From assembly GCF_900631615.1 (NCBI RefSeq), contig NZ_LR131273.1, forward strand, positions 4,000,850 to 4,064,849: a stretch of 64,000 nucleotides of DNA, in the 5' to 3' direction. The position numbers were made by a program, and so were the translations under genes. Under the pieces are notes generated by a model. It ran no database searches, was not told the origin of the DNA, and saw only the letters and a program-made list of their open reading frames with translations. Source of the DNA: Tsukamurella paurometabola (GTDB lineage: Bacteria; Actinomycetota; Actinomycetes; Mycobacteriales; Mycobacteriaceae). The stretch's first letter is position 1. Every line of letters begins with the position of its first letter. Shown piece after piece: positions 1 to 64,000 of the stretch.

Positions 1-71
1 GGTGAGGATGCGCGCGAGTCGGCGAACGTTCCTGCCGTACCGTCGCGACCGAGGACTCACGATCGCAAATC
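1..71. other. left edge, no feature recognised
   Basis: These bases lie downstream of the first GGDEF gene. I see no convincing coding frame, hairpin or operator here. An open frame on the plus strand overlaps the 3' end of the GGDEF gene, but its composition looks like a shadow of that gene. Confidence 0.5.
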
Positions 72-1244
72 CTAGTCGGAGTCGTCGGCGTCCCGCACGG
101 TCAGATCGCGAACCACCAGGCGGCGCGAGCGGTCCGCCTTCGCCGTGTAGAGGGCCCGATCGGCCTCTCCCACCGCGCTGGGCAGGTCCGAGGTGCTGAG
201 GCGGGGGCGCACGACGAGGCCGATGCTCCCGGCGATCGGGCCGCCCTCGTCCACCAACCGGCGCAGGTCGCCGATGACCACGTCCGCCTCCGTGCGCCCC
301 AGCCGGAGGGCGACGATCACGAACTCGTCGCCGCCCATTCGGCCGATGAGCGCGCTCGAGAGACCGCCGCGGAGCCACTGCGCCGTCTCGGCGAGGTACT
401 TGTCGCCGGCGAGATGGCCGTAGGTGTCGTTGTAGGCCTTGAAGCCGTCGAGGTCCAGGATCGCGACCACCGCGGTGTCGTGCTCACGCCGGTGGACGAG
501 GCCGCGGAGCGTGGCCTGCAGGCCGGCGCGGCTGAACAGGCCCGTCAAGGTGTCCCGGTTGCGCTCGACCGTCACCACGCCGATCCCGCGTCGACCGAAC
601 TCGACGATGAACTGGACGAGCATCGGGAGAGCGAAGTCGATCGTCGCCGCAGGAGCGAGGATCGCGTACAGCTGACCCATCGCGACGCCGTCGGCCTGGA
701 CGGCCGCGACCGTGCAGGCCGCGATCGCGGCGAGGGAGAACAGGCAGTGCACGACCAGGATCCGCCACCCCAGGAGGAAGGCGGTGAGCATCGCCAGCAT
801 GCCGAGGTAGGTGGTTCCCGCCACCTTGGCGATGCCGAACTGGGCGAGGCACCCGGTGAGGAGACAGATGTCGGCGATCGCCACGAAGGTCATCGCATCC
901 TGAGCGCGCGGCCTCCGCAGCCGGAGCCACCAGGTACCGAGTACCGCGCTGCCGCTGGCGGCGACCACGAACACGATCATCGCGGCGGTGCTGCGCGGGC
1001 GGGCGTCGGAGAACAGGACGCCGATGCACAGCGGCACCATCAGCAGCGCCAGGGACCCCACCACGAAGCGCAGCGCGATACCGCCGCCCTGCCCCTTGAT
1101 CCAGGACGTCGCCTGTTCGTACTCGGCGCGCCCGGCGTACCGCCAACCGGATCGGCGGGTCAGCGCCCGAGCCCCGGCACGGAGAAGATGCGGCAGACCG
1201 ACCGGTCCCCACAGCTCGGCCGGCCGCCGCGCGTCAGCGGCCAA
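72..1244 (-). CDS. membrane-anchored GGDEF protein (putative diguanylate cyclase)
   Basis: The predicted 390-aa protein has about six hydrophobic segments in residues 50-220 followed by a GGDEF domain. Visible motifs are DTLTGLFSRAG, DLDGFKAYNDTYGH and an intact GGDEF, so cyclic di-GMP synthesis from two GTP is likely at the membrane. The RxxD inhibitory I-site usually five residues before GGDEF is absent (the preceding residues are LIGRM). The chosen start is TTG; it aligns the N-terminus (RAGARALTRR...YAGRAEYEQAT) with that of the neighbouring paralogue at 1320-2498. No ligand-binding domain is recognised in the membrane part. Activity is inferred from motifs only. Confidence 0.85.
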   Translation of the reverse strand: MAADARRPAELWGPVGLPHLLRAGARALTRRSGWRYAGRAEYEQATSWIKGQGGGIALRFVVGSLALLMVPLCIGVLFSDARPRSTAAMIVFVVAASGSAVLGTWWLRLRRPRAQDAMTFVAIADICLLTGCLAQFGIAKVAGTTYLGMLAMLTAFLLGWRILVVHCLFSLAAIAACTVAAVQADGVAMGQLYAILAPAATIDFALPMLVQFIVEFGRRGIGVVTVERNRDTLTGLFSRAGLQATLRGLVHRREHDTAVVAILDLDGFKAYNDTYGHLAGDKYLAETAQWLRGGLSSALIGRMGGDEFVIVALRLGRTEADVVIGDLRRLVDEGGPIAGSIGLVVRPRLSTSDLPSAVGEADRALYTAKADRSRRLVVRDLTVRDADDSD

Positions 1245-1319
1245 CGCTGATCCCGGTCGTCACGGGAGTCGATCCTACTAGGGCGCCCCGTGCCCCCGAT
1301 GCAGGCGCCCGAATTCCAG

Positions 1320-2498
1320 TTACAACATCAGCGGATTCCGCACCACGACCGCCGTCGTCGGGGAGCGCTTGGCCTGATACAGGGCCTCGTCCGCCTCGAC
1401 CGCGAGCTCTCCGAGCCGGTCCCGATCACGACCTCGCGCGATCACGACACCGAGGCTGCCGCGGATCCTCCTGTCCCCGTCCCCGTGCCGCTGCACGAGG
1501 TCGCGGAGCTCCTCCAGCACGCGCGCGGCGTCGTCCCGGTCGGCACGGACCGCGAACAGGCCGAACTCGTCGCCGCCGTTGCGGCCCACGACCAACCGCG
1601 GCACGGCCATGAGGCGCCGCGCGACGTCGACGAGCAACTCGTCCCCCGCCGTGTGTCCGTGGGAGTCGTTGTACCGCTTGAAGTCGTCCAGATCGAGGGC
1701 CCCTACGAGCATGATGTCGTCGGAGCCGACCCGCAGCGCGGCACGGCGCACGGCGAAGGACATCCCGCGCCGATTGTGCACGCCCGTGAGAACGTCGGTG
1801 TACCACTCGCGGGAGACACGGGTGATGCCGTACCGCCCGGTTTCCACGACGACCTGGATGACGACGGGAAGCCCGACCACGGTGGTGATCGCGGGAGTCG
1901 TGTACACGTACAGATCCAGAAGGGAACGCCCCTCCGCGAGGATCGAGTAGCCCGTCAGCCCCGCGATGAGCACCAGCGAGTAGACGCAGTGCACCAGCAG
2001 GATCCGCCACCCGAGCAGGAACGCGGCGAACATGCCCAACATCGCGAGGTGGATCGCGCCGCAGATGCGTGCCGTGGGCTCGGACAGCACCGAGACGGCG
2101 ATCCCGATCAGCGCGTCGGCGCCGAGGAGGAACCACACGGCTTCGCGCACGGTGGGCCACGCGCCGACCACCCACCGGATCCCGAGGACGAAGCCGATCA
2201 CCGCGGCGCCCAGGTGAATCGTCCGCGGCAGGACCCCGTGCGGACCCATCGGGTTGAACTGCATCACGAGGGCCAGCGGCAGCATCATCATCGCGAGGAA
2301 CGCGATGCTCACCCGCAGGGCCCACTCGCCGCGGAGGAACCGGATCGCCTCGGTGGTGTACGCGTACTCGGCCGTGCCGGCCGTGCGCCACGCCCGGCCG
2401 TCCGTCAGTTCGCGGCGGACGCGGCGGACGAGTCGGCGGGCCGTCGCGCGCTTCGCCACCGGCCCGGCGGAGACGGGCGGATCAGGCTCCGCGGACAC
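1320..2498 (-). CDS. membrane-anchored GGDEF protein (putative diguanylate cyclase), paralogue
   Basis: This 392-aa protein has the same plan as its downstream neighbour: a short basic N-terminus, about six membrane segments (residues 60-215) and a C-terminal GGDEF domain with DVLTGVHNRRG, DLDDFKRYNDSHGH and GGDEF intact. It also lacks an RxxD I-site (residues before GGDEF are LVVGRN). The GTG/ATG region of its start overlaps the 3' end of trpA by 17 bases, so it may be translated from the trpBA transcript. The two GGDEF genes are probably an old tandem duplication, since they share architecture but are clearly diverged. Confidence 0.85.
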   Translation of the reverse strand: MSAEPDPPVSAGPVAKRATARRLVRRVRRELTDGRAWRTAGTAEYAYTTEAIRFLRGEWALRVSIAFLAMMMLPLALVMQFNPMGPHGVLPRTIHLGAAVIGFVLGIRWVVGAWPTVREAVWFLLGADALIGIAVSVLSEPTARICGAIHLAMLGMFAAFLLGWRILLVHCVYSLVLIAGLTGYSILAEGRSLLDLYVYTTPAITTVVGLPVVIQVVVETGRYGITRVSREWYTDVLTGVHNRRGMSFAVRRAALRVGSDDIMLVGALDLDDFKRYNDSHGHTAGDELLVDVARRLMAVPRLVVGRNGGDEFGLFAVRADRDDAARVLEELRDLVQRHGDGDRRIRGSLGVVIARGRDRDRLGELAVEADEALYQAKRSPTTAVVVRNPLML

Positions 2499-3261
2499 CG
2501 GCGGCGAGCTCGGAGGTCAGTGAACGCACCGCGTCCAGCGACTCCCCCGCCGCGCTGACCAGTGCGGAACCGACGATCACGGCATCGGCGTACGCCGCGA
2601 TCTCCGCGGCCTGCTCGCGCGATCGCACACCCAGGCCGACGCCGACGGGGATGTCCGACACCTCGCGGATGCGGGCGACGAGCTCCGGTGCCACGTTGTC
2701 GACGGCGTCGCGGGCGCCGGTGACGCCCATCGTCGACGCGGCGTAGAGGAAGCCCGACGATGCCTTCGCGGTCATCGCGAGCCGTTCCGGCGTCGACGAC
2801 GGTGCGGCGAGGAAGATCTTGTCCAGGCCGTGGCGGTCGGCGGCCGCGATCCACTCGTCGGCCTCGTCGGGAATGAGGTTCGGCGTGATCATGCCCCGGC
2901 CACCGGCGGCGGCGAGATCCCGCGCGAAGGCTTCGACGCCGTACTTGAGGACCGGATTCCAGTACGCCATGACGACGGGGGCGGCGCCGGCCGCGGCGAC
3001 GGCCTCCGCGTAGGAGAAGATGTCGCGGACCCGGATCCCGCCGCGGAGCGCGTCGTCGGCGGCGCGCTGGATGACGGGGCCGTCCATGACGGGGTCGCTG
3101 TAGGCCACGCCGAGTTCGACGATGTCGGCGCCGGACTCGGCCATCGCGACCACGGTGTCGATGCCGCCCTGCTTCGACGGGTACCCGCAGGGAAGATAGG
3201 TGACGAGGGCCGCGCGGTTGTCCGCCCGGCACTGCTCGAAGACCGGTGCCAGTGCGCTCAC
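2482..3261 (-). CDS. trpA: tryptophan synthase alpha chain
   Basis: TrpA (259 aa) cleaves indole-3-glycerol phosphate to indole and glyceraldehyde 3-phosphate and passes the indole to TrpB. Family signatures are visible: the [17 protein letters not shown] segment with catalytic Glu and Asp, and the phosphate-binding [14 protein letters not shown] near the C-terminus. Length is typical. It overlaps trpB by 4 bases (ATGA), indicating translational coupling in a trpBA operon. The next gene downstream, a GGDEF protein, overlaps its stop region. Confidence 0.97.
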
Positions 3262-4598
3262 TTGTTCTCCCCCGTTCCGTTCGCCGCCGTGCCCTTCTCC
3301 TGCGCGTCGCGCAGGGCGGTGTTGAGGTCGGCGCCGACCACCTTCTCGCCCACCACGTCACCGTTCTCGTCGAGCAGCCCGAACCACTTCCCGGCGGTGT
3401 CGACGTCCTTGTCGCCGCGGCCGGAGAGGTTCGCCACGATCACCGAGCCCGGGCCGAGCCGGCGGCCGAGCTGCACGGCGCCTGCGACGGCGTGCGCCGA
3501 CTCGATCGCCGGGATGATGCCCTCCGTGCGGCACAGCAGCGCGAAGGCGTCCATCGCCTCGGCGTCGGTGATGGGCACGTACTCGGCGCGCCCCGACTCC
3601 TTGAGCTGCGCGTGCTCGGGCCCGACGCCCGGGTAGTCGAGCCCGGCGGAGATCGAGTGCGATTCGACGGTCTGGCCGTCCTCGTCCTGCAGCAGATAGG
3701 AGTAGGCGCCCTGGAAAGCTCCGGGGCTGCCGCCGGTGAAGGTCGCAGCGTGCCGGCCGGTCTCGACGCCGTCGCCCGCGGCCTCGCACCCGACCAGGCG
3801 GACGCCCTCGTCGGCGATGAAGGGATGGAAGATCCCGATCGCGTTGGAGCCGCCGCCGACGCAGGCGACGACCGCGTCCGGCAGGCGCCCCTCGGCCTCG
3901 AGGATCTGCTCGCGCGCCTCCATGCCGACGATGCGCTGCAGGTCGCGCACCATGAGCGGGAACGGGTGCGGCCCGGCCGCGGTGCCGAAGCAGTAGTAGG
4001 TGGTGTCGGCGTTGCTGACCCAGTCGCGCAACGCCTCGTTGATCGCATCCTTGAGCGATGCGGAGCCCGAGGCGACGGCGATGACCTCGGCGCCGAGGAG
4101 CCGCATCCGGGCGACGTTGAGCGCCTGCCGGTCGGTGTCGACCTTGCCCATGTAGATGACGCACTCGATGCCGAGCAGCGCACAGGCGGTCGCCGTGGCG
4201 ACGCCGTGCTGGCCGGCGCCCGTCTCGGCGATGACGCGCGGCTTGCCCATCCGCTTGGCCAGCAGCACCTGTCCGAGCACGTTGTTGATCTTGTGGCTGC
4301 CGGTGTGGTTGAGGTCCTCGCGCTTGAGGAAGATCTTCGCCCCGCCGGCGTGCTCGTTGAGGCGCACGCACGGGTACAGCGGCGACGGCCGCCCGGTGTA
4401 CTGGCGCTGCAGCCGGTCCAGCTCGGCGAGGAACTCCCGGTCCGAGCGCACCTTCTCGAATTCGGCCGTGACCTCCTCGATCACCGCCATCAGCGCCTCG
4501 GGAACGTGCCGGCCGCCCCACGCACCCCAATGACCGGTCCCGTCCGGCTCGAAGGCCGATCGTTCGGACAGTCCGGTACTGGCTTCTGGGAGGCTCAC
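3258..4598 (-). CDS. trpB: tryptophan synthase beta chain
   Basis: TrpB (446 aa) is the PLP enzyme joining indole and serine to give tryptophan, as an alpha2beta2 complex with TrpA. The PLP lysine is in HTGSHKINN, and the phosphate-binding GGGSNAIG loop is intact. The C-terminus has a short tail beyond the usual fold. The start is GTG at 4598 with no Shine-Dalgarno; a GATAAT hexamer ends 7 bases upstream, so the mRNA is probably leaderless. In Mycobacterium trpB follows trpC directly; here the next gene upstream is a divergent acetyltransferase and trpC lies 6.7 kb away. Confidence 0.97.
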
Positions 4599-4605
4599 AG
4601 CAACG

Positions 4606-4611
4606 ATTATC
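4606..4611 (-). promoter_or_regulatory. probable -10 element of a leaderless trpBA promoter
   Basis: On the minus strand the hexamer GATAAT ends 7 bases before the trpB GTG, which would place the first transcribed base at or next to the start codon. The -35 region (near 4629-4634, TGATTC) is poor. There is no ribosome-binding site. This would give the separated trpBA block its own promoter. It is inferred from position and sequence only. Confidence 0.5.
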
Positions 4612-4686
4612 CCTACGCCGTCAAAGAGGAATCACAGCGACGCCAACCATTCCGCGAATGCCCCTCCGCGACGAGTGTTTCCGGGC

Positions 4687-5400
4687 ATGACCACCACGCT
4701 CGGCCATGTCCTCGACGATCCCGTCCGGGCGTCGCTGCACGGCGCCCACGCCCGCTTCCGCCTCGGCGACGGCGCCGTGGTCCGGTACCACCCGGACGTC
4801 GCGCGTTTCGTGGGGCACCCGCAGCGCCCGGCCGCCGCGGACTTCGCGGCACTGGCCCGCCTCGCGGTGCCCGGGACGCCCATCTCGCTGCGGGACGTGC
4901 GGGGACCGCTCCCCGCCGGGTGGCGCGTCGTCGACGAGGTCCCGCTCGTCCAGTACGACGGTGCCGCGCTCGCCACCGCGCCCGATCCGGAGGCGGAGGT
5001 CCTGGGCCCGGCGAACGTGGACGAGATCCTGGATCTCGTCGCGCGCACCCGGCCCGGACCGTTCGAGCGGCGCACCGTCGAACTGGGCCTGTACCTGGGC
5101 CTGCGCGATGCGTCCGGGCGGTTGATCGCGCTCGCCGGGGAGCGAATGCGACCGCCCGGATGGACGGAGATCAGCGCCGTCTGCACTGATCCGGGACACC
5201 GCGGACAGGGCCTTGCGACGCGGCTCGTCCGCGCCGTGGGACACCACATCCGGTCCCGGGGCGACGTTCCGTTCCTGCACACCTCCGCCGGGAACACCGA
5301 TGCCCGCGCGGTCTACGAGCACCTCGGCTTCCGCCTGCGCGCCACCCTCCCGCTGCTTCTCGTCCAGCCGCCCACCACCGACCCGACCGGAGCCTCATGA
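4687..5400 (+). CDS. GNAT-family N-acetyltransferase (FR47-like)
   Basis: The 237-aa protein has a C-terminal GNAT domain: EISAVCTDPGHRGQGLATRLVRAV is the acetyl-CoA binding motif A (residues ~155-178), and NTDARAVYEHLGFR is the usual motif B end. The first ~100 residues are not a recognised domain. It overlaps the ABC permease by 4 bases (ATGA), so it is the first gene of a four-gene operon with an amino-acid ABC transporter. The acceptor substrate is unknown; acetylation of the imported compound is a reasonable inference. ATG at 4687 was preferred to an upstream in-frame GTG at 4675. Confidence 0.85.
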   Translation: MTTTLGHVLDDPVRASLHGAHARFRLGDGAVVRYHPDVARFVGHPQRPAAADFAALARLAVPGTPISLRDVRGPLPAGWRVVDEVPLVQYDGAALATAPDPEAEVLGPANVDEILDLVARTRPGPFERRTVELGLYLGLRDASGRLIALAGERMRPPGWTEISAVCTDPGHRGQGLATRLVRAVGHHIRSRGDVPFLHTSAGNTDARAVYEHLGFRLRATLPLLLVQPPTTDPTGAS

Positions 5401-6320
5401 CCCTCGCCCTCACCCGGCCGCAGCAGGCCACGTCCGACCCCGATCTCGCCGTCCTCGCGGACCTGCCGGTCCGGCACCGCGTCCAGTGGGGCCGCTGGCT
5501 GGCCGTCGCCGTGGCCGTCGTCCTGTTCGCGCAGCTCGTGGCCTCGGCGGTGACCAACCCGCGCTACGACTGGCCCACCTTCGGCGCGTACCTGTTCAGC
5601 CCGACGGTGCTCGAGGCGCTGTGGTTCACGGTGCAGCTCACGGCGATCGGCGCGGTCCTGGGGTTCCTCCTCGGCGGTGTGCTGGCCCTGGCCCGCCTCT
5701 CCGGCAACCGCGTGCTCGCGGCGTTCAGTTTCGGCTTCGTCTGGCTGTTCCGGTCCGTCCCGCTCATCGTGCAGATCCTGTTCTGGGGCTACCTCGGCGC
5801 CCTGTACCCGACGATCGGGCTCGGCATCCCGTTCGGGCCGACCTTCGTCGACGCTCCGACCAAGGACCTGCTGTCCCCGTACACGGCGGCGGTCATCGGC
5901 ATCGTCCTGCACCAGGCCGCCTACGGCTCGGAGATCGTGCGGGCGGGCATCCTCGGCGTCTCGCCCGGACAGCACGATGCGGCCCGCGCACTCGGAATTC
6001 CACCGGCCGCCCACCTGCTGCGGATCACGCTCCCCCAGGCCCTGCGCACCATCGTGCCGCCCGCGGCCAACGAGGTGATCGGCCTTCTGAAGGGCACGAC
6101 GGCGGTCTTCATCCTGGCGCTGCCCGACCTGTTCTACCAGGTCCAGGTGATCTACGGCCGCAACGGCAGGATCATCCCGCTGCTGCTCGTCGCGGTCGCC
6201 TGGTACGCGGTGCTCACCACCGTGCTGTCGATCGGCCAGCACTACCTCGAGAAGCGGCTCGCCCGCGGGTACGGGGCCACGAAGTCCGCGAGGACCACGA
6301 CGAAGGAGACGCCCGCATGA
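5397..6320 (+). CDS. polar amino-acid ABC transporter permease
   Basis: This 307-aa inner-membrane permease of the His/Glu/Gln family has about five to six membrane segments. It carries the EAA-type coupling loop (EIVRAGILGVSPGQHDAARALG, about residues 181-202) that contacts the ATPase. The N-terminal ~35 residues are cytoplasmic and variable. It is translationally coupled on both sides (4-base overlaps with the acetyltransferase and the ATPase). Only one permease gene is present, so a homodimer is expected. The substrate cannot be told from the sequence. Confidence 0.9.
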   Translation: MTLALTRPQQATSDPDLAVLADLPVRHRVQWGRWLAVAVAVVLFAQLVASAVTNPRYDWPTFGAYLFSPTVLEALWFTVQLTAIGAVLGFLLGGVLALARLSGNRVLAAFSFGFVWLFRSVPLIVQILFWGYLGALYPTIGLGIPFGPTFVDAPTKDLLSPYTAAVIGIVLHQAAYGSEIVRAGILGVSPGQHDAARALGIPPAAHLLRITLPQALRTIVPPAANEVIGLLKGTTAVFILALPDLFYQVQVIYGRNGRIIPLLLVAVAWYAVLTTVLSIGQHYLEKRLARGYGATKSARTTTKETPA

Positions 6321-7108
6321 CCGCCATCGCACCGCGCCCCCGACTGGAGGCGGTGGGCCTGACCAAGCGCTTCGGCCACGACGAGGTGTTGCGCGGGGTG
6401 GATCTCACCGTCGCGCCGGGCGAGGTGGTCTCGATCATCGGCCCGTCCGGCTCGGGTAAGTCGACGCTGCTCCGGCTGCTCAACCACCTGGAGGAGCCGA
6501 GCTCCGGCGTCGTCCGGGTGGACGGCGATCTCATCGGCGTGCGGCGGCGCGGAGACCATCTCGTCGCGCTGCCCGAGCGCGAGCTGCGCCGCCAGCGCGC
6601 TCGGATCGGCTTCGTCTTCCAGCAGTTCAACCTGTTCCCGCATCTGACCGCCGCGGAGAACGTCGCGCGTCCGCAGCGTCTGACGCTCGGCCGGAGCCGG
6701 CCCGAGGCCGAGGAGCGGGCCCGTGAGCTATTGGACCGCGTCGGGCTCGGCGCACACGCCGGCCAGTACCCGGGCCGGCTCTCCGGCGGTCAGCAGCAAC
6801 GCGTCGCGATCGCGCGCACCCTCGCGCTCGACCCGGAGCTGATCCTCTTCGACGAGCCGACCTCCGCGCTCGACCCCGAACTCGTGGGCGAGGTGAACGC
6901 CGTGATCGCCGAGCTGGCCGCCGAGGGCCGCACGCTCGTCGTGGTCACCCATGAGCTGGCCTTCGCCCGCCGCATCTCCGACCGGATCGTCTTCCTCGAT
7001 CGCGGCCGTGTCGTCGCCGTCGGGTCGCCGTCCGCCGTGCTCGACCGTCCCGCCACGGACCGCACCCGCACCTTCCTCGCCCACTGGACCGCCAAGGAGA
7101 CCGCATGA
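6317..7108 (+). CDS. polar amino-acid ABC transporter ATP-binding protein
   Basis: The 263-aa ATPase has Walker A GPSGSGKST, Q-loop FVFQQFNLFPHLTAAENV, signature LSGGQQQR, Walker B LILFDEPTSALD and the H-loop VVTHE. It resembles GlnQ/HisP-type subunits, with a ~15-residue insertion (RRRGDHLVALPERE) before the Q-loop typical of cystine/basic amino-acid importers. It energises the permease at 5397-6320. Its start overlaps the permease stop, and its end overlaps the binding-protein gene by 4 bases. Confidence 0.92.
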   Translation: MTAIAPRPRLEAVGLTKRFGHDEVLRGVDLTVAPGEVVSIIGPSGSGKSTLLRLLNHLEEPSSGVVRVDGDLIGVRRRGDHLVALPERELRRQRARIGFVFQQFNLFPHLTAAENVARPQRLTLGRSRPEAEERARELLDRVGLGAHAGQYPGRLSGGQQQRVAIARTLALDPELILFDEPTSALDPELVGEVNAVIAELAAEGRTLVVVTHELAFARRISDRIVFLDRGRVVAVGSPSAVLDRPATDRTRTFLAHWTAKETA

Positions 7109-8124
7109 CCGCCCGTTCGACCGCTCGCCCCACCGTTCGCCATCGCCTGCCCGTCCTCGCCGCGGCGATCGCCCTCGCCGGCGCCGTCCTGGCGGGCTGC
7201 GGCGGCCAGACCACGGAATCGACCACCGCGAGCGTCACCGGCGCGGCCGGGCAGCAGCTCAACCTGACGAGCAAGCAGGACCGCATCGTGCCGCCGAAGA
7301 ACGAGGCCGCAGCGGCCCTGCTCCCCCCGGCGATCCGCGACCGAGGCGTACTGCGCGTCGCCCACGGATCGGGGGCCGGCAACGCACCGTTCTACTTCCC
7401 CTCGACGGACGACGACCGCGTCTTCATCGGCGACGAGTCGGACATCGCCCACCTCATCGCGGGCGCCCTCGGGCTGAAGATCGAGGAGTCCAACACGTCG
7501 TGGGAGGGCCTGTTCCTGGGCATCGACAGCGGCCAGTTCGACCTGGGCGTCTCGAACATCACCGTCACCGAGGCCCGGAAGCAGAAGTACGACTTCGCCA
7601 CGTACCGCAAGGACGACCTCGCGGTCGAGGTGCAGGAGTCCTCGACCTTCACGTTCACGGGTGGGGATTCCTTCTCCGGGAGGACCGTGGCCGTCGGGTC
7701 GGGCACCAACCAGGAGCGGATCCTGCAGCGCTACGACGCCGACCTGCGGGCCGCAGGCAAGCCCGGCATCGCCATCAAGAACTACCAGGACAACACCGGC
7801 ACGTACGCCGCGCTCGCATCGGGTCAGATCGACGCCTACTTCGGCCCGAACCCCGTCTCGGCCTTCCACGTCGCGCAGACCAGGGGCACCCCCAACGCCA
7901 CGAAGATCGTCGGCCGCGTGTCCGGCGCCGGCTCCACCCTGCAGGGCCTCATCGGCGCCACCACCCGGAAGGACAGCGGCATCATCCGCGCCGTGCAGGC
8001 CGCCCTCGAATCGACGATCCGGAGCGGCGACTACCTCAAGGTCCTCACCCGGTGGGGACTCGAGGCCGAGGCGGTGCCCACCTCCGAGATCAATCCCCCG
8101 GGGCTCCCGATCAACGACAAGTGA
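7105..8124 (+). CDS. ABC transporter substrate-binding lipoprotein
   Basis: The 339-aa protein begins with a basic region, a hydrophobic stretch and the lipobox VLAGC (Cys32), so it should be lipid-anchored outside the membrane. The mature part is a periplasmic-binding fold of the amino-acid class (family 3), with IRDRGVLRVAHGSG opening lobe 1 and QFDLGVSNITVTEARKQKYDFA in the hinge region. It is the last gene of the acetyltransferase-permease-ATPase-binding protein operon and captures the substrate. The ligand is not predictable by eye. Confidence 0.9.
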   Translation: MTARSTARPTVRHRLPVLAAAIALAGAVLAGCGGQTTESTTASVTGAAGQQLNLTSKQDRIVPPKNEAAAALLPPAIRDRGVLRVAHGSGAGNAPFYFPSTDDDRVFIGDESDIAHLIAGALGLKIEESNTSWEGLFLGIDSGQFDLGVSNITVTEARKQKYDFATYRKDDLAVEVQESSTFTFTGGDSFSGRTVAVGSGTNQERILQRYDADLRAAGKPGIAIKNYQDNTGTYAALASGQIDAYFGPNPVSAFHVAQTRGTPNATKIVGRVSGAGSTLQGLIGATTRKDSGIIRAVQAALESTIRSGDYLKVLTRWGLEAEAVPTSEINPPGLPINDK

Positions 8125-8137
8125 CGGTCTGGCGTCC

Positions 8138-8902
8138 TCAGAGCTCCGGCGGCCCGGCCGCGACGTCCTTTGTCGCGGCCGGGCTCGTCGCGCGGGCGAC
8201 GAACTTGAACCGATCGCCCCGGTAGATGCTGCGCGTCCACTCGAGCGCGAGACCGTCGGCGTCGCGGCCGAGGCGGTGGACCATGAGGAGCGGGTGCCCC
8301 GCGGTCACCCCGAGTAGTTCCGCCTCGGAGGGCGAGGCGAGCGCCGTCTCCACGGTGTCCTCCACGGCTGAGATGCACCGGCCGTACTGCTCCCGCAGCA
8401 CGCGGTACAGCGAGGACTGTTCCTCCAGGCGCGCGGCGAGACCGCGCAGCGGCCCGCGCAGGTGCGCCTCCTCGATGGCGAGCGGTTCGTCGTCGACGAT
8501 GCGCAGCCGCGTCACGCGGTAGACCCGGGCTCCGCGGGGCAGTTCGAGCGCCGTCTGCGTCTCCGCGTCGGCGGTGATGTGGTCGCAGGAGAGCAGATCG
8601 GACCGCACCGCTTGGCCGTCGACGCCGAAGTCCTCGCTCAACGAGGTCAGCTGCCGCACGCGGACCACCTTGGGCGGCGCGACGTACGTGCCGCTGCCGT
8701 GCTCGCGGCGCAGCACTCCCTCGGCGGACAGCTCCGCCAGCGCCTTTCGCAGGGTGGTGCGCGAGACACCGAGGTCCTCCGCGAGCCGCCGCTCGGCGGG
8801 CAGGGTGTCGCCGTGCCCGAGGTCGCCGATCCGCCGCTGGAGTTCGAGTTTCGCGCGGAAGTAGCGCGGCGGTTCGGCGTGCGACGAACGAGGAAGCGTC
8901 AT
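8138..8902 (-). CDS. GntR/HutC-family regulator, DasR/NagR-like
   Basis: The 254-aa regulator has an N-terminal winged helix (residues ~12-75; TLPAERRLAEDLGVSRTTLRKAL) and a C-terminal UTRA effector domain (ending LEWTRSIYRGDRFKFVAR). This is the architecture of DasR and NagR, which sense amino-sugar phosphates. The divergent intergenic region holds two 16-base palindromes close to the dre consensus, and the divergent genes are a sugar porter and a BadF-type kinase. Control of N-acetylglucosamine uptake is therefore likely. ATG at 8902 was chosen; an in-frame GTG lies 9 bases upstream. Confidence 0.85.
   Translation of the reverse strand: MTLPRSSHAEPPRYFRAKLELQRRIGDLGHGDTLPAERRLAEDLGVSRTTLRKALAELSAEGVLRREHGSGTYVAPPKVVRVRQLTSLSEDFGVDGQAVRSDLLSCDHITADAETQTALELPRGARVYRVTRLRIVDDEPLAIEEAHLRGPLRGLAARLEEQSSLYRVLREQYGRCISAVEDTVETALASPSEAELLGVTAGHPLLMVHRLGRDADGLALEWTRSIYRGDRFKFVARATSPAATKDVAAGPPEL
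8152..8184. terminator. hairpin between convergent genes, inside the 3' end of gntR
   Basis: A perfect 13-bp GC-rich stem (GCCCGGCCGCGAC and its complement) encloses a 7-base loop (gtccttt, 8165-8171). It lies 28 bases after the stop of the binding-protein gene and inside the last codons of the convergent GntR gene. There is no long T-tract. It is well placed to end the ABC operon transcript. Confidence 0.55.
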
Positions 8903-8930
8903 GTGCGCCACATTACCCCTTGACGATGAA

Positions 8931-8946
8931 AGTGGTCTATGCCACT
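8931..8946. promoter_or_regulatory. dre-like operator 1 (DasR/NagR type)
   Basis: The sequence AGTGGTCTATGCCACT matches the DasR-responsive consensus AGTGGTCTAGACCACT at 14 of 16 bases and has perfect AGTGG/CCACT arms. It lies 29 bases before the GntR start and 55 bases before the divergent sugar-porter start. The consensus is quoted from knowledge of Streptomyces DasR. Confidence 0.7.
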
Positions 8947-8960
8947 CTGAGCATACTTCA

Positions 8961-8976
8961 ATTGGTATAGACCACT
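8961..8976. promoter_or_regulatory. dre-like operator 2 (DasR/NagR type)
   Basis: The sequence ATTGGTATAGACCACT also matches the dre consensus at 14 of 16 bases; its core TGGTATAGACCA is a near-perfect dyad. Centre-to-centre distance to operator 1 is 30 bases (about three helical turns). It lies 24 bases before the sugar-porter start codon. Confidence 0.7.
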
Positions 8977-9000
8977 TGGAGTCGACTTCAAGGAGATGAC

Positions 9001-10428
9001 ATGAGCGGTACGCAGGCTGCGAAATCGAGCGCGGTCCTCGTCGGAGTCGCGGCGGCGAGCCTCGGCGTGATCTACGGATACGACACGTCGAACATCGCCG
9101 CGGCGAAGGACTTCATCCGGGAGGACTTCGGGCTCGGCGACGGGATGACCCAGGCGCTCGCCACGGTCGTCGTCGTGGGCGAGATCCTCGGCGCCCTGGC
9201 CGGCGGCTGGTTCGCCAACAAGGTGGGCCGGCGGAAGGCGATGATCTCGGTGGGCGCGGGCTACACGCTGTTCGCGCTCTTCGGCGCGCTCGCCCCCACC
9301 GTTCCGTTGCTGCTCGTGGCCCGCTTCCTCCTGGGGCTCACGGTCGGCGTCTCGGTCGTGGTCGTCCCGGTGTTCGTGGCCGAGTCCGCCCCCGCGAAAC
9401 GTCGCGGGGCGATGCTCGTCGCCTACCAGTTCGCGACCATCGTGGGCATCATCCTCGGCTACATCCTGGGGTTCATGCTGGCCGGCCTGGGCACCACCTC
9501 GTGGAAGTGGATGCTCGGCCTCGCAGCTGTGCCGGCGATCATCGTGACCCTGCTGCTGGTCCGCCTTCCCGACACCGCCCGCTGGTACATGACCCGCGGC
9601 CGGGAGCACGAGGCCCGCGCCGCCCTCATCTCCGTCGAACCCGACTCGACCGCGGCCGACATCGAGGCCGAACTCGACGAGATGCGGGCCCAGCTGTCCG
9701 ACGAGTCGGGCGGCAGGCTGAGCCAGCTCTTCCGCCAGCCCTACCTGCGCGCCACCTTCTTCGTCGTCGTCCTCGGCTTCTTCATCCAGATCACCGGTAT
9801 CAACGCGATCATCTACTACAGCCCGGACATCTTCGCGTCGATGGGCTACGAGGGGAACTTCGGTAAGTACATGCTGCCCGCGTTCGTACAGCTCTTCGGC
9901 CTGCTGGCCGTGGTGATCTCGATCTTCACCGTGGACAAGTTCGGCCGGCGCCCCATCCTCCTCGGCGGCATCGGCACGATGGTCCTCGCGTTCGCCGTGA
10001 TGATCCTCGCCTACCAGATGGCCGACGGCGACTTCAAGAACCACGAGACCGCCGGCGTCGTCGGCTTCGCCGGCCTCGTCCTCGTCGTGATCGGATTCTC
10101 CTTCGGCTTCGGTTCGCTGGTGTGGGTGTACGCCGGCGAGGCCTTCCCGGCCCGGCTCCGCGCATACGGCTCGTCGGCGATGCTCACCTCCGATCTCGTC
10201 GCGAACGCCATCGTCGCCCAGGTCACGCTGACGATGCTCAACAGCCGGCTGCTCGGCGGCACGGGTACCTTCGCCGTCTTCGGCGGCCTCACCGTCCTCG
10301 CCTTCCTGTTCGTGCTGAAGTTCGCCCCGGAGACCAAGGGGCGCAAGCTCGAGGACATCCAGTACTACTGGCAGAACCACGGCACCTGGCCGAAGGACGG
10401 CGACAGGGCCGGGGCGGCCGCGCAGTGA
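9001..10428 (+). CDS. sugar porter (MFS), probable N-acetylglucosamine/hexose proton symporter
   Basis: The 475-aa, twelve-helix protein belongs to the MFS sugar porter family: GYDTSNIAAAK in helix 1, NKVGRRKAM in loop 2-3, the QITGINAIIYYSP motif in helix 7, DKFGRRPILLGG in loop 8-9 and a closing FAPETKGRKLEDI (PETKG). A clear AAGGAG ribosome-binding site precedes the ATG. The stop overlaps the next gene, a BadF-type kinase, by four bases (GTGA). With dre-like operators upstream, N-acetylglucosamine or a related sugar is the likely substrate, but this is contextual inference. Confidence 0.88.
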   Translation: MSGTQAAKSSAVLVGVAAASLGVIYGYDTSNIAAAKDFIREDFGLGDGMTQALATVVVVGEILGALAGGWFANKVGRRKAMISVGAGYTLFALFGALAPTVPLLLVARFLLGLTVGVSVVVVPVFVAESAPAKRRGAMLVAYQFATIVGIILGYILGFMLAGLGTTSWKWMLGLAAVPAIIVTLLLVRLPDTARWYMTRGREHEARAALISVEPDSTAADIEAELDEMRAQLSDESGGRLSQLFRQPYLRATFFVVVLGFFIQITGINAIIYYSPDIFASMGYEGNFGKYMLPAFVQLFGLLAVVISIFTVDKFGRRPILLGGIGTMVLAFAVMILAYQMADGDFKNHETAGVVGFAGLVLVVIGFSFGFGSLVWVYAGEAFPARLRAYGSSAMLTSDLVANAIVAQVTLTMLNSRLLGGTGTFAVFGGLTVLAFLFVLKFAPETKGRKLEDIQYYWQNHGTWPKDGDRAGAAAQ

Positions 10429-11324
10429 GCACCGCGGTCATCGGTCTCGACATCGGGGGCTCCAAGACGCAGGCGGTCCGCGCCGAGAACGGCGTCGTCG
10501 TGGCGGAGGCACTCGCCGGCAGCGCGAACATCTCCTCCGTCGGCCGGGACGAGGCCGGTCGCCAGCTCGACATCGCGCTCGGCCGCCTCGGCGTCCAGGA
10601 CGTGGGGGCGGTCTGCGCCGGCGCAGCAGGGGTGGAGACCCCGGCCGGCGCCGCCACCCTGACGGCGCTGCTCGCCGAGCGCATCCCGGGCGCGCGCATC
10701 CGAGTGGTGCACGACAGTCAGCTCATCCTCGCCGCCGCCGGCGTCCGCGACGGGGTGGCGGTCATCTCCGGCACCGGCGCCGTCGCGTGGGGCCGGTCGG
10801 GCGAGCGCCACGCCCGTGCGGGCGGCTGGGGCTATCTCCTCGGCGACGAGGGCAGCGGCTACTGGGTGGCGAAGGAGGCCGTGCGCCGCACGTTGATCCG
10901 CCTCGACCGTGAGGAGCCGTCCGATCACCTCGGGCAGCAGTTGGCGGCGGACTGCGGCCTGCAGAGCACCGACGAGCTGCTCGATCACTTCTACGCCCAG
11001 CAGGAGCGCCGCTATTGGGCGGGCCGGGCCCGCGTCGTCTTCGAGCTCGCCCAGTCGGGCGACCCGGTGAGCACGGACATCGTCGATCAGGCGGCGATCG
11101 CCCTGACGGACATCGCGGTGTCGGTCGCCGAACGGATCGGGTCAGCGGGACCCGTGGTGCTCGCGGGCGGGCTCGCCGTGCACCAGCCCGCGCTGCAACG
11201 GCGCGTGCGTCATCATCTCGGGATGCGCGGCATCTCCGACCTGAGGGTTCTCACCGTGGATCCGGTACGGGGCGCGGTGCAGATCGCGCTCCGCGAGGCG
11301 GAGCGCCGGGGCCCGAACGCCTAG
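10425..11324 (+). CDS. BadF/BadG/BcrA/BcrD-type ATPase, probable N-acetylglucosamine kinase
   Basis: The 299-aa protein has the actin-like ATPase fold with phosphate-1 motif [13 protein letters not shown] at the N-terminus and phosphate-2 region [11 protein letters not shown] near residue 105. The pattern is that of the NAGK-type N-acetylglucosamine kinases in this family. It starts at GTG overlapping the porter stop, so the sugar is probably imported and phosphorylated by a coupled pair. Deacetylase and deaminase genes (nagA, nagB) are not in the window. The stop overlaps that of the convergent trpC. Confidence 0.8.
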
Positions 11325-12139
11325 CGTGCGGGGCGGGGGCAGCTGGGATGCGAGCCGGCGGTCACGAGGTCGGCGACGGCCGTGCGGGGATCACCGGCCG
11401 TGACCAGCCCCTCGCCCACGAGCACACCGTCGGCGCCCTGGCCCGCGTAGGTCAGTAGGTCGTGGCTGTCGCGCACGCCGGACTCGGCGATCTTGATCAC
11501 CGAGGAGGGCAGGCCGGGCGCGATCCGGGCGAACGACTCGCGGTCCACCTCGAGGGTCTTGAGGTTGCGGGCGTTCACGCCGATGACCGTCGCGCCGGCC
11601 TCGAGCGCCCGGTCCGCCTCGTCCTCCGTGTGCACCTCGACGAGTGCGGTCATGCCCAGGGACTCGATGCGGTCCAGCAGGGAGACCAGCACCGGCTGCT
11701 CGAGCGCGGCGACGATGAGCAGCACGATGTCCGCACCGTGCGCGCGGGCCTCGTGGATCTGGTAGGGCGTGACGATGAAGTCCTTGCGCAGCACGGGAAT
11801 CCGTACCCGTTCGCGCACAGCGTCGAGATCCGCGAGCGAACCCTTGAAGCGGCGCTGCTCGGTCAGCACGCTGATCGCGCGCGCTCCCCCGGCCTCGTAC
11901 TCGGACGCCAGTTCGGCGGGATCGGCGATGCCCGCCAGGTCGCCCTTGGACGGGCTCGCGCGCTTGACCTCGGCGATCACGGCGATGCCGGGCTCGCGGA
12001 GGGCGGCGGTGGCGTCGATCGCGGGGGGCGCGGCCTTGGCGGCGGCCTTGACCGAGGCCAGGTCCACGACGGCCTCACGTGCCGCCAGGTCCGCGCGCAC
12101 ACCCTCGATGATCGAGTCGAGAGCAGTGGGTGAAGTCAC
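11321..12139 (-). CDS. trpC: indole-3-glycerol phosphate synthase
   Basis: The 272-aa TrpC converts CdRP to indole-3-glycerol phosphate. Conserved blocks are [14 protein letters not shown] (catalytic Glu and Lys), [28 protein letters not shown] and IAESGV. The GTG start at 12139 ([11 protein letters not shown]) was chosen over a longer open frame because an AGGAAGGG ribosome-binding site precedes it and the family N-terminus begins there. It follows the Trp-associated membrane protein by 40 bases. The gene after it should be trpB but is a convergent sugar kinase. Confidence 0.96.
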
Positions 12140-12179
12140 GGCTGCGGGCCCTTCCTGGATCGTGGAGCGTGCTCCAACA

Positions 12180-12881
12180 TTAGCCCTCGGCCCGCGGGCG
12201 GTCGGGTCCGGCCCCCTCCCCCGGAGCCGGACGGGTGTCACCCGCCTCCGTGGGGTCATCGCCGCCGTCGAGCGCGTCCCACAGGTCCCGCTCGGAGGCG
12301 GGCTCCGCGGCCGTGTCGTCGAACACGCGCTGTTCGAGTTCAGCGCGGCGCGCGGCGGGTGAAACGTACTTCGATCCCATGCCGCCGCCCCGGAGTCCAC
12401 GCATGAGCAGCGCTGCGGCCAGCACCGCGAGCACTGCCCCGAGGAGCGCGACGGACGGCCCCGCAGCGGTCGGGTCGACCTGCGAGATGTAGTCCTTGTT
12501 GCCCATGACGGTGGTGCCCGCGCCGCCCTCGGCCGGCTCGGCCCGCAGGATCTTCTCGAGGTAGCCGATGTCCGGCTCCTGCGTCAGGATCGTCACCGCG
12601 GGGTAGGCCGCTCCGATCGCCGCGACCGCGACGATCACCGCGACCACGCCCCGCGCCCAGTTCTTGAGGGCCAGGGCGGCCGCGATCGCGGCGAGGAACA
12701 CGAGCCACAGCGCCGCCAGCGCCGGCGCCCACGTGGTGCCGGCGACGTTCACCGAGCGCTCGGGCGAGAGGCCGTCGGCGATGGTGACGCCCATCCACGA
12801 CATGCGGCCCGAGCCCCAGACCGCGCCCGCCGCACCGGCGAGCAGCACCGCGGCGATCGCGAGATTCCGCTTGGCGTTCAT
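12180..12881 (-). CDS. Trp biosynthesis-associated membrane protein (Trp_oprn_chp)
   Basis: This 233-aa protein has four predicted membrane segments (about residues 8-25, 50-70, 78-98 and 145-162) and a charged, acidic C-terminal tail. It sits between trpE and trpC, where the mycobacterial homologue Rv1610 is found, and matches the TIGR02234-type family in size and topology. Its biochemical role is unknown. The ATG at 12881 overlaps the trpE stop (ATGA), showing coupling. Upstream in-frame starts would run into trpE and are not used. Confidence 0.88.
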
Positions 12882-14434
12882 CGCGCCTCCTCCGCCACGC
12901 CGCGCAGCGTGTTCGCCGCCGCCACCGCCTTGAGCGCGGCGAGTGCCTTGTTGCGCGACTCGTTGTACTCGTACTCGCCGACCGAATCGGCGACGACGCC
13001 CCCGCCCGCCTGAACGTAGGCGGCCCCGTCCTTGAGGACGGCGGTACGGATCGCGATGGCGGTATCGGCGTCGCCGGCGAAGTCGAGGTAACCGACGATC
13101 CCGCCGTACAGCCCGCGGCGGGTGATCTCGGCCTCGTCGATGAGTTCCATGGCGCGCACCTTGGGAGCGCCGGTGAGGGTCCCTGCGGGGAAGCACGCCG
13201 CGACGGCGTCGAGGGCCTGCCTACCGGGTGCCAGGTCGCCGGAGACCGTCGACACCAGGTGCATCACGTGGCTGTACCGCTCGATCCGCCGGTAGTCGGT
13301 GACCCGCACGGTGCCGGGCGTGCACACCCGGCCGAGGTCGTTGCGACCGAGGTCGACGAGCATCAGGTGCTCGCTGTTCTCCTTCTCGTCGGCCTGCAGA
13401 TCCTTCTCCAGCAGCAGGTCCTCCTCGGCCGAGGCACCGCGCCACCGCGTGCCGGCGATCGGGTGCGTCGTCGCGGTGCCGTCGGAGACGGTCACCAGCG
13501 CCTCGGGGCTGGAGCCGACGATCGAGAAGGCCACCGACCCGTCCGGCGCGGGCACCTGCACGAGGTACATGTACGGGCTGGGATTGGATGCGCGGAGCAC
13601 GCGGTAGACGTCGATCGGGTCGGCATCGCTGGGCATCGAGAAGCGCTGGCTCGGGACCACCTGGAAGGCCTCCCCGGCCTCGATGTCACCGACCAGCTTC
13701 TCGACGATGGCGCTGTACTCCTCCACGGTGCGCTGCGCGGTGTACTCGGGCTCGGGCCGGGTGAACGATGCGACCGACGAGGCGAGCGGGGCGGCCAGCG
13801 CGGCCTCCATGGCGTCGAGGCGGCGCACGGCGTCGGCGTAGGCCTCGTCGACCCGATCGGCGGAGCCGTCCCAGTTCACGGCGTTGGCGATGAGGGTGAT
13901 GGTGCCCTCGTGGTGGTCGATGGCGGCCAGATCGGTCGCGAGCAGCCACACCATCTCGGGCAGGTGCAGGTCGTCGACGGTGGTGTCCGGCAAGCGCTCG
14001 AGGCGCCGCACGGCGTCGTAGGCGAGGTAGCCGACCATGCCGCCGTTGAGCGGCGGCAGCCCCTCGATCCGCTCGGAGCTCAGCAACCGCAGCACCTCGC
14101 CGAGGGCCGCGATCGGGTCCCCGCCCGACGGTGCGCCGGCGGGCGCCTTCCCGATCCACGTGGCGGCACCGTCGACCACGGTGAGTGCGGAGGGCGCGGG
14201 GGCGCCGACGAAGGACCAGCGGCTCCACGACTGCCCCGCTGCCGCGGACTCGAGCAGGAAGGTGCCGGGGCGTCCGCCCGCGAGCTTGCGGTACGCGGAG
14301 AGCGGGGTCTCGGCGTCGGCGAGCACCGTCCGGGTCACCGGCACCACGCGGTGTCGGTCCGCGAGCGCGAGGAACTCATCCAGGCTGGTCGTCGAGCCGT
14401 CGGGCTGCAGGTTCGTCTGCTGTGCGGTACTCAT
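12878..14434 (-). CDS. trpE: anthranilate synthase component I
   Basis: TrpE (518 aa) makes anthranilate from chorismate and glutamine-derived ammonia. The N-terminal feedback region has [18 protein letters not shown] (the LLES tryptophan-site motif). The C-terminal chorismate-binding domain has [33 protein letters not shown] and [19 protein letters not shown] hexamer ends 8 bases upstream of the ATG with no ribosome-binding site, so the transcript may be leaderless. No leader peptide or attenuator can fit in the 37 bases separating it from the divergent peroxiredoxin gene. Confidence 0.97.
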
Positions 14435-14471
14435 CGCCTGTCAGTATCCCAGCGCCGGTAGGTTCGTGGTC

Positions 14472-14930
14472 ATGCGCATCGGCCAGCAGGCCCCCGACTT
14501 CGCACTCCCCGACCGCACCGGCACCGTCCGCACCCTCTCCGAGCTCCGCGGCGACGGCCGCGCAGCGGTCTTCTTCTACCTCACCGCGGGCCTACCGGTG
14601 TGCGTCGCCGAGGTCGGCCGGTTCCGCGACGCCGGCGAGGAGTTCGACCGGCGCGGAACGGCCCGCATCGGCATCAGCATGGACCCGCTGGTGCGCACGC
14701 AGGCCTTCGCGGACGTCATGGAGCCCGGCTTCCCGTTGCTCACGGACGCCGACGGCGCCGTCGCGGCCCGGTACGACGTCAAGCGCGGGAAGTTCGCGGT
14801 GGCACCGGTGCGGCGGCAGACCTTCCTCATCGACACCGACGGGACCGTCCTGCACATCGTGGTCGGGGAACTCCGCGCGGTGGCGCACGTCGAGGAGACG
14901 CTGGCGTTCCTGCGGACCCTCAGCGGCTGA
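14472..14930 (+). CDS. peroxiredoxin-like protein (AhpC/TSA, Bcp type) with altered active site
   Basis: The 152-aa protein has the thioredoxin-like peroxiredoxin fold: GQQAPDFALPDRTG at the start and RRQTFLIDTDGTVLH with the conserved Arg. The candidate peroxidatic Cys44 lies in FFYLTAGLPVCVAEVGRFRD. The usual PxxxTxxC motif is changed: Leu37 replaces Pro and Leu41 replaces the near-invariant Thr, and there is no resolving Cys five residues on. Activity may therefore be weak or different. In M. tuberculosis bcpB occupies the same place beside hisI and trpE. TAGGTT ends 7 bases before the ATG, suggesting a leaderless mRNA. Confidence 0.82.
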   Translation: MRIGQQAPDFALPDRTGTVRTLSELRGDGRAAVFFYLTAGLPVCVAEVGRFRDAGEEFDRRGTARIGISMDPLVRTQAFADVMEPGFPLLTDADGAVAARYDVKRGKFAVAPVRRQTFLIDTDGTVLHIVVGELRAVAHVEETLAFLRTLSG

Positions 14931-14933
14931 CCG

Positions 14934-15299
14934 TCAGTCCCGGCCGAGCAGCAGGTCCCCGTCGAAGCACGTGTGCGTGCCCGTGTGGCACGCGGGCCCC
15001 GTCTGCCGCACGGTGAGCAGGACGGTGTCGCCGTCGCAATCGAGACGCACGTCGAGCACCTCCTGGGTGTGCCCGGAGGTCTCGCCCTTGACCCACAACT
15101 GCCGGCGCGAGCGCGAGTAGTACGTACCCCTGCGGGTGGCGAGTGTGCGCGCGAGGGCCTCGTCGTTCATCCAGGCCATCATGAGTACGTCGCCGGTGCC
15201 CTCCTCCTGGGCGATGGCGGCGACGAGTCCGTCGGCGTTGCGCTTGAGCCGCGCGGCGATCGCCGGGGCGAGCCCCGAATCCAGTGGCGCGTCGCTCAT
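14934..15299 (-). CDS. hisI: phosphoribosyl-AMP cyclohydrolase
   Basis: HisI (121 aa) opens the purine ring of PR-AMP in histidine synthesis. Visible motifs are [21 protein letters not shown] and the metal-site cysteines in DVRLDCDGD and [12 protein letters not shown]. It is a stand-alone cyclohydrolase with no HisE domain. ATG at 15299 overlaps the hisF stop by 4 bases. It is the last gene of the hisH-orf-priA-impA-hisF-hisI run. Confidence 0.96.
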
Positions 15300-16111
15300 C
15301 GCCGCACCACCAGCCCGTGCCCCGCCATCTCGTCCTTGACCTGCCCGATGGTCATGTCCCCGAAGTGGAAGACACTGGCGGCGAGCACGGCGTCGGCACC
15401 CGCCTCGACCGCCGGCGTGAAGTGCTCGACGGCACCGGCCCCGCCGGAGGCGATGACCGGGATGTGCACCGCCGCGCGGGCGGCCGTGATCATCCGCAGG
15501 TCGAAGCCCGCCTTGGTGCCGTCGGCGTCCATGGAGTTGAGCAGGATCTCGCCGACGCCCAGTTCCTCGCCACGGCGGGCCCATTCGATCGCGTCGATGC
15601 CGGTACCCTTCCGCCCGCCGTGCGTGGTGACTTCCCAGCCCGACGGCGTGCGGCCCGCAGCACCACCCCCCGGCCGGCCCTCGGCCTCCTGTCCGCCGGT
15701 GTCCGGGACGGTGCGCGCGTCGACGGAGAGCACGATGCACTGGCTACCGAACCGATTGGACAGCTCACGGAGCAGCTCCGGCCGGTTGATCGCTGCGGTG
15801 TTCACGGACACCTTGTCCGCGCCGGCCCGGAGCAGGGTGTCGACGTCCTCGACCGAGCGGACGCCACCGCCGACGGTGAGCGGGATGAAGACCTGCTCGG
15901 CGGTGCGGCGGACGACCTCGAGCATCGTCCCGCGCCCGGAGCTCGACGCGGTGACGTCGAGGAAGGTCAGCTCGTCGGCGCCCTGCGCGTCGTAGGCGGC
16001 GGCGAGCTCGACCGGGTCGCCGGCGTCGCGCAGGTTCTGGAAGTTGACGCCCTTGACGACGCGCCCGTCGTCGACGTCCAGGCACGGGATCACGCGCACG
16101 GCCACCGTCAT
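15296..16111 (-). CDS. hisF: imidazole glycerol phosphate synthase subunit HisF
   Basis: HisF (271 aa) uses ammonia from HisH to form IGP and AICAR. The barrel motifs are [16 protein letters not shown] (catalytic Asp), [23 protein letters not shown] and VIASGGAG. An extra ~14-residue Gly/Pro-rich loop (around [11 protein letters not shown]) precedes [10 protein letters not shown], so the chain is slightly longer than the usual ~257 aa. It overlaps hisI at the 3' end and follows impA by 25 bases. Confidence 0.97.
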
Positions 16112-16136
16112 CGGTCACGGCCTCCTTCGAATGTCG

Positions 16137-17000
16137 CTAGTAGCTCAGGGTTCCGGAGTGTCCCGGGTCGCCGCGGTAGTCCGACGGCGCGCCGACGGAC
16201 CGGACGATGGACAGGAGCTCGTCGTACACACCGGGGGCTCCGGCGAGCACCGAGTCCGAACCGACGTGCCAGTCCGCGCCCGCGAGGTCGGTGACGCGGC
16301 CGCCGGCGGCGATGACGAGCGCGGCTCCCGCTGCGTTGTCCCATGGGTGATGGCCGAAGACGACGGCCCCGCCCAGCGCGCCCGACGCCGTGTAGGCCAG
16401 GTCGACGCCCGTCGACCCGAACTGCCGCACGCGGGCCACCCGCCGCGAGACCTCGCCGAGGATGGCGAACCGGTAGTCACCGGGGAAGTGCCCGTTGCTG
16501 CCGCGGCTGAAGCTGCCGACGGCGATCATGGCGTCGTCGAGCCCCGATTCGGCGAGCGGCGGCAGTGCCTCCCCGTGGTTGCGCACGGGCCCCGCGACGT
16601 GGCCGGAGAACGTGTCGCCCACGAGTGGGAACCACGCGAGGCCGGCCACGGGCCTGCCGTCGTGGAGCAGGCCGAGCAGCGTGCCGGTGGCCGGGTACCC
16701 GGCGGAGTAGTTGAACGTGCCGTCGATCGGGTCGAGGACCCAGACGGTGCCCTCGTCGACCGCGGGACCGCCGTACTCCTCGCCGTGTACGGGGACTCCG
16801 GTCGCCTCGGCGACCGCCGCCGCGATGCGGCGTTCCAGCTCCAGGTCGAGGTCGGTGGCGAAGTCGGCGGGGCCCTTCGCCACCGACGCGGGTGCGCCCA
16901 CGCCCTCGATGAAGCGGGGCGCGGCGGCGTCGAGCGCATCGCCCGCGAGGGCGAGGAGCCGGTCGGGGTCGGCCGTGAAGCCGTCGGGTAGCGCGGCCAC
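16137..17000 (-). CDS. impA: inositol monophosphatase-family phosphatase (ImpA-like)
   Basis: The 287-aa protein has the metal-phosphatase motifs of the IMPase family: GEEYGG (metal Glu), VLDPIDGTFNY and HPWDNAAGAALVIAAGG. In M. tuberculosis impA (Rv1604) sits in the same position between hisA and hisF. It may hydrolyse inositol phosphate for phosphatidylinositol synthesis, or histidinol phosphate as HisN-type relatives do; position within the his operon keeps the second option open. The GTG start at 17000 overlaps the priA stop by one base (TAGTG). Confidence 0.88.
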   Translation of the reverse strand: MAALPDGFTADPDRLLALAGDALDAAAPRFIEGVGAPASVAKGPADFATDLDLELERRIAAAVAEATGVPVHGEEYGGPAVDEGTVWVLDPIDGTFNYSAGYPATGTLLGLLHDGRPVAGLAWFPLVGDTFSGHVAGPVRNHGEALPPLAESGLDDAMIAVGSFSRGSNGHFPGDYRFAILGEVSRRVARVRQFGSTGVDLAYTASGALGGAVVFGHHPWDNAAGAALVIAAGGRVTDLAGADWHVGSDSVLAGAPGVYDELLSIVRSVGAPSDYRGDPGHSGTLSY

Positions 17001-17734
17001 TAGCGCGACACCGCGTCGAGCGCCTCGGGAAGCGTGAACCGTCCGGCGTAGAGCGCCTTGCCGATGATCGCGGAATCCACGCCCTGGTCGACGAGGGTGG
17101 CGATCGCCGTGAGGTCCTCCAGCGCGGAGATCCCGCCGGAGGCGACGACGGGCGCATCCGTCGCAGCGGCGACGGCGGACAGCAACTCGAGGTTGGGGCC
17201 GGTCAGGGTGCCGTCCTTGGAGACGTCGGTGACCACATAACGGCTGCAGCCGTCGTTGTTCAGCCGCTCGAGGACCTCCCACAGGTCGCCGCCGTCGGTG
17301 ACCCAGCCGCGTCCGCGCAGGCGCCATTGGCCGTCGATCTGTTTGACGTCGAGACCGACGGCGATCCTGTCGCCGTACCGGCCGATCGCGCTGGCGCACC
17401 ACTGCGGGTTCTCGATGGCCGCGGTGCCGAGGTTCACGCGGGTGCACCCGGTCGCGAGCGCCGCGGCCAGGGACTCGTCGTCGCGGATGCCGCCGGACAG
17501 CTCGACCTTCACGTCCAGTTCGCCGATCACCTCGGCCAGGAGTTCGCGATTCGATCCCTTGCCGAAGGCCGCGTCGAGGTCGACGAGGTGGACCCACTCC
17601 GCCCCGTCGTTCTGCCAGGCGAGGGCGGCGTCACGGGGCGACCCGTAGGCCGTTTCGCTGCCGGCCTCCCCCTGCACCAGGCGCACGGCCCGGCCCTCGG
17701 CGACGTCGACTGCGGGAAGAAGTACCAGACTCAC
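17000..17734 (-). CDS. priA: phosphoribosyl isomerase A (bifunctional HisA/TrpF)
   Basis: The 244-aa HisA-type barrel has [10 protein letters not shown] (catalytic Asp), [13 protein letters not shown] and [16 protein letters not shown] (second Asp). In Mycobacteriales and other Actinobacteria this enzyme serves both histidine (ProFAR isomerase) and tryptophan (PRA isomerase) synthesis and replaces TrpF. No trpF is present among the trp genes here, which fits. It follows an 84-aa membrane-protein gene by 9 bases and leads into impA. Confidence 0.95.
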
Positions 17735-17743
17735 GGGACCAGC

Positions 17744-17998
17744 CTAGTGCGTCGTGTCATCCGGCTTTCCGGGCTCCCGGTCGTCGGAGTCCGCGACGGC
17801 GCGCCCGACGATGCGGTGGGACACGACGCCCATGGCGGCGACGGCACCGATGAGGCCGACGGCGACGATGAGCAGGCCGACCGCCGGGCTGGGGCGCAGC
17901 ACGTTGAGCAGGATCACGCACAGTCCCAGCACGACCACGGCCGCCCCGACGGAGAACAGCGCGAGCCGCCCGAGTGAGAGGCCGCCTCTGCCGCTCAC
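17744..17998 (-). CDS. small membrane protein between hisH and priA
   Basis: The 84-aa protein has two hydrophobic helices (about residues 10-31 and 36-58) and a charged C-terminus ([12 protein letters not shown]). It overlaps hisH by 4 bases (ATGA) and is 9 bases from priA, so it is part of the his operon. I recognise no family. Small membrane proteins at this place occur in some related genomes as far as I recall, but a function is not known. Confidence 0.75.
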
Positions 17999-18624
17999 AG
18001 TGTGCCCACCCAGTTCTTCAGCAGGAGCGCGCCGGCGTCACCGCTCTTCTCCGGGTGGAACTGCGTGGCCCACAGGGGCCCGTTCTCGACGGCGGCGACG
18101 AATCGGCCGCCGTGGTCGGCCCAGGTGACCTTGGGCGCGCGGATGTGGTCGGCGATGTCGAGCTCCCACCGCTGTGCGGCGTAGGAGTGCACGAAGTAGA
18201 AGCGGGTGTCGGCGTCGGTCCCGGCGAACAGTTGCGAGCCCTCGGCGGCCTCGACGGTGTTCCAGCCCATGTGCGGGACGACCTCGGCCTGCAGTCGTTC
18301 GACGGTGCCGGGCCACTCCCCGCAGCCCTGCGTCTCGACGCCGAACTCGATGCCCTTCTCGAACAGGATCTGCATGCCCACGCAGATCCCCATCACGGGG
18401 CGGCCGCCCGCGAGCCGCTCGCCGATGATCCGGTCCCCCTGTACGGACTTGAGGCCCGCCATGCACGCCTCGTACGCGCCGACGCCGGGCACGAGGAGGC
18501 CATCGGCGGCGAGCGCGGTCCTCGCGTCCGAAGTCACGGTGACCTCCGCGCCGGCCCGTTCCATCGCGCGATGCGCGGACCGGATGTTGCCGGAGCCGTA
18601 ATCGAGGATCGCCACCTTCTTCAT
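17995..18624 (-). CDS. hisH: imidazole glycerol phosphate synthase glutamine amidotransferase subunit HisH
   Basis: HisH (209 aa) releases ammonia from glutamine for HisF. The class-I triad is visible: Cys in [11 protein letters not shown], and His/Glu in [10 protein letters not shown]. The N-terminus ([15 protein letters not shown]) and length are typical. It heads the second his block. On its strand TAGGCT (18632-18637) ends 7 bases before the ATG and there is no ribosome-binding site, so this block probably has its own leaderless promoter. Confidence 0.97.
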
Positions 18625-18631
18625 GCCGTCC

Positions 18632-18637
18632 AGCCTA
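18632..18637 (-). promoter_or_regulatory. probable -10 element of a leaderless hisH promoter
   Basis: TAGGCT on the minus strand lies 7 bases before the hisH ATG and fits the actinobacterial TANNNT pattern. On the opposite strand TACGCT (18670-18675) lies 6 bases before the GTG of the divergent gene at 18682. The 57-base gap therefore appears to hold two back-to-back leaderless promoters. Confidence 0.5.
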
Positions 18638-18681
18638 ATCGGCCGCGGGGACGTGCTGCATCGCAGTATTACGCTGAGGTC

Positions 18682-19209
18682 GTGGGGGTGTTCGACAGGG
18701 CGGACGAGGGCACTGCGGAGGCGCAGGCCTACCGCGCCGAGCTCGCGGCCGAGAACGACCGCATCGCCGTCAAGGTCCTACCGGTGATCCTGGTTCTCGG
18801 TGGTCTGCTCCTCCTCTGGGCTAGCTATGCGCCCACCCGCGACGTCGTTCGCGGGCTGCTCGAACCCGAACCGCCGGTGCCCTGCGCAGGTGCAGTGATG
18901 CGGCCGGGCGATACCTGTTGGGCGGTCCTCACCGAGGGGAGTCCGACGTTCGAGCTTCTCGCGCCCGCAGGCATGGAGCTCGATCCTGCACGGGCGGAGA
19001 CGATCGGGCGCACCGGTGCGTATCCGTACGACTACGTCCGGACCGCGCATTTCCAGCGGACCGCGCGGTCCGGGAGCGTCGTCGGAGCGATCATGTCCGG
19101 ATCCTGCGGCGCATTGTTCCTCGTGGCAGCGGCCGCCATCCGGCGTTTCGGTCGACGCGACCGCGGCCCTGTCAGCGGTGCGGACCACCCGAACGGATCG
19201 GTCCCGTGA
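18682..19209 (+). CDS. two-helix membrane protein with C-x4-M-x3-D-x-C ectodomain
   Basis: The 175-aa protein has an N-terminal cytoplasmic segment, a membrane helix (about residues 33-50), an outside region of ~80 residues containing [12 protein letters not shown], and a second helix (about 135-155) followed by basic residues. The two cysteines probably form a disulfide. The same layout and motif recur in the frameshifted gene at 41084-41619. I do not know the function. GTG at 18682 is chosen because TACGCT lies 6 bases upstream; a second GTG is 6 bases further in. The stop overlaps the next start (GTGA). Confidence 0.7.
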
Positions 19210-20405
19210 GACCGGAAGCGCTTCGCGGGCTCATCCTCACCGACGACGTCGCGCCGCGCCCGGGGATCACGTCGGCGCTTCGCACGCAGGGAACTCCGCT
19301 CCTCACCAATGACCCCGGCGACCCGCGGCTCGTGCGGGCGCTGTTCGTCTGGCAGGAGGATTCCGGCGATCCGCCCACCGCGGTGTACCTCTGGGTGAAC
19401 CGGCTGACCGACAAGCGGCACATCGACCGCGGGATGATGAGGTCGCGCGGCGGCGGACTGTGGTTCGTCGAGCTCACCGTTCCCCGCGACGTTCTCGCAA
19501 CGTATCGGTTCCTGCCGCTCGCAGCGGGTGACCGAGGGCGACGGGCGGTGCCCCCGCCGCGCGAGTTGCTTCGCCGCGCGCAGGTCGATCCGTGGAACCC
19601 GACCGCCGCAGCGGGGTCGCCGTTCGGATCGGTGCTCGCCGGGCCGGACGCACCCCGGCTCGACGCCTGGACCGCCTCGCCGGCCACGACCTCGATGGCG
19701 CTCGACCGCACCATCGATCTGGCCCCTGCGCCCCTCCGGTACCGGCTGTCCGTACCGTCCGGCGCGGGCGCGATGGATCTACTCATCGCCTTCGACGCCG
19801 ACGTGTGGTTCGACCGGTTCCGGCTGCCCGACGTCCTCGCGGCCACGGGCCGACGGTGCGCCGTGCTCGGTATCGACTCACCCGCCGATCCCAGTGAGCG
19901 CGTCCGGTTTCTCGGTGCCCACGATGCCCTGTTCCCGGCGATCACCGAGGATGCGCTCGCTGCCGTTCGGATGGTGACGGGCACCCTTGGCCGGGTGACC
20001 ATCGCCGGTCAGAGCCTGGGCGGGCTCGCGGCACTCTCGTTCGTGGCGCGGAACCCGGATCTCGTCGACGAGGTTCTCGCCTACTCCCCCTCCGTGTGGT
20101 GGCGGCCCGGCCTCACCGGGCGCCCCTCCGTCGTCACCGAACGGCATGGCTGGATCCACGACGTGGTCCGCGGGTGCCCGCCCGGCGGATTCTCGATCCG
20201 CCTTGCCTCCGGGGCTTTCGAGGAGGAACTCACGCCGGGCGTGCGCGACCTGGCCGCCACGGCCCACGCCGCGGGGCACGATGTCGAGTACACCGTCTAC
20301 TCCGGTGGCCACGACGAGGCGCGATGGGCGGCACTCCTACTCGCCCACCTGTCGGCCGAACTCACCGACCTCCACCAGGACACCGTCCCTGGACATCACC
20401 GTTAG
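19206..20405 (+). CDS. enterochelin esterase-like alpha/beta hydrolase (Fes family)
   Basis: The 399-aa protein has an N-terminal early-set domain typical of Fes (FVWQEDSGDPPTAVYLWVN) and a C-terminal esterase-D-type hydrolase domain. The nucleophile Ser is in TIAGQSLGGLAAL, and GGHDEARW holds the likely catalytic His. The linker DPWNP is characteristic. Fes enzymes hydrolyse catecholate siderophore esters in the cytoplasm, but no siderophore genes are nearby, so the substrate is uncertain. The GTG start overlaps the stop of the preceding membrane-protein gene, implying co-transcription. Confidence 0.82.
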   Translation: MRPEALRGLILTDDVAPRPGITSALRTQGTPLLTNDPGDPRLVRALFVWQEDSGDPPTAVYLWVNRLTDKRHIDRGMMRSRGGGLWFVELTVPRDVLATYRFLPLAAGDRGRRAVPPPRELLRRAQVDPWNPTAAAGSPFGSVLAGPDAPRLDAWTASPATTSMALDRTIDLAPAPLRYRLSVPSGAGAMDLLIAFDADVWFDRFRLPDVLAATGRRCAVLGIDSPADPSERVRFLGAHDALFPAITEDALAAVRMVTGTLGRVTIAGQSLGGLAALSFVARNPDLVDEVLAYSPSVWWRPGLTGRPSVVTERHGWIHDVVRGCPPGGFSIRLASGAFEEELTPGVRDLAATAHAAGHDVEYTVYSGGHDEARWAALLLAHLSAELTDLHQDTVPGHHR

Positions 20406-21343
20406 GGGATCAGAATGAACTTCCCGATCGGATGGGCGGCCTTCAGTTCGGTGTGAGCGCGCGCGGCGTCGGCGAGCGGGAACGTCTTCGCGACCGCATT
20501 CACCAGCTTCCCCTCACCCGCGAGATCCAGCAACGGGCCGCGGGCCTCGTCGCGGATGCGGGCGCTGTCGGGGTCGGGTCCACCGATCGCGAGGAATCCG
20601 TCCTGCGCGGCGCGACCGAATCCCGCGATCGTCACGATCCGCTGCCGATCCGCCACCAGGTCGAGTGAGACGTCGGCGGCCTCGTCGGTGCCCACCGTGT
20701 CGATCGCGGCGGTCACCCCGTCCGGCGCGACGGCGCGGACCCTCCCGGCCAGCCCGTCGCCGTACTCGACGGGGATCGCACCCAGGCCGCGCAGGTAGTC
20801 GTGGTTGGCCTCGCGTGCCGTGCCGATCACGGTGGCCCCGCGCAGCTTCGCGAGCTGCACCGCGAGGAGGCCCACTCCGCCGGCTGCGCCGTGGATGAGG
20901 ACCGTGTCGCCCGCTGATAGCGCGATGCGCTCGACGGCGTCCCATGCCGTCGCGCCCGTGAGCAGGAGGCCCGCCGCATCCTCCCAGCTCAACCCCGCGG
21001 GCTTGGGAAGGACCGCACGCGCCTGCTGGATCGCGGCCGAGGCGTAGACGCCCTCGCCCCGGTAGACGACGACCTCGTCGCCGACGGCGATCGGGCCTCG
21101 CGGCCCCACGGCGTCAGGGCCGATCGCGGTCACCACCCCGGAGCCCTCGCTCCCGACCGGCTGCGGCAGCGTCGACGGGTCGTCACCGAACGCGCCGCTG
21201 TAGAGCTTGTAGTCGATCGGGTTGACGCCGATCGCCTTGAATTCGACCACGACTTCGCCGGGTCCCGGAGCGGGCAGCTCCCGGTCGATCACCTCGAGGA
21301 CCTCGGGTCCTCCGAACGCCTGTGCCACTACTGCTTTCGCCAT
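20402..21343 (-). CDS. NADP-dependent quinone oxidoreductase-like medium-chain reductase
   Basis: The 313-aa protein is a zinc-free MDR: EFKAIGVNPIDYKLYSG, VGSEGSGVVTAIG, LLTGATAWDAVE and the nucleotide loop VLIHGAAGGVGLLAVQLAKL. It probably reduces quinones or enones with NADPH in the cytoplasm. ATG at 21343 was chosen because the sequence matches the family N-terminus (MAKAVVAQAFGGPEVL) from there; the longer frame upstream is not protein-like. Its stop overlaps the convergent esterase stop by 4 bases. Confidence 0.88.
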   Translation of the reverse strand: MAKAVVAQAFGGPEVLEVIDRELPAPGPGEVVVEFKAIGVNPIDYKLYSGAFGDDPSTLPQPVGSEGSGVVTAIGPDAVGPRGPIAVGDEVVVYRGEGVYASAAIQQARAVLPKPAGLSWEDAAGLLLTGATAWDAVERIALSAGDTVLIHGAAGGVGLLAVQLAKLRGATVIGTAREANHDYLRGLGAIPVEYGDGLAGRVRAVAPDGVTAAIDTVGTDEAADVSLDLVADRQRIVTIAGFGRAAQDGFLAIGGPDPDSARIRDEARGPLLDLAGEGKLVNAVAKTFPLADAARAHTELKAAHPIGKFILIP

Positions 21344-21482
21344 GACCTGCACAACCGCGCGCCGCCGCGATCCATTCCGGTTCGGATCACCAGGACTGGA
21401 ATCGCGTTGCCACAGGAGGTACAGCTCAGTACCGTCGGCCAGCGCGGCAGGACCCGTCGGACGTGAGGAGGAGTGCACCGCC

Positions 21483-21656
21483 ATGGCGACTACGCAGCTT
21501 CTCGCGCGAGTCAGGCCCGAGCACCTCGACACGTGCCGGCGATCCGTGCACGAGCTAGCCCCACGCGGATACGTCACCGGTCACCTCATGGCGCTTCGCG
21601 CCTTCTACGTGACGGCGGCGGCTCGGCACAGCGCCGTCATCGAATGGGTCGACTGA
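21483..21656 (+). CDS. 57-aa ORF, possible remnant
   Basis: A strong AGGAGG-like ribosome-binding site (around 21465-21471) precedes ATG 21483. The first 20 residues (MATTQLLARVRPEHLDTCRR) look to me like the start of DUF1877-type proteins, which are normally ~160 aa. The rest does not, and the frame ends against the convergent IclR gene. It may be a truncated remnant or a genuine small protein. This is weak. Confidence 0.35.
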   Translation: MATTQLLARVRPEHLDTCRRSVHELAPRGYVTGHLMALRAFYVTAAARHSAVIEWVD

Positions 21657-21659
21657 GCT

Positions 21660-22424
21660 TCAGATCTCGCGAGCACCGATCAACGCGTCGGAGATGATGC
21701 CGGTGGCCCGCTGAAGCGCGGGGATCGCACGGTCGACGAAGTCGTCGCCGAGGCGGGACACGGGGCCGGAGATTCCGACGGCCATCGGGGTGGGAGCGCC
21801 GGGTACCGCCATCGCATAGCAGCGCACGCCGACCTCCTGTTCCTCGTCGTCGATGGAGTAGCCGCGGGCGCGGACCTTCTCCACCTCCGCGAAGACGCCG
21901 GACAAGGTGCTCACACTGTTGGGCGTGGGAGCCGGAATGCCGGCCTGCCCGACCAGTTTGACGATGCGGGCGTCGTCGAGCTCGGCGAGGACCGCCTTGC
22001 CGACGCCGCTGTTGTGCAGATTGACGCGGCGGCCGGCTTCGTTGTTCGTGCGCATGCTGTGCTGTGACGGCACCTGCCCGGTGTAGATCACCATGTCGCC
22101 GTCGAGGACGGCGAGGCTCGCGGTCTCCTCGAGCTCATCGACGAGCGACTGCAGCACCGGCACCGCGACGGCACCGAGCTGACGGTTCGCGACCTCACCG
22201 AGCCGGATCAACCGGGGCCCGAGCGCGTAGCGGCGGTTGGGGAGTTGCCGGACGTAGCCGATGCCGACCAACGTGCGGAGCAGACGGTGGATCGTGGGCG
22301 GCGGCAACGGGGTGCCGGCCGACAGTTCGCTGAGTGAGCACTCGCCACCCGCGCGCCCCATCAGTTCGAGCAACTCGAACGCACGCTCCACCGACTGCAC
22401 ACCCGAGGTGGATTTCCCCGCCAT
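21660..22424 (-). CDS. IclR-family transcriptional regulator, probable purine/allantoin regulator
   Basis: The 254-aa regulator has an N-terminal winged helix (residues ~8-70; FELLELMGRAGGECSLSELS, PPPTIHRLLRTLVGIGYV) and the C-terminal IclR effector domain (HNSGVGKAVLAELDD, VRCYAMAVPG). It borders the purine permease and xdh genes, as AllR-type regulators do. IclR proteins often bind GGAA/TTCC palindromes, and five promoters in 22.7-37.6 kb carry such sites, so it is the obvious candidate regulator. A GGGGAGG ribosome-binding site precedes the ATG. Confidence 0.88.
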   Translation of the reverse strand: MAGKSTSGVQSVERAFELLELMGRAGGECSLSELSAGTPLPPPTIHRLLRTLVGIGYVRQLPNRRYALGPRLIRLGEVANRQLGAVAVPVLQSLVDELEETASLAVLDGDMVIYTGQVPSQHSMRTNNEAGRRVNLHNSGVGKAVLAELDDARIVKLVGQAGIPAPTPNSVSTLSGVFAEVEKVRARGYSIDDEEQEVGVRCYAMAVPGAPTPMAVGISGPVSRLGDDFVDRAIPALQRATGIISDALIGAREI

Positions 22425-22694
22425 GATGACCTCCCCACACGTCTGGTCGTTTGCTGTTCCATTCCGGACGGTACGCCCAAAATTTCCGCCGTACGTTCCG
22501 TATGGCGGTATTGATTTCAATCCGTCATGGACGAACCGCCCTCAGCGCGACGGTCGAGGGCACATTGTGCACCACGATGCGGAACGCCATCCGCGGGGAC
22601 GGCGCCACCCCGCGACCCCCTCGCCGGAACGACTGACTGCTCGGTAAGCGTTGTCGCGCGGCGGAAGTCGCTGCGGACCGCGCCGAAGATCCGC

Positions 22695-22723
22695 TTGACA
22701 GCCCCCGTAGAGCATGTTTCACT
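22695..22723 (+). promoter_or_regulatory. promoter of the purine permease
   Basis: A perfect -35 TTGACA (22695-22700) is followed after 17 bases by TTCACT (22718-22723). The predicted start of transcription, near 22730, coincides with the left end of the composite operator at 22731-22758. Confidence 0.5.
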
Positions 22724-22730
22724 CGACGTG

Positions 22731-22758
22731 ATCGGAATCACATTTCCGATGGGCGGAA
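22731..22758. promoter_or_regulatory. composite purine-regulon operator (permease)
   Basis: A perfect dyad ATCGGAA-N6-TTCCGAT (22731-22750) is followed by a third half-site, giving TTCCG-N5-CGGAA (22744-22758). The same two spacings recur before the aldolase, NCS1 permease and xdhA genes. It lies at the predicted transcription start. Confidence 0.65.
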
Positions 22759-22888
22759 CGCAAATCTGCGGAGCCCCACGCGATCGCCACCACGCGTCGC
22801 CTTCGATCAGCCCCACTTCGCCGTCGCTCCCCCGGAGCGCCTGACCGCGAGGGCGCCGGGCCCGGCGCTGCGGACCGAGAGGACCATC

Positions 22889-24397
22889 ATGACAAGTCAG
22901 CAAGAGCAGAGCGGGGCCGACGAACGCGTCGAGATCCCGGCGACCGCCGAACGGACCGACGACCCTCCACGCGCGGGGGCATCGTTCCTGGATCGCTTCT
23001 TCGAGATCACCCGTCGCGGATCGACGATTCCCCGCGAGATCCGGGGCGGCCTCGTCACGTTCGTCGCCATGGCATACATCGTCGTGCTGAATCCCCTGAT
23101 TCTGAGCAGTTCGTCGGACGCCGCCCAGGGAACGCTGGGGTTCGTCCAGGTCACAGCCGTCACCGGACTCACGGCCGGCGTGATCACCATCCTGTTCGGC
23201 GTGGTCGCACGACTCCCCTTCGCGCTCGCCGCCGGGCTCGGCATGAACTCCTTCCTGGCCGTCGCGGTGGTCAAGGACGTCACCTGGCCGGAGGCGATGG
23301 GCCTGGTGATCATCAACGGTGTGATCATCGTGCTCCTGGGCGCCACCGGCATCCGGACGGCGATCTTCCGGGCCGTCCCGGCCGAGCTGAAGACCGCGAT
23401 CACGGTCGGCATCGGCCTCTTCATCGCCTTCATCGGCTTCGTGAACTCGGGCTTCGTCACGCGCACCCCGGCCGGCCCGCCGGTCCAGCTGGGCCACGAC
23501 GGCTCGATCGACGCGATTCCCACCGCGGTCTTCATCTTCGCCCTCCTGCTCATCGCGGTCCTGGTCTCGCGACGCATCCCCGGAGCGATCCTGATCGGCA
23601 TGATCGTCGCGACGATCGCGGCCATCGTCATCCAGCACTTCGCCAAGCTCGGCACTGTCGGCGACCCGAGCCACCCGGACCCGAAGGGGTGGAACCTCAG
23701 CGCCCCCGAGCTGCCCGGTCAGATCGTCGCGCTCCCCGACTTCGGCCTGATCGGCCAGTTCGACCTGTTCGGAGCCTTCGAGCGGGTGGGTGCCCTGGCG
23801 GCCACGATGCTGGTGTTCACGCTGGTCTTCACCAATTTCTTCGACGCGATGGGGTCGATGACGGGCCTGGCGCGCCAGGCGGGCGTCGGGCAGCCCGACG
23901 GGACGTTCCCTCGCATCCGCTCGGCCTTCGTCATCGAAGGCATGGGCGCGGTCGCCGGCGGCGCGACGTCGGGTTCGTCCAACACCGTCTTCGTCGACTC
24001 CGCATCCGGCATCGCGGAGGGCGCGCGCACGGGGCTCGCGGCGTGCGTGACCGGCGTCCTGTTCCTCGGCTCGATGTTCTTCGCGCCCCTGATCGGCGTC
24101 ATCCCGATGGAGGTCGGCGCGGCCGCCCTGGTGGTGGTCGGATCGATGATGGTGGCCCAGATCCGCGAGATCGACTTCACCCACTTCTCGGTGGCGCTGC
24201 CCGCATTCCTCACGATCGTGACGATGCCGCTGACGTACTCGATCGCCAACGGCATCGGCGTGGGCTTCATCACCTGGGCGCTGCTCAGCGTCCTCAGCGG
24301 TCGCGGGCAGCGGTGCCACTGGTTACTGTGGGCGGTCTCGATCGGGTTCATCCTCTACTTCGTCCGAGGACCGATCACCGCGCTCATCGGCGGCTGA
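22889..24397 (+). CDS. NCS2/AzgA-type purine permease
   Basis: The 502-aa transporter resembles the AzgA-like branch of NCS2 carriers (adenine/guanine/hypoxanthine uptake): EIRGGLVTFVAMAYIVVLNPLIL at helix 1, ALAAGLGMNSFLA, and EGMGAVAGGATSGSSNTVFVDSASGIAEGARTGLA around helix 8-10. About twelve to fourteen membrane segments are expected. It lies next to xanthine dehydrogenase and guanine deaminase genes, so it probably feeds guanine or hypoxanthine into the pathway. The promoter carries the shared operator. Confidence 0.88.
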   Translation: MTSQQEQSGADERVEIPATAERTDDPPRAGASFLDRFFEITRRGSTIPREIRGGLVTFVAMAYIVVLNPLILSSSSDAAQGTLGFVQVTAVTGLTAGVITILFGVVARLPFALAAGLGMNSFLAVAVVKDVTWPEAMGLVIINGVIIVLLGATGIRTAIFRAVPAELKTAITVGIGLFIAFIGFVNSGFVTRTPAGPPVQLGHDGSIDAIPTAVFIFALLLIAVLVSRRIPGAILIGMIVATIAAIVIQHFAKLGTVGDPSHPDPKGWNLSAPELPGQIVALPDFGLIGQFDLFGAFERVGALAATMLVFTLVFTNFFDAMGSMTGLARQAGVGQPDGTFPRIRSAFVIEGMGAVAGGATSGSSNTVFVDSASGIAEGARTGLAACVTGVLFLGSMFFAPLIGVIPMEVGAAALVVVGSMMVAQIREIDFTHFSVALPAFLTIVTMPLTYSIANGIGVGFITWALLSVLSGRGQRCHWLLWAVSIGFILYFVRGPITALIGG

Positions 24398-24441
24398 CCT
24401 GCAACGACGCAGTGTCGAGCCGGAACGACCATCGCACCGCA

Positions 24442-24466
24442 GTCCGTGATGCGGAAACAAGATTCC
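24442..24466. promoter_or_regulatory. composite purine-regulon operator (xdhA)
   Basis: GTCCG-N5-CGGAA-N6-TTCC is present: GTCCG at 24442-24446, CGGAA at 24452-24456 and TTCC at 24463-24466. Spacings equal those of the NCS1-permease and aldolase operators; one base of the first half-site is changed. Confidence 0.6.
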
Positions 24467-24481
24467 AAAACCCCTTCCGAA

Positions 24482-24503
24482 TGTGACCCCCGTCACCTAC
24501 ACT
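24482..24503 (+). promoter_or_regulatory. CRP-like dyad and -10 region upstream of xdhA
   Basis: TGTGA-N6-TCACC (24482-24497) matches the CRP/GlxR half-site consensus at 9 of 10 positions. TACACT (24498-24503) could be a -10 hexamer with TTCCGA at 24475-24480 as a weak -35. The dyad would lie between the two hexamers. Inferred by inspection only. Confidence 0.35.
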
Positions 24504-24606
24504 GAAATGCACTGGATCGTGTTCGCATGGATAACCAGCGGTCCAGATCAGCCTCGCAAACCATGCCTGTCCGAACCGCGTGCCGCGGTTCAGTAGGGAT
24601 GCAGCG

Positions 24607-26097
24607 GTGACCGAAACGCTGACCGGATGTCATGTGACCGTGAACGGTCGATCCCGGCCGTTCACCGGCCCGGCCCACACGAGCGCCCTCGATTGGCTGC
24701 GCGATCAGGGCCTCACCGGAGCGAAGGAGGGGTGCGCCGAAGGCGAATGCGGGGCCTGTTCGATCCTGGTCGCCCGGCCCGGGGACCCCGACTCGCCCGA
24801 CGATCGCACCCGGTGGACCGCGATCAACGCCTGCCTCACCCCCGCCGCTGCGCTCGCCGACCAGGAGGTGATCACCTCCGAAGGCCTCGGCGGGCCCGAC
24901 GACCTGCACCCCGTCCAGAGCGCGATGGCACTGCGCGGCGGTTCCCAGTGCGGCTACTGCACCCCCGGCTTCATCTGCAGCATGGCCGCCGAGTTCTATC
25001 GACCGGACCGAGCCGCCGAGCTCGCGCCCGACGACGGAGGACCCGGCTGCGCAGACCACGGCGACGAACACGGCCCCAACGGCTTCGACCTGCACGCGCT
25101 ATCGGGAAACCTGTGCCGCTGCACCGGTTACCGGCCGATCCGGGACGCCGCCTACGGCCTTCCCACCGAGCCCGCGCCCGACGACCCCCTCGCCGTCCGA
25201 CGCTCGGCGCCGGCTCCCGCCGCGGCTCCCACCGTGGTCACCGGCTCCCAGGGGCGATTCGTCCGGCCGGCGGGCCTGGACGAGGTGCTGGACCTGCTCG
25301 CCGACGGTGACGCCCCCGCCCTGGTGGCGGGGTCCACCGACTTCGGCGTCGACGTGAACCTCAAGGGCCGTCGCGAACCCCTGGTGGTCGCCATCGACCG
25401 ACTGCCCGAACTCCGCGAATTGCGCTGGGACGAGGATGTCCTCGAGATCGGGGCGGCCCTCACGCTGTCCGAGATCGAGCGCCGCCTCGACGGCCGCGTC
25501 CCGCTGCTCGCCCAGGTCTTCCCGCAGTTCGCGTCGCGCCTGATCCGCAACGCGGCGACCCTGGGCGGCAACCTCGGGACGGGCTCGCCGATCGGCGACA
25601 CCCCGCCCGCTCTGCTCGCACTGGATGCGCGCCTCGTCCTCGCCTCACGCGACGGCGAGCGCATCGTCCCGCTCACGGAGTACTTCACGGGCTACCGCGC
25701 GACGGTGCGCCGCCCCGACGAGCTCATCAAGGCGATCCGGATCCCACTGCCACTGAGCCCGCTCACCGCGTTCCACAAGATCGCCAAACGGCGCTTCGAC
25801 GACATCTCCAGCGTCGCTGTCGCCTTCGCGCTCACCGTCGAGGCGGGCACGATCACACGGGCCGCGATCGGCCTCGGCGGCGTGGCCGCGACCCCGCTCC
25901 GCGCCACGACCACCGAGCAGGCTCTCGTCGGGCGCCCCTGGTCGGAGGAGACCATCCGCGCCGCGGCCGAGGTGCTGCGGGCCGAGGGCACCCCGATGGA
26001 CGATCACCGGGCGTCCGGCGCCTACCGCGTCGCGATGCTCGGACGATCGCTCGAGAAGCTGTTCGCCGACGGCCCGGCCCGAGAGGAGCTGTCATGA
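24607..26097 (+). CDS. xdhA: xanthine dehydrogenase, 2Fe-2S/FAD subunit
   Basis: The 496-aa subunit carries two [2Fe-2S] clusters (Cys43, 48, 51, 76 and Cys115, 118, 170, 172) and a C-terminal FAD domain from about residue 215 (PALVAGSTDFGVDV; RNAATLGGNLGTGSPIGD). It passes electrons from the Mo site to NAD. A ~25-residue insertion rich in Asp/Gly separates the last two cysteine pairs. GTG at 24607 has AGTAGGGA upstream; another GTG at 24580 would add 9 residues. It overlaps xdhB by 4 bases. Confidence 0.93.
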   Translation: MTETLTGCHVTVNGRSRPFTGPAHTSALDWLRDQGLTGAKEGCAEGECGACSILVARPGDPDSPDDRTRWTAINACLTPAAALADQEVITSEGLGGPDDLHPVQSAMALRGGSQCGYCTPGFICSMAAEFYRPDRAAELAPDDGGPGCADHGDEHGPNGFDLHALSGNLCRCTGYRPIRDAAYGLPTEPAPDDPLAVRRSAPAPAAAPTVVTGSQGRFVRPAGLDEVLDLLADGDAPALVAGSTDFGVDVNLKGRREPLVVAIDRLPELRELRWDEDVLEIGAALTLSEIERRLDGRVPLLAQVFPQFASRLIRNAATLGGNLGTGSPIGDTPPALLALDARLVLASRDGERIVPLTEYFTGYRATVRRPDELIKAIRIPLPLSPLTAFHKIAKRRFDDISSVAVAFALTVEAGTITRAAIGLGGVAATPLRATTTEQALVGRPWSEETIRAAAEVLRAEGTPMDDHRASGAYRVAMLGRSLEKLFADGPAREELS

Positions 26098-28520
26098 GCC
26101 ACCTGTCCGAACGTCCCGCGCACCCCGTCGTCGGGCAGGAGATCCCCCACGAGAGTGCGGCCCTGCACGTGACCGGCGCGGCGCTGTACACCGACGACCT
26201 GGTCGGACGTACCCCGGGCGCTCTCCACGCCCACCCCGTCCAGGCGGATTGCGCACACGCGCGGATCGTCACGATCGACACCGAGCCCGCGCTGCGCGTC
26301 CCCGGCGTCGTCCGCGTCCTGACCGCGCACGACGTCCCCGGCGTCAACGACGCCGGCGTCAAACACGACGAGCCGCTGTTCCCCGTCGACGAGGTGATGT
26401 TCTACGGGCACGCCGTGTGCTGGGTCCTCGCCGAGACACTCGAAGCGGCCCGGCTCGGCGCCGCCGCGGTGCGCCTCGAACTCGAGCCGCTGCCCTCGCT
26501 CATCGCGGTCGGCGACGCCATCGCTGCGGAGAGCTTCCACGGCGCCCGCCCGACGGTGCGGCGCGGCGACCTCGAGACGGGCTTCGCCGAGGCCGCACAC
26601 GTCTACTCGGGCGAGTTCGAATTCGCCGGCCAGGAGCACTTCTATCTGGAGACGCACGCCTCCTTGGCCCAGGTCGACGAGAGCGGACAGGTCTTCGTCC
26701 AATCCAGCACGCAGCACCCGTCGGAGACGCAGGACATCGTGGCTCACGTCCTCGGATTGCCGAGCAACGCCGTCACGGTGCAGTGCCTCCGCATGGGCGG
26801 GGCCTTCGGCGGCAAGGAGATGCAGCCGCACGGCTTCGCCGCGATCGCCGCGTTGGGCGCAACGCTCACCGGGCGCCCGGTCCGCCTGCGGTTGGACCGC
26901 ACGCAGGACATGACCATGTCGGGCAAGCGGCACGGCTTCCACGCCACGTGGCGGGTCGGCTTCGACGCGGACGGACTCCTCACGGCCCTCGAGGCGACGC
27001 TCACCGCGGACGGTGGCTGGAGCCTCGATCTGTCCGAGCCGGTCCTCGCCCGCGCCCTGTGCCACATCGACAACGCCTATTGGATCCCCAATATCGCGGT
27101 GCACGGTCGGATCGCGAAGTGCCACAAGACCTCGCAGACCGCGTTCCGCGGATTCGGCGGTCCGCAGGGCATGCTCGTGATCGAGGACATCCTCGGGCGG
27201 TGCGCTCCGCTGTTGGGGCTGTCGGCGCGCGAGCTGCGTCGGCGCAATTTCTACGGCGACGGGCAGACCACGCCGTACGGCCAGCCCGTGCGGCACGCCG
27301 ACCGGGTCCGTACCGCCTGGGAGCAGGTCATCGCATCCGGGGAGATCGAGGCGCGCGAGGCGGAGATCGACGCCTTCAACGCGACGCATCCGAACGTCAA
27401 ACGCGCCCTCGCCGTGACCCCCGTGAAGTTCGGCATCTCCTTCAACCTCACCGCCTTCAACCAGGCCGGCGCGCTCGTCCTCGTCTACAAGGACGGGTCC
27501 GTGCTCATCAACCACGGCGGCACCGAGATGGGCCAGGGCTTGCACACCAAGATGTTGCAGGTCGCAGCCACCACGCTGGGCGTGCCGCTCTCGCGGGTGC
27601 GTCTCGCGCCGACCCGGACCGACAAGGTGCCCAACACGTCCGCCACCGCCGCGAGTTCCGGTGCCGACCTCAACGGCGGCGCGGTGAAGAACGCGTGCGA
27701 ACAGATCCGCGACCGCCTCGCGGCCGTCGCCGCGTCGCTCATCGGCACCAATCCGTCGGACGTGCGGTTCAGCGACGGCACGATCAGCGGGCTCGGCGCC
27801 TCGGCGCAGAAACTCACCTGGGAGGAGGTCGTGCACGCCGCGTACTTCCAGCGCGTGCAGCTCTCGGCGTCCGGCTACTACCGGACCGAGGGCCTGCACT
27901 GGGACGCGAAGGCGATGCAGGGTGAGCCGTTCAAGTACTTCGCGTACGGCGTGGCCGCGAGCGAGGTCGAGGTCGACGGGTTCACCGGCGCGTACCGCCT
28001 GCGGCGCGTCGACATCGTCCACGACGTGGGCGATTCGCTCTCCCCGATGATCGACATCGGCCAGATCGAGGGCGGCTTCGTGCAGGGGGCCGGGTGGCTG
28101 ACGCTGGAGGACCTCCGCTGGGACGAGAGCGATCGGCCCACCCGCGGGAGACTCCTCACGCAGTCCGCCAGTACCTACAAGCTGCCGAGCTTCTCGGAGA
28201 TGCCGCCGGACTTCCGGGTCGCGTTGCTGGACAAAGCGCACGAGGACGGTGCGGTGTACGGCTCGAAGGCCGTCGGCGAGCCGCCGCTCATGCTCGCCTT
28301 CTCCGTGCGCGAGGCGCTGCGCCAGGCCGCGGCCGCGTTCGGGCCGCCGGGGGCATCCGTCGAACTCGCGTCCCCCGCGACTCCGGAGGCCGTGTACTGG
28401 GCGGCCGAGGCCGCGCGGACGACGGCCCCGTCCGATCCGAAGCGGAACGGGCACCGTCCGACCACGGTTCGCGCGACCGGATCCGCGGCGGCGGCACCCG
28501 CTCCCGCCCCGCTCGGCTGA
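26094..28520 (+). CDS. xdhB: xanthine dehydrogenase, molybdenum-binding subunit
   Basis: The 808-aa large subunit binds the molybdopterin cofactor and oxidises hypoxanthine and xanthine to urate. Visible are GAALYTDDL at the start of the domain, GGAFGGKE, the substrate-pocket AFRGFGGPQGM, GTEMGQGLHTK and EPPLMLAFSVREAL with the catalytic-Glu region (AVGEPPL). Length is typical of two-subunit bacterial enzymes. A low-complexity Ala/Pro tail of ~40 residues follows the fold. Start and stop are tightly packed with xdhA and xdhC. Confidence 0.95.
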   Translation: MSHLSERPAHPVVGQEIPHESAALHVTGAALYTDDLVGRTPGALHAHPVQADCAHARIVTIDTEPALRVPGVVRVLTAHDVPGVNDAGVKHDEPLFPVDEVMFYGHAVCWVLAETLEAARLGAAAVRLELEPLPSLIAVGDAIAAESFHGARPTVRRGDLETGFAEAAHVYSGEFEFAGQEHFYLETHASLAQVDESGQVFVQSSTQHPSETQDIVAHVLGLPSNAVTVQCLRMGGAFGGKEMQPHGFAAIAALGATLTGRPVRLRLDRTQDMTMSGKRHGFHATWRVGFDADGLLTALEATLTADGGWSLDLSEPVLARALCHIDNAYWIPNIAVHGRIAKCHKTSQTAFRGFGGPQGMLVIEDILGRCAPLLGLSARELRRRNFYGDGQTTPYGQPVRHADRVRTAWEQVIASGEIEAREAEIDAFNATHPNVKRALAVTPVKFGISFNLTAFNQAGALVLVYKDGSVLINHGGTEMGQGLHTKMLQVAATTLGVPLSRVRLAPTRTDKVPNTSATAASSGADLNGGAVKNACEQIRDRLAAVAASLIGTNPSDVRFSDGTISGLGASAQKLTWEEVVHAAYFQRVQLSASGYYRTEGLHWDAKAMQGEPFKYFAYGVAASEVEVDGFTGAYRLRRVDIVHDVGDSLSPMIDIGQIEGGFVQGAGWLTLEDLRWDESDRPTRGRLLTQSASTYKLPSFSEMPPDFRVALLDKAHEDGAVYGSKAVGEPPLMLAFSVREALRQAAAAFGPPGASVELASPATPEAVYWAAEAARTTAPSDPKRNGHRPTTVRATGSAAAAPAPAPLG

Positions 28521-28527
28521 GCCCGCC

Positions 28528-29337
28528 ATGACCTGGCTGGGCGACGCCGCCCGCCTCCGCCGACAGCGTGTCCCCGCGGTCCTGATCACCCAGATCGGCG
28601 TCCGCGGGCACGCTCCCCGGGAGGCCGGCGCGAAGATGATCGCCACCGCCGACGCCGAGTTCGGCACGATCGGCGGCGGCAACTTGGAACTGACGGCGAT
28701 CGACCGCGCCCGCGAACTCCTGCGGGACGCGGTCACCACGCCGGAGACGCTGACCCTGCGGTTGAACGACAAGGCCCGCAATCACCACGGGCGCCAATGC
28801 TGCGGAGGCGAGGTGGTCCTCTTGTTCGAGCCGCTACCGGTGGTCCCGGCCGTCGCGATCTTCGGGGTCGGCCACGTCGGCCTCGAACTCGCGCGCATCC
28901 TCTCGCGCCACGACGTCGAGCTCTACCTCACCGACTCGCGCCCCGAGCAACTCGAGGCCGCCCGCGGTCTGGAGCCCGGCGATGCGACCGTGCACCTGCG
29001 CCATTCGATGCTGCCCGAGGAGGTGCTGGAGGAGCTCCCGCCGGGCTGCCACGTGCTCATCATGACGCACGACCACGCCGAGGACTTCAGCCTGTGCGAC
29101 CAGGTGCTGCGGACGCCCGGGCTCGGCAGCGTGGGCCTCATCGGTTCCGCCGCGAAGTGGACCCGGTTCCGCGCGATGCTCACCGACGCGGGCCACGACG
29201 CCGCGGACATCCAGACCATCCGATCCCCCATCGGGCTGAGCACCCTGACCGGCAAGCATCCGGCGACCATCGCCGTGAGCGTGGCCGCGGACCTGCTCAC
29301 CCGCTTCCCCTCATCCGTGCAAGGAGACCCCTCATGA
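28528..29337 (+). CDS. xdhC: xanthine dehydrogenase accessory protein XdhC
   Basis: XdhC (269 aa) binds molybdenum cofactor and inserts it into the xdhB product. The N-terminal XdhC/CoxI domain has GAKMIATADAEFGTIGGGNLE and RQCCGGEVVLLFE (Cys pair). The C-terminal Rossmann domain has VAIFGVGHVGLELA and GLIGSAAKWTRF. It begins 7 bases after xdhB and overlaps guaD by 4 bases, so xdhABC-guaD is one transcript. Confidence 0.93.
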   Translation: MTWLGDAARLRRQRVPAVLITQIGVRGHAPREAGAKMIATADAEFGTIGGGNLELTAIDRARELLRDAVTTPETLTLRLNDKARNHHGRQCCGGEVVLLFEPLPVVPAVAIFGVGHVGLELARILSRHDVELYLTDSRPEQLEAARGLEPGDATVHLRHSMLPEEVLEELPPGCHVLIMTHDHAEDFSLCDQVLRTPGLGSVGLIGSAAKWTRFRAMLTDAGHDAADIQTIRSPIGLSTLTGKHPATIAVSVAADLLTRFPSSVQGDPS

Positions 29338-30617
29338 CCATCTACCGCTGCCGCGTCCTCGATACCCCCGACGATCCCTTCGCCGGGGGTGAGCTGCGCT
29401 CGCACGAGGATGCCGGCATCGCGGTCGAGGCGGGCGTGATCGTCGACCGCGGCGAGTTCCGCACCGTCGTCGAACGCCACCCGGGCGTGGACATCGTCGA
29501 CCTGCGCGAGGGCGTGCTCCTCCCCGGCCTGGTGGACACCCACGTGCACTATCCGCAGATCCGGGCCATCGGCGGCCTCGGCATGCCGCTGCTCGACTGG
29601 CTGGACCAGTGCGCGTTGCCGGAGGAGTGCAAGCTCGCGGACCCCGAGTACGCCCGCACCGTCGCGCGCGAGTTCCTCACGGGTCTCACCGCCGCCGGGA
29701 CGACGACGGCCCTCGTCTTCGGTTCGCACTTCGCCGATGCGGTCGACGCGCTCTTCGACGAGGCCGACCGAGTCGGCGTCCGAGTCACTGCGGGCCTGGT
29801 GACCAGCGACCGCAACCTGCCGGAGCCCCTCCTCAGTACCCCGGCACGCTCCTACGACGAGGGCCGTAAGCTCGCGGAGCGCTGGCACGGCCATCGCCGA
29901 CTGCGGTACGCGGTCACGCCCCGGTTCTCCTATTCGACGTCGCCGGAGATGCTGGACAGCGGCGCCGCACTCGCCGCGGACGTCCCCGGCCTCTGGTTCA
30001 CCTCGCACATCAACGAGAACCCCGCCGAGATCGCGGCGGTCATCGACCAGTTCCCCGGATCGGCGGACTACCTCGACACCTACCACCGGCACGGGCTGAT
30101 CCACGAGCGTTCCGTGCTGGCGCACAACGCACACCCGACCGATGCCGAGCTGGCGCTCATGGCCGGGGCGGGGGCGTCGGTCGCCCACTGTCCGACCTCG
30201 AACTCGGCCCTGGCGAGCGGCTCCTTCCCGCTGCGGCGTCACCTCGACCACGGCGTGACCGTCGCCCTCGGCACGGATGTCGGTGCGGGCAGCGGCTTCT
30301 CGTTGTTCAAGGAGGGCCTGCAGGCCTACTTCATGCAGCAGCTGCTCCAGAGGGACGGCGTACCCCTCACCGCGGCGCACCTGTTGCACCTCGCCACCCG
30401 CGCAGGCGCGACCGCGCTGGGGCTCGACGACGTGGGCGACCTGTCCGTCGGACGCCAGTTCGACGCGGTGCTGGTCCGCCCCACGCCCGGCCATCCGCTG
30501 GACGTCGGCCTGCGCCACGCCGAGTCGGCCGACAACGCCCTGGCGAAGATCTTCTCGCTGGCCACGCCCGCGGACATCGCGCGCGTCTGGGTCGGTGGCG
30601 ACACGGTGGTCGCCTGA
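29334..30617 (+). CDS. guaD: guanine deaminase
   Basis: The 427-aa amidohydrolase converts guanine to xanthine, the substrate of the preceding dehydrogenase. Zinc ligands appear in PGLVDTHVHYPQ (HxH) and in ALGTDVGAGSG (Asp). The family-specific segments FTSHINENPAEI and HCPTSNSALASGSFPLR are intact. An AAGGAG ribosome-binding site precedes the ATG at 29334. A GC-rich dyad (CTCGGC-N6-GCCGAG, 30620-30637) directly follows the stop and may end the transcript. Confidence 0.94.
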   Translation: MTIYRCRVLDTPDDPFAGGELRSHEDAGIAVEAGVIVDRGEFRTVVERHPGVDIVDLREGVLLPGLVDTHVHYPQIRAIGGLGMPLLDWLDQCALPEECKLADPEYARTVAREFLTGLTAAGTTTALVFGSHFADAVDALFDEADRVGVRVTAGLVTSDRNLPEPLLSTPARSYDEGRKLAERWHGHRRLRYAVTPRFSYSTSPEMLDSGAALAADVPGLWFTSHINENPAEIAAVIDQFPGSADYLDTYHRHGLIHERSVLAHNAHPTDAELALMAGAGASVAHCPTSNSALASGSFPLRRHLDHGVTVALGTDVGAGSGFSLFKEGLQAYFMQQLLQRDGVPLTAAHLLHLATRAGATALGLDDVGDLSVGRQFDAVLVRPTPGHPLDVGLRHAESADNALAKIFSLATPADIARVWVGGDTVVA

Positions 30618-30649
30618 CGCTCGGCGGCCCGGCCGAGGTCGTGAAATCC

Positions 30650-30678
30650 TTGTGCGGACCCCAGGACCGGCGTAGACT
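30650..30678 (+). promoter_or_regulatory. promoter of the aldolase-allE operon
   Basis: TTGTGC (30650-30655), 17 bases, then TAGACT (30673-30678) form a good housekeeping-type promoter. The start of transcription would be near 30685. The operator at 30677-30701 covers the end of the -10 and the start site, as expected for repression. Confidence 0.6.
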
Positions 30679-30701
30679 CCACTATGCGGAATTACTTTTC
30701 C
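30677..30701. promoter_or_regulatory. composite purine-regulon operator (aldolase-allE)
   Basis: CTCCA-N5-CGGAA-N6-TTCC: CTCCA at 30677-30681, CGGAA at 30687-30691 and TTCC at 30698-30701. The central TGCGGAA with TTCCA is nearly identical to the NCS1-permease site. It overlaps the promoter. Confidence 0.6.
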
Positions 30702-30722
30702 ATTAGCACCGACGGAGGTCCC

Positions 30723-31997
30723 ATGCCCAGCCGCTCGCTCACCGACGACGCCCTGGCCGCGATCGAGCGTCGGCTGGCCGCCACCGATGAGTTCCTGGCT
30801 CGGAACTACCCGGGGGACGACGGCCGCCGCCGGCCCGTGCACACCGTCTACCTCCCTGCGGACCGGTTCACGCCCGCCACCGCGCGGGAGTGGGGTGATC
30901 AGGCCCTCGCGGCGGCGGACGCCGCCGGCGGCCTCGCGGCGGTCGCGCGCACGGTCGGTCTCGAAGACCCCGCACTCCCCGACCTGGTGCACCGCAAGCT
31001 CTGCGAGGAGCCGATCGAGGACGTCCGCCTGGACTTCGAGGACGGCTACGGCGACCGCGGAGACGAGACCGAGGACGCCGACGTCGCCGGCGCCGTCGAC
31101 GCCGTCGCGACCGCGGTGCGGGAGGACTCGGCGCCGCCGTTCGTGGGGATCCGGTTCAAGTGCATGGAGGCCCCGGTCCGGGCCCGCGGTCTGCGGACCC
31201 TCGACCTGTTCGTGAGCGGCCTCGCGGCGGCCGGTCCCCTTCCCGACGGGCTCACCGTCACATTGCCGAAGGTCACCACGGTCGGCCAGGTCGAGGCGAT
31301 GGTCGACGCGAGCCGGGCGCTCGAGGCCGCGCTGGGACTCGCCGAGCGGAGCCTGCGGTTCGAGGTGCAGGTGGAGACCCCGCAGGTGATCCTCGGAGCG
31401 GACGGCACCGCCCCTGTCGCGACCCTGCTGCACGCGGCGGACCGGCGCGTGACCTCGCTGCACTACGGCACGTACGACTACTCCGCTTCGCTCGGCATCG
31501 CCGCCCAGCACCAGTCGATGGAGCACCCCGCGGCCGATCACGCCAAGAACGTCATGCAGCTCGCCATCGCGGGGACGGGCGTGCACATGTCCGACGGCTC
31601 GACCAACATCCTGCCGATCGGCGACCCCGCCCACGTCGCCGACGCCTGGCGGCTGCACGCGCGCCTCGTGCGCCGGCACCTCGAGCGCGGCATCTACCAG
31701 GGCTGGGACCTGCACCCGGCGCAACTGATCACGCGGTTCCTGGCGACCTACGCCTTCTACCGCGACGGCTTCCCCGCCGCGGCACTACGGCTGCGGAACT
31801 ACGTGCACCGCATCGATTCCGCGATCCTGGACGAGCCGGCCACGGCCCGCGCGCTCGCCTCGTTCATCCACCGCGGCGTGACCTGCGGGGCGGTCACCGC
31901 CGCCGAGGTCGCGTCCGCCGCCGAGGTCACCGTCGACACGGTCCGCGACCTCGCCCTGAACCGCCCCACCACCACCCAGCCCGAGGAGACCCGATGA
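30723..31997 (+). CDS. CitE/HpcH-type aldolase-superfamily protein in ureide operon (DUF6986-like)
   Basis: The 424-aa protein has TIM-barrel lyase signatures of the HpcH/HpaI-CitE-malate synthase superfamily: VRLDFEDGYGDRGDE, FVGIRFKCME (Arg), RFEVQVETPQVI (metal Glu) and TSLHYGTYDYSASLG (metal Asp). It is longer than CitE and much shorter than malate synthase A or G. I recall similar actinobacterial proteins being labelled aldolase or DUF6986. It starts at ATG 30723 behind GGAGG and overlaps allE by 4 bases, so a role on ureidoglycolate, glyoxylate or a related C2 product is likely but unproven. Confidence 0.8.
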   Translation: MPSRSLTDDALAAIERRLAATDEFLARNYPGDDGRRRPVHTVYLPADRFTPATAREWGDQALAAADAAGGLAAVARTVGLEDPALPDLVHRKLCEEPIEDVRLDFEDGYGDRGDETEDADVAGAVDAVATAVREDSAPPFVGIRFKCMEAPVRARGLRTLDLFVSGLAAAGPLPDGLTVTLPKVTTVGQVEAMVDASRALEAALGLAERSLRFEVQVETPQVILGADGTAPVATLLHAADRRVTSLHYGTYDYSASLGIAAQHQSMEHPAADHAKNVMQLAIAGTGVHMSDGSTNILPIGDPAHVADAWRLHARLVRRHLERGIYQGWDLHPAQLITRFLATYAFYRDGFPAAALRLRNYVHRIDSAILDEPATARALASFIHRGVTCGAVTAAEVASAAEVTVDTVRDLALNRPTTTQPEETR

Positions 31998-32830
31998 GCA
32001 CAGCAGCGACGAGAACGGCGCGCACCTCCTACTATTCGCCGCAGGGCGGCCACCCGCCGCAGACGGACCTGCTCACGGACCGCGCCATCGTGACCGAGGC
32101 CTACACGGTGATCCCGCGCGGCGTCATGCGCGACATCGTGACCTCGGTGTTCCCCGGGTGGACGAACACGCGGGCCTGGGTCCTCAACCGCCCGGTCGCC
32201 GGCGGCTCGACCACGTTCGCGCAGTCCATCGTCGAGGTCTCCCCCGGCGGCGGCTCGGACGCCCCGGAGCCGCAGGCACAGGTGCAGAGTTTCCTCCTCG
32301 TCACGCAGGGCGACCTGCGGGTGACGATCGACGGTACGGCGCACGACCTGACCGAGGGCGGCTACGCCTACATCCCCGCCGGCACGCCCTGGTCCGTCAG
32401 CAACACGGCCGACGGTGCCGCCGTGTTCCAGTGGATCCGCAAGCGCTACGAGCCGCTCGCCGGACACACCCCCCGCGTGGCCGTCGGCAACGAGCGGGAC
32501 ATCGAGCCCTCGCCGATGCCGGGCACGGACAACAAGTGGCGCACCACACGGATCCTGGATCCGCAGGACCTCGCCTACGACATGCACTGCAACATCGTGA
32601 CCTTCGAGCCGGGAGCGTCGATCCCGTTCGCCGAGACCCACGTCATGGAGCACGGCCTGTACGTGCTCGAGGGCAAGGCCGTGTACCGCCTCAACGGCGA
32701 CTGGGTCGAGGTGCAGGAGGGCGATTACATGTCCCTGCGCGCGTTCTGCCCGCAGGCCTGCTACGCCGGCGGACCGTCGAACTTCCGCTACCTGCTGTAC
32801 AAGGACGTCAACCGCCAGATCCTCCTGTAG
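31994..32830 (+). CDS. allE: (S)-ureidoglycine aminohydrolase
   Basis: The 278-aa bicupin matches the AllE/UGlyAH (YlbA) family: the N-terminal cupin has QSFLLVTQGDLRVTIDG and GYAYIPAGTPW; the C-terminal cupin has NIVTFEPGASIPFAETHVMEHGLYVLEG with the Mn ligands (Glu, His, His) and GDYMSLRAFCPQACYAGG. It releases ammonia from (S)-ureidoglycine to give (S)-ureidoglycolate. The allantoate amidohydrolase that should supply its substrate is not in the window. It is coupled to the upstream aldolase gene (ATGA) and ends at a strong bidirectional terminator. Confidence 0.92.
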   Translation: MSTAATRTARTSYYSPQGGHPPQTDLLTDRAIVTEAYTVIPRGVMRDIVTSVFPGWTNTRAWVLNRPVAGGSTTFAQSIVEVSPGGGSDAPEPQAQVQSFLLVTQGDLRVTIDGTAHDLTEGGYAYIPAGTPWSVSNTADGAAVFQWIRKRYEPLAGHTPRVAVGNERDIEPSPMPGTDNKWRTTRILDPQDLAYDMHCNIVTFEPGASIPFAETHVMEHGLYVLEGKAVYRLNGDWVEVQEGDYMSLRAFCPQACYAGGPSNFRYLLYKDVNRQILL

Positions 32831-32843
32831 GAACGCCGCTGTA

Positions 32844-32879
32844 GGAAGTGCCCCTCCCGAATCGGGGAGGGGCACTTCC
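32844..32879. terminator. bidirectional terminator between allE and the convergent phosphorylase
   Basis: A perfect 15-bp stem (GGAAGTGCCCCTCCC and its complement) encloses a 6-base loop. It lies 13 bases after the allE stop and 19 bases after the stop of the convergent gene. Tails in both directions have short pyrimidine runs only. Confidence 0.8.
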
Positions 32880-32898
32880 CTGTTCCTGGGGGATCACA

Positions 32899-33660
32899 TC
32901 ACGACAGGTCCGCGGCGGCGCGGATCAGCGCCGCGCGCAGGCGCTGGGTGTGCGCGTCGAGTTCCGCCTGCACACGCTCCTGGCTGACGGGCCAGGGTGT
33001 CTCGTCGATGACGTCGTGATCGGTGACCAGCGCGACGCAGGCGTAGCCCATGCCGAGTTCGCGGGCGAGCACGGCCTCGGGGTACGGCGTCGTGGACACG
33101 AGGTCCCAGCCCTGCGCGGCGTACCACCGGGACTCGGCCGCGGTCGAGAACCGTGGGCCGCGGATGGCGACGACGACGCCGCCGTCGGCCACCACCCAGC
33201 GCTGCTCGCGCAGCGCGGCGATCGCGGCGGCGCGGGTCGGCTCGGAGAACGGGTGCGCGAAGGTGACGCGCACGTCCTCGTCGTCGTGGAAGGTGTCGTC
33301 GGTGCGGCCGGTCCGGTCGACGAGCTGGTCGGGCACCACGACGGTGCCGACGCCGACCGCGGGGTCGAAGGCTCCGGCGGGGGTCGCGGCCAGGATGTGC
33401 CGCACACCGAGGTGGTGCAGGGCCCAGATGTTGGCGCGGTGATTGATCCTGTGCGGCGGGATGGTCCGCTCGCGTCCGGACCGGGTGAGGTAGGCGACGC
33501 GGCGGCCGTGCGCGGTGCCGATCACCACGTCGTCCGACGGGGTCCCGTAGGGCGTGTCCACGGGATACGAGCGGGCGTCGTCGAGGAGCCCGTAGTAGCC
33601 CCAGCTGCCGAGGATCGCCACGGTGACGTCGGCGCCGGCGGGCGCAGTGGGCTCAGGCAT
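32899..33660 (-). CDS. MTAP/PNP-family nucleoside phosphorylase
   Basis: The 253-aa protein belongs to the trimeric purine nucleoside/methylthioadenosine phosphorylase family: GRERTIPPHRINHRANIWALHHLGVRHILA, IRGPRFSTAAESRWY and ALVTDHDV are diagnostic. It splits a purine nucleoside (or MTA) with phosphate, giving free base that the neighbouring deaminase and dehydrogenase can use. The N-terminal phosphate loop is shifted relative to classical MTAP, so the exact substrate is open. Its start overlaps the dctA stop by 8 bases, so it is the last gene of the NCS1-racemase-dctA transcript. Confidence 0.85.
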   Translation of the reverse strand: MPEPTAPAGADVTVAILGSWGYYGLLDDARSYPVDTPYGTPSDDVVIGTAHGRRVAYLTRSGRERTIPPHRINHRANIWALHHLGVRHILAATPAGAFDPAVGVGTVVVPDQLVDRTGRTDDTFHDDEDVRVTFAHPFSEPTRAAAIAALREQRWVVADGGVVVAIRGPRFSTAAESRWYAAQGWDLVSTTPYPEAVLARELGMGYACVALVTDHDVIDETPWPVSQERVQAELDAHTQRLRAALIRAAADLS

Positions 33661-35071
33661 TCTTCGCTCCTTCGGCATCGGTGGTCGTCGCCGCAGCGGA
33701 CGCGGGGGCCGGGTCCGGATCGGTCGCGCGCGGCGGGAACGCGGCGGCACCGTGGCCGGGGTGCGTCCGCACGTCGTCGGGATCGTCCACGACGAGCGTG
33801 CCCTCCAGGACGGCCTTCATCCTGTCGGTGTCGAGCAGGCCCTCCCACCGGGCGATGACGAAGGTGGCGAGGCAGTTGCCGAGCAGGTTGGTCGCGACGC
33901 GCATGGAGTCCATGAGCCGGTCCGCGCCGAGCAGGAGGGCGACCGCGGCCACGGGGAAGGCACCCACAGCGGCGGCCGTGGCGGACAGCGCGACGAACGC
34001 GGAGCCGGGAACGCCCGCCATGCCCTTGGAACTGAGGATCAGAATCCCCATGATCGTGATCTGCTGTCCCACACTGAGGTCCACGCCGACGGCCTGCGCG
34101 AGGAACATCATCGACAGCGACAGGTAGATCGCCGCCCCGTCGAGGTTGAACGAGTAGCCGGTCGGGATCACCAGGCCCACCACCGATCGGTCGCACCCCG
34201 CGGCGTCGAGCTTCTTGATGACCGAGGGCATCACCGCCTCGGACGATCCGGTGCCGAGCGCGAGCATGAACTCCTCACGGCAGTACTTGAGGAACTTCCA
34301 CGTGCTCACGCCCGTGATGAGGCGCACCGCGACGGCCAGTATGAGGATGAACACGACCGCGGCGCCGTAGCACGCCAGTACGAGCATGCCGAAGGACTTG
34401 AGCGAGTCGGCACCGTAATTGCCCACCGTGAAGGCCATCGCGCCGAACGCGCCGATGGGCGCCAGGTACATGATGTAGCTGACGATCCGGAAGATCACGT
34501 GCATCGCCTGATCGATGACCTCGAGCAGGACCGGCTGGACCTTCTCGCTGATCGCCGCCAGCGCCACGCCGAACAGCACCGCGAACAGGAGCACCTGAAG
34601 CAGGTTGTTCTTGGCGAAGGCGTCGACCACCGACGTCGGGATGATGTTCATGACGAAGTCGACGCCGCCGGGCAGGTGCTCTCCGTGGGTCTTCTCGTCG
34701 AGTGCGCTGGCGTCGAGCGTCGCCGGGTCGATGTTCAGCCCGGCCCCGGGCCGGACGATGTTGCCGACCACGAGGCCGAGGGCGAGCGCGAACGTGGTGC
34801 ACACGGTGAACCACAGGAGGGCCTTCGCGCCGATCTTGCCGAGCGCCGCCATGCTGCCGACCTTCGCGATGCCGGTCACCACCACGAGGAAGATCAGGGG
34901 CGAGACCAGCATCTTGATGAGCTTGATGAAGCCCTGGCCCAACGGGGCGAGATGGTCCGAGAAACCAGGGAAGAAGATGCCCGTCGCGATGCCCGCGGCG
35001 ATGCCGATCAGCACCTGTACGAACAGGGATCTGTACCAGGGCTTCTTCTTCGGCGCTTCCGTCGTGGTCAT
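33653..35071 (-). CDS. dctA: C4-dicarboxylate:cation symporter DctA
   Basis: The 472-aa carrier belongs to the DAACS (SLC1-like) family: FIKLIKMLVSPLIFLVVVTGI, the serine-rich re-entrant loop LGTGSSEAVMPSVIKKL, GYSFNLDGAAIYLS and the AGVPGSAFVALSAT segment. About eight membrane helices and two hairpins are expected. DctA proteins take up succinate, fumarate and malate. Its place between racemase and phosphorylase genes suggests use of carbon acids made during ureide growth, or uptake of a carboxylated ureide; either is inference. AAGGGA precedes the ATG. Confidence 0.9.
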   Translation of the reverse strand: MTTTEAPKKKPWYRSLFVQVLIGIAAGIATGIFFPGFSDHLAPLGQGFIKLIKMLVSPLIFLVVVTGIAKVGSMAALGKIGAKALLWFTVCTTFALALGLVVGNIVRPGAGLNIDPATLDASALDEKTHGEHLPGGVDFVMNIIPTSVVDAFAKNNLLQVLLFAVLFGVALAAISEKVQPVLLEVIDQAMHVIFRIVSYIMYLAPIGAFGAMAFTVGNYGADSLKSFGMLVLACYGAAVVFILILAVAVRLITGVSTWKFLKYCREEFMLALGTGSSEAVMPSVIKKLDAAGCDRSVVGLVIPTGYSFNLDGAAIYLSLSMMFLAQAVGVDLSVGQQITIMGILILSSKGMAGVPGSAFVALSATAAAVGAFPVAAVALLLGADRLMDSMRVATNLLGNCLATFVIARWEGLLDTDRMKAVLEGTLVVDDPDDVRTHPGHGAAAFPPRATDPDPAPASAAATTTDAEGAKNA

Positions 35072-35110
35072 GTGCCGTCCCTTCGTCGCCGGAACATCGA
35101 TGCGGCCGTC

Positions 35111-35833
35111 TCAGTTCTCGAACGGCCAGCCCGTCACGACCTTGGGTCGCGGCGGGGCGTAGGTACGAACCTTGGAGGTCTTGAGGCCCATCCGCACGAG
35201 CCCCTCGGCGATCGTCACGGCGGAGCGGACACCGTCGACGATGGGGACGCCCGTTGCGGCGGATACCTTCTCCTCCAGCTCCGCCATCCCGCCGCAACCG
35301 AGACAGATCACCTCGGCACGGTCGCGTTCGACGGCCTCCCGCGCCTGCGCGACGATGGCCTCGACGGCCCGCTCCGGCTCGGACTCGAGCTCGAGGACGC
35401 CGAGCCCCGAGGCGCGGACCGAGGCGCACCGTGCGTCGAGGCCGGCCAGCTTGAGCCGGTCCTCGATGAGCGGGACCGTGCGGTCGAGCGTGGTGACCAC
35501 GGAGTACTTGTGGCCCAAGTACATCGCGGTCGAGGCGGCCGCCTCGGTGATGTCCACGACGGGCACCTCGAGTAGCTCCTGCAGGCCCTCGCGGCCGTGC
35601 TCGCCGTAACCGGCCTGGATCACCGCGTCGTACGGGCCGTCGTACCGCGTGATCGCGTCCATGACGGCGATCGCCGCGAGGTAGGACTCGAAGTTGCCCT
35701 CGCACGAGTCCGCGCCGAAGCGCGGTGTGATCCCGACGATCTCGGTGCCGGGCGAGGCCGCGGAGCGCGCCGACTCGGCGATCGCTGCGGTCATGGACTC
35801 GGTGGTGTTGACGTTGGCGACCAGAATGCGCAT
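35111..35833 (-). CDS. allantoin/hydantoin racemase-family protein lacking the first catalytic Cys
   Basis: The 240-aa protein matches the Asp/Glu-hydantoin racemase superfamily: MRILVANVNTTESMT, VVDITEAAA, VICLGCGGMAEL and VPIVDGVRSAV. Two cysteines normally act as the acid-base pair. The second is present (Cys180 in LGCGGM), but the first, normally in an ACFGDPG-like motif, is Gly75 (QAGYGEHG). A two-base racemase mechanism is therefore doubtful. One-Cys relatives such as arylmalonate decarboxylase have Gly at this place. AGGAG lies 8 bases before the ATG, 12 bases after the NCS1 permease gene. Confidence 0.85.
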   Translation of the reverse strand: MRILVANVNTTESMTAAIAESARSAASPGTEIVGITPRFGADSCEGNFESYLAAIAVMDAITRYDGPYDAVIQAGYGEHGREGLQELLEVPVVDITEAAASTAMYLGHKYSVVTTLDRTVPLIEDRLKLAGLDARCASVRASGLGVLELESEPERAVEAIVAQAREAVERDRAEVICLGCGGMAELEEKVSAATGVPIVDGVRSAVTIAEGLVRMGLKTSKVRTYAPPRPKVVTGWPFEN

Positions 35834-35844
35834 CGCGAGTACTC

Positions 35845-37386
35845 CTAGTGCTTGCTGGGAACGGCGATCGGCTCGCCGGAGACGTCGACGAACGGGCCCC
35901 GACGATCGGCGACCACCAGGTAGACGAGCGCGCCGAGGCCGGCGCCGATGAACCACGAATAGTTCGAGACGACGTGGAACGCGGGCACGAAGGCCATCAG
36001 CAGAGCCGCACCGGCGGTCGGCACCAGCGCGATCACGGCCCGCGGGTTCACCCCGCCCCGGTAGTAGTACGGAGCGTCGGGCAGATCGCAGTAGAGATCC
36101 GGAACGTTCACCCGGCTCTTGCGGATGAGCCAGTAGTCGGCCATGACGATGCCGAACAGGGGGCCGAGCAGCGCGCCGAGGCCACCGAGGAAGTAGGTGA
36201 TGACGACGGGCGAGTTGTACAGGTTCCAGGGCAGGATGACCAGGCCGATCACGCCGGAGATGAGTCCGGCTCGACGGAAGTTCAGATGCTTGGGGAACAG
36301 GTTGTTGAGTGCGTAGATCGGGGCGACGAAGTTCGCCATCAGGTTCACGGCCACGGTGAGGACGAGCAGCGCCAGGCAGGCCAGGACGAGCAGAAGCGTG
36401 TTCGGCACCGTCTTCACGATGTCGGCGGGTGACTCGATGACCTGCCCGTTGATCTTGAACTGCGCGCCCGCCAGCGTGATCACGATGGCGCCGAACAGCA
36501 GCATGTTGAGCGGGATGCCGAAGAAGTTGCCGCGCACGATGGACTTCTTCGAGGTCGCATTGCGGGTGAAGTCGCAGAAGTTGAGGACGAACGTGCCGTA
36601 GATGGCCACCCACAGGCTGGCGCCGCCCACGATCTGCAGCCACATGTCCAGGCCCGTCTTGGATTCGGGGGTCGTCCAGGCGATGGACCAGCCCGCCTTG
36701 CCGAGCATCCAGATCGCCAGCGCCGCCATCGTGATGAGGATGACCGGGCCGGCGAAGGCCTCGTACTTGCGGATCATCTCCATCCCGTAGCTGACGATCA
36801 CGAGCTGCACGACCCACAGCAGGAGGAAGGAGATCCAGCCCAGCGTCGAGAGTCCCAGGAATCGATTCTCATCGAGGGTCGTCGCGTCGGGCAGCACCGC
36901 GATGATGAGGATGCGGAGGACGACGGAGGCGAGGTAGGTCTGGATACCGAACCAGGCGATCGCGACGACGCCGCGGATCAGGGCGGGGATCTGGGCCCCG
37001 CGGATGCCGAACGAGATGCGGCTCATCACGGGGAAGGGCACTCCCGTCTTCTCCCCCATGAACCCGGACAGGTTGAGCAGCAGGAACAGGAAGACCCCTC
37101 CCAGACCCAGCGCCAGCAGGATCTGCCATCCCCCGAGGCCCAGCGCGAACAGGCCGATGGCGAAGGCGTAGTTGCCCAGACTGTGCACGTCGTTCGCCCA
37201 CAGGGTGAAGATGTTGTAGCCGCCCCACGTCCGGCCGGCCCGCTTGGTGGGAGCGAGATCCTGGTTGTAGAGGCCGGCACTGAGCCGGTTCAGGGCCTCC
37301 ACGTCCGGGACGTCCGCGACATCGGCGTCACCGAGCCGGATCGGATTCGCCTCCGCCGCGACGCGGGGGGTGAGTTCTTCTGTCAT
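35845..37386 (-). CDS. NCS1-family permease, probable allantoin or hydantoin transporter
   Basis: The 513-aa, twelve-helix protein is an NCS1 carrier: NQDLAPTKRAGRTWGGYNIFTLWANDVHS at helix 1, GVPFPVMSRISFGIRGAQIP, FCDFTRNATSKKSIVRGNFFGIP and LFGIVMADYWLIRKSRV. This family imports allantoin, hydantoins, uracil or purines. Location beside a hydantoin/allantoin-racemase homologue and allantoinase favours allantoin. The promoter and composite operator lie just upstream on the same strand. Confidence 0.9.
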   Translation of the reverse strand: MTEELTPRVAAEANPIRLGDADVADVPDVEALNRLSAGLYNQDLAPTKRAGRTWGGYNIFTLWANDVHSLGNYAFAIGLFALGLGGWQILLALGLGGVFLFLLLNLSGFMGEKTGVPFPVMSRISFGIRGAQIPALIRGVVAIAWFGIQTYLASVVLRILIIAVLPDATTLDENRFLGLSTLGWISFLLLWVVQLVIVSYGMEMIRKYEAFAGPVILITMAALAIWMLGKAGWSIAWTTPESKTGLDMWLQIVGGASLWVAIYGTFVLNFCDFTRNATSKKSIVRGNFFGIPLNMLLFGAIVITLAGAQFKINGQVIESPADIVKTVPNTLLLVLACLALLVLTVAVNLMANFVAPIYALNNLFPKHLNFRRAGLISGVIGLVILPWNLYNSPVVITYFLGGLGALLGPLFGIVMADYWLIRKSRVNVPDLYCDLPDAPYYYRGGVNPRAVIALVPTAGAALLMAFVPAFHVVSNYSWFIGAGLGALVYLVVADRRGPFVDVSGEPIAVPSKH

Positions 37387-37424
37387 GCTGGGCCTTCATT
37401 CTCGCTGGCTGACCGCTCGAATCT

Positions 37425-37450
37425 TTTCCGTTGTGCGGAAATGCTGTTCC
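37425..37450. promoter_or_regulatory. composite purine-regulon operator (NCS1 permease)
   Basis: TTTCCG-N5-CGGAAA (37425-37441) is a perfect dyad, and CGGAA is followed after 6 bases by TTCC (37447-37450). This is the full three-half-site form. On the minus strand it lies just downstream of the predicted transcription start. Confidence 0.68.
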
Positions 37451-37462
37451 ACTGGTAGCGAT

Positions 37463-37492
37463 AAGTAAGACCTATCTCAGCGACTCTGTCAA
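37463..37492 (-). promoter_or_regulatory. promoter of the NCS1 permease operon
   Basis: On the minus strand a perfect TTGACA (37492-37487) is followed after 18 bases by TTACTT (37468-37463). Transcription would start near 37456, directly before the operator. Confidence 0.5.
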
Positions 37493-37543
37493 GGCCCATG
37501 TCGCATGTCGGAATATGATCGTCACACGCCGGAAACGGTGATC

Positions 37544-37573
37544 TTGACTAGTGGCGCAGGTCACACCTACTGT
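37544..37573 (+). promoter_or_regulatory. promoter of allantoinase
   Basis: TTGACT (37544-37549), 18 bases, then TACTGT (37568-37573). The region also contains a perfect dyad GGTCAC-N7-GTGACC (37559-37577) overlapping the spacer and -10, which could bind another regulator. Confidence 0.5.
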
Positions 37574-37590
37574 GACCGCAGGATCGAGAC

Positions 37591-37613
37591 GAAATTCCGC
37601 GACTCGGAATTTC
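37591..37613. promoter_or_regulatory. purine-regulon operator (allantoinase)
   Basis: A perfect 9-base dyad, GAAATTCCG-N5-CGGAATTTC, lies between the predicted transcription start and the ribosome-binding site of allB. It has the TTCCG-N5-CGGAA core of the other sites but no third TTCC half-site at +6. Confidence 0.7.
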
Positions 37614-37631
37614 GAGCGAAGGAGAACCCGC

Positions 37632-38981
37632 ATGAGCACCGACACCGCCGAGTACGACCTGGTGGTCCGCGGCCGCCGCATCGTCACGACCGCCGGAACG
37701 GTCGCACGCGAAGTCGGCATCCGCGACGGCCGGGTCGTGGCGATCGAGCCGCTCGGCAACGGCCTACCCGGCCGTGAAGTCGTCGAACTGACCGACGAGC
37801 AGGTGATGATCCCCGGCCTGGTCGACACCCACGTGCACGTCAACGAGCCGGGGCGCACCGAGTGGGAGGGCTTCGAGTCCGCTACCAAGGCAGCGGCCGC
37901 GGGCGCCGTCACGACGCTCGTCGATATGCCGCTCAACTCGATCCCGCCCACCGTCGACCGCGAAGCCCTGCGCCTCAAGCGCGAGGTGGCCGGCCCCAAG
38001 GCGTACATCGACGTCGGCTTCTGGGGCGGTGCCGTCCCCGGCAACAAGGGGCAGCTGCGCGGCCTGCACGACGACGGGGTGTTCGGTTTCAAGTGCTTCC
38101 TGCTGCACTCCGGGGTCGACGAGTTCCCCGCCCTGAGCGTCGACGAGATGCAGGAGGACATGGCCGAACTCGCCACGTTCGATTCGTTGATGATCGTGCA
38201 CGCGGAGGACGCGTGCTCGATCGATCACGCGCCCGAGCCGACCGGAGCGGACTACGCCGGGTTCCTCGCCTCGCGCCCGCGCGGCGCGGAGAACAAGGCC
38301 ATCGCCGATGTCATCGAGCGCGCCCGGTGGACGGGTGCCCGCGCCCACGTGCTGCACCTCTCGTCGTCCGACGCGCTCCCCATGATCGCGAGCGCCCGCC
38401 GCGACGGGGTCAAGCTCACCGTCGAGACCTGTCCGCACTACCTCACCCTGCTGGCCGAGGAGATCCCCGCCGGGGGCACCGCGTACAAGTGCTGCCCCCC
38501 GATCCGCGAGGCGTCGAACCGGGAACTCCTGTGGCAGGGCCTGTTGGACGGCACGATCGACTGCATCGTCTCCGACCACTCCCCCTCGACGATCGACCTC
38601 AAGGACGTCGAGAACGGTGACTTCGGCGTCGCCTGGGGCGGCGTGGCGTCGCTCCAGCTCGGTCTCCAGCTGATCTGGACCGAGGCCAAGAAGCGTGGGA
38701 TCGCCCTCGAGCAGGTGCTCGAGTGGATGTCGGCGAATCCGGCGAAGCTGGCCGGGATGACGCGCAAGGGCCGCATCGCGCTCGGCTTCGATGCCGACTT
38801 CGCGATCTTCGAACCCGAGGCCGCGCAGGTCGTCGACGTGCACCGCCTGCACCACAAGAACGCGATCTCGCCCTACGACGGTCGTGCACTCGCAGGCGTG
38901 GTCACCGGGACCTGGCTGCGCGGGGAGAAGGTCGACTTCGAGACGCCGCACGGCCGCCTCCTGCGCCGCGGCGAGGCCTGA
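37632..38981 (+). CDS. allB: allantoinase
   Basis: AllB (449 aa) hydrolyses allantoin to allantoate. Cyclic-amidohydrolase features are visible: PGLVDTHVHVNEPG (HxH zinc ligands), GFKCFLLHSG with the lysine normally carboxylated to bridge two metals, VHAEDACSIDH, ARAHVLHLSSSDA and IVSDHSPS (Asp). The sequence TLVDMPLNSIPPT is typical of allantoinase rather than dihydroorotase. ATG 37632 has AAGGAGA upstream. It is transcribed alone, divergent from the NCS1 permease gene. Confidence 0.95.
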   Translation: MSTDTAEYDLVVRGRRIVTTAGTVAREVGIRDGRVVAIEPLGNGLPGREVVELTDEQVMIPGLVDTHVHVNEPGRTEWEGFESATKAAAAGAVTTLVDMPLNSIPPTVDREALRLKREVAGPKAYIDVGFWGGAVPGNKGQLRGLHDDGVFGFKCFLLHSGVDEFPALSVDEMQEDMAELATFDSLMIVHAEDACSIDHAPEPTGADYAGFLASRPRGAENKAIADVIERARWTGARAHVLHLSSSDALPMIASARRDGVKLTVETCPHYLTLLAEEIPAGGTAYKCCPPIREASNRELLWQGLLDGTIDCIVSDHSPSTIDLKDVENGDFGVAWGGVASLQLGLQLIWTEAKKRGIALEQVLEWMSANPAKLAGMTRKGRIALGFDADFAIFEPEAAQVVDVHRLHHKNAISPYDGRALAGVVTGTWLRGEKVDFETPHGRLLRRGEA

Positions 38982-39012
38982 CCACCGGGATCCGCCGACG
39001 GGTGGGCGCGAC

Positions 39013-40923
39013 CTACGGGCGGCTCGCCAGGATCTGGCTGAGGTAGTCCGGGGTTCCGTCGATGCGCTGCAGGTGCGGGTACCGCAGACCCCCGTGATAA
39101 TCGATCTCCACGGTCCGCGTCTGGTCGAAGTCCTTCACCTGCAGCCTGATCGGCGTTGGACTCGTCTTGGCGGCCTCGATCGCGGTCTGCATCGTGGCCT
39201 GGGAGTACGCGGCGTCGTTGACCGATAGCACCGTCATACCCGTGCCCACCTTCGCCCGGAACGCGGGGCCGTCCCACCGCACATCGGTCACCTTGCCCGT
39301 CGCCGACACGTTCAGACCGATGGAGTAGGTGTAGTTCGCAGCCCCCTCCGCCGCCTTCATCTGGGCCGCGAGGAAAGCGCCCGGGTTGTTGTCGTACACC
39401 AACTTCCACCCGGTCTTCTCCACGCTCGACGCGAACGACTCCCTACCGTCGAGGCGGTCCCGCAGGTACGTGGCCCAATCGTCGGCGACCACCCCGTTCA
39501 GCGCCGCCACCACCGCGTCGAAGTCGTACGTGTTCTGCTTCTGCCACGTGCCACCATCGACATCGAAGAAGCCGCGAGCGAAATCGTCGAGCGACTTGGT
39601 GTTGCCCGTCAGTTCGCGGATGCGCGCGTCCACGCCGAGCCACACGAGCTGACCACCCTGGTAGTAATCCTCGCTGAGCTGCCACGACCGGTACGGCTTG
39701 GTGCGCCGCTGCGCGATGATCGGGTCGTTCGTGGTGTCCTGCAGGGAACGCCAGCTGAGCCCCGGGCGGCCGTCGGTGTAGGTGGCGACCACCGAAGCCA
39801 GTGCGTCACGGGAGACCTCCGGCGACCGCAGTCCCGCCCGTCCGGTGAGCACATTGCCCCAGTACTGCGTCTGTCCCTCGTACACCCACATGAGGCTGTC
39901 CTGCATCGGGGTGTTGAAGTCGGGGGTCCACAGATCGGCGGGCCGCCGGAACTTGCCGTTCCAGGAGTGGGTGTACTCGTGGCCGAGCAGATCGTCGCTC
40001 CCCACCTCGGGATTCCACCCGGTGAAGTAGTCGGTCGGCTGGCCGTTCTCACTGGACCGCTGGTGTTCCAGTCCGTTGGAGCTCAGCTGGTCCGAGAGCG
40101 AAAGCAGGAAGTCGTAGTGGTCGTAGTGCTGCGACCCGTAGAGCTTGACCGCCTGCTGAACGAGCGCCCTGTGCTGCTCGATGTGCTCGGGCTTGGCGTC
40201 GAGCTGCTCGGGCGCGTCGGCGAACACCTGGAGCCGCACCGGCACGTCCGCGCCCGGAGCCAGGTCGATCTGCTTGTGGAACCGGCCCGCGTAGACGGGC
40301 GAATCGACGAGGACGTCGAGCGGGACGGTGCGGTAGTCGACGGTGTCCCCGCGCCGGCCGGCGACGTCGAGTGCGGTGCCGGCCTCGAAGCCCGGCGGGT
40401 AGGTGACGCTGGCGGTGAACGGGATCTCACTCGCGGGCTTCCCCTTCGGGTACAGGAGCACGGCGTTCCACTGCAGGTTGAGCATGTTCGGCGTCATCAC
40501 GACGCGTCCCTGGGAGCTGTCGGTGGGCGTGAGGTACGAGAACGCCGCGTCGACGGTGTCGACCCCGTCGGGCACCGTGACCTTCAGGGCGTACACGTTG
40601 AGCGGATCACGCTTCCACTCCAACTTCTTCCCGCCACCGGTGAAGGTGATGCCGGCGATCTTGTCGATGGGGCCGGACGGGGAGTGGTTCCCCGGCAGCC
40701 ATTGCGGGTACAGCAGGGTCAGTTCACCCGCGCGGGCGGGGATGGACTGCTTCACGCCGATGATGCGCTGCGGAAGGTTCGTCACGTCGACCGCCACCGA
40801 AATCGGCTGCTGTTCCCCCGCGCCCCCTTCCGGGCGGTCCGGCGAGCCGCAGGCGAGCAGACCCACCAGCAGGACGATCACGACGCTGACGGCACTGAGG
40901 CCTCGAATCCTGGACACCGGCAC
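39013..40923 (-). CDS. M61-family metallopeptidase lipoprotein with PDZ domain
   Basis: The 636-aa protein has a signal peptide with lipobox LLAC (Cys25), then the M61 N-terminal beta domain (YPQWLPGNHSPSGPIDKIAG), a zinc site H315-E316-x2-H319 (GHEYTHSWNGK) with the third-ligand helix WVYEGQTQYWG, and a C-terminal PDZ-like segment (about residues 560-615). M61 glycyl aminopeptidases cleave N-terminal Gly/Ala. It should act at the outer face of the membrane. No operon partner is evident. It reads away from the purine genes. Confidence 0.9.
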   Translation of the reverse strand: MPVSRIRGLSAVSVVIVLLVGLLACGSPDRPEGGAGEQQPISVAVDVTNLPQRIIGVKQSIPARAGELTLLYPQWLPGNHSPSGPIDKIAGITFTGGGKKLEWKRDPLNVYALKVTVPDGVDTVDAAFSYLTPTDSSQGRVVMTPNMLNLQWNAVLLYPKGKPASEIPFTASVTYPPGFEAGTALDVAGRRGDTVDYRTVPLDVLVDSPVYAGRFHKQIDLAPGADVPVRLQVFADAPEQLDAKPEHIEQHRALVQQAVKLYGSQHYDHYDFLLSLSDQLSSNGLEHQRSSENGQPTDYFTGWNPEVGSDDLLGHEYTHSWNGKFRRPADLWTPDFNTPMQDSLMWVYEGQTQYWGNVLTGRAGLRSPEVSRDALASVVATYTDGRPGLSWRSLQDTTNDPIIAQRRTKPYRSWQLSEDYYQGGQLVWLGVDARIRELTGNTKSLDDFARGFFDVDGGTWQKQNTYDFDAVVAALNGVVADDWATYLRDRLDGRESFASSVEKTGWKLVYDNNPGAFLAAQMKAAEGAANYTYSIGLNVSATGKVTDVRWDGPAFRAKVGTGMTVLSVNDAAYSQATMQTAIEAAKTSPTPIRLQVKDFDQTRTVEIDYHGGLRYPHLQRIDGTPDYLSQILASRP

Positions 40924-41083
40924 TCCCGACTCCCGCAGACAATTTCGTTGATCCTACAAAAGAGATCGGGTCCTCGCTGCCCGAGAACCGATGGGATCCA
41001 CTCCGGGCACCGGTTTCTCGACAACCGCCCACGAAGACACGGTCTCGACGTACTGCTTCACCGCCGGGGGGCGGAGAAACGGA

Positions 41084-41619
41084 ATGGATCCACATGTCCG
41101 GACGGACGACGAGCCACGCGCGCGGGCGGCCCGAGCCGCGACTCCCGCCGGGCGAACCCCGCCCGTGTCCGCAGGCCCGCTCCGGTTCGCGATCTGCGTC
41201 GTGGCGATCTTCGCGGTCGTCTTCACCGGCGGTGCGATCATCAGCCTGCCGACGAGCACCCGAGCCTACTTCGGTGCGCCCACGTGCGGCTTCGTCGCCA
41301 TGCAGCGGGCGGACCTGTGCCGCCACGAGCACAGCAGCGGCGGCCCGGGCGGATCCCGGGGACGCAACGAGTACAGGGAAACGTTGCTGCCCAGCGGAAT
41401 CGTCCCGCACGAGGTGGCGGCGACGACCGGGCGGGTCACCGTGTCGAATTACGACGAGATGCGCGACATCCGTCGCGGCGCGATCCGCCTGAACCTCATC
41501 GCCTCATCGCCGAAGTCGTCGCACTCGTCATCGGCCTCCTCATGGCGCGTTCTCTGATCAGGCGCGCCATCGCGCGACTCCGCGCTCGCACCGCCGGGGC
41601 GCAGTCGAGCCTCGGCTAG
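41084..41619 (+). pseudogene. two-helix membrane protein gene broken by an 8-base duplication
   Basis: A good GGAG ribosome-binding site (41073-41076) precedes ATG 41084. The frame gives a cytoplasmic N-terminus, a membrane helix (FAICVVAIFAVVFTGGAIISL) and an outside part with CGFVAMQRADLC. At 41495-41510 CTCATCGC occurs twice in tandem. Removing one copy restores a second helix (LIAEVVALVIGLLMARSLI) and a basic tail ending at the stop at 41617-41619, making 175 aa. As read, the frame instead continues in Ser-rich sequence to a stop at 41557. It matches the protein at 18682-19209 in plan. Confidence 0.75.
41495..41510. repeat. 8-base tandem duplication (CTCATCGC x2)
   Basis: Two perfect adjacent copies, 41495-41502 and 41503-41510, inside the membrane-protein gene at 41084-41619. 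The duplication adds 8 bases and shifts the frame; one copy gives an uninterrupted protein. Confidence 0.85.
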
Positions 41620-42251
41620 AGCGTGCCCTTGGTCGACGGGACGCCGGTGACGCGGGGGTCGGGCTCGACGGCGGCGCGCAGCGCGCGCGCGACGGCCTTG
41701 AACTCCGCCTCGGTGATGTGGTGCGGATCACGGCCGTAGAGCACGCGGACGTGCAGCGCGATCCGGGCGTTCATGGCGAGCGACTCGAAGACGTGCCGGT
41801 TGATCACCGTCGAGTACGGAACGCCGGGGTAGCCGCCGATCACCGAGCTCACCAGGTAGTCGGGCTCGCCGGTGTGGACCGCGTAAGGACGCCCGGAGAC
41901 GTCCACGGAGGCGTGCGCCAGCGTCTCGTCCATGGGGATGAAGCAGTCGCCGAACCGGCGGATACCCTTCTTGTCGCCCAACGCCTCCGCGATCGCCTGA
42001 CCGAGCACGATCGCGGTGTCCTCGACGGTGTGGTGGGCGTCGATCTCGACGTCGCCCTTGGCCTGCACCGTCAGGTCGAAGCTGCCGTGCTGGCCGAACG
42101 CCGTGAGCATGTGATCGAAGAAGGGGACGCCGGTGGCGATCTCAGTGGTGCCGGTGCCGTCGAGGTTGATCTCGACCACGATGGAGGATTCCTTCGTGGT
42201 GCGCTCGATGCGGGCGATCCGGGCGGTCGGTCGGTCAGTCATCGCGGTCAC
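41616..42251 (-). CDS. hisB: imidazoleglycerol-phosphate dehydratase
   Basis: HisB (211 aa) dehydrates IGP to imidazole-acetol phosphate. The Mn-binding repeats are present: [18 protein letters not shown]-type and [19 protein letters not shown], and [14 protein letters not shown]. It is monofunctional (no phosphatase domain). The GTG at 42251 directly follows the hisC stop; an ATG at 42242 is an alternative start. The stop codon overlaps that of the convergent broken gene. Confidence 0.96.
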
Positions 42252-44710
<2,459 letters not shown>

Positions 44711-44719
44711 GGCTCCATT

Positions 44720-45385
44720 CTATGGGTCCGGTGCCACCGGGTTTCCGGCCAGGGCATCGACCACCTCCGCGGTCTCCACCACCTCCACGCCGATCAGCCG
44801 GAGGTCGTCGAGACGCTGCTCGGTCGCCTGCGACGTCGCATCCGCGACGACCGCCGCCCGGTAGTCCCGCTCGGAGGCGTCGAACAGCGTCGCCCGCGGG
44901 CAATTGGGTAGATTGCACCCCGCCACGACCACCGTGTCGACGCCGAGGCCGCGCAGGTGCCCGTCCAGTGGAGTCCGGTGGAACGCCGACCACCGCGGCT
45001 TGAACAGCACCACCTCCGCGGCGCCCACCTCCTGCGGTGCCCCCGAGAGCAGCAGCTCCGGGTCGAGCCGGGCGCCGAGCAACTCCTCGGGCACCTCGGC
45101 GCCCCTGCTGCCGGGCGCCGCGATCCGCGCCCCCGCCTCCACGGCGGACCGTCGGACGGGGTCGACGTCGGATCCGCCGGGCACGTACAGGCGGACCACG
45201 TGCACGACGGGCCGACCGGCCCCGCGGAAGGCCGCGGCGAGGCGAGCCATCGCCGGGACCAGCCCCGCCGTCCCCGGGATCGGCGTGGGCCCGTGGACGA
45301 AGTCGTTCTGGACGTCGATGAGGACGAGCGCGGACCGATCCCAGTGCGGCGCCGTGTAGTCGGTCGAGGATGTGGAGGCCGTCAC
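44720..45385 (-). CDS. isochorismatase-family cysteine hydrolase
   Basis: The 221-aa protein has the family core: ALVLIDVQNDFVHG (catalytic Asp), VLFKPRWSAFHRTPLDGHLRGLG (Lys) and VVAGCNLPNCPRATLFDASERDY (nucleophilic Cys). It hydrolyses an amide or enol ether of unknown identity. It is the first gene of the hisDCB run. GTG at 45385 is preferred; an ATG at 45451 would add 22 residues and overlap the start of the divergent acyltransferase gene. Confidence 0.85.
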   Translation of the reverse strand: MTASTSSTDYTAPHWDRSALVLIDVQNDFVHGPTPIPGTAGLVPAMARLAAAFRGAGRPVVHVVRLYVPGGSDVDPVRRSAVEAGARIAAPGSRGAEVPEELLGARLDPELLLSGAPQEVGAAEVVLFKPRWSAFHRTPLDGHLRGLGVDTVVVAGCNLPNCPRATLFDASERDYRAAVVADATSQATEQRLDDLRLIGVEVVETAEVVDALAGNPVAPDP

Positions 45386-45449
45386 AGCTCCATCCTGCCC
45401 CACGACTTCGCCTCCCGGCGAGACCTGACGGTCCGGTAAGTTATCCGCC

Positions 45450-46163
45450 ATGGCTGAGACCAACCACGGCGACCAGGGCCTCCTGTACTGGCTGATCAAG
45501 CACGTGTCGGTGGGACCGACGATCCGGTTGGTGAACCGGCCCACCGTCGAGGGCCTGGAGAACATCCCGGCCGACGGTCCGGCCCTGTTGGCCGGCAACC
45601 ACCTGTCGATCGCCGACTGGCTCTTCGTGCCGCTGGTGGTGCCGCGCCGCATCTCCTACCTCGCCAAGAGCGACTACTTCACGGCACCCGGCCTCTCGGG
45701 GAAGCTGCAGAAGTTCTTCTACACCCAGACCGGCCAGGTGCCGATCGACCGCAGCGGCGGTGACGCGGCGGCGGCGGCGCTGAACACCGCGAAGAAGCTC
45801 CTCTCCGAGGGCCGTCTCGTCGGCATGTACCCCGAGGGCACCCGGTCCCCCGACGGCCGGCTCTACCGCGGCCGCACCGGCCTGGTCCGGATCGCCTTCG
45901 AGGCGAACGTGCCGATCATCCCCGTCGGGGTGATCGGCACCGACAAGGTCTCCCCTCCCGGTCCGTTCAGTTGGCACGCGGAACGGGTGCAGGTGAAGTT
46001 CGCCAAGCCCATCGAGCCGATCGAGTACGACATCCCGTCGGATCCCGACGAGCGGCACCAGCTCGAGCGCTCGGTCACCGACCGGCTCATGCAGGAGATC
46101 CAGGCGCTCACCGGGCAGGAGTACGTCGATGAGTACGCCAAGAAGTGGCGCCCGGAGTCCTGA
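45450..46163 (+). CDS. 1-acyl-sn-glycerol-3-phosphate acyltransferase-like protein (PlsC family)
   Basis: The 237-aa protein carries acyltransferase motif I LAGNHLSIADWLFVPLV (NHxxxxD), motif II around GQVPIDRSGGD, motif III MYPEGTRSPDGRLYRGRTG and motif IV NVPIIPVGVIG. It probably acylates lysophosphatidic acid or a similar acceptor at the inner membrane. TAAGTT ends 7 bases before the ATG with no ribosome-binding site, so the mRNA may be leaderless. Its last 35 bases overlap the AraC gene in another frame. Confidence 0.9.
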   Translation: MAETNHGDQGLLYWLIKHVSVGPTIRLVNRPTVEGLENIPADGPALLAGNHLSIADWLFVPLVVPRRISYLAKSDYFTAPGLSGKLQKFFYTQTGQVPIDRSGGDAAAAALNTAKKLLSEGRLVGMYPEGTRSPDGRLYRGRTGLVRIAFEANVPIIPVGVIGTDKVSPPGPFSWHAERVQVKFAKPIEPIEYDIPSDPDERHQLERSVTDRLMQEIQALTGQEYVDEYAKKWRPES

Positions 46164-46590
46164 TCCCGCGCAGCGGGCGCGGGATCTCGCGGTGCTGCGT
46201 CGCGTGCGCGACCGCATCGACCGGGAGTTCGCACAGCCGCTCGACGTCGAGGACCTGGCCCGCGGCGCCCACATCTCCGCGGGCCACCTGAGCCGCGAGT
46301 TCAAACGCGTCTACGGCGAATCGCCCTACTCCTACCTCATGACCCGGCGGATCGAACGGGCGATGATGCTGCTGCGCCGCGGCGACGTCTCCGTGACCGA
46401 CGCCTGCTTCGCCGTCGGTTGCTCCTCGCTGGGGACGTTCAGTACGCGGTTCACCGAACTCGTGGGCGTGCCGCCCAGCGTCTACAAGCGCGACCACGGC
46501 GCTGCCGCCGAGGGGATCCCGGCGTGCCTCGCCCGGCAGGTGATGAGACCGGTCAGGAATCGAGAAGCACCGTACGCGCCGCCCCCATAA
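46129..46590 (+). CDS. AraC-family transcriptional regulator
   Basis: The 153-aa protein is essentially a bare AraC DNA-binding domain: two helix-turn-helix units, EDLARGAHISAGHLSREFKRVYGESPYSYLMTRRIERA and VTDACFAVGCSSLGTFSTRFTELVGVPPSVYKR. It lacks an effector domain. It starts inside the 3' end of the acyltransferase gene (35-base overlap) and is followed 11 bases later by a VOC-fold gene that it may control; such AraC-VOC pairs are common in actinobacteria. Confidence 0.88.
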   Translation: MSTPRSGARSPDPAQRARDLAVLRRVRDRIDREFAQPLDVEDLARGAHISAGHLSREFKRVYGESPYSYLMTRRIERAMMLLRRGDVSVTDACFAVGCSSLGTFSTRFTELVGVPPSVYKRDHGAAAEGIPACLARQVMRPVRNREAPYAPPP

Positions 46591-46600
46591 CGTGGGCGGT

Positions 46601-47008
<408 letters not shown>

Positions 47009-47023
47009 GCGGGCCGCTCCGCC

Positions 47024-48079
47024 TCAGCCGGCGGAGGGCGCCTCGAGCGTCGCGGTGTCGATCACGAACCGGTACCGCACGTCCGAGGCGATCACCCGCT
47101 CGTAGGCCTCGTTGATCTGATCGGCGGAGATCAGCTCGATCTCCGAGCCGATTCCGTGCTCCGCGCAGAAGTCCAGCATCTCCTGGGTCTGCGCGATACC
47201 GCCGATCATCGAGCCGGCGAAGCTGCGGCGGTTGCGGGTCAGGTCGAAGACGTTGACCGGCACCGGGTGCTCCGGCAGGCCGACCTCGACGAGCGTGCCG
47301 TCGACGGCCAGCATCCCGAAGTACGGGTGCATGTCGAGGTTCGCCGAGACCGTGTTGATGATGACGTCGAAGCGGTTGCGCAGCACCTTGAAGGTGTCGG
47401 GATCGGAGGTCGCGTAGTAGTGCTGGGCGCCGAGACGCAGACCGTCCTCCATCTTCTTCAGCGACTGGCTGAGCACTGTGACCTCCGCGCCCATCGCCGC
47501 CGCCAGCTTGACGCCCATGTGGCCGAGGCCGCCCAGTCCGATGATCGCGACCCTGCTGCCCGGGCCGACGTTCCAGTGACGCAGCGGGCTGAACAGCGTG
47601 ATCCCGGCGCACAGCAGCGGCGCCGCTGCGGCGTAGTCGATGCTCTCGGGCACCCGGAGCACGTAGTTCTCGTCCACGACGATGCCCGTCGAGTAGCCAC
47701 CCTGAGTCGGCTGCCCGTCGCGGCCCTTCGCGTTGTAGGTGCCCACCATGCCGCGCTCGCAGTACTGCTCCTCGCCGCGCAGGCACGCGGCGCACTCACG
47801 ACACGAGTCGACGAAGCAGCCGACGCCGACGCGGTCGCCGACCGCGAACTTGGTGACCTCCGAGCCGATCGCGGTGACCTCGCCCGCGATCTCGTGGCCG
47901 GGCACCACGGGGTACCGGGCAGGCCCCCACTCGCTACGGACGGTGTGAATGTCACTGTGGCAGATGCCCGCGTACCGGACGGCGATCTGTACGTCGTGGG
48001 GGCCGGGATCGCGGCGCTCGATCGTCATCGGCTCCAGCGGCTCGGTTGCGGACACGGCTCCATATGCGTTCACGATCAT
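47024..48079 (-). CDS. adhC: NAD(P)-dependent zinc alcohol dehydrogenase (AdhC/cinnamyl type)
   Basis: The 351-aa MDR enzyme has [15 protein letters not shown] (catalytic-zinc Cys), [14 protein letters not shown], structural-zinc cysteines in [16 protein letters not shown] and the nucleotide loop [21 protein letters not shown]. It closely resembles mycobacterial AdhC (Rv3045) and should reduce aldehydes with NADPH. The start at 48079 ([15 protein letters not shown]) matches the family N-terminus; another ATG three codons upstream is possible. Confidence 0.9.
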
Positions 48080-48184
48080 GGGTTCCATTGTGCGCCCCGC
48101 CGGTGCGGTGCGCTGCGCGGCCCCGGCACCGCCCGAATCCACGCGCGCGGCGCGGGCGTGGCGGCCGGGTGCTTAGATCACCCC

Positions 48185-48883
48185 ATGTCGAACGATGCGA
48201 CTGCAACCGGTTCGGAGGGCAGCCGGCCCGCAGTGGCGCGCCGCCGGGCCGCGGTGGCGCGGATCCGGGCCACCGTCATGGCACTCGCCGGCGGCGGTGT
48301 GGCCGTCGCGGTGGGCGCGCTGGACTCATGGCGGCACGCACCGGCAGCGGGGTGGGCGGCCGCAGCGGGGATCTACGTGGTCTGGGTCTGGCTCACCATC
48401 TCCCCGATGGACGCGCCGACCACCGCGGCGCACTCGACCGAGGAGGATCCGCGGCGGCGGCTCGGCAACGCCCTCACCACGACGTGCGCCCTCGCGAGCC
48501 TGGTCGCCGTGGCGATCGTCATGGCGGACGCCCACTCCGCGACCCCCGGAGGCAGGCTCGCTCTCGGCGGCCTCGCAGTGAGCACCACGATCCTCTCCTG
48601 GCTCATGATGCACCTGCTGTTCACACTGCGGTACGCCCAGACCTACTACGACACCCCGCAGCCGGGCGGGATCGATTTCAACCAGTCCCAGCCGCCGCGC
48701 TACACCGACTTCGCCTACATCTCACTGGCCTTCGGCACGGCGTACTGCGTCTCGGACACCGCGATCACGTCCAGCGCCGTCCGCGCGGAGACGCTCCGCC
48801 ACACCTTGCTGTCGTTCGTCTTCGCGAACGGCATCCTGGCCACCACGATCAACCTCGTCGTGAGCCTGGCCAGTGGCGACTGA
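48185..48883 (+). CDS. DUF1345 membrane protein
   Basis: The 232-aa protein has five predicted membrane helices (about residues 28-48, 57-75, 95-113, 125-147 and 200-225). The conserved FTLRYAQTYYDTP...GIDFNQSQPPRYTDFAYISLAFGTAYCVSDT region is diagnostic of DUF1345. Function is unknown. A short 5' gap separates it from the divergent alcohol dehydrogenase. It converges on nadC with 15 bases between stops. Confidence 0.85.
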   Translation: MSNDATATGSEGSRPAVARRRAAVARIRATVMALAGGGVAVAVGALDSWRHAPAAGWAAAAGIYVVWVWLTISPMDAPTTAAHSTEEDPRRRLGNALTTTCALASLVAVAIVMADAHSATPGGRLALGGLAVSTTILSWLMMHLLFTLRYAQTYYDTPQPGGIDFNQSQPPRYTDFAYISLAFGTAYCVSDTAITSSAVRAETLRHTLLSFVFANGILATTINLVVSLASGD

Positions 48884-48898
48884 GCGGCGCCGGCGCGC

Positions 48899-49762
48899 CT
48901 AGAGATCGAGGCCCAGGTCGAGCGCCTTCACCGAATGCGTCAGAGCGCCCACGGCGAGATAATCGACGCCGGTCCGGGCGTAGTCCGCCGCGACGTCGAG
49001 GGAGAGCCCACCCGACGACTCCAACTTGGTGCGCGGCGCGAGCTTCTTACGGCGCTGAACGGCGGACTGCGTCATCCACAGCGGCATGTTGTCGAGCAGC
49101 ACCAGGTCGACACCGAGTGCGAAGGCCTCCTCGAGCTGTTCGAGCGAGTCCACCTCCACCTCGAGCGGGACGCCGGGCGCGCGGCGGCGCACCGCCTCGA
49201 TCGCGGCGGTCACGGAGCCCGCGGCCACCACGTGATTGTCCTTGATGAGCGCCTCGTCGCCGAGCCCCATTCGATGGTTCACTCCTCCGCCGGCGCGAAC
49301 CGCGTACTTCTGCAGCGCACGCATACCGGGGAGGGTCTTGCGGCTGTCGCGGATCCTGGCGCCGGTGCCCTCCACCTCGGCCACCCACGCCGCCGTGGCG
49401 GTCGCGATGCCCGAGAGGTGGGTGACGACGTTGAGCAGGGTCCGCTCCGCGGTGAGCAGAGCCCGCGTCGGGCCCTCGATGGCCATCGCCACATCACCGG
49501 GCGCGATCACGGTGCCGTCCGCGATCTTCGCGGGGACCCGGTAGTTGCCGGGGCCGACCACCTCGTCGAGGACCCACTCCGCGACGGGGATCCCCGCGAG
49601 CACCCCGTGCTCGCGGCTGACGACCTTCGCGAGTGTGGTGGCCCCCGCGGGCACGGTGGCCTCGCTGGTCACGTCCGGGCCGTAGCGGAGGTCCTCGTCG
49701 AGAGCGGTGCGGATCAGGCGCACCACCTCGGCGCGGTCGGGCTCCAGCGTCAGCTCGGTCAC
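48899..49762 (-). CDS. nadC: nicotinate-nucleotide pyrophosphorylase (carboxylating)
   Basis: NadC (287 aa) converts quinolinate and PRPP to nicotinate mononucleotide. Recognisable blocks are LLNVVTHLSGIATATAAWV, RDSRKTLPGMRALQKYAVRAGGGVNHRMGLGD and LLDNMPLWM. GTG at 49762 overlaps the nadB stop by 4 bases. It is the last gene of nadA-nadB-nadC. Confidence 0.96.
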   Translation of the reverse strand: MTELTLEPDRAEVVRLIRTALDEDLRYGPDVTSEATVPAGATTLAKVVSREHGVLAGIPVAEWVLDEVVGPGNYRVPAKIADGTVIAPGDVAMAIEGPTRALLTAERTLLNVVTHLSGIATATAAWVAEVEGTGARIRDSRKTLPGMRALQKYAVRAGGGVNHRMGLGDEALIKDNHVVAAGSVTAAIEAVRRRAPGVPLEVEVDSLEQLEEAFALGVDLVLLDNMPLWMTQSAVQRRKKLAPRTKLESSGGLSLDVAADYARTGVDYLAVGALTHSVKALDLGLDL

Positions 49763-51288
49763 GGGCGTACCTCCACTACCTCGGTCACGGATTCCTGCCT
49801 GGTCAGGGCCTGCCCCGCCATCCGCCGCGCCACCGCGGTGAGCACGGCGTCCTCCCGGTCCCGGGAAGATACCGCGGGACGGTCCGCCACGAAGGCCGGA
49901 TCGTCCAGGAGCGCGGTCAGGTCGGCCAGGCCGGCGACGGTGCGCCGCACCCCGCACGACCGGGTCATGGCGTCCTGCAGGGCTTCCCGTTCCGCCCGGG
50001 CCTGCGGAGGCGCGATCTCGCGGACCGCGCCGGGGATCACGTCGAGGGCGGGTGCCGACACCGCGGCGGCCGCGACCCGCAAGCCCATCACGAGGGCTTC
50101 GAGCAGGCTGTTGGACGCGAGCCGGTTCGCCCCGTGCAGGCCCGTGCGGGCCACCTCACCCGCGGCGTAGAGCCCGGGGACTCCGGTCGCGCCGCGCAGG
50201 TCGGTGACCACGCCGCCGCACAGGTAGTGCGCGCCGGGGACCACCGGGACGAGGTCGGTCTGCGGGTCGAGACCCGCCGCCCGCACCGCCTCGGTCACCG
50301 TCGGAAAGCGCTCCGCGACATCGGGGATCATCGTCGCGTCGAGGTAGGCGCACGGCGCTCCCGTGCGCTCCATCGCGTCGGTGACGGCCCGCGCCACCAC
50401 GTCGCGCGGGGCGAGGTCGCCCATCGGGTGCACGCCGTCCATGACGGATTCCCCGTTCGCGTCCACCAGGTGCGCGCCCTCGCCGCGCACGGCCTCGGAG
50501 ATCAGCGGGCGCCTGCCCCGCGCTCCCGGGGTGTAGAGCATGGTCGGGTGGAACTGCACGAACTCGAGCTCGCACACGTCCGCGCCCGCCGCGGCCGCGA
50601 GGGCGATGCCGTCGCCGGTCGCGCCGAGCGGGTTGGTGGTGCTCGAGAACAGATGCCCCGCACCGCCGGTCGCGAGGAGCACGGTGCGCCCGAAGGCGTC
50701 CCCCTCCGCCGTCCGGACCCCGAGGACGCGGTCACCGTCGGCCAGCAGCGCGTACGCCTGGGCGGGCCGCGCGACGAGCGTGGGCCGCGTCTTCGCAGCG
50801 GCGGTGAGTGCTCGCTGCACCTCGGCGCCGGTGGCGTCCCCGCCCGCGTGGATGATCCGGGAGACGGTGTGCCCGCCCTCGCGGGTCCGCTTGAGCCGCC
50901 CGTCGAGGCGCCTGTCGAACTCGGCGCCCCAGCTGATCAGCCGGTCCACAGCTGCGGGACCGTCGGCGAGGATCGAGCGCGTCGCCACCACGTCGACCAG
51001 CGGGCCGCCGGCCGCCACGGTATCGGCGACGTGCCGGTCGATCGAGTCCTCCGGGTCCGACGGATCGACGACGGCGATCCCGCCCTGCGCGTACGCCGTC
51101 GAGGTCGACGGAGCGCCCCCGGTCGACGGTTTGAACAGCACCGTCACCGCCAGGCCCGCGTCCGCCGCGGCGACCGCGGCGGTCAGGCCCGCGACGCCCG
51201 CGCCGACGACGAGCAGGTCGGCGACAGCGGTGCCGTCCAGCGGGAACCCCTGCGGGGCACTCGATCCGCTCCCGGCGGCGGTGGTCAT
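49759..51288 (-). CDS. nadB: L-aspartate oxidase
   Basis: NadB (509 aa) is the FAD enzyme oxidising L-aspartate to iminoaspartate. The N-terminal FAD motif is [21 protein letters not shown]; active-site segments are [30 protein letters not shown] and [16 protein letters not shown]. It is coupled by 4-base overlaps with both nadA and nadC. The first ~20 residues are a variable extension. Confidence 0.95.
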
Positions 51289-52337
51289 TCCCCGCCGCCG
51301 GGCTGCCCGATCCCGATCATCCGCGTCACGGCCTTCCGCCCGGCGGCGGCCATCTCGGCGTCCACGAAGACCTCGTCCTTGCCCTCGACCAGGCAGCGCA
51401 GCAGGGCCGCGGGGGTGATCATCTTCATGTACTTGCAGGACGCACGGTCGTTGACGGCGCGGAAGTCCACGCCGGGTGCGGCCATGCGCAGCTGGTGCAG
51501 CATGCCGACCTCGGTGGCGACGAGGACCTCCTTGGCTGCGGTCTCGCGGGCGGCGTCGAGCATGCCGCCGGTGGAGAGGATCTTCACGCGGTCGTCCGGG
51601 ACCGCGCCCTCGCCGGCCAGGTACAGCGCGGAAGTGGCGCAGCCGCATTCGGGGTGCACGTACAGGTCGGCGTCGGGGTGGGCCTTGGCCTGCGCGGCCA
51701 ACTCGTCACCGTTGATGCCGGCGTGTACGTGGCACTCGCCGGCCCAGATGTGCATGTTCTGCCGGCCGGTGACGCGCTTGACGTGCGCGCCGAGGAACTG
51801 GTCGGGCAGGAAGAGGATCTCGGTCTCCTCGGGGATCGACTGCACGACCTCGACGGCGTTCGACGAGGTGCAGCAGATGTCGGTGAGCGCCTTCACCTCG
51901 GCGGTGGTGTTCACGTAGGAGACGACGACGGCGCCGGGGTGCTCATCCTTCCACTCCTGCAGCTCGACGGCTTTGATCGAATCCGCGAGGGAACATCCCG
52001 CGCGCTGGTCCGGGATGAGCACCGTCTTCTCCGGGCTGAGGATCTTCGCCGTCTCGGCCATGAAGTGGACGCCGCAGAACACGATGGTGGACGTCGAGAC
52101 GTCGGCCGCGATGCGGGAGAGCGCCAGCGAGTCGCCGACGAAGTCGGCGACGTCCTGGATCGCCGGCAGCTCGTAGTTGTGGGCCAGGATCGTGGCGTCG
52201 CGGAGCTTCGCGAGGCGCTTGACCTCGGCCGCCCATTCGCGGTCGCCGTCGACGCCGGTGTACATCCCACCGCCTTCGACGATCCGGTCGTAGAGCGGCG
52301 AGGTGAACTCCGTGGTGGCGGACGTGGCTGTGGTCAT
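51285..52337 (-). CDS. nadA: quinolinate synthase
   Basis: NadA (350 aa) condenses iminoaspartate with DHAP to quinolinate and carries a [4Fe-4S] cluster. Candidate ligands are cysteines in [11 protein letters not shown] or [17 protein letters not shown] and [34 protein letters not shown] is the typical N-terminal block. A GGGAGG ribosome-binding site lies 5 bases before the ATG. The gene diverges from nrtR across 48 bases containing a dyad. Confidence 0.95.
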
Positions 52338-52365
52338 CTCGCCTCCCTTTCTCGATCCGATGATT

Positions 52366-52384
52366 TATCGACCTATGATCGATA
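52366..52384. promoter_or_regulatory. candidate NrtR operator overlapping the nrtR -10
   Basis: TATCGA-N7-TCGATA (52366-52384) is a perfect dyad ending two bases before the nrtR ATG. Inside it TATGAT (52374-52379) lies 6 bases before that ATG and can serve as the -10 of a leaderless transcript. Binding would block nrtR and probably the divergent nadABC promoter. Confidence 0.55.
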
Positions 52385-52385
52385 T

Positions 52386-53087
52386 ATGGCCGATGCTAGC
52401 ACCGCTCCCCCGCCGCGCGTCGCACACGAAGTGCTTTCCGTCGTGTTCCGCGTCAGCGAGGGCACCGTCGAGGTGCTGCTCTGGCAGCGCGCCCTGGCGC
52501 CCGACCAGGGCGCTTGGGCACTCCCCGGCGGGCTCCTCGACGCGCGCGAGGACCTGCCGACCAGCGCCCGCCGGCTCCTCGCGGAGAAGGTCGACCTCAC
52601 GGAGGTCGCGCACCTCGAACAGTTCGCGGAGTTCTCCGATCCGCACCGCGTGCCCGCGACGGAGCACGCCGACCGCACGCTGGCATCCGTCTTCCTCGGC
52701 CTGGTCCGCTCGGGCACGGACCCGCGTCTGCCCGACGACACGACCTGGCACTCCGTCGACGCGCTCCCGACGATGGCGTTCGATCACGCGGCCATGGTGC
52801 ACCGGGCGCGCGCCCGGCTGGCCGCGCGGCTGTCGTACTCGAACATCGGCTTCGCGCTGGCACCGCGGGCGTTCCCGGTGTCGCAGCTGCGCGACATCTA
52901 CGTCGCGGTCCTGGGCTACCCCGTGGATTCGACGAACCTGCTCCGCATCCTGTCCCGGCGGTCGGTCATCACCGCGACGGGCGAGACCGGCCAGGCGACA
53001 CGCGGCCGCCCGCCCGCGCTGTACCGGTTCACCGACTCCTACCTGCGGATCACGGACGAGTTCGCGACCCTACGCCCACCGGGCTGA
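52386..53087 (+). CDS. nrtR: NrtR-type Nudix transcriptional regulator of NAD synthesis
   Basis: The 233-aa protein joins an N-terminal Nudix domain (ALPGGLLDAREDLPTSARRLLAEKVDL; several catalytic Nudix-box Glu residues are altered) to a C-terminal winged helix (VLGYPVDSTNLLRILSRRSVI). This is the NrtR architecture, a repressor that senses ADP-ribose. It is divergent from nadABC, as in mycobacteria (Rv1593c next to nadA). The ATG at 52386 has no ribosome-binding site. The stop codon lies in the first unit of a 13-base tandem repeat. Confidence 0.88.
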   Translation: MADASTAPPPRVAHEVLSVVFRVSEGTVEVLLWQRALAPDQGAWALPGGLLDAREDLPTSARRLLAEKVDLTEVAHLEQFAEFSDPHRVPATEHADRTLASVFLGLVRSGTDPRLPDDTTWHSVDALPTMAFDHAAMVHRARARLAARLSYSNIGFALAPRAFPVSQLRDIYVAVLGYPVDSTNLLRILSRRSVITATGETGQATRGRPPALYRFTDSYLRITDEFATLRPPG

Positions 53088-53115
53088 CGCACCGGGCTGA
53101 CGCACCGGGCTGACG
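53077..53115. repeat. 13-base tandem repeat, three copies
   Basis: Three perfect copies of CACCGGGCTGACG occupy 53077-53089, 53090-53102 and 53103-53115. The nrtR stop codon (TGA, 53085-53087) is in the first copy. The repeat lies between the convergent nrtR and desaturase genes. Confidence 0.9.
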
Positions 53116-53136
53116 CGCACCGTCGCAGCTCAGCCC

Positions 53137-54087
53137 TCAGGCCGACCGGCGTTCCGCCCGCGCCCGCTCGCGCTCGACGGCGCGCGCCCGGCTCTCCTCG
53201 AACCGGACCACGTCCGCCTCCAGTTTCTCGAGGTACCGGCCGAGTTCGTCGCGGTACTGCTCACCCGCGCCGGAGACGTCGGTCCGGTCGAACAGGCCCC
53301 AGACCTTGAAGATCGGGCGGAGCACGTCGTCGAGGTGCTGCCGCAGGTCGTAGATCCCGTGCTTGACCATGAGCACACCGTTGCGCCGGAAATCGGGCTT
53401 CCCCTCGCCCGGCATGACGAAGTTCGTGGTCACCTTGACGATCGACTTCAGCACCTGGTCGGGCGCGATCTCCAGGGCCGCGGCGGTGAGGTTCCGGTAG
53501 AAGATCATGTGCAGGTTCTCGTCGGTGGCGATCCGCTTGAGCAGCGCATCCGCGACCGGCTCGTCGCACACCCGCGCGGTCTGCCGATGACTGATCCTGG
53601 TCGCGAGCTCCTGGATCGTCACGTAGACGACCTGATCGAGCACGCCGCCGTACTCGTCCGGCGCCTCCACGCCCAGCTCCAGGTGCGTCATCCGGTCGCG
53701 CTCGAGCTTCACCGGGTCGACCGACCGCGTGACGAGCAGGTAGTCGCGCATCGCGATGCTGTGCCGGTTCTCCTCGGCGGTCCACCGGCCCACCCAGGTT
53801 CCCCACGCGCCGTCGAGCGAGAAGTTCTCGGCGATGGTGCGGTGGTACGACGGCAGATTGTCCTCGGTGAGCAGGTTGGTGATCATGGCGACCCGCGCCA
53901 CCTCGGAGAGCGGCGACTGCGCGAGCTCCCAGTCGGTGCCGCCGAGCGCGGCGAAGTTGCGGCCCTCGTCCCACGGCACGTAGTCGTGCGGGTTCCAGTC
54001 CTTCGCGACGCGCAGGTGGCGGTTGATGTTGTCCTCCACCACGGGTTCGAGTTCGGTCAGCAGTTGCAGGTCGGTGAGTGTCGACAT
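53137..54087 (-). CDS. acyl-[acyl-carrier-protein] desaturase
   Basis: The 316-aa protein is a soluble di-iron stearoyl-ACP desaturase relative. Iron-binding motifs are Glu75 (LLTEDNLPSYH), E105-E106-x2-H109 (TAEENRH) and ATDENLH (DExxH). It is similar to mycobacterial DesA1/DesA2, which desaturate acyl-ACP for mycolic or unsaturated acids. ATG 54087 is the start of the conserved region. The charged C-terminus (RARAVERERARAERR) extends past the fold. A dyad upstream (54159-54178) may be a regulator site. Confidence 0.9.
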   Translation of the reverse strand: MSTLTDLQLLTELEPVVEDNINRHLRVAKDWNPHDYVPWDEGRNFAALGGTDWELAQSPLSEVARVAMITNLLTEDNLPSYHRTIAENFSLDGAWGTWVGRWTAEENRHSIAMRDYLLVTRSVDPVKLERDRMTHLELGVEAPDEYGGVLDQVVYVTIQELATRISHRQTARVCDEPVADALLKRIATDENLHMIFYRNLTAAALEIAPDQVLKSIVKVTTNFVMPGEGKPDFRRNGVLMVKHGIYDLRQHLDDVLRPIFKVWGLFDRTDVSGAGEQYRDELGRYLEKLEADVVRFEESRARAVERERARAERRSA

Positions 54088-54158
54088 GTTCAGCGCCTCT
54101 GTCGGTACGGACGAATCCGATGGTAGGACAGCTTTCGCGACGATCGCAGTGGAAATTG

Positions 54159-54178
54159 CGGTACGAAAACAAGTACCG
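54159..54178. promoter_or_regulatory. inverted repeat upstream of the desaturase gene
   Basis: CGGTAC-N8-GTACCG is perfect and lies 72 bases before the desaturase start and 72 before the divergent membrane-protein start. Desaturase genes in mycobacteria are commonly controlled by TetR-type regulators at such dyads. The regulator is not in the window as far as can be seen. Confidence 0.4.
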
Positions 54179-54249
54179 TCTGCACCCTCCGGGCACCGGT
54201 CGATCGCGATCGCAACCACGGAGGGCGCCGCCGTGACTACGATCCGCGT

Positions 54250-54966
54250 GTGAGTGGAGCCGAGACGGACGACACGGCGCAGGACCGTGCCATGGCGAAG
54301 AAGCTGGCGGACGCCACCGACGCGCGGATCGTGCGCACCCTGGGGACCGGCGCGAGCGTCGCCGTCCTGTTCGTGGTGCTCCGCCTGCTGGTCGTCTCCG
54401 AATGGGACTGGCGAGTGGCCTCGCGGATCATGGCGGTCACCGACGTCAACAGCGCCCTGACGATCGTGCTCGGCACGTTGATGAGCGACCCCGAATTCAC
54501 CAGTGTGCTGGTCATGATCCTGCTCCCGCTCTCGGCGGTGCGCCTCGTCTGGCGGATGCAGACCAGGTCCCCCACCAGCGTGTGGTCCGCGCTCCTGGTC
54601 GCTGTACTGGCGACCGCCGCCATCGCCCTGGCGATCACCTACGGCTACGTGTGGGTCCCGATCGGCGCCGCGCTGATCGCGCTGGCGATCCTCGCCGTGA
54701 AGCACTGGTTCGCGGAGGGGCTCAGCGGGCGGACCGTCGACTTCGCGGTGCGCGAGGTCGGTTCCATCGCGGCCATCGCCGTACTCCTGCTCGCCGCCGT
54801 CGAACGCACGCCGTGGTCACCTGCGGAGCGCCTGCACACGAGGACCGGCGTCATCACCGCTCACGTGCTCAAGGTCGAGTCCGGCTTCGTCACCGCCCTC
54901 ACCGAGAGTGACCGCGAGGTGATCATCCTCAACTCGTCCGACGTACTGCGCCGCGAGCCCCTGTGA
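54250..54966 (+). CDS. membrane protein of unknown function
   Basis: The 238-aa protein has a charged N-terminus and about five membrane helices (residues ~33-50, 65-80, 85-100, 113-150 in two parts, 173-188), then a soluble C-terminal domain of ~50 residues (TRTGVITAHVLKVESGFVTALTESDREVIILNSSDVLRREPL) that looks like a small beta domain. I recognise no family. TACGAT ends 6 bases before the GTG, suggesting a leaderless mRNA. It stands alone between the desaturase and the flavin monooxygenase pair. Confidence 0.75.
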   Translation: MSGAETDDTAQDRAMAKKLADATDARIVRTLGTGASVAVLFVVLRLLVVSEWDWRVASRIMAVTDVNSALTIVLGTLMSDPEFTSVLVMILLPLSAVRLVWRMQTRSPTSVWSALLVAVLATAAIALAITYGYVWVPIGAALIALAILAVKHWFAEGLSGRTVDFAVREVGSIAAIAVLLLAAVERTPWSPAERLHTRTGVITAHVLKVESGFVTALTESDREVIILNSSDVLRREPL

Positions 54967-54999
54967 CCCGGCATCCATCACGCGAACCCGACCCGGGAA

Positions 55000-55019
55000 C
55001 ATAATCGGACCGCAGTCCG
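55000..55019 (+). promoter_or_regulatory. -10 region and dyad upstream of the LLM monooxygenase
   Basis: CATAAT (55000-55005) could be a -10 hexamer. It is followed at once by the perfect dyad CGGAC-N4-GTCCG (55006-55019), which would cover the transcription start. A repressor of TetR type is a reasonable guess. Confidence 0.4.
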
Positions 55020-55068
55020 TTACAGTTGCCGAAGGGCCCGGACAGGGGCCCGATCGGGAAGGATGGAC

Positions 55069-56202
55069 ATGCAGTTCGGAATCTTCAGCGTCGGCGACGT
55101 CACCACGGATCCGACCACCGGCACCACCGTCAGCGAGCACGAACGCATCGAGGCGATGACGAGGATCGCGCTCAAGGCAGAGGAGGTGGGCCTCGACGTC
55201 TTCGCCACCGGCGAGCACCACAATCCGCCGTTCGTCCCCAGCTCACCCACCACGCTGCTCGGCTGGATCGCGGCCAAGACGCAGCACCTGACCCTCAGCA
55301 CCGCGACGACGCTCATCACCACGAACGACCCGGTGAAGATCGCCGAGGACTACGCGATGCTCCAGCACCTCGCCGAGGGCCGTGTCGACCTCACCCTGGG
55401 CCGCGGCAACACCGGCCCGGTGTATCCGTGGTTCGGCAAGGACATCCGCCAGGGCATCCCGCTGGCCATCGAGAACTACCACCTGCTGCGGCGGCTGTGG
55501 CGCGAGCCCGTCGTCGACTGGGAGGGCCAGTTCCGGACGCCGCTGCAGAGCTACACCTCGACGCCGGCGCCGCTCGACGGCACGCCGCCCTTCGTGTGGC
55601 ACGGTTCCATCCGGTCCCCCGAGATCGCCGAGCAGGCGGCCTTCTACGGCGACGGCTTCTTCCACAACAACATCTTCTGGAACAAGGAGCACACCGAGCA
55701 GATGGTGCGCCTGTACCGGCAGCGGTTCGAGCACTACGGCCACGGATCCGCCGACCAGGCGATCGTGGGGCTGGGCGGCCAGGTGTTCATGGCCGAGACC
55801 GAGGCCGAGGCGAAGCGCCGCTTCCGCCCCTACTTCGACGAGGCCCCCGTCTACGGCCACGGCCCGTCGCTGGAGGACTTCGAGCAGATGACCCCGCTCA
55901 CCGTCGGGACACCCGAGCAGGTGATCGAGAAGACCCTCGGCTTCACGGACTACGCGGGCGACTACCAGCGCCAGCTGTTCCTCCTCGACCACGCCGGCCT
56001 CCCGCTGGACCAGGTCCTCGAGCAGGTCGAGATCCTCGGCACGCAGGTGGTCCCCGTCCTCCGCAAGGAGTTCGAGCTGCGCCGCCCGGCGCACGTCCCG
56101 TCGGACCCGCCGACCCACGCCTCGCTCGTCGCCGCCGGCCCGGACTCGCCGCACCACCTGGTGCTGCCCGCCCAGGACCTCGCCGCCGCGAAGGAGGCCT
56201 GA
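55069..56202 (+). CDS. FMN-dependent luciferase-like monooxygenase (CE1758 type)
   Basis: The 377-aa protein is a bacterial-luciferase-fold enzyme: FATGEHHNPPFVPSSPTTLL, TTLITTNDPVKIAEDYAMLQHLAEGRVDLTLGRGN and FVWHGSIRSPEIAEQAAFYGDGFFHNN. The sequence MQFGIFSVGDVT and the following FMN reductase gene match the CE1758/CE1759 paired family. The substrate is unknown. The second of two close ATGs was chosen because GGGAAGG is 6 bases before it; the first ATG (55063) would overlap that site. FMNH2 should come from the next gene product. Confidence 0.9.
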   Translation: MQFGIFSVGDVTTDPTTGTTVSEHERIEAMTRIALKAEEVGLDVFATGEHHNPPFVPSSPTTLLGWIAAKTQHLTLSTATTLITTNDPVKIAEDYAMLQHLAEGRVDLTLGRGNTGPVYPWFGKDIRQGIPLAIENYHLLRRLWREPVVDWEGQFRTPLQSYTSTPAPLDGTPPFVWHGSIRSPEIAEQAAFYGDGFFHNNIFWNKEHTEQMVRLYRQRFEHYGHGSADQAIVGLGGQVFMAETEAEAKRRFRPYFDEAPVYGHGPSLEDFEQMTPLTVGTPEQVIEKTLGFTDYAGDYQRQLFLLDHAGLPLDQVLEQVEILGTQVVPVLRKEFELRRPAHVPSDPPTHASLVAAGPDSPHHLVLPAQDLAAAKEA

Positions 56203-56204
56203 CG

Positions 56205-56861
56205 ATGACCCGATCACTCGCCGTCGTATCGGCCGGCGTCTCCGAACCGTCGTCGACCCGCCTCTTGGCGGACCAACTGGCCGACGCCACGCGGGCCGCG
56301 GTGTCCGCCCGCGGCGAGGCCGTCGACGTGACCGTCATCGAGGTGCGCGAGCTCGCCCGCGACCTCGCGACCGTCATGACCACCGGCGTCCCGACGCCCG
56401 CGCTCAGCGCGGCGAAGGACGCGATCGCCGCGGCGGACGGCCTGATCGCCGTCTCCCCGGTGTTCACCGCGAGCTACAGCGGACTGTTCAAAATGTTCTT
56501 CGACGCCCTCGACCCCGACGCCCTGACCGGCGTCCCGGTGCTCGTCGCGGCCACCGCCGGGACGGCGCGCCACTCGCTGGTCCTCGATCACGCGCTGCGG
56601 CCGCTGTTCAGCTACCTGCGTGCGCAGATCCTCCCGACCGGGGTGTTCGCCGCGACCGAGGACTTCGGCTCGTCCGAACTCGCCGCGCGGATCTCGCGGG
56701 CCGGTGCGGAGCTGGCCGGCGCGCTCGTCCAGGCCGACGGTGCCGTGGCCGGCTTCGGCGGACCATCGGACCTCGGCGCGCCCCAGCGCTCCGGCAAGAC
56801 CCTCGACCTGGGCCCCGTCACCGATTTCGCGGACCTCCTCCGCGGACACACGGGAGACTGA
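56205..56861 (+). CDS. NADPH-dependent FMN reductase (CE1759 type)
   Basis: The 218-aa flavodoxin-like protein has VVSAGVSEPSSTRLLADQLA (phosphate loop), AAKDAIAAADGLIAVSPVFTASYSGLFKMFFDAL and VPVLVAATAGTARHSLVLDHALRPLFSYLRA. It is 2 bases downstream of the LLM monooxygenase gene and should reduce FMN for it. The family is known to occur almost always as this pair. The ribosome-binding site AAGGAGG lies in the last codons of the monooxygenase gene. Confidence 0.9.
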   Translation: MTRSLAVVSAGVSEPSSTRLLADQLADATRAAVSARGEAVDVTVIEVRELARDLATVMTTGVPTPALSAAKDAIAAADGLIAVSPVFTASYSGLFKMFFDALDPDALTGVPVLVAATAGTARHSLVLDHALRPLFSYLRAQILPTGVFAATEDFGSSELAARISRAGAELAGALVQADGAVAGFGGPSDLGAPQRSGKTLDLGPVTDFADLLRGHTGD

Positions 56862-56884
56862 ACCGCCGTCGCCCGGGACCGTGC

Positions 56885-57836
56885 TCAGTCGTCGTCGGGC
56901 GGGTCCGGGTAGCGCGGACCGTCGCCGACCGTCCATCCGGGCTGCTCGTCGTACTCGCGGTACGCGACCGGTACCGCGCGTCGGCGCGCACTGAGGGCCC
57001 TCAGACCGTCGAACCACCGCACGTACGCGTCATGCCGGGGGTCGAGATCCGGCACGAGATCCCGGTCGAGGTGGCGCAGCATCGCTGCTGCGAGTTCGAG
57101 CGGGCTGGTCCACGGCTCGACCCGCACATCGAGGTACATCTGTCCCGCGGCCGACGAGTAGCGCGCGACCGCTGCATCGTCCGCGCGCCGGCCCGCCACC
57201 TCGACCTCGGCGCGCCAGTGCCCGGTCGTAGACGTACGGCCTGCAGCGCACCTGGTGGTAGCCCGCGGCGTGCAGATGCGCGACGGCGTCGAGGATCCGG
57301 AACGGCACGAACCGATCGGCGAGGCCGCCCTGCAGGAGCGCCGTCGCCCGCTCGTGCGCGGCGTCGTCGAAGACGGCCAGAGTGACGAGCTCCACCGCAC
57401 CGGGGGTCGTCAGGATCGTCTCGATCGCGATCCGGATCGCGTCGTCGAGCGGCCACCGGTAGACACCGGCGCTGATCAGCGGGAACGCGATCGAGCGGGC
57501 CCCGAGATCGGTCGCCGTCCGGATGGCGCCGGAGTAGCACGACCGCAGGAGGGACGGGTCCGACTCCCCCGCGGCACGGTTCGGGCCGACCGCGTGCACG
57601 ACGTACCGCGCCGGTAGGTCGCCCGCGGTCGTCCAGCCGACGCCGCCGGTGGGCAGCCCGTCGGGGAACCGGCGCACGCAGTCCGCCAGGATCTCGGGGC
57701 CACCGGCGCGATGGATCGCTCCGTCCACGCCACCGCCGCCGCGCATCGCCCGGTTCGCCGCGTTGACGACGACATCAGCGCGCAGCCGTGTGATGTCGCC
57801 CCGAACCACGCGGAACAGCGGCGCCGAGACGGTCAT
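56885..57836 (-). pseudogene. macro-domain protein gene with a one-base frameshift
   Basis: From ATG 57836 the frame gives a clear macro domain: FRVVRGDITRLRADVVVNAAN, GGGGVDGAIHRAGG, YVVHAVGPN and IAFPLISAGVYRWP, i.e. an ADP-ribose-binding/hydrolase fold. After RPYVYDR (near 57224) it degenerates. Dropping one C of the CCC run at 57221-57223 restores a frame (HWRAEVEVAGRRADD...) that runs to 56885, giving 316 aa; the total length of 952 bases fits one extra base. The C-terminal ~110 residues are not a domain I know. It overlaps the DUF2567 stop (ATGA). Confidence 0.78.
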
Positions 57837-58459
57837 GCCGACAAGGTCCCCTGCTCCGTGTCCATCACCACCGCGTCGTCGTCGCGACCACGGACAGGCG
57901 CCGTCACGTCGTCGTCCGGCAACCGTCCGACGAGGGCGAGCACGACACAGGTCAACGCCGCGACTCCCGGCCACACGAGCACCAGCACCCAGGACGCCAG
58001 ATCCCCCAGAACGCCGCCCGAGTGGTCCGCGGGCGCGAGGACGTTGGCGCCGTCCAACCGGATCGAGGGCGCCGCCGTGAAATCGAGCCCCGGAGCACCC
58101 GGCCCCGTGAAGCGCGCGTTCACGACCGCCTGGCCGAGGACCACTGCGACGAGGACACCGAGCGCAGCGGCGCCGAGCGTCCGCGCGACTCCCCGCGGGG
58201 TGCGCCGCGCGCCGCGGAACAGGCCCACCGCGGTGAGCAGGCCACCGATGGCGGAGACGACGACGAAGACGACCGTCGCGGCGAAGAAGTTGTCGAACTG
58301 GTCGGTGCGAAGCACCGCCTGCCCGGAGTCGAGTACGACACCGCGCACGCCGGGCGCCGTCGTGCCCCAGACCAGCGCCGCCGCCGCGCCGAGCACCGCC
58401 CCCACCACGACGGGGACCACGACGTCGGTGGCGGTACGGGGCAGCGTGTGAACAGGCAT
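57833..58459 (-). CDS. DUF2567 membrane protein (Rv1591-like)
   Basis: The 208-aa protein has four membrane helices (about residues 12-32, 55-78, 90-110 and 150-175) with an outside loop after helix 3 (FTGPGAPGLDFTAAPSIRLDG). It lies downstream of bsaP-bioB, as Rv1591 does in M. tuberculosis, and fits DUF2567. Function is unknown. It is coupled to the macro-domain gene by a 4-base overlap. Confidence 0.8.
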   Translation of the reverse strand: MPVHTLPRTATDVVVPVVVGAVLGAAAALVWGTTAPGVRGVVLDSGQAVLRTDQFDNFFAATVVFVVVSAIGGLLTAVGLFRGARRTPRGVARTLGAAALGVLVAVVLGQAVVNARFTGPGAPGLDFTAAPSIRLDGANVLAPADHSGGVLGDLASWVLVLVWPGVAALTCVVLALVGRLPDDDVTAPVRGRDDDAVVMDTEQGTLSA

Positions 58460-58495
58460 CGCCAGCAGCCTAACGACTACCGCCGCACATCGGCG

Positions 58496-58714
58496 TCAGC
58501 GTTCGCCGGTCGACGAATCGAACGCGCCGTGCCGCGAGCATCGTGCTGTCCACCCGTGCGGGCTGACCTGGACGATCATGCGGCGCGCGCAGTACGTGCA
58601 GTAGCGCGGGGGTTCGAGCCCGAGCCTGGCCGCGGCGAAGACCGGCGCTCCCTCGGCGAGCGGCTTGCCGGTGTACACGTCGTACACCGGCTCCTGGTCG
58701 GCCACGAGGGTCAC
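58496..58714 (-). CDS. bsaP: biotin synthase auxiliary protein
   Basis: The 72-aa protein has a Cys-rich C-terminal half ([12 protein letters not shown], then TARCSRHG) like the mycobacterial Rv1590 product, which supports type-II-like biotin synthases by helping provide or reload the auxiliary iron-sulfur cluster. [12 protein letters not shown] near the N-terminus is conserved. GTG 58714 overlaps the bioB stop by 4 bases. The assignment rests on size, cysteines and position. Confidence 0.82.
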
Positions 58715-59718
58715 AGCGTCTCGTTGAGGGCCTTGATCGGCATCTTCAGCTCGCCGAGCAGGTCCAGGTCGGTCTCCGCCGGGCGGCCCAGCGTGGTGAG
58801 GTAGTTGCCCACGATCACGGCGTTGATGCCACCGAGAATGCCCTTCTCCGCGCCGAGGTCGCCCAGCGTGATCTCGCGGCCGCCGGCGAATCGGAGGATG
58901 GTGCGGGGCAGGGCCAGGCGGAAGGCGGCGACGGCCTTGAGCGCCTCGTTCGGCTCGAGGACGTCGAGGTCGCCGAAGGGCGTGCCCGGGCGCGGGTTCA
59001 GGAAGTTGAGCGGCACCTCGTCGGGCTCGAGCTCGGCGAGATTCGCGGCGAACTCCGCGCGCTGCTCCAGGGTCTCCCCCATGCCGAGGATGCCGCCGCA
59101 GCACACCTCCATGCCCGCCTCGCGGACCATGCGCAGCGTCTCCCAGCGCTCCTCCCAGGAGTGGGTGGTCACGACGTTCGGGAAGTGCGACTTCGAGGTC
59201 TCCAGATTGTGGTTGTAGCGGTGCACGCCCATCGCCTTGAGCTCGTCGACCTGCTCCTGGGTGAGCATGCCGAGGCTGCAGGCGATCTGGATGTCGACCT
59301 CGTTGCGGATCGCCTCGATGCCGGCGGCCACCTGGCTCATCAGCCGCTTGTCCGGGCCGCGGACGGCGGCGACGATGCAGAACTCGGTGGCGCCGGTCTT
59401 CGCGGTCTGCTTCGCGGCCTCGACGAGCGACGGGATGTCGATCCACGCGGATCGCACGGGCGACTCGAACAGGCCCGACTGGCTGCAGAAGTGGCAATCC
59501 TCCGGGCAGCCGCCGGTCTTGAGGCTGATGATGCCCTCGACCTCGACCTCGGGGCCGCACCACTTCATGCGCACCTCGTGCGCGAGCTGTAGCACGTCGT
59601 CGAGCTTGTCGTCGGGCAACTGCAGCACGGCCAGCACCTGCTCCTGGCTCAGTCCTTCACCGCGCTCGAGCACCTGCTCGCGCGCCACCTCGATGATGTC
59701 GGCCAGGACCCCGGTCAT
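58711..59718 (-). CDS. bioB: biotin synthase
   Basis: BioB (335 aa) is the radical-SAM enzyme that inserts sulfur into dethiobiotin. The SAM-cluster motif is [14 protein letters not shown] (CxxxCxxC). Others are [29 protein letters not shown] and [14 protein letters not shown]. Upstream lies a run of GTTCA/TGAAC half-sites matching the BioQ operator. bsaP follows with overlapping stop and start. Confidence 0.97.
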
Positions 59719-59797
59719 GTGATCTCCCTCGTCGGCTGTGGTCGGTCGGCTGTGGTCTGCGACACCGTGGCATCGCGGCTACCGAGCACTGTACAGC

Positions 59798-59820
59798 GTT
59801 CAATTCGTGAACGGCGTTCA
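59798..59820. promoter_or_regulatory. BioQ-type operator upstream of bioB
   Basis: TGAAC-N3-GTTCA (59808-59820) is a perfect 13-base dyad, the form known for the TetR regulator BioQ in Corynebacterium and Mycobacterium. A further GTTCA at 59798-59802 gives a second, overlapping dyad GTTCA-N5-TGAAC. The site is 80-103 bases from the bioB start. Confidence 0.7.
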
Positions 59821-59909
59821 AGCCCCCGCAGCCGGAGCGGCGAAACGTTCATCGAATCGTCCGACATCGTTTCCTTCCCTTTTCTATCTATCGCCATGAG
59901 AGTGGTCCC

Positions 59910-61046
59910 ATGAAGCTGCGTTCGAAGAAGTTCCTGGTCGCGACCGTCGCGGCCGCCTCGCTGGCCGCTCCACTCGGGTGGGCGGCCGGCCCGGCCACCG
60001 CCGCACCCGGGGCCGTCGCCTGCGCCCTCACACCGAAGCCCGTACCCGGCGCGAGCCCCGTCGTCGCCGACACGAGCGCCACGAGGACCTCACCGAACTC
60101 GTACATCGATCAGTTGAGCGCGTTCTCGGACCTGCCGAAGTCCGTCCTCGCCGCGAACCTCGACACCGCTGTCGCGACCAACCGGGCCGCGACCCCTGCG
60201 GAGCAGCGCTACGCCGTCAACGACAACTACGGCATCCTCGACGACTCCATCGTCAACGCCCTCGGCAGCCGCCTCACCCCCGCGTTCCGCGCCGGCCAGC
60301 GGGCCGGCGAGCTCCCGAAGACCACCGCGCTCCTCCTCGGCAAGAAGGCGCTCATCAATTCCTACGTCGACACCTCCGCCGCGAAGAAGCACTTCCAGTA
60401 CCGGCGCCCGTTCGAGGTCGCCCCGGACCGGATCACGAAGTACGGCGACGGCCGGGCCGATCTGTACGACTCGGTGCGCGGCTCTGGCTCGTACCCGTCG
60501 GGCCACACCGCCTGGGGCTACGCGGAGGCGATCGTCCTCGCCACGCTCCTCCCCGAACTCGGCCCGCAGCTGCTCGCGCGCGGCGCCGACTACGGTCGCC
60601 ATCGCGTGGTCCTGGGCGTGCACTACCCGCTCGACGTGATCGGCGGCCGGATCCTGGCGCAGGCGGCGGTATCGGACGCGCTCGCCGATCCGCGGTTCGC
60701 CGATCTCGTCGCGGGCGCGCGCTCCGAGCTGCGCGCCGTCCTCTCGGCGCGCGCCGGCGGCGGCATCGCCGAGGTCGTCGCCTGCCAGCAGAACTACGTC
60801 GAGACGGGAGCCGGGGCCGCGGCGTACCGGCGCGACCTGAGCTGGGGCCTGCCGCGCATCGGCGGCGACGCCCCCGTCCAGGTGCCGGCGGGCGCGGTGC
60901 GCCTGCTCCGCGCCGCGCACCCCGGCCTCACCGACGATCAGCTGCGCGAGCGGATCGCCCGCACCGCCGCTCCGGCCGGCTACCCGCTCGACGTTCCGGG
61001 CGGCTGGCAGCGGATCGACCTGCTCAGCGCCTGGATCGCGCGCTGA
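59910..61046 (+). CDS. secreted PAP2-superfamily acid phosphatase
   Basis: The 378-aa protein has a signal peptide (basic start, hydrophobic [21 protein letters not shown]) and the three phosphatase motifs: [26 protein letters not shown] and [15 protein letters not shown] (with Gly in place of the usual Ser of SR). It resembles class A non-specific acid phosphatases and should act outside the cell. The C-terminal ~120 residues after the catalytic domain are less conserved. Its last 23 bases overlap the end of the convergent bioD. Confidence 0.88.
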
Positions 61047-61734
61047 GCCAGGCCCCGTCGAACCACGACGGCGCCGCCGCTGCGAATCGTCCGGGCGGGA
61101 GCGCGGCGGCACCGTCGGGGATCCGCCCCACGATCGGGACGCCCGTGACCTCCGGCAGGTCCACGAGGTTGCACCGCTCGGCCAGGCCCGGGGTGTCGGG
61201 CCAGCGCGAGAGCACGACGCCGGCGCACGCGACCCCACCCGCCTCGAGGGCACGGACCGTGAGCTCGGTGTGATTGAGGGTGCCGAGAGCCGGGTCGGCG
61301 ACCACGACGACGGGGGCCGCCAGATCGGCCGCGAGGTCGATGATGGTGAACGGTGTTCGATTCTCGTCGACGCCGAGCCGCACGAGTACGCCGCCGGCGC
61401 CCTCCACGAGCACGGCGCCGCCCGCCCGACCGACGACGGCGACGGCCTCGTCGCGCGCGAGCGGCGGCAGGCCCGACCGACGGGCGGCGGTCAGCGGCGC
61501 GAGCGGTTCGGGGTATCGGCGGTGCTCGACGGTGACGGCGCCGGGCGCGAGGCGAGCCACCTCGGCGGCGTCGGCGAGCTGGCCGTCCTCGTCGTACTCG
61601 GCGCCGTCGGCGAAGCCGGTCTGGGCGGGCTTGACGACGGTGACGGGCCCGCTCGGCAGCAGCGCCGCGGCGAGGGCCGCTGTTGCGACGGTCTTGCCGA
61701 CGCCGGTGGACGTGCCGGTGACGCAGAGGATCAC
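61024..61734 (-). CDS. bioD: ATP-dependent dethiobiotin synthetase
   Basis: BioD (236 aa) carboxylates and closes DAPA to dethiobiotin. The P-loop is [17 protein letters not shown], followed by KPAQTG and [15 protein letters not shown] 61734 overlaps the bioF stop by 4 bases. The chain is of normal length. Confidence 0.95.
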
Positions 61735-62888
61735 GCGACGGCCGCCCGGATCGCGACGACGGCCGTCGCGACCTCGGCGTCGGTGAGGTCGGCGCGCACG
61801 GTGATCCGCAGTCGGGACGTGCCCTCCGGGACCGACGGGGGCCGGAAGCACCCGACGTGCACGCCCTGCGCCGCGCAGGCGTCCCGCGCGGCGACGGCGC
61901 GTTCCGGGTCGCCGAGGACGAGCGAGACGACGGCCGATGTCGGCTCGGGCGCGCCGATGCCCGCGGCCACGGCGCGGGCGCGGTCCAGGACCCGCCCCGC
62001 GAGCGCGGGGTCCGCCCGCAGCTCACCCAGCGCGGCGCCCGCGGCGGCGACCGCCGCGGGGGCGAGGCCGGTGTCGAAGATGAAGGGACGCGCGGCGTCG
62101 ATGAGGTGGGCGCGCACGCGGTCGGGGCCGAGGACGGCACCGCCCTGCGCACCGAGCGCCTTGGACATGGTGGCGGTGAGTACCAGATCGGGCGCGCCGG
62201 CGAGCCCCAGTTCGTGAACGAGGCCGCGGCCGCCGTCACCGCGGACGCCGAGGCCGTGCGCCTCGTCGACCACGAGCGCGGCGCCGTTGTCGCGCACCAC
62301 GGCGTACAGCTCGGCAACGGGCGCGAGGACGCCGTCGGCGCTGTAGACCGAGTCCGTGAGCACGATCGCGCGTTCCTCGGACCGCGCCGCGAGCGCGTCT
62401 CGAACGGCGTTCACATCGCCCCGCGGCGTGACGACGATGCGCGCGCGCGACAGTCGGCAGGCGTCGACGAGGGAGGCGTGGGAGCCGCCGTCGGAGACGA
62501 CGAGGGCCCCCCGGCCGGCGAGGGCGGTGACCACACCGAGGTTGGCGAGGTACCCCGACGAGAAGCAGAGGGCCGCCTCGGCACCGACGAACGCCGCCAG
62601 GTCGCGCTCGAACCGTTCGTGCAGCTCGGTCGTACCGGTGACCAGCCGGGACCCGGTCGACCCCGCCCCCCAGACGCGGAGCGCGTCCGCGGCCGCGTCG
62701 AGCACGCGGGGATGACGGCTCAGCCCGAGGTAGTCGTTCGAGGCCAGATCGAGACCGGGCTCGTCGGGTCGGCGCGCACGGAGCGACCGACGGAGGCCCG
62801 CCTCCGCGCGATCGGCGGCGTAACCGTCGAGCCACCCGAGCGCATCCGCCCGGACACCCCGACGAGCCGAGAGTTGAACACCGTTCAT
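61731..62888 (-). CDS. bioF: 8-amino-7-oxononanoate synthase
   Basis: BioF (385 aa) is the PLP enzyme condensing pimeloyl thioester with alanine. Seen are [56 protein letters not shown] and the PLP lysine in [13 protein letters not shown]. The start ATG overlaps a BioQ-like palindrome. It begins 4 bases after the bioA stop. Confidence 0.95.
62875..62887. promoter_or_regulatory. BioQ-like palindrome over the bioF start
   Basis: TGAACACCGTTCA is a perfect TGAAC-N3-GTTCA dyad spanning the first codons of bioF, with the same half-sites as upstream of bioB. It may be an internal operator of the bioA-F-D operon or chance; a weaker 12 of 13 match lies inside bioD at 61347-61359. Confidence 0.45.
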
Positions 62889-62892
62889 GCCC

Positions 62893-64000
62893 TCACTGTA
62901 GCGCCGCACGCACCGCGGCCGACACGCCTCCGCAGATCGCCGCCACGTCGTCGGGCGTGCTGATGAACGGCGGCATCGTGTAGACGAGGTCGCGGAAGGG
63001 CCGCAGCCACACGCCCGCGGCGAGGGTGGCGTCGGTCGCCGCGACCATGTCGACGGGCCGGTCCAGCTGTACGACGCCGATGGCACCCAGTACGCGGACG
63101 TCCACGACGCCGGGAACGTCGCGCAGCGGCGCGAGCCCGTCGCGCAGTCCCCGTTCGATGGCCGCGACGCGGGCGGCCCAGTCCTGGGAGAGCAACAGCT
63201 CGGTGCTGGCGACGGCGATCGCACACGCCAGCGGATTGCCCATGAACGTGGGGCCGTGCATGAGCGCACCCTGATCGGAGTTCGAGATGGTGAGCGCGAC
63301 CTCGTCCGTGCAGAGCATCGCGGCGAGGGTGAGGTAGCCGCCGGTCAGGGCCTTGCCGACGCAGAGGATGTCCGGGGTGATCCCGGCGGCGGCGCTGGCG
63401 AAGAGGGTCCCGGTGCGGCCGAAGCCGGTGGCGATCTCGTCGCAGATCAGCAGGACGTCGTGCCGCCGGGTGATCTCGCGGAGCGCGGCGACGTACGCGG
63501 GCGGGTGGAACCGCATGCCGCCCGCACCCTGGACGACGGGCTCGATGATGACGGCCGCCAGCTCGTGGGCATGTGCCCCGACGAGCCGGTCGAGCTCGGC
63601 GATGTAGGCCTCGTCGTACTCGGCGGGCGGAGCGGGCGCGAAGACCTGCGTGGCGAGAACGTCGGTCCACAGCGAGTGCATGCCGCCGTCGGGGTCGCAG
63701 ACGCTCATCGGGGTGAAGGTGTCGCCGTGGTAGCCGCCGCGCCAGGTCAGCAGGCGGTTCCGGCCCGCGACGCCGCGAGCGCGCCAGTACTGCAGGGCCG
63801 TCTTCACGGCGACCTCGATGGAGACGGACCCGCTGTCCGCCAGGAAGACCCGGTCCAGGCCTTCGGGGGTGATGCGCACCAACAGCTCGCCGAGCCGGGC
63901 GGCACTCTCGTGGGTGAGGCCGCCGAACATGACGTGCGACATCGTGTCGATCTGGGATTTCGCGGCGGCGTCGAGCACGGGGTTGCGGTAGCCGTGGATC
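62893..64000 (-). CDS. bioA: adenosylmethionine-8-amino-7-oxononanoate aminotransferase (partial)
   Basis: The reading frame enters from the right edge (first visible residues [17 protein letters not shown]) and encodes about 368 residues of BioA, missing roughly the first 60-80. It transfers the amino group of SAM to KAPA, giving DAPA. Class-III aminotransferase features are [49 protein letters not shown] and the PLP lysine in [11 protein letters not shown]. It heads bioA-bioF-bioD. Confidence 0.95.

Follow-up and report, generated by a model that had tools for sequence, protein, structure and literature searches.

Genes and proposed operators of a purine and ureide cluster

The window analysed here is a 64,000 nt stretch of the Tsukamurella paurometabola genome, with positions counted from its first base. 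It carries a cluster of genes for purine and ureide breakdown, adjoined by the gene of an IclR-family regulator.

21660..22424, minus strand: iclR-family regulator gene (P0001, 254 aa), AllR-type, the proposed reader of the operators; Pfam HTH_IclR and IclR_C
22889..24397, plus strand: purine permease gene, pbuX (Xan_ur_permease)
24607..26097, plus strand: xdhA, xanthine dehydrogenase small subunit; TIGR02963 410 bits, below the cut-off of 467; the GTG start at 24607 is our own reading
26094..28520, plus strand: xdhB, xanthine dehydrogenase molybdopterin subunit; TIGR02965 932 bits, over the cut-off
28519..29337, plus strand: xdhC accessory protein; TIGR02964 over the cut-off; start approximate
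29337..30617, plus strand: guanine deaminase; TIGR02967 over the cut-off; start approximate
30723..31997, plus strand: DUF6986 HpcH/HpaI-like aldolase; PF22484 553 bits
31994..32830, plus strand: allE-type cupin; Cupin_2, two stretches
35845..37386, minus strand: NCS1 allantoin-type permease, ncs1; PF02133; PRK11375 308 bits, below the cut-off of 620
37632..38981, plus strand: allB, allantoinase; TIGR03178 551 bits, over the cut-off

The allE-type cupin is putatively (S)-ureidoglycine aminohydrolase, a name taken from its context and from an earlier note on this DNA rather than from an equivalog model. The model of the DUF6986 aldolase (pLDDT 87) has a malate-synthase-like predicted fold, with malate synthases as its best PDB matches; the DUF6986 alignment held 19 of 21 sequences, L194 (a stop in its translation) and L193 being left out. 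DUF6986 was not found in the literature searched, a search that did not extend to subscription papers.

The earlier note had described a composite operator at five promoters of the cluster. Read directly from the sequence, all five sites are real and lie within 3 bases of the coordinates given there, and a further site precedes iclR.

22496..22510, minus strand: iclR operator; TACCG-N5-CGGAA on the gene strand, a one-mismatch dyad
22734..22758, minus strand: pbuX three-box operator; GGAA-N6-TTCC-N7-GGAA, exact
24442..24466, plus strand: xdhA three-box operator; outer arm GTCC, one mismatch
30677..30701, plus strand: aldolase-allE three-box operator; outer arm CTCC (CTCCA)
37426..37450, plus strand: ncs1 three-box operator; TTCC-N7-GGAA-N6-TTCC, exact
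37591..37613, no strand assigned: allB operator; dyad with 9-base arms, core 37595-37609, TTCCG-N5-CGGAA exact

The operator is built of TTCC/GGAA half-sites. Its basic unit is the dyad TTCC-N7-GGAA, with 11 bp between box centres, and at most promoters the middle box is common to a second dyad, GGAA-N6-TTCC, with 10 bp between centres. This alternation of three boxes is a published IclR operator type, with TTYC-N7-GRAA (group 1) and GRAA-N6-TTYC (group 2) dyads around a common middle box (Suvorova and Gelfand 2021, PMC8222616). Within the window, both dyads with a common middle box are present exactly at pbuX and ncs1 and with one mismatch at xdhA and DUF6986, and are not found at allB or iclR; at allB the third box is absent within one mismatch. 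The aldolase site departs from the 12-base box pattern at one position and from TTCCG-N5-CGGAA at two.

Promoter elements were assigned by eye. On this reading the pbuX operator spans approximately +4 to +28 from the inferred start (-35 TTGACA at 22695, -10 TTCACT at 22718), the ncs1 operator lies directly downstream of the inferred start, and the aldolase-allE operator overlaps both the -10 and the transcription start. The xdhA operator occupies approximately -68 to -44, 5' of a weak -35 (TTCCGA at 24475; -10 TACACT at 24498) that is itself overlapped by a fourth TTCC. The earlier statement that four of the five sites sit at or just past a plausible start agrees with this by-eye assignment, the exception being xdhA, where the site is upstream of the -35. 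Boxes of the TTGAC type were seen at the -35 of pbuX, ncs1 and allB, and of the distant OHCU and hyi promoters described below.

Distribution in the genome and conservation in the genus

A genome scan brought the number of operator-bearing promoters to eight, so that the earlier set of five was real but too small: it had overlooked the one-mismatch dyad of iclR itself and two sites outside the window. The latter belong to operons that, on a circular chromosome, would be ~0.82 Mb distant. One encodes OHCU decarboxylase, HIUase, uricase and a permease, covering the urate-to-allantoin steps, and the other is hyi-glxR-gcl, for the glyoxylate steps. Both distant sites are kept in 12/12 genus genomes having a close copy, in an alignment that left out three hyi and nine OHCU relatives of <70% identity, including the distant OHCU of G009 and G012. 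The hyi operator has its third box one base further out (N7), and the outer box of the OHCU operator is TTTC in 12/12.

Exact sites are rare and clustered. The three-box TTCC-N7-GGAA-N6-TTCC occurs at two places genome-wide, both in the cluster, and the 15-base dyad TTCCG-N5-CGGAA at six places in the 4.70 Mb genome, three of them within the cluster. For a 13-base form of the motif, which was picked after the sites had been seen, six of the nine places with at most one mismatch lie in promoters of operons for purine, ureide or glyoxylate metabolism, two of the six being the distant sites; the other three fall in coding-like frames (third-position G+C 0.90-0.92). The N7 pattern gave 15 other one-mismatch rows in this genome, eight in coding-like frames and seven (six places) not clearly so; at one of these six, 819188, the neighbours are DUF520 and M48 peptidase genes, without a purine link. 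Looser searches lost resolution. One-mismatch dyads in the window alone numbered five against 2.4 expected, a count reached in 7 of 100 shuffles and not significant, and the composite at two mismatches was not specific (87 matches genome-wide versus 43 for the reversed control). The earlier note had named a motif frequent across the genome without a link to purine genes as evidence that would count against it; this is what two-mismatch sites look like, but not exact or near-exact ones.

Amongst genus loci only, 59 of the 64 box columns in the window operators are invariant, compared with 189 of 665 other upstream columns. This comparison includes the iclR site, whose conservation in the genus was also seen in an alignment of relatives of at least 60% identity, among the matches listed. 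By operator, the invariant columns are 12/12 for pbuX (11 sequences), 12/12 for ncs1 (14), 11/12 for xdhA (12), 11/12 for aldolase-allE (14), 7/8 for allB (14) and 6/8 for iclR (14). An ortholog of the IclR protein is present in 14 of 16 same-genus genomes; the exact three-box is found in all 14 of these and in neither of the two that lack IclR. Because those two genomes are also without close DUF6986, hyi and OHCU genes, co-absence cannot separate the regulator from its targets.

The clustering of exact sites, their conservation and their presence at unlinked operons of the same pathway bear out the proposal that one operator family defines a purine/ureide regulon. Most purine-breakdown operons are marked by the same three-part operator, which is very probably read by one IclR/AllR-type protein. 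Allantoate amidohydrolase was considered as a member and rejected: the sole hydantoinase/carbamoylase-family gene found in the genome, which could encode it, has no operator. Even at one mismatch GGAA-N6-TTCC is absent from its 4.2 kb locus, and the only three-boxes there, two with three mismatches each, are at chance level. A search of the genome for ureidoglycolate lyase AllA (PF04115) gave no match.

The regulator and the operator layout across Actinobacteria

The protein encoded at 21660-22424 has both a helix-turn-helix (PF09339, 61.6 bits) and an effector domain (PF01614, 104.2 bits). It falls well below the equivalog cut-offs for E. coli AllR (NF007548, 106.3 bits versus 406) and BhcR (NF045644, 155.6 versus 350), the latter being its best-scoring NCBIfam relative, and below that of the E. 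coli IclR NCBIfam model (136 versus 380). The glyoxylate pocket of E. coli IclR (Gly160, Ala161, Asp212, Ser239, Ser241) is kept in part: with residue numbers transferred by counting along the alignment, Gly160, Asp212 and Ser241 are retained and positions 161 and 239 are changed to Val and Gly, leaving three of the five glyoxylate-oxygen contacts. BhcR of Paracoccus denitrificans, described in PMC11323563 as a glyoxylate-responsive sister group of IclR/AllR, is also without Ala at 161; since BhcR differs here yet responds to glyoxylate, glyoxylate is still a candidate ligand.

Of the nearest known systems, E. coli AllR and IclR have in common with this one the family, the allantoin/glyoxylate theme and GGAA/TTCC palindromes, but these palindromes are single in Table 1 of PMC8222616, and the regulator of the window has an altered effector pocket. 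BhcR (PMC11323563) controls the beta-hydroxyaspartate cycle and acts as an activator. GenR of Corynebacterium glutamicum has a comparable site, ATTCC-N7(5)-GGAAT (Table 1, PMC8222616), but controls 3-hydroxybenzoate/gentisate genes.

In Streptomyces, S. coelicolor AllR is a published IclR-family regulator of allantoin genes (Navone et al. 2015, as cited in PMC12772271). Orthology to the allB-adjacent IclR of Streptomyces is supported by 55-58% identity and by neighbourhood, with a divergent allB adjoining in 21/21 listed loci, amongst which S. coelicolor does not figure. Eighteen of these 21 have an exact three-box in the allB-iclR intergenic region. The two systems differ in content: the one annotated Streptomyces locus (L204) has a malate synthase gene next, not DUF6986, with a one-mismatch site, and none of the 21 listed loci yielded pbuX, xdh or guaD.

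The earlier note had called for a scan of related genera. We carried this out on the best 80 loci around IclR relatives (up to ~20 kb each, not whole genomes), in which Rhodococcus and Nocardia were not singled out by name, and the layout and spacing recur in Gordonia, mycobacteria, Micrococcales, Brevibacterium and Streptomyces. With 20 pathway proteins as queries, one or more further genes of the pathway set turned up in 77 of the 80 loci. Amongst the 78 best loci outside the genus, all of which entered the spacing scan and per-gene counts (46 were listed site by site), the spacing (7,6) gave 43 exact matches in 38 loci, and none of 80 other spacings gave more than four; of 172 scrambled-box controls, one reached nine (mean 0.2). 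In these 78 loci, a (7,6) site with at most one mismatch precedes ncs1 in 19/20 cases, allB in 37/52, OHCU in 13/19, hyi in 10/15, iclR in 45/78, DUF6986 in 16/52, a second urate permease in 1/10, pbuX in 0/2, and gcl, glxR or allE in 0/70. Neighbouring spacings also occur at one mismatch: (8,6) before allB (19/52), (7,7) before iclR (17/78) and (6,6) before OHCU (10/19). It should be noted that genomes outside the genus hold exact three-boxes too, and that several of these seem to have no connection with purine genes.

We therefore retain the earlier suggestion that the neighbouring IclR protein is the most likely reader of the operators, given the IclR-linked sites across genera and the site at its own promoter, which is a one-mismatch dyad in the window rather than an N7/N6 three-box. 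This assignment is strongly supported by sequence comparison, and binding is putative.

A model of control and its alternatives

We consider it highly likely that these are operators of the AllR-type regulator and that they would govern the route from xanthine to glycerate. A dimer, or half a tetramer, would bind the boxes from one DNA face. The earlier proposal of two dimers on opposite faces is ruled out by geometry, as boxes spaced 11 and 10 bp apart fall on the same side of the helix and the middle box belongs to both dyads. At pbuX, DUF6986-allE, ncs1, allB, OHCU-HIUase-uricase and hyi-glxR-gcl, the bound protein would block transcription, because the site lies over or downstream of the inferred start; the iclR site would provide autoregulation. 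Release from the DNA would be triggered by an intermediate of the pathway, with allantoate, ureidoglycolate and glyoxylate as candidates, and would open the route. Repression by Streptomyces AllR is reportedly lifted by allantoate or glyoxylate.

The operator of xdhA lies upstream of a weak -35, so the effect there may differ. A dual regulator, one that represses from sites on or downstream of the start and activates xdhA, is a possibility to which we give limited credence; the common middle box would then allow a choice between 11 bp and 10 bp dimer registers. The by-eye contrast of TTCCGA/TACACT at xdhA with the TTGAC-type -35 boxes elsewhere is in its favour, as are the reported role of BhcR as an activator that binds DNA less well in the presence of glyoxylate (PMC11323563) and the two dimerization modes proposed for three-box IclR members in the main text of PMC8222616. 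However, the fourth TTCC over the xdhA -35 also fits repression, the starts were read by eye, and a CRP-like site occupies the same xdhA spacer. That the boxes are bound by another regulator, the IclR gene being a mere neighbour, seems to us very unlikely. The genome probably encodes further IclR paralogs (26 first-look candidates), and half-sites of the TTCC/GGAA type would match several IclR proteins (Table 1, PMC8222616), but the clusters retain the IclR gene all the way from Tsukamurella to Streptomyces (20 pathway-protein queries), in the genus the site is present at the promoter of iclR itself, and four DUF6986 loci without a neighbouring IclR show no three-box within two mismatches. Functionless boxes, arising from chance dyads and common promoter ancestry, are barely conceivable: TTCC and GGAA are short and one-mismatch dyads are not rare in the window alone, but (7,6) stands out amongst 81 spacings, the boxes are better conserved than their surroundings, and they are also present at unlinked operons that serve this pathway.

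This regulon is a well-supported new example of a known control type, larger than first described. The main text of PMC8222616 predicts three-box operators for 32 orthologous groups and 199 regulators and cites PcaU; that main text does not contain 'purine' and has 'allantoin' twice (E. coli AllR and the reference list), and the present group may be amongst the 32. In our literature search, which did not query genus names, nothing stood out as dealing with this regulon in Tsukamurella, Gordonia or mycobacteria. For Tsukamurella, the wiring of purine breakdown can now be drawn almost in full and in a form open to test, and comparable sites occur in Gordonia, mycobacteria, Micrococcales and Streptomyces. 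The eight operators, which are natural, conserved and different in their third boxes, offer a panel for studying how IclR proteins use three-box sites, and DUF6986, a family of unknown function, becomes tied to ureide/glyoxylate catabolism.

Two further features of these promoters are side observations. Four of the eight have a GTGA-N6-TCAC site, which we take to be CRP/GlxR-like, and xdhA has a conserved leader.

22728..22741, no strand assigned: CRP/GlxR-like GTGA-N6-TCAC over the pbuX start and first operator box; in 9/10 genus relatives
24483..24496, no strand assigned: CRP/GlxR-like GTGA-N6-TCAC between the xdhA -35 and -10; in 10/11 genus relatives
24512..24610, plus strand: xdhA 5' leader, conserved

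A more elaborate reading would join these to a two-register switch, in which the protein occupies boxes 1+2 or 2+3 according to ligand, blocking most promoters and activating xdhA. CRP/GlxR-like input would reach only the promoters for purine uptake, xanthine, urate and glyoxylate, with the AllR-type protein as the sole control of the ureide promoters, and the xdhA leader would be a ligand-sensing RNA. As a whole we think this improbable.

The leader is probably a structured RNA. A leader peptide was considered and rejected: a 27-codon frame exists and is cut short in 2/12 genomes, which makes a structured RNA the likelier reading. No Rfam family fits the leader, the one match being far below the gathering score. 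Searched against 298 genomes of the order, a covariance model based on 11 of the 12 sequences matched two, each from this genus; in 20 other loci its best E was 0.08.

Operator sites in the purine cluster and across the genome

Direct reading of the sequence placed all five operator sites proposed in the earlier note, before pbuX (purine permease), xdhA, the DUF6986-allE (aldolase) operon, ncs1 (NCS1 permease) and allB, within 3 bases of the positions given there. The window covers positions 4000850-4064849 of a 4.70-Mb genome on one contig. The exact dyad TTCCG-N5-CGGAA occurs at six places in this genome, three of them in the purine cluster, and the exact three-box composite TTCC-N7-GGAA-N6-TTCC, spacing (7,6), at two, both in this cluster. 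Specificity drops as matching is loosened: one-mismatch dyads within the window numbered 5 against 2.4 expected, and two-mismatch composites genome-wide numbered 87 against 43 for the reversed control. The objection that the motif might be frequent genome-wide therefore fails for exact sites and applies at two mismatches.

A 13-base form of the pattern, picked only after the sites had been seen, matched nine places genome-wide with at most one mismatch. Six are promoters of purine, ureide or glyoxylate operons (four in the window and two remote), and the remaining three fall in coding-like frames. At the same tolerance the composite gave 21 rows genome-wide, including four already known promoters and the two remote operons. 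The other 15 rows, each with one mismatch, comprise 8 in coding-like frames (third-position G+C of at least 0.85) and 7, at six places, that are not clearly coding; these six stray places slightly lower our confidence in the operator-regulon explanation. One of them, a one-mismatch three-box at genome positions 819188-819212 (about 5189-5213 of the surrounding locus, L029), is apparently intergenic, and no purine link was visible among its neighbours, DUF520 and M48-peptidase genes.

The predicted regulon is larger than the five promoters first described: with the operator before iclR itself and those of two remote operons, we count eight. The remote sites (genome 154389 and 157704) lie 3.3 kb apart, are alike in sequence and precede an OHCU decarboxylase-HIUase-uricase-permease operon and hyi-glxR-gcl, the uricase being our reading of an open frame, not a family match. 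OHCU decarboxylase, HIUase and uricase lead from urate to allantoin, and hyi-glxR-gcl covers steps from glyoxylate to glycerate.

When upstream regions of 14 same-genus loci (13 genomes) were aligned with the window, 59 of 64 box columns were invariant against 189 of 665 other upstream columns, neither columns nor genomes being independent. Both remote sites are kept in 12/12 genus genomes whose copy is >70% identical; the third hyi box is displaced one base outward in 12/12 genus genomes, and one outer OHCU box reads TTTC in 12/12.

The operator beside IclR relatives and its probable reader protein

The earlier note had proposed a motif check in other genera, which we ran at loci carrying relatives of the AllR-type IclR (21660-22424, minus strand); it recovered the (7,6) site beside purine, ureide and glyoxylate genes. 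Relatives were sought in 84,980 species genomes and the best 80 loci (53-97% identity) were used, 77 of which carry at least one further gene of the pathway set. Among these 80, the 78 non-genus loci held 43 exact (7,6) matches in 38 loci; each of 80 alternative spacings gave at most 4, the reversed control 0 and 172 scrambled-box controls a mean of 0.2 (maximum 9). Sites with up to one mismatch in the same loci lie upstream of ncs1 (19/20), allB (37/52), OHCU (13/19), hyi (10/15), iclR (45/78), DUF6986 (16/52), a second permease (1/10) and pbuX (0/2), and before none of 70 gcl, glxR and allE genes, which are mostly operon-internal; relatedness among the loci, and sites common to two divergent starts, make these counts non-independent. 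Neighbouring spacings also occur there at one mismatch, for example (8,6) before allB in 19/52, so either the spacing is a preference and not a strict rule, or shifted readings of one set of boxes were counted. In Streptomyces, allB lies divergently beside IclR in 21/21 of the best-80 loci, with an exact three-box within 320 bases upstream in 18. The non-genus, non-Streptomyces loci among the 80 carry DUF6986 in 52/57 and allE in 50/57.

Within the genus, the IclR protein was found in 14 of 16 genomes, and the exact three-box in the same 14 and in neither of the others. Close DUF6986, hyi and OHCU genes are missing from those two genomes as well, so co-occurrence is not enough by itself to identify the regulator. 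Four loci carry DUF6986 but no IclR gene nearby, and none of them has a three-box within two mismatches. We consider it very likely, as part of the whole explanation, that the window's IclR reads the operator, with binding and repression predicted from sequence.

PMC8222616 describes three-box sites of alternating direction in 32 IclR groups, the arrangement seen in Tsukamurella, and control of allantoin genes by AllR has been published for S. coelicolor (Navone 2015, as cited in PMC12772271). By NCBIfam score the window's IclR is not of the E. coli AllR type, with 106 bits against a cut-off of 406. Given the published three-box type and AllR, the Tsukamurella regulon is a new, well-supported case of already known IclR-type control.

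Proposed mechanism and effector

With -35 and -10 boxes, and hence transcription starts, read by eye, the operator lies at or just past the start at pbuX, DUF6986, ncs1 and allB, in agreement with the earlier note, and also at OHCU and hyi. Protein bound at these promoters would repress them sterically. At xdhA the operator lies upstream of a poor -35 (also by eye), making activation possible there. Successive boxes are centred 11 and then 10 bp from one another, which places all of them on one DNA face; together with a middle box common to both dyads, this geometry is incompatible with the two dimers on opposite faces envisaged earlier. Alternative dimer registers, or a tetramer, would be compatible with it.

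Of the E. coli IclR residues, Gly160, Asp212 and Ser241 are retained in the effector pocket (numbering transferred by our own count along the alignment; reference residues as given in Table 1 of PMC11323563), with Val161 and Gly239 instead of the reference residues and a more polar patch at Ser143 and Thr146. These changes suggest that the ligand may be larger than glyoxylate; BhcR, however, also differs at position 161, yet responds to glyoxylate, according to that source.

Additional regulatory elements and cluster variants

Further candidate elements accompany some of the promoters:

22728-22741, candidate CRP/GlxR-like GTGA-N6-TCAC site at pbuX
24483-24496, candidate CRP/GlxR-like GTGA-N6-TCAC site at xdhA
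6356-6371 and 9681-9696 of L028 (the locus with the OHCU and hyi promoters), candidate CRP/GlxR-like GTGA-N6-TCAC sites at those promoters
24512-24610, xdhA 5' leader, its 5' end about at the by-eye transcription start

The motif GTGA-N6-TCAC, which we take to be CRP/GlxR-like, is kept in genus relatives at pbuX (9/10), xdhA (10/11), hyi (12/12) and OHCU (12/12), and was found in 0/13 at each of the iclR, DUF6986, ncs1 and allB promoters. In total it is present 21 times in 264,512 bases (14 genus loci), and 3 of the 18 genome-wide places with CGTGA-N6-TCACA are at these promoters. A second regulatory tier is thus possible.

The xdhA leader is near-invariant across 12 genus genomes and is probably structured. 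Folding 11 sequences gave 31 pairs, 2 with double changes and several broken in one or two sequences, and a shuffle z-score of -2.0; the 5' helix has one-sided changes and the 3' hairpin carries both double changes. The invariant GCATGG/CCATGC could, in our reading, form a pseudoknot. Rfam gave no match over threshold, and our searches outside the genus did not find the leader, a candidate riboswitch or other leader RNA that was genus-restricted in these searches.

The predicted model of DUF6986 (30723-31997; pLDDT 87, good confidence) has malate synthases as its best PDB matches (E from 4e-7), and TM scores of 0.34-0.49 on the query with rmsd of about 18-20 indicate that the likeness covers parts of the fold. 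In one Streptomyces locus a true malate synthase occupies the regulated position. No ureidoglycolate lyase AllA (PF04115) turned up in the genome. DUF6986 is a candidate glyoxylate-condensing or ureidoglycolate-cleaving enzyme.

Four relatives (L095, L097, L099, L100) have iclR divergent from DUF6986-allE, and xdh, pbuX and guaD were not found in their 20-kb loci; by gene content they represent an apparent minimal, ureide-only version of the cluster. The window's purine cluster also contains a PNP-like phosphorylase-superfamily gene (32899-33675) and a DctA-type transporter gene (33653-35071), neither with a recognised operator. Both also occur in the clusters of several genus members and of genome G030 (locus L101).
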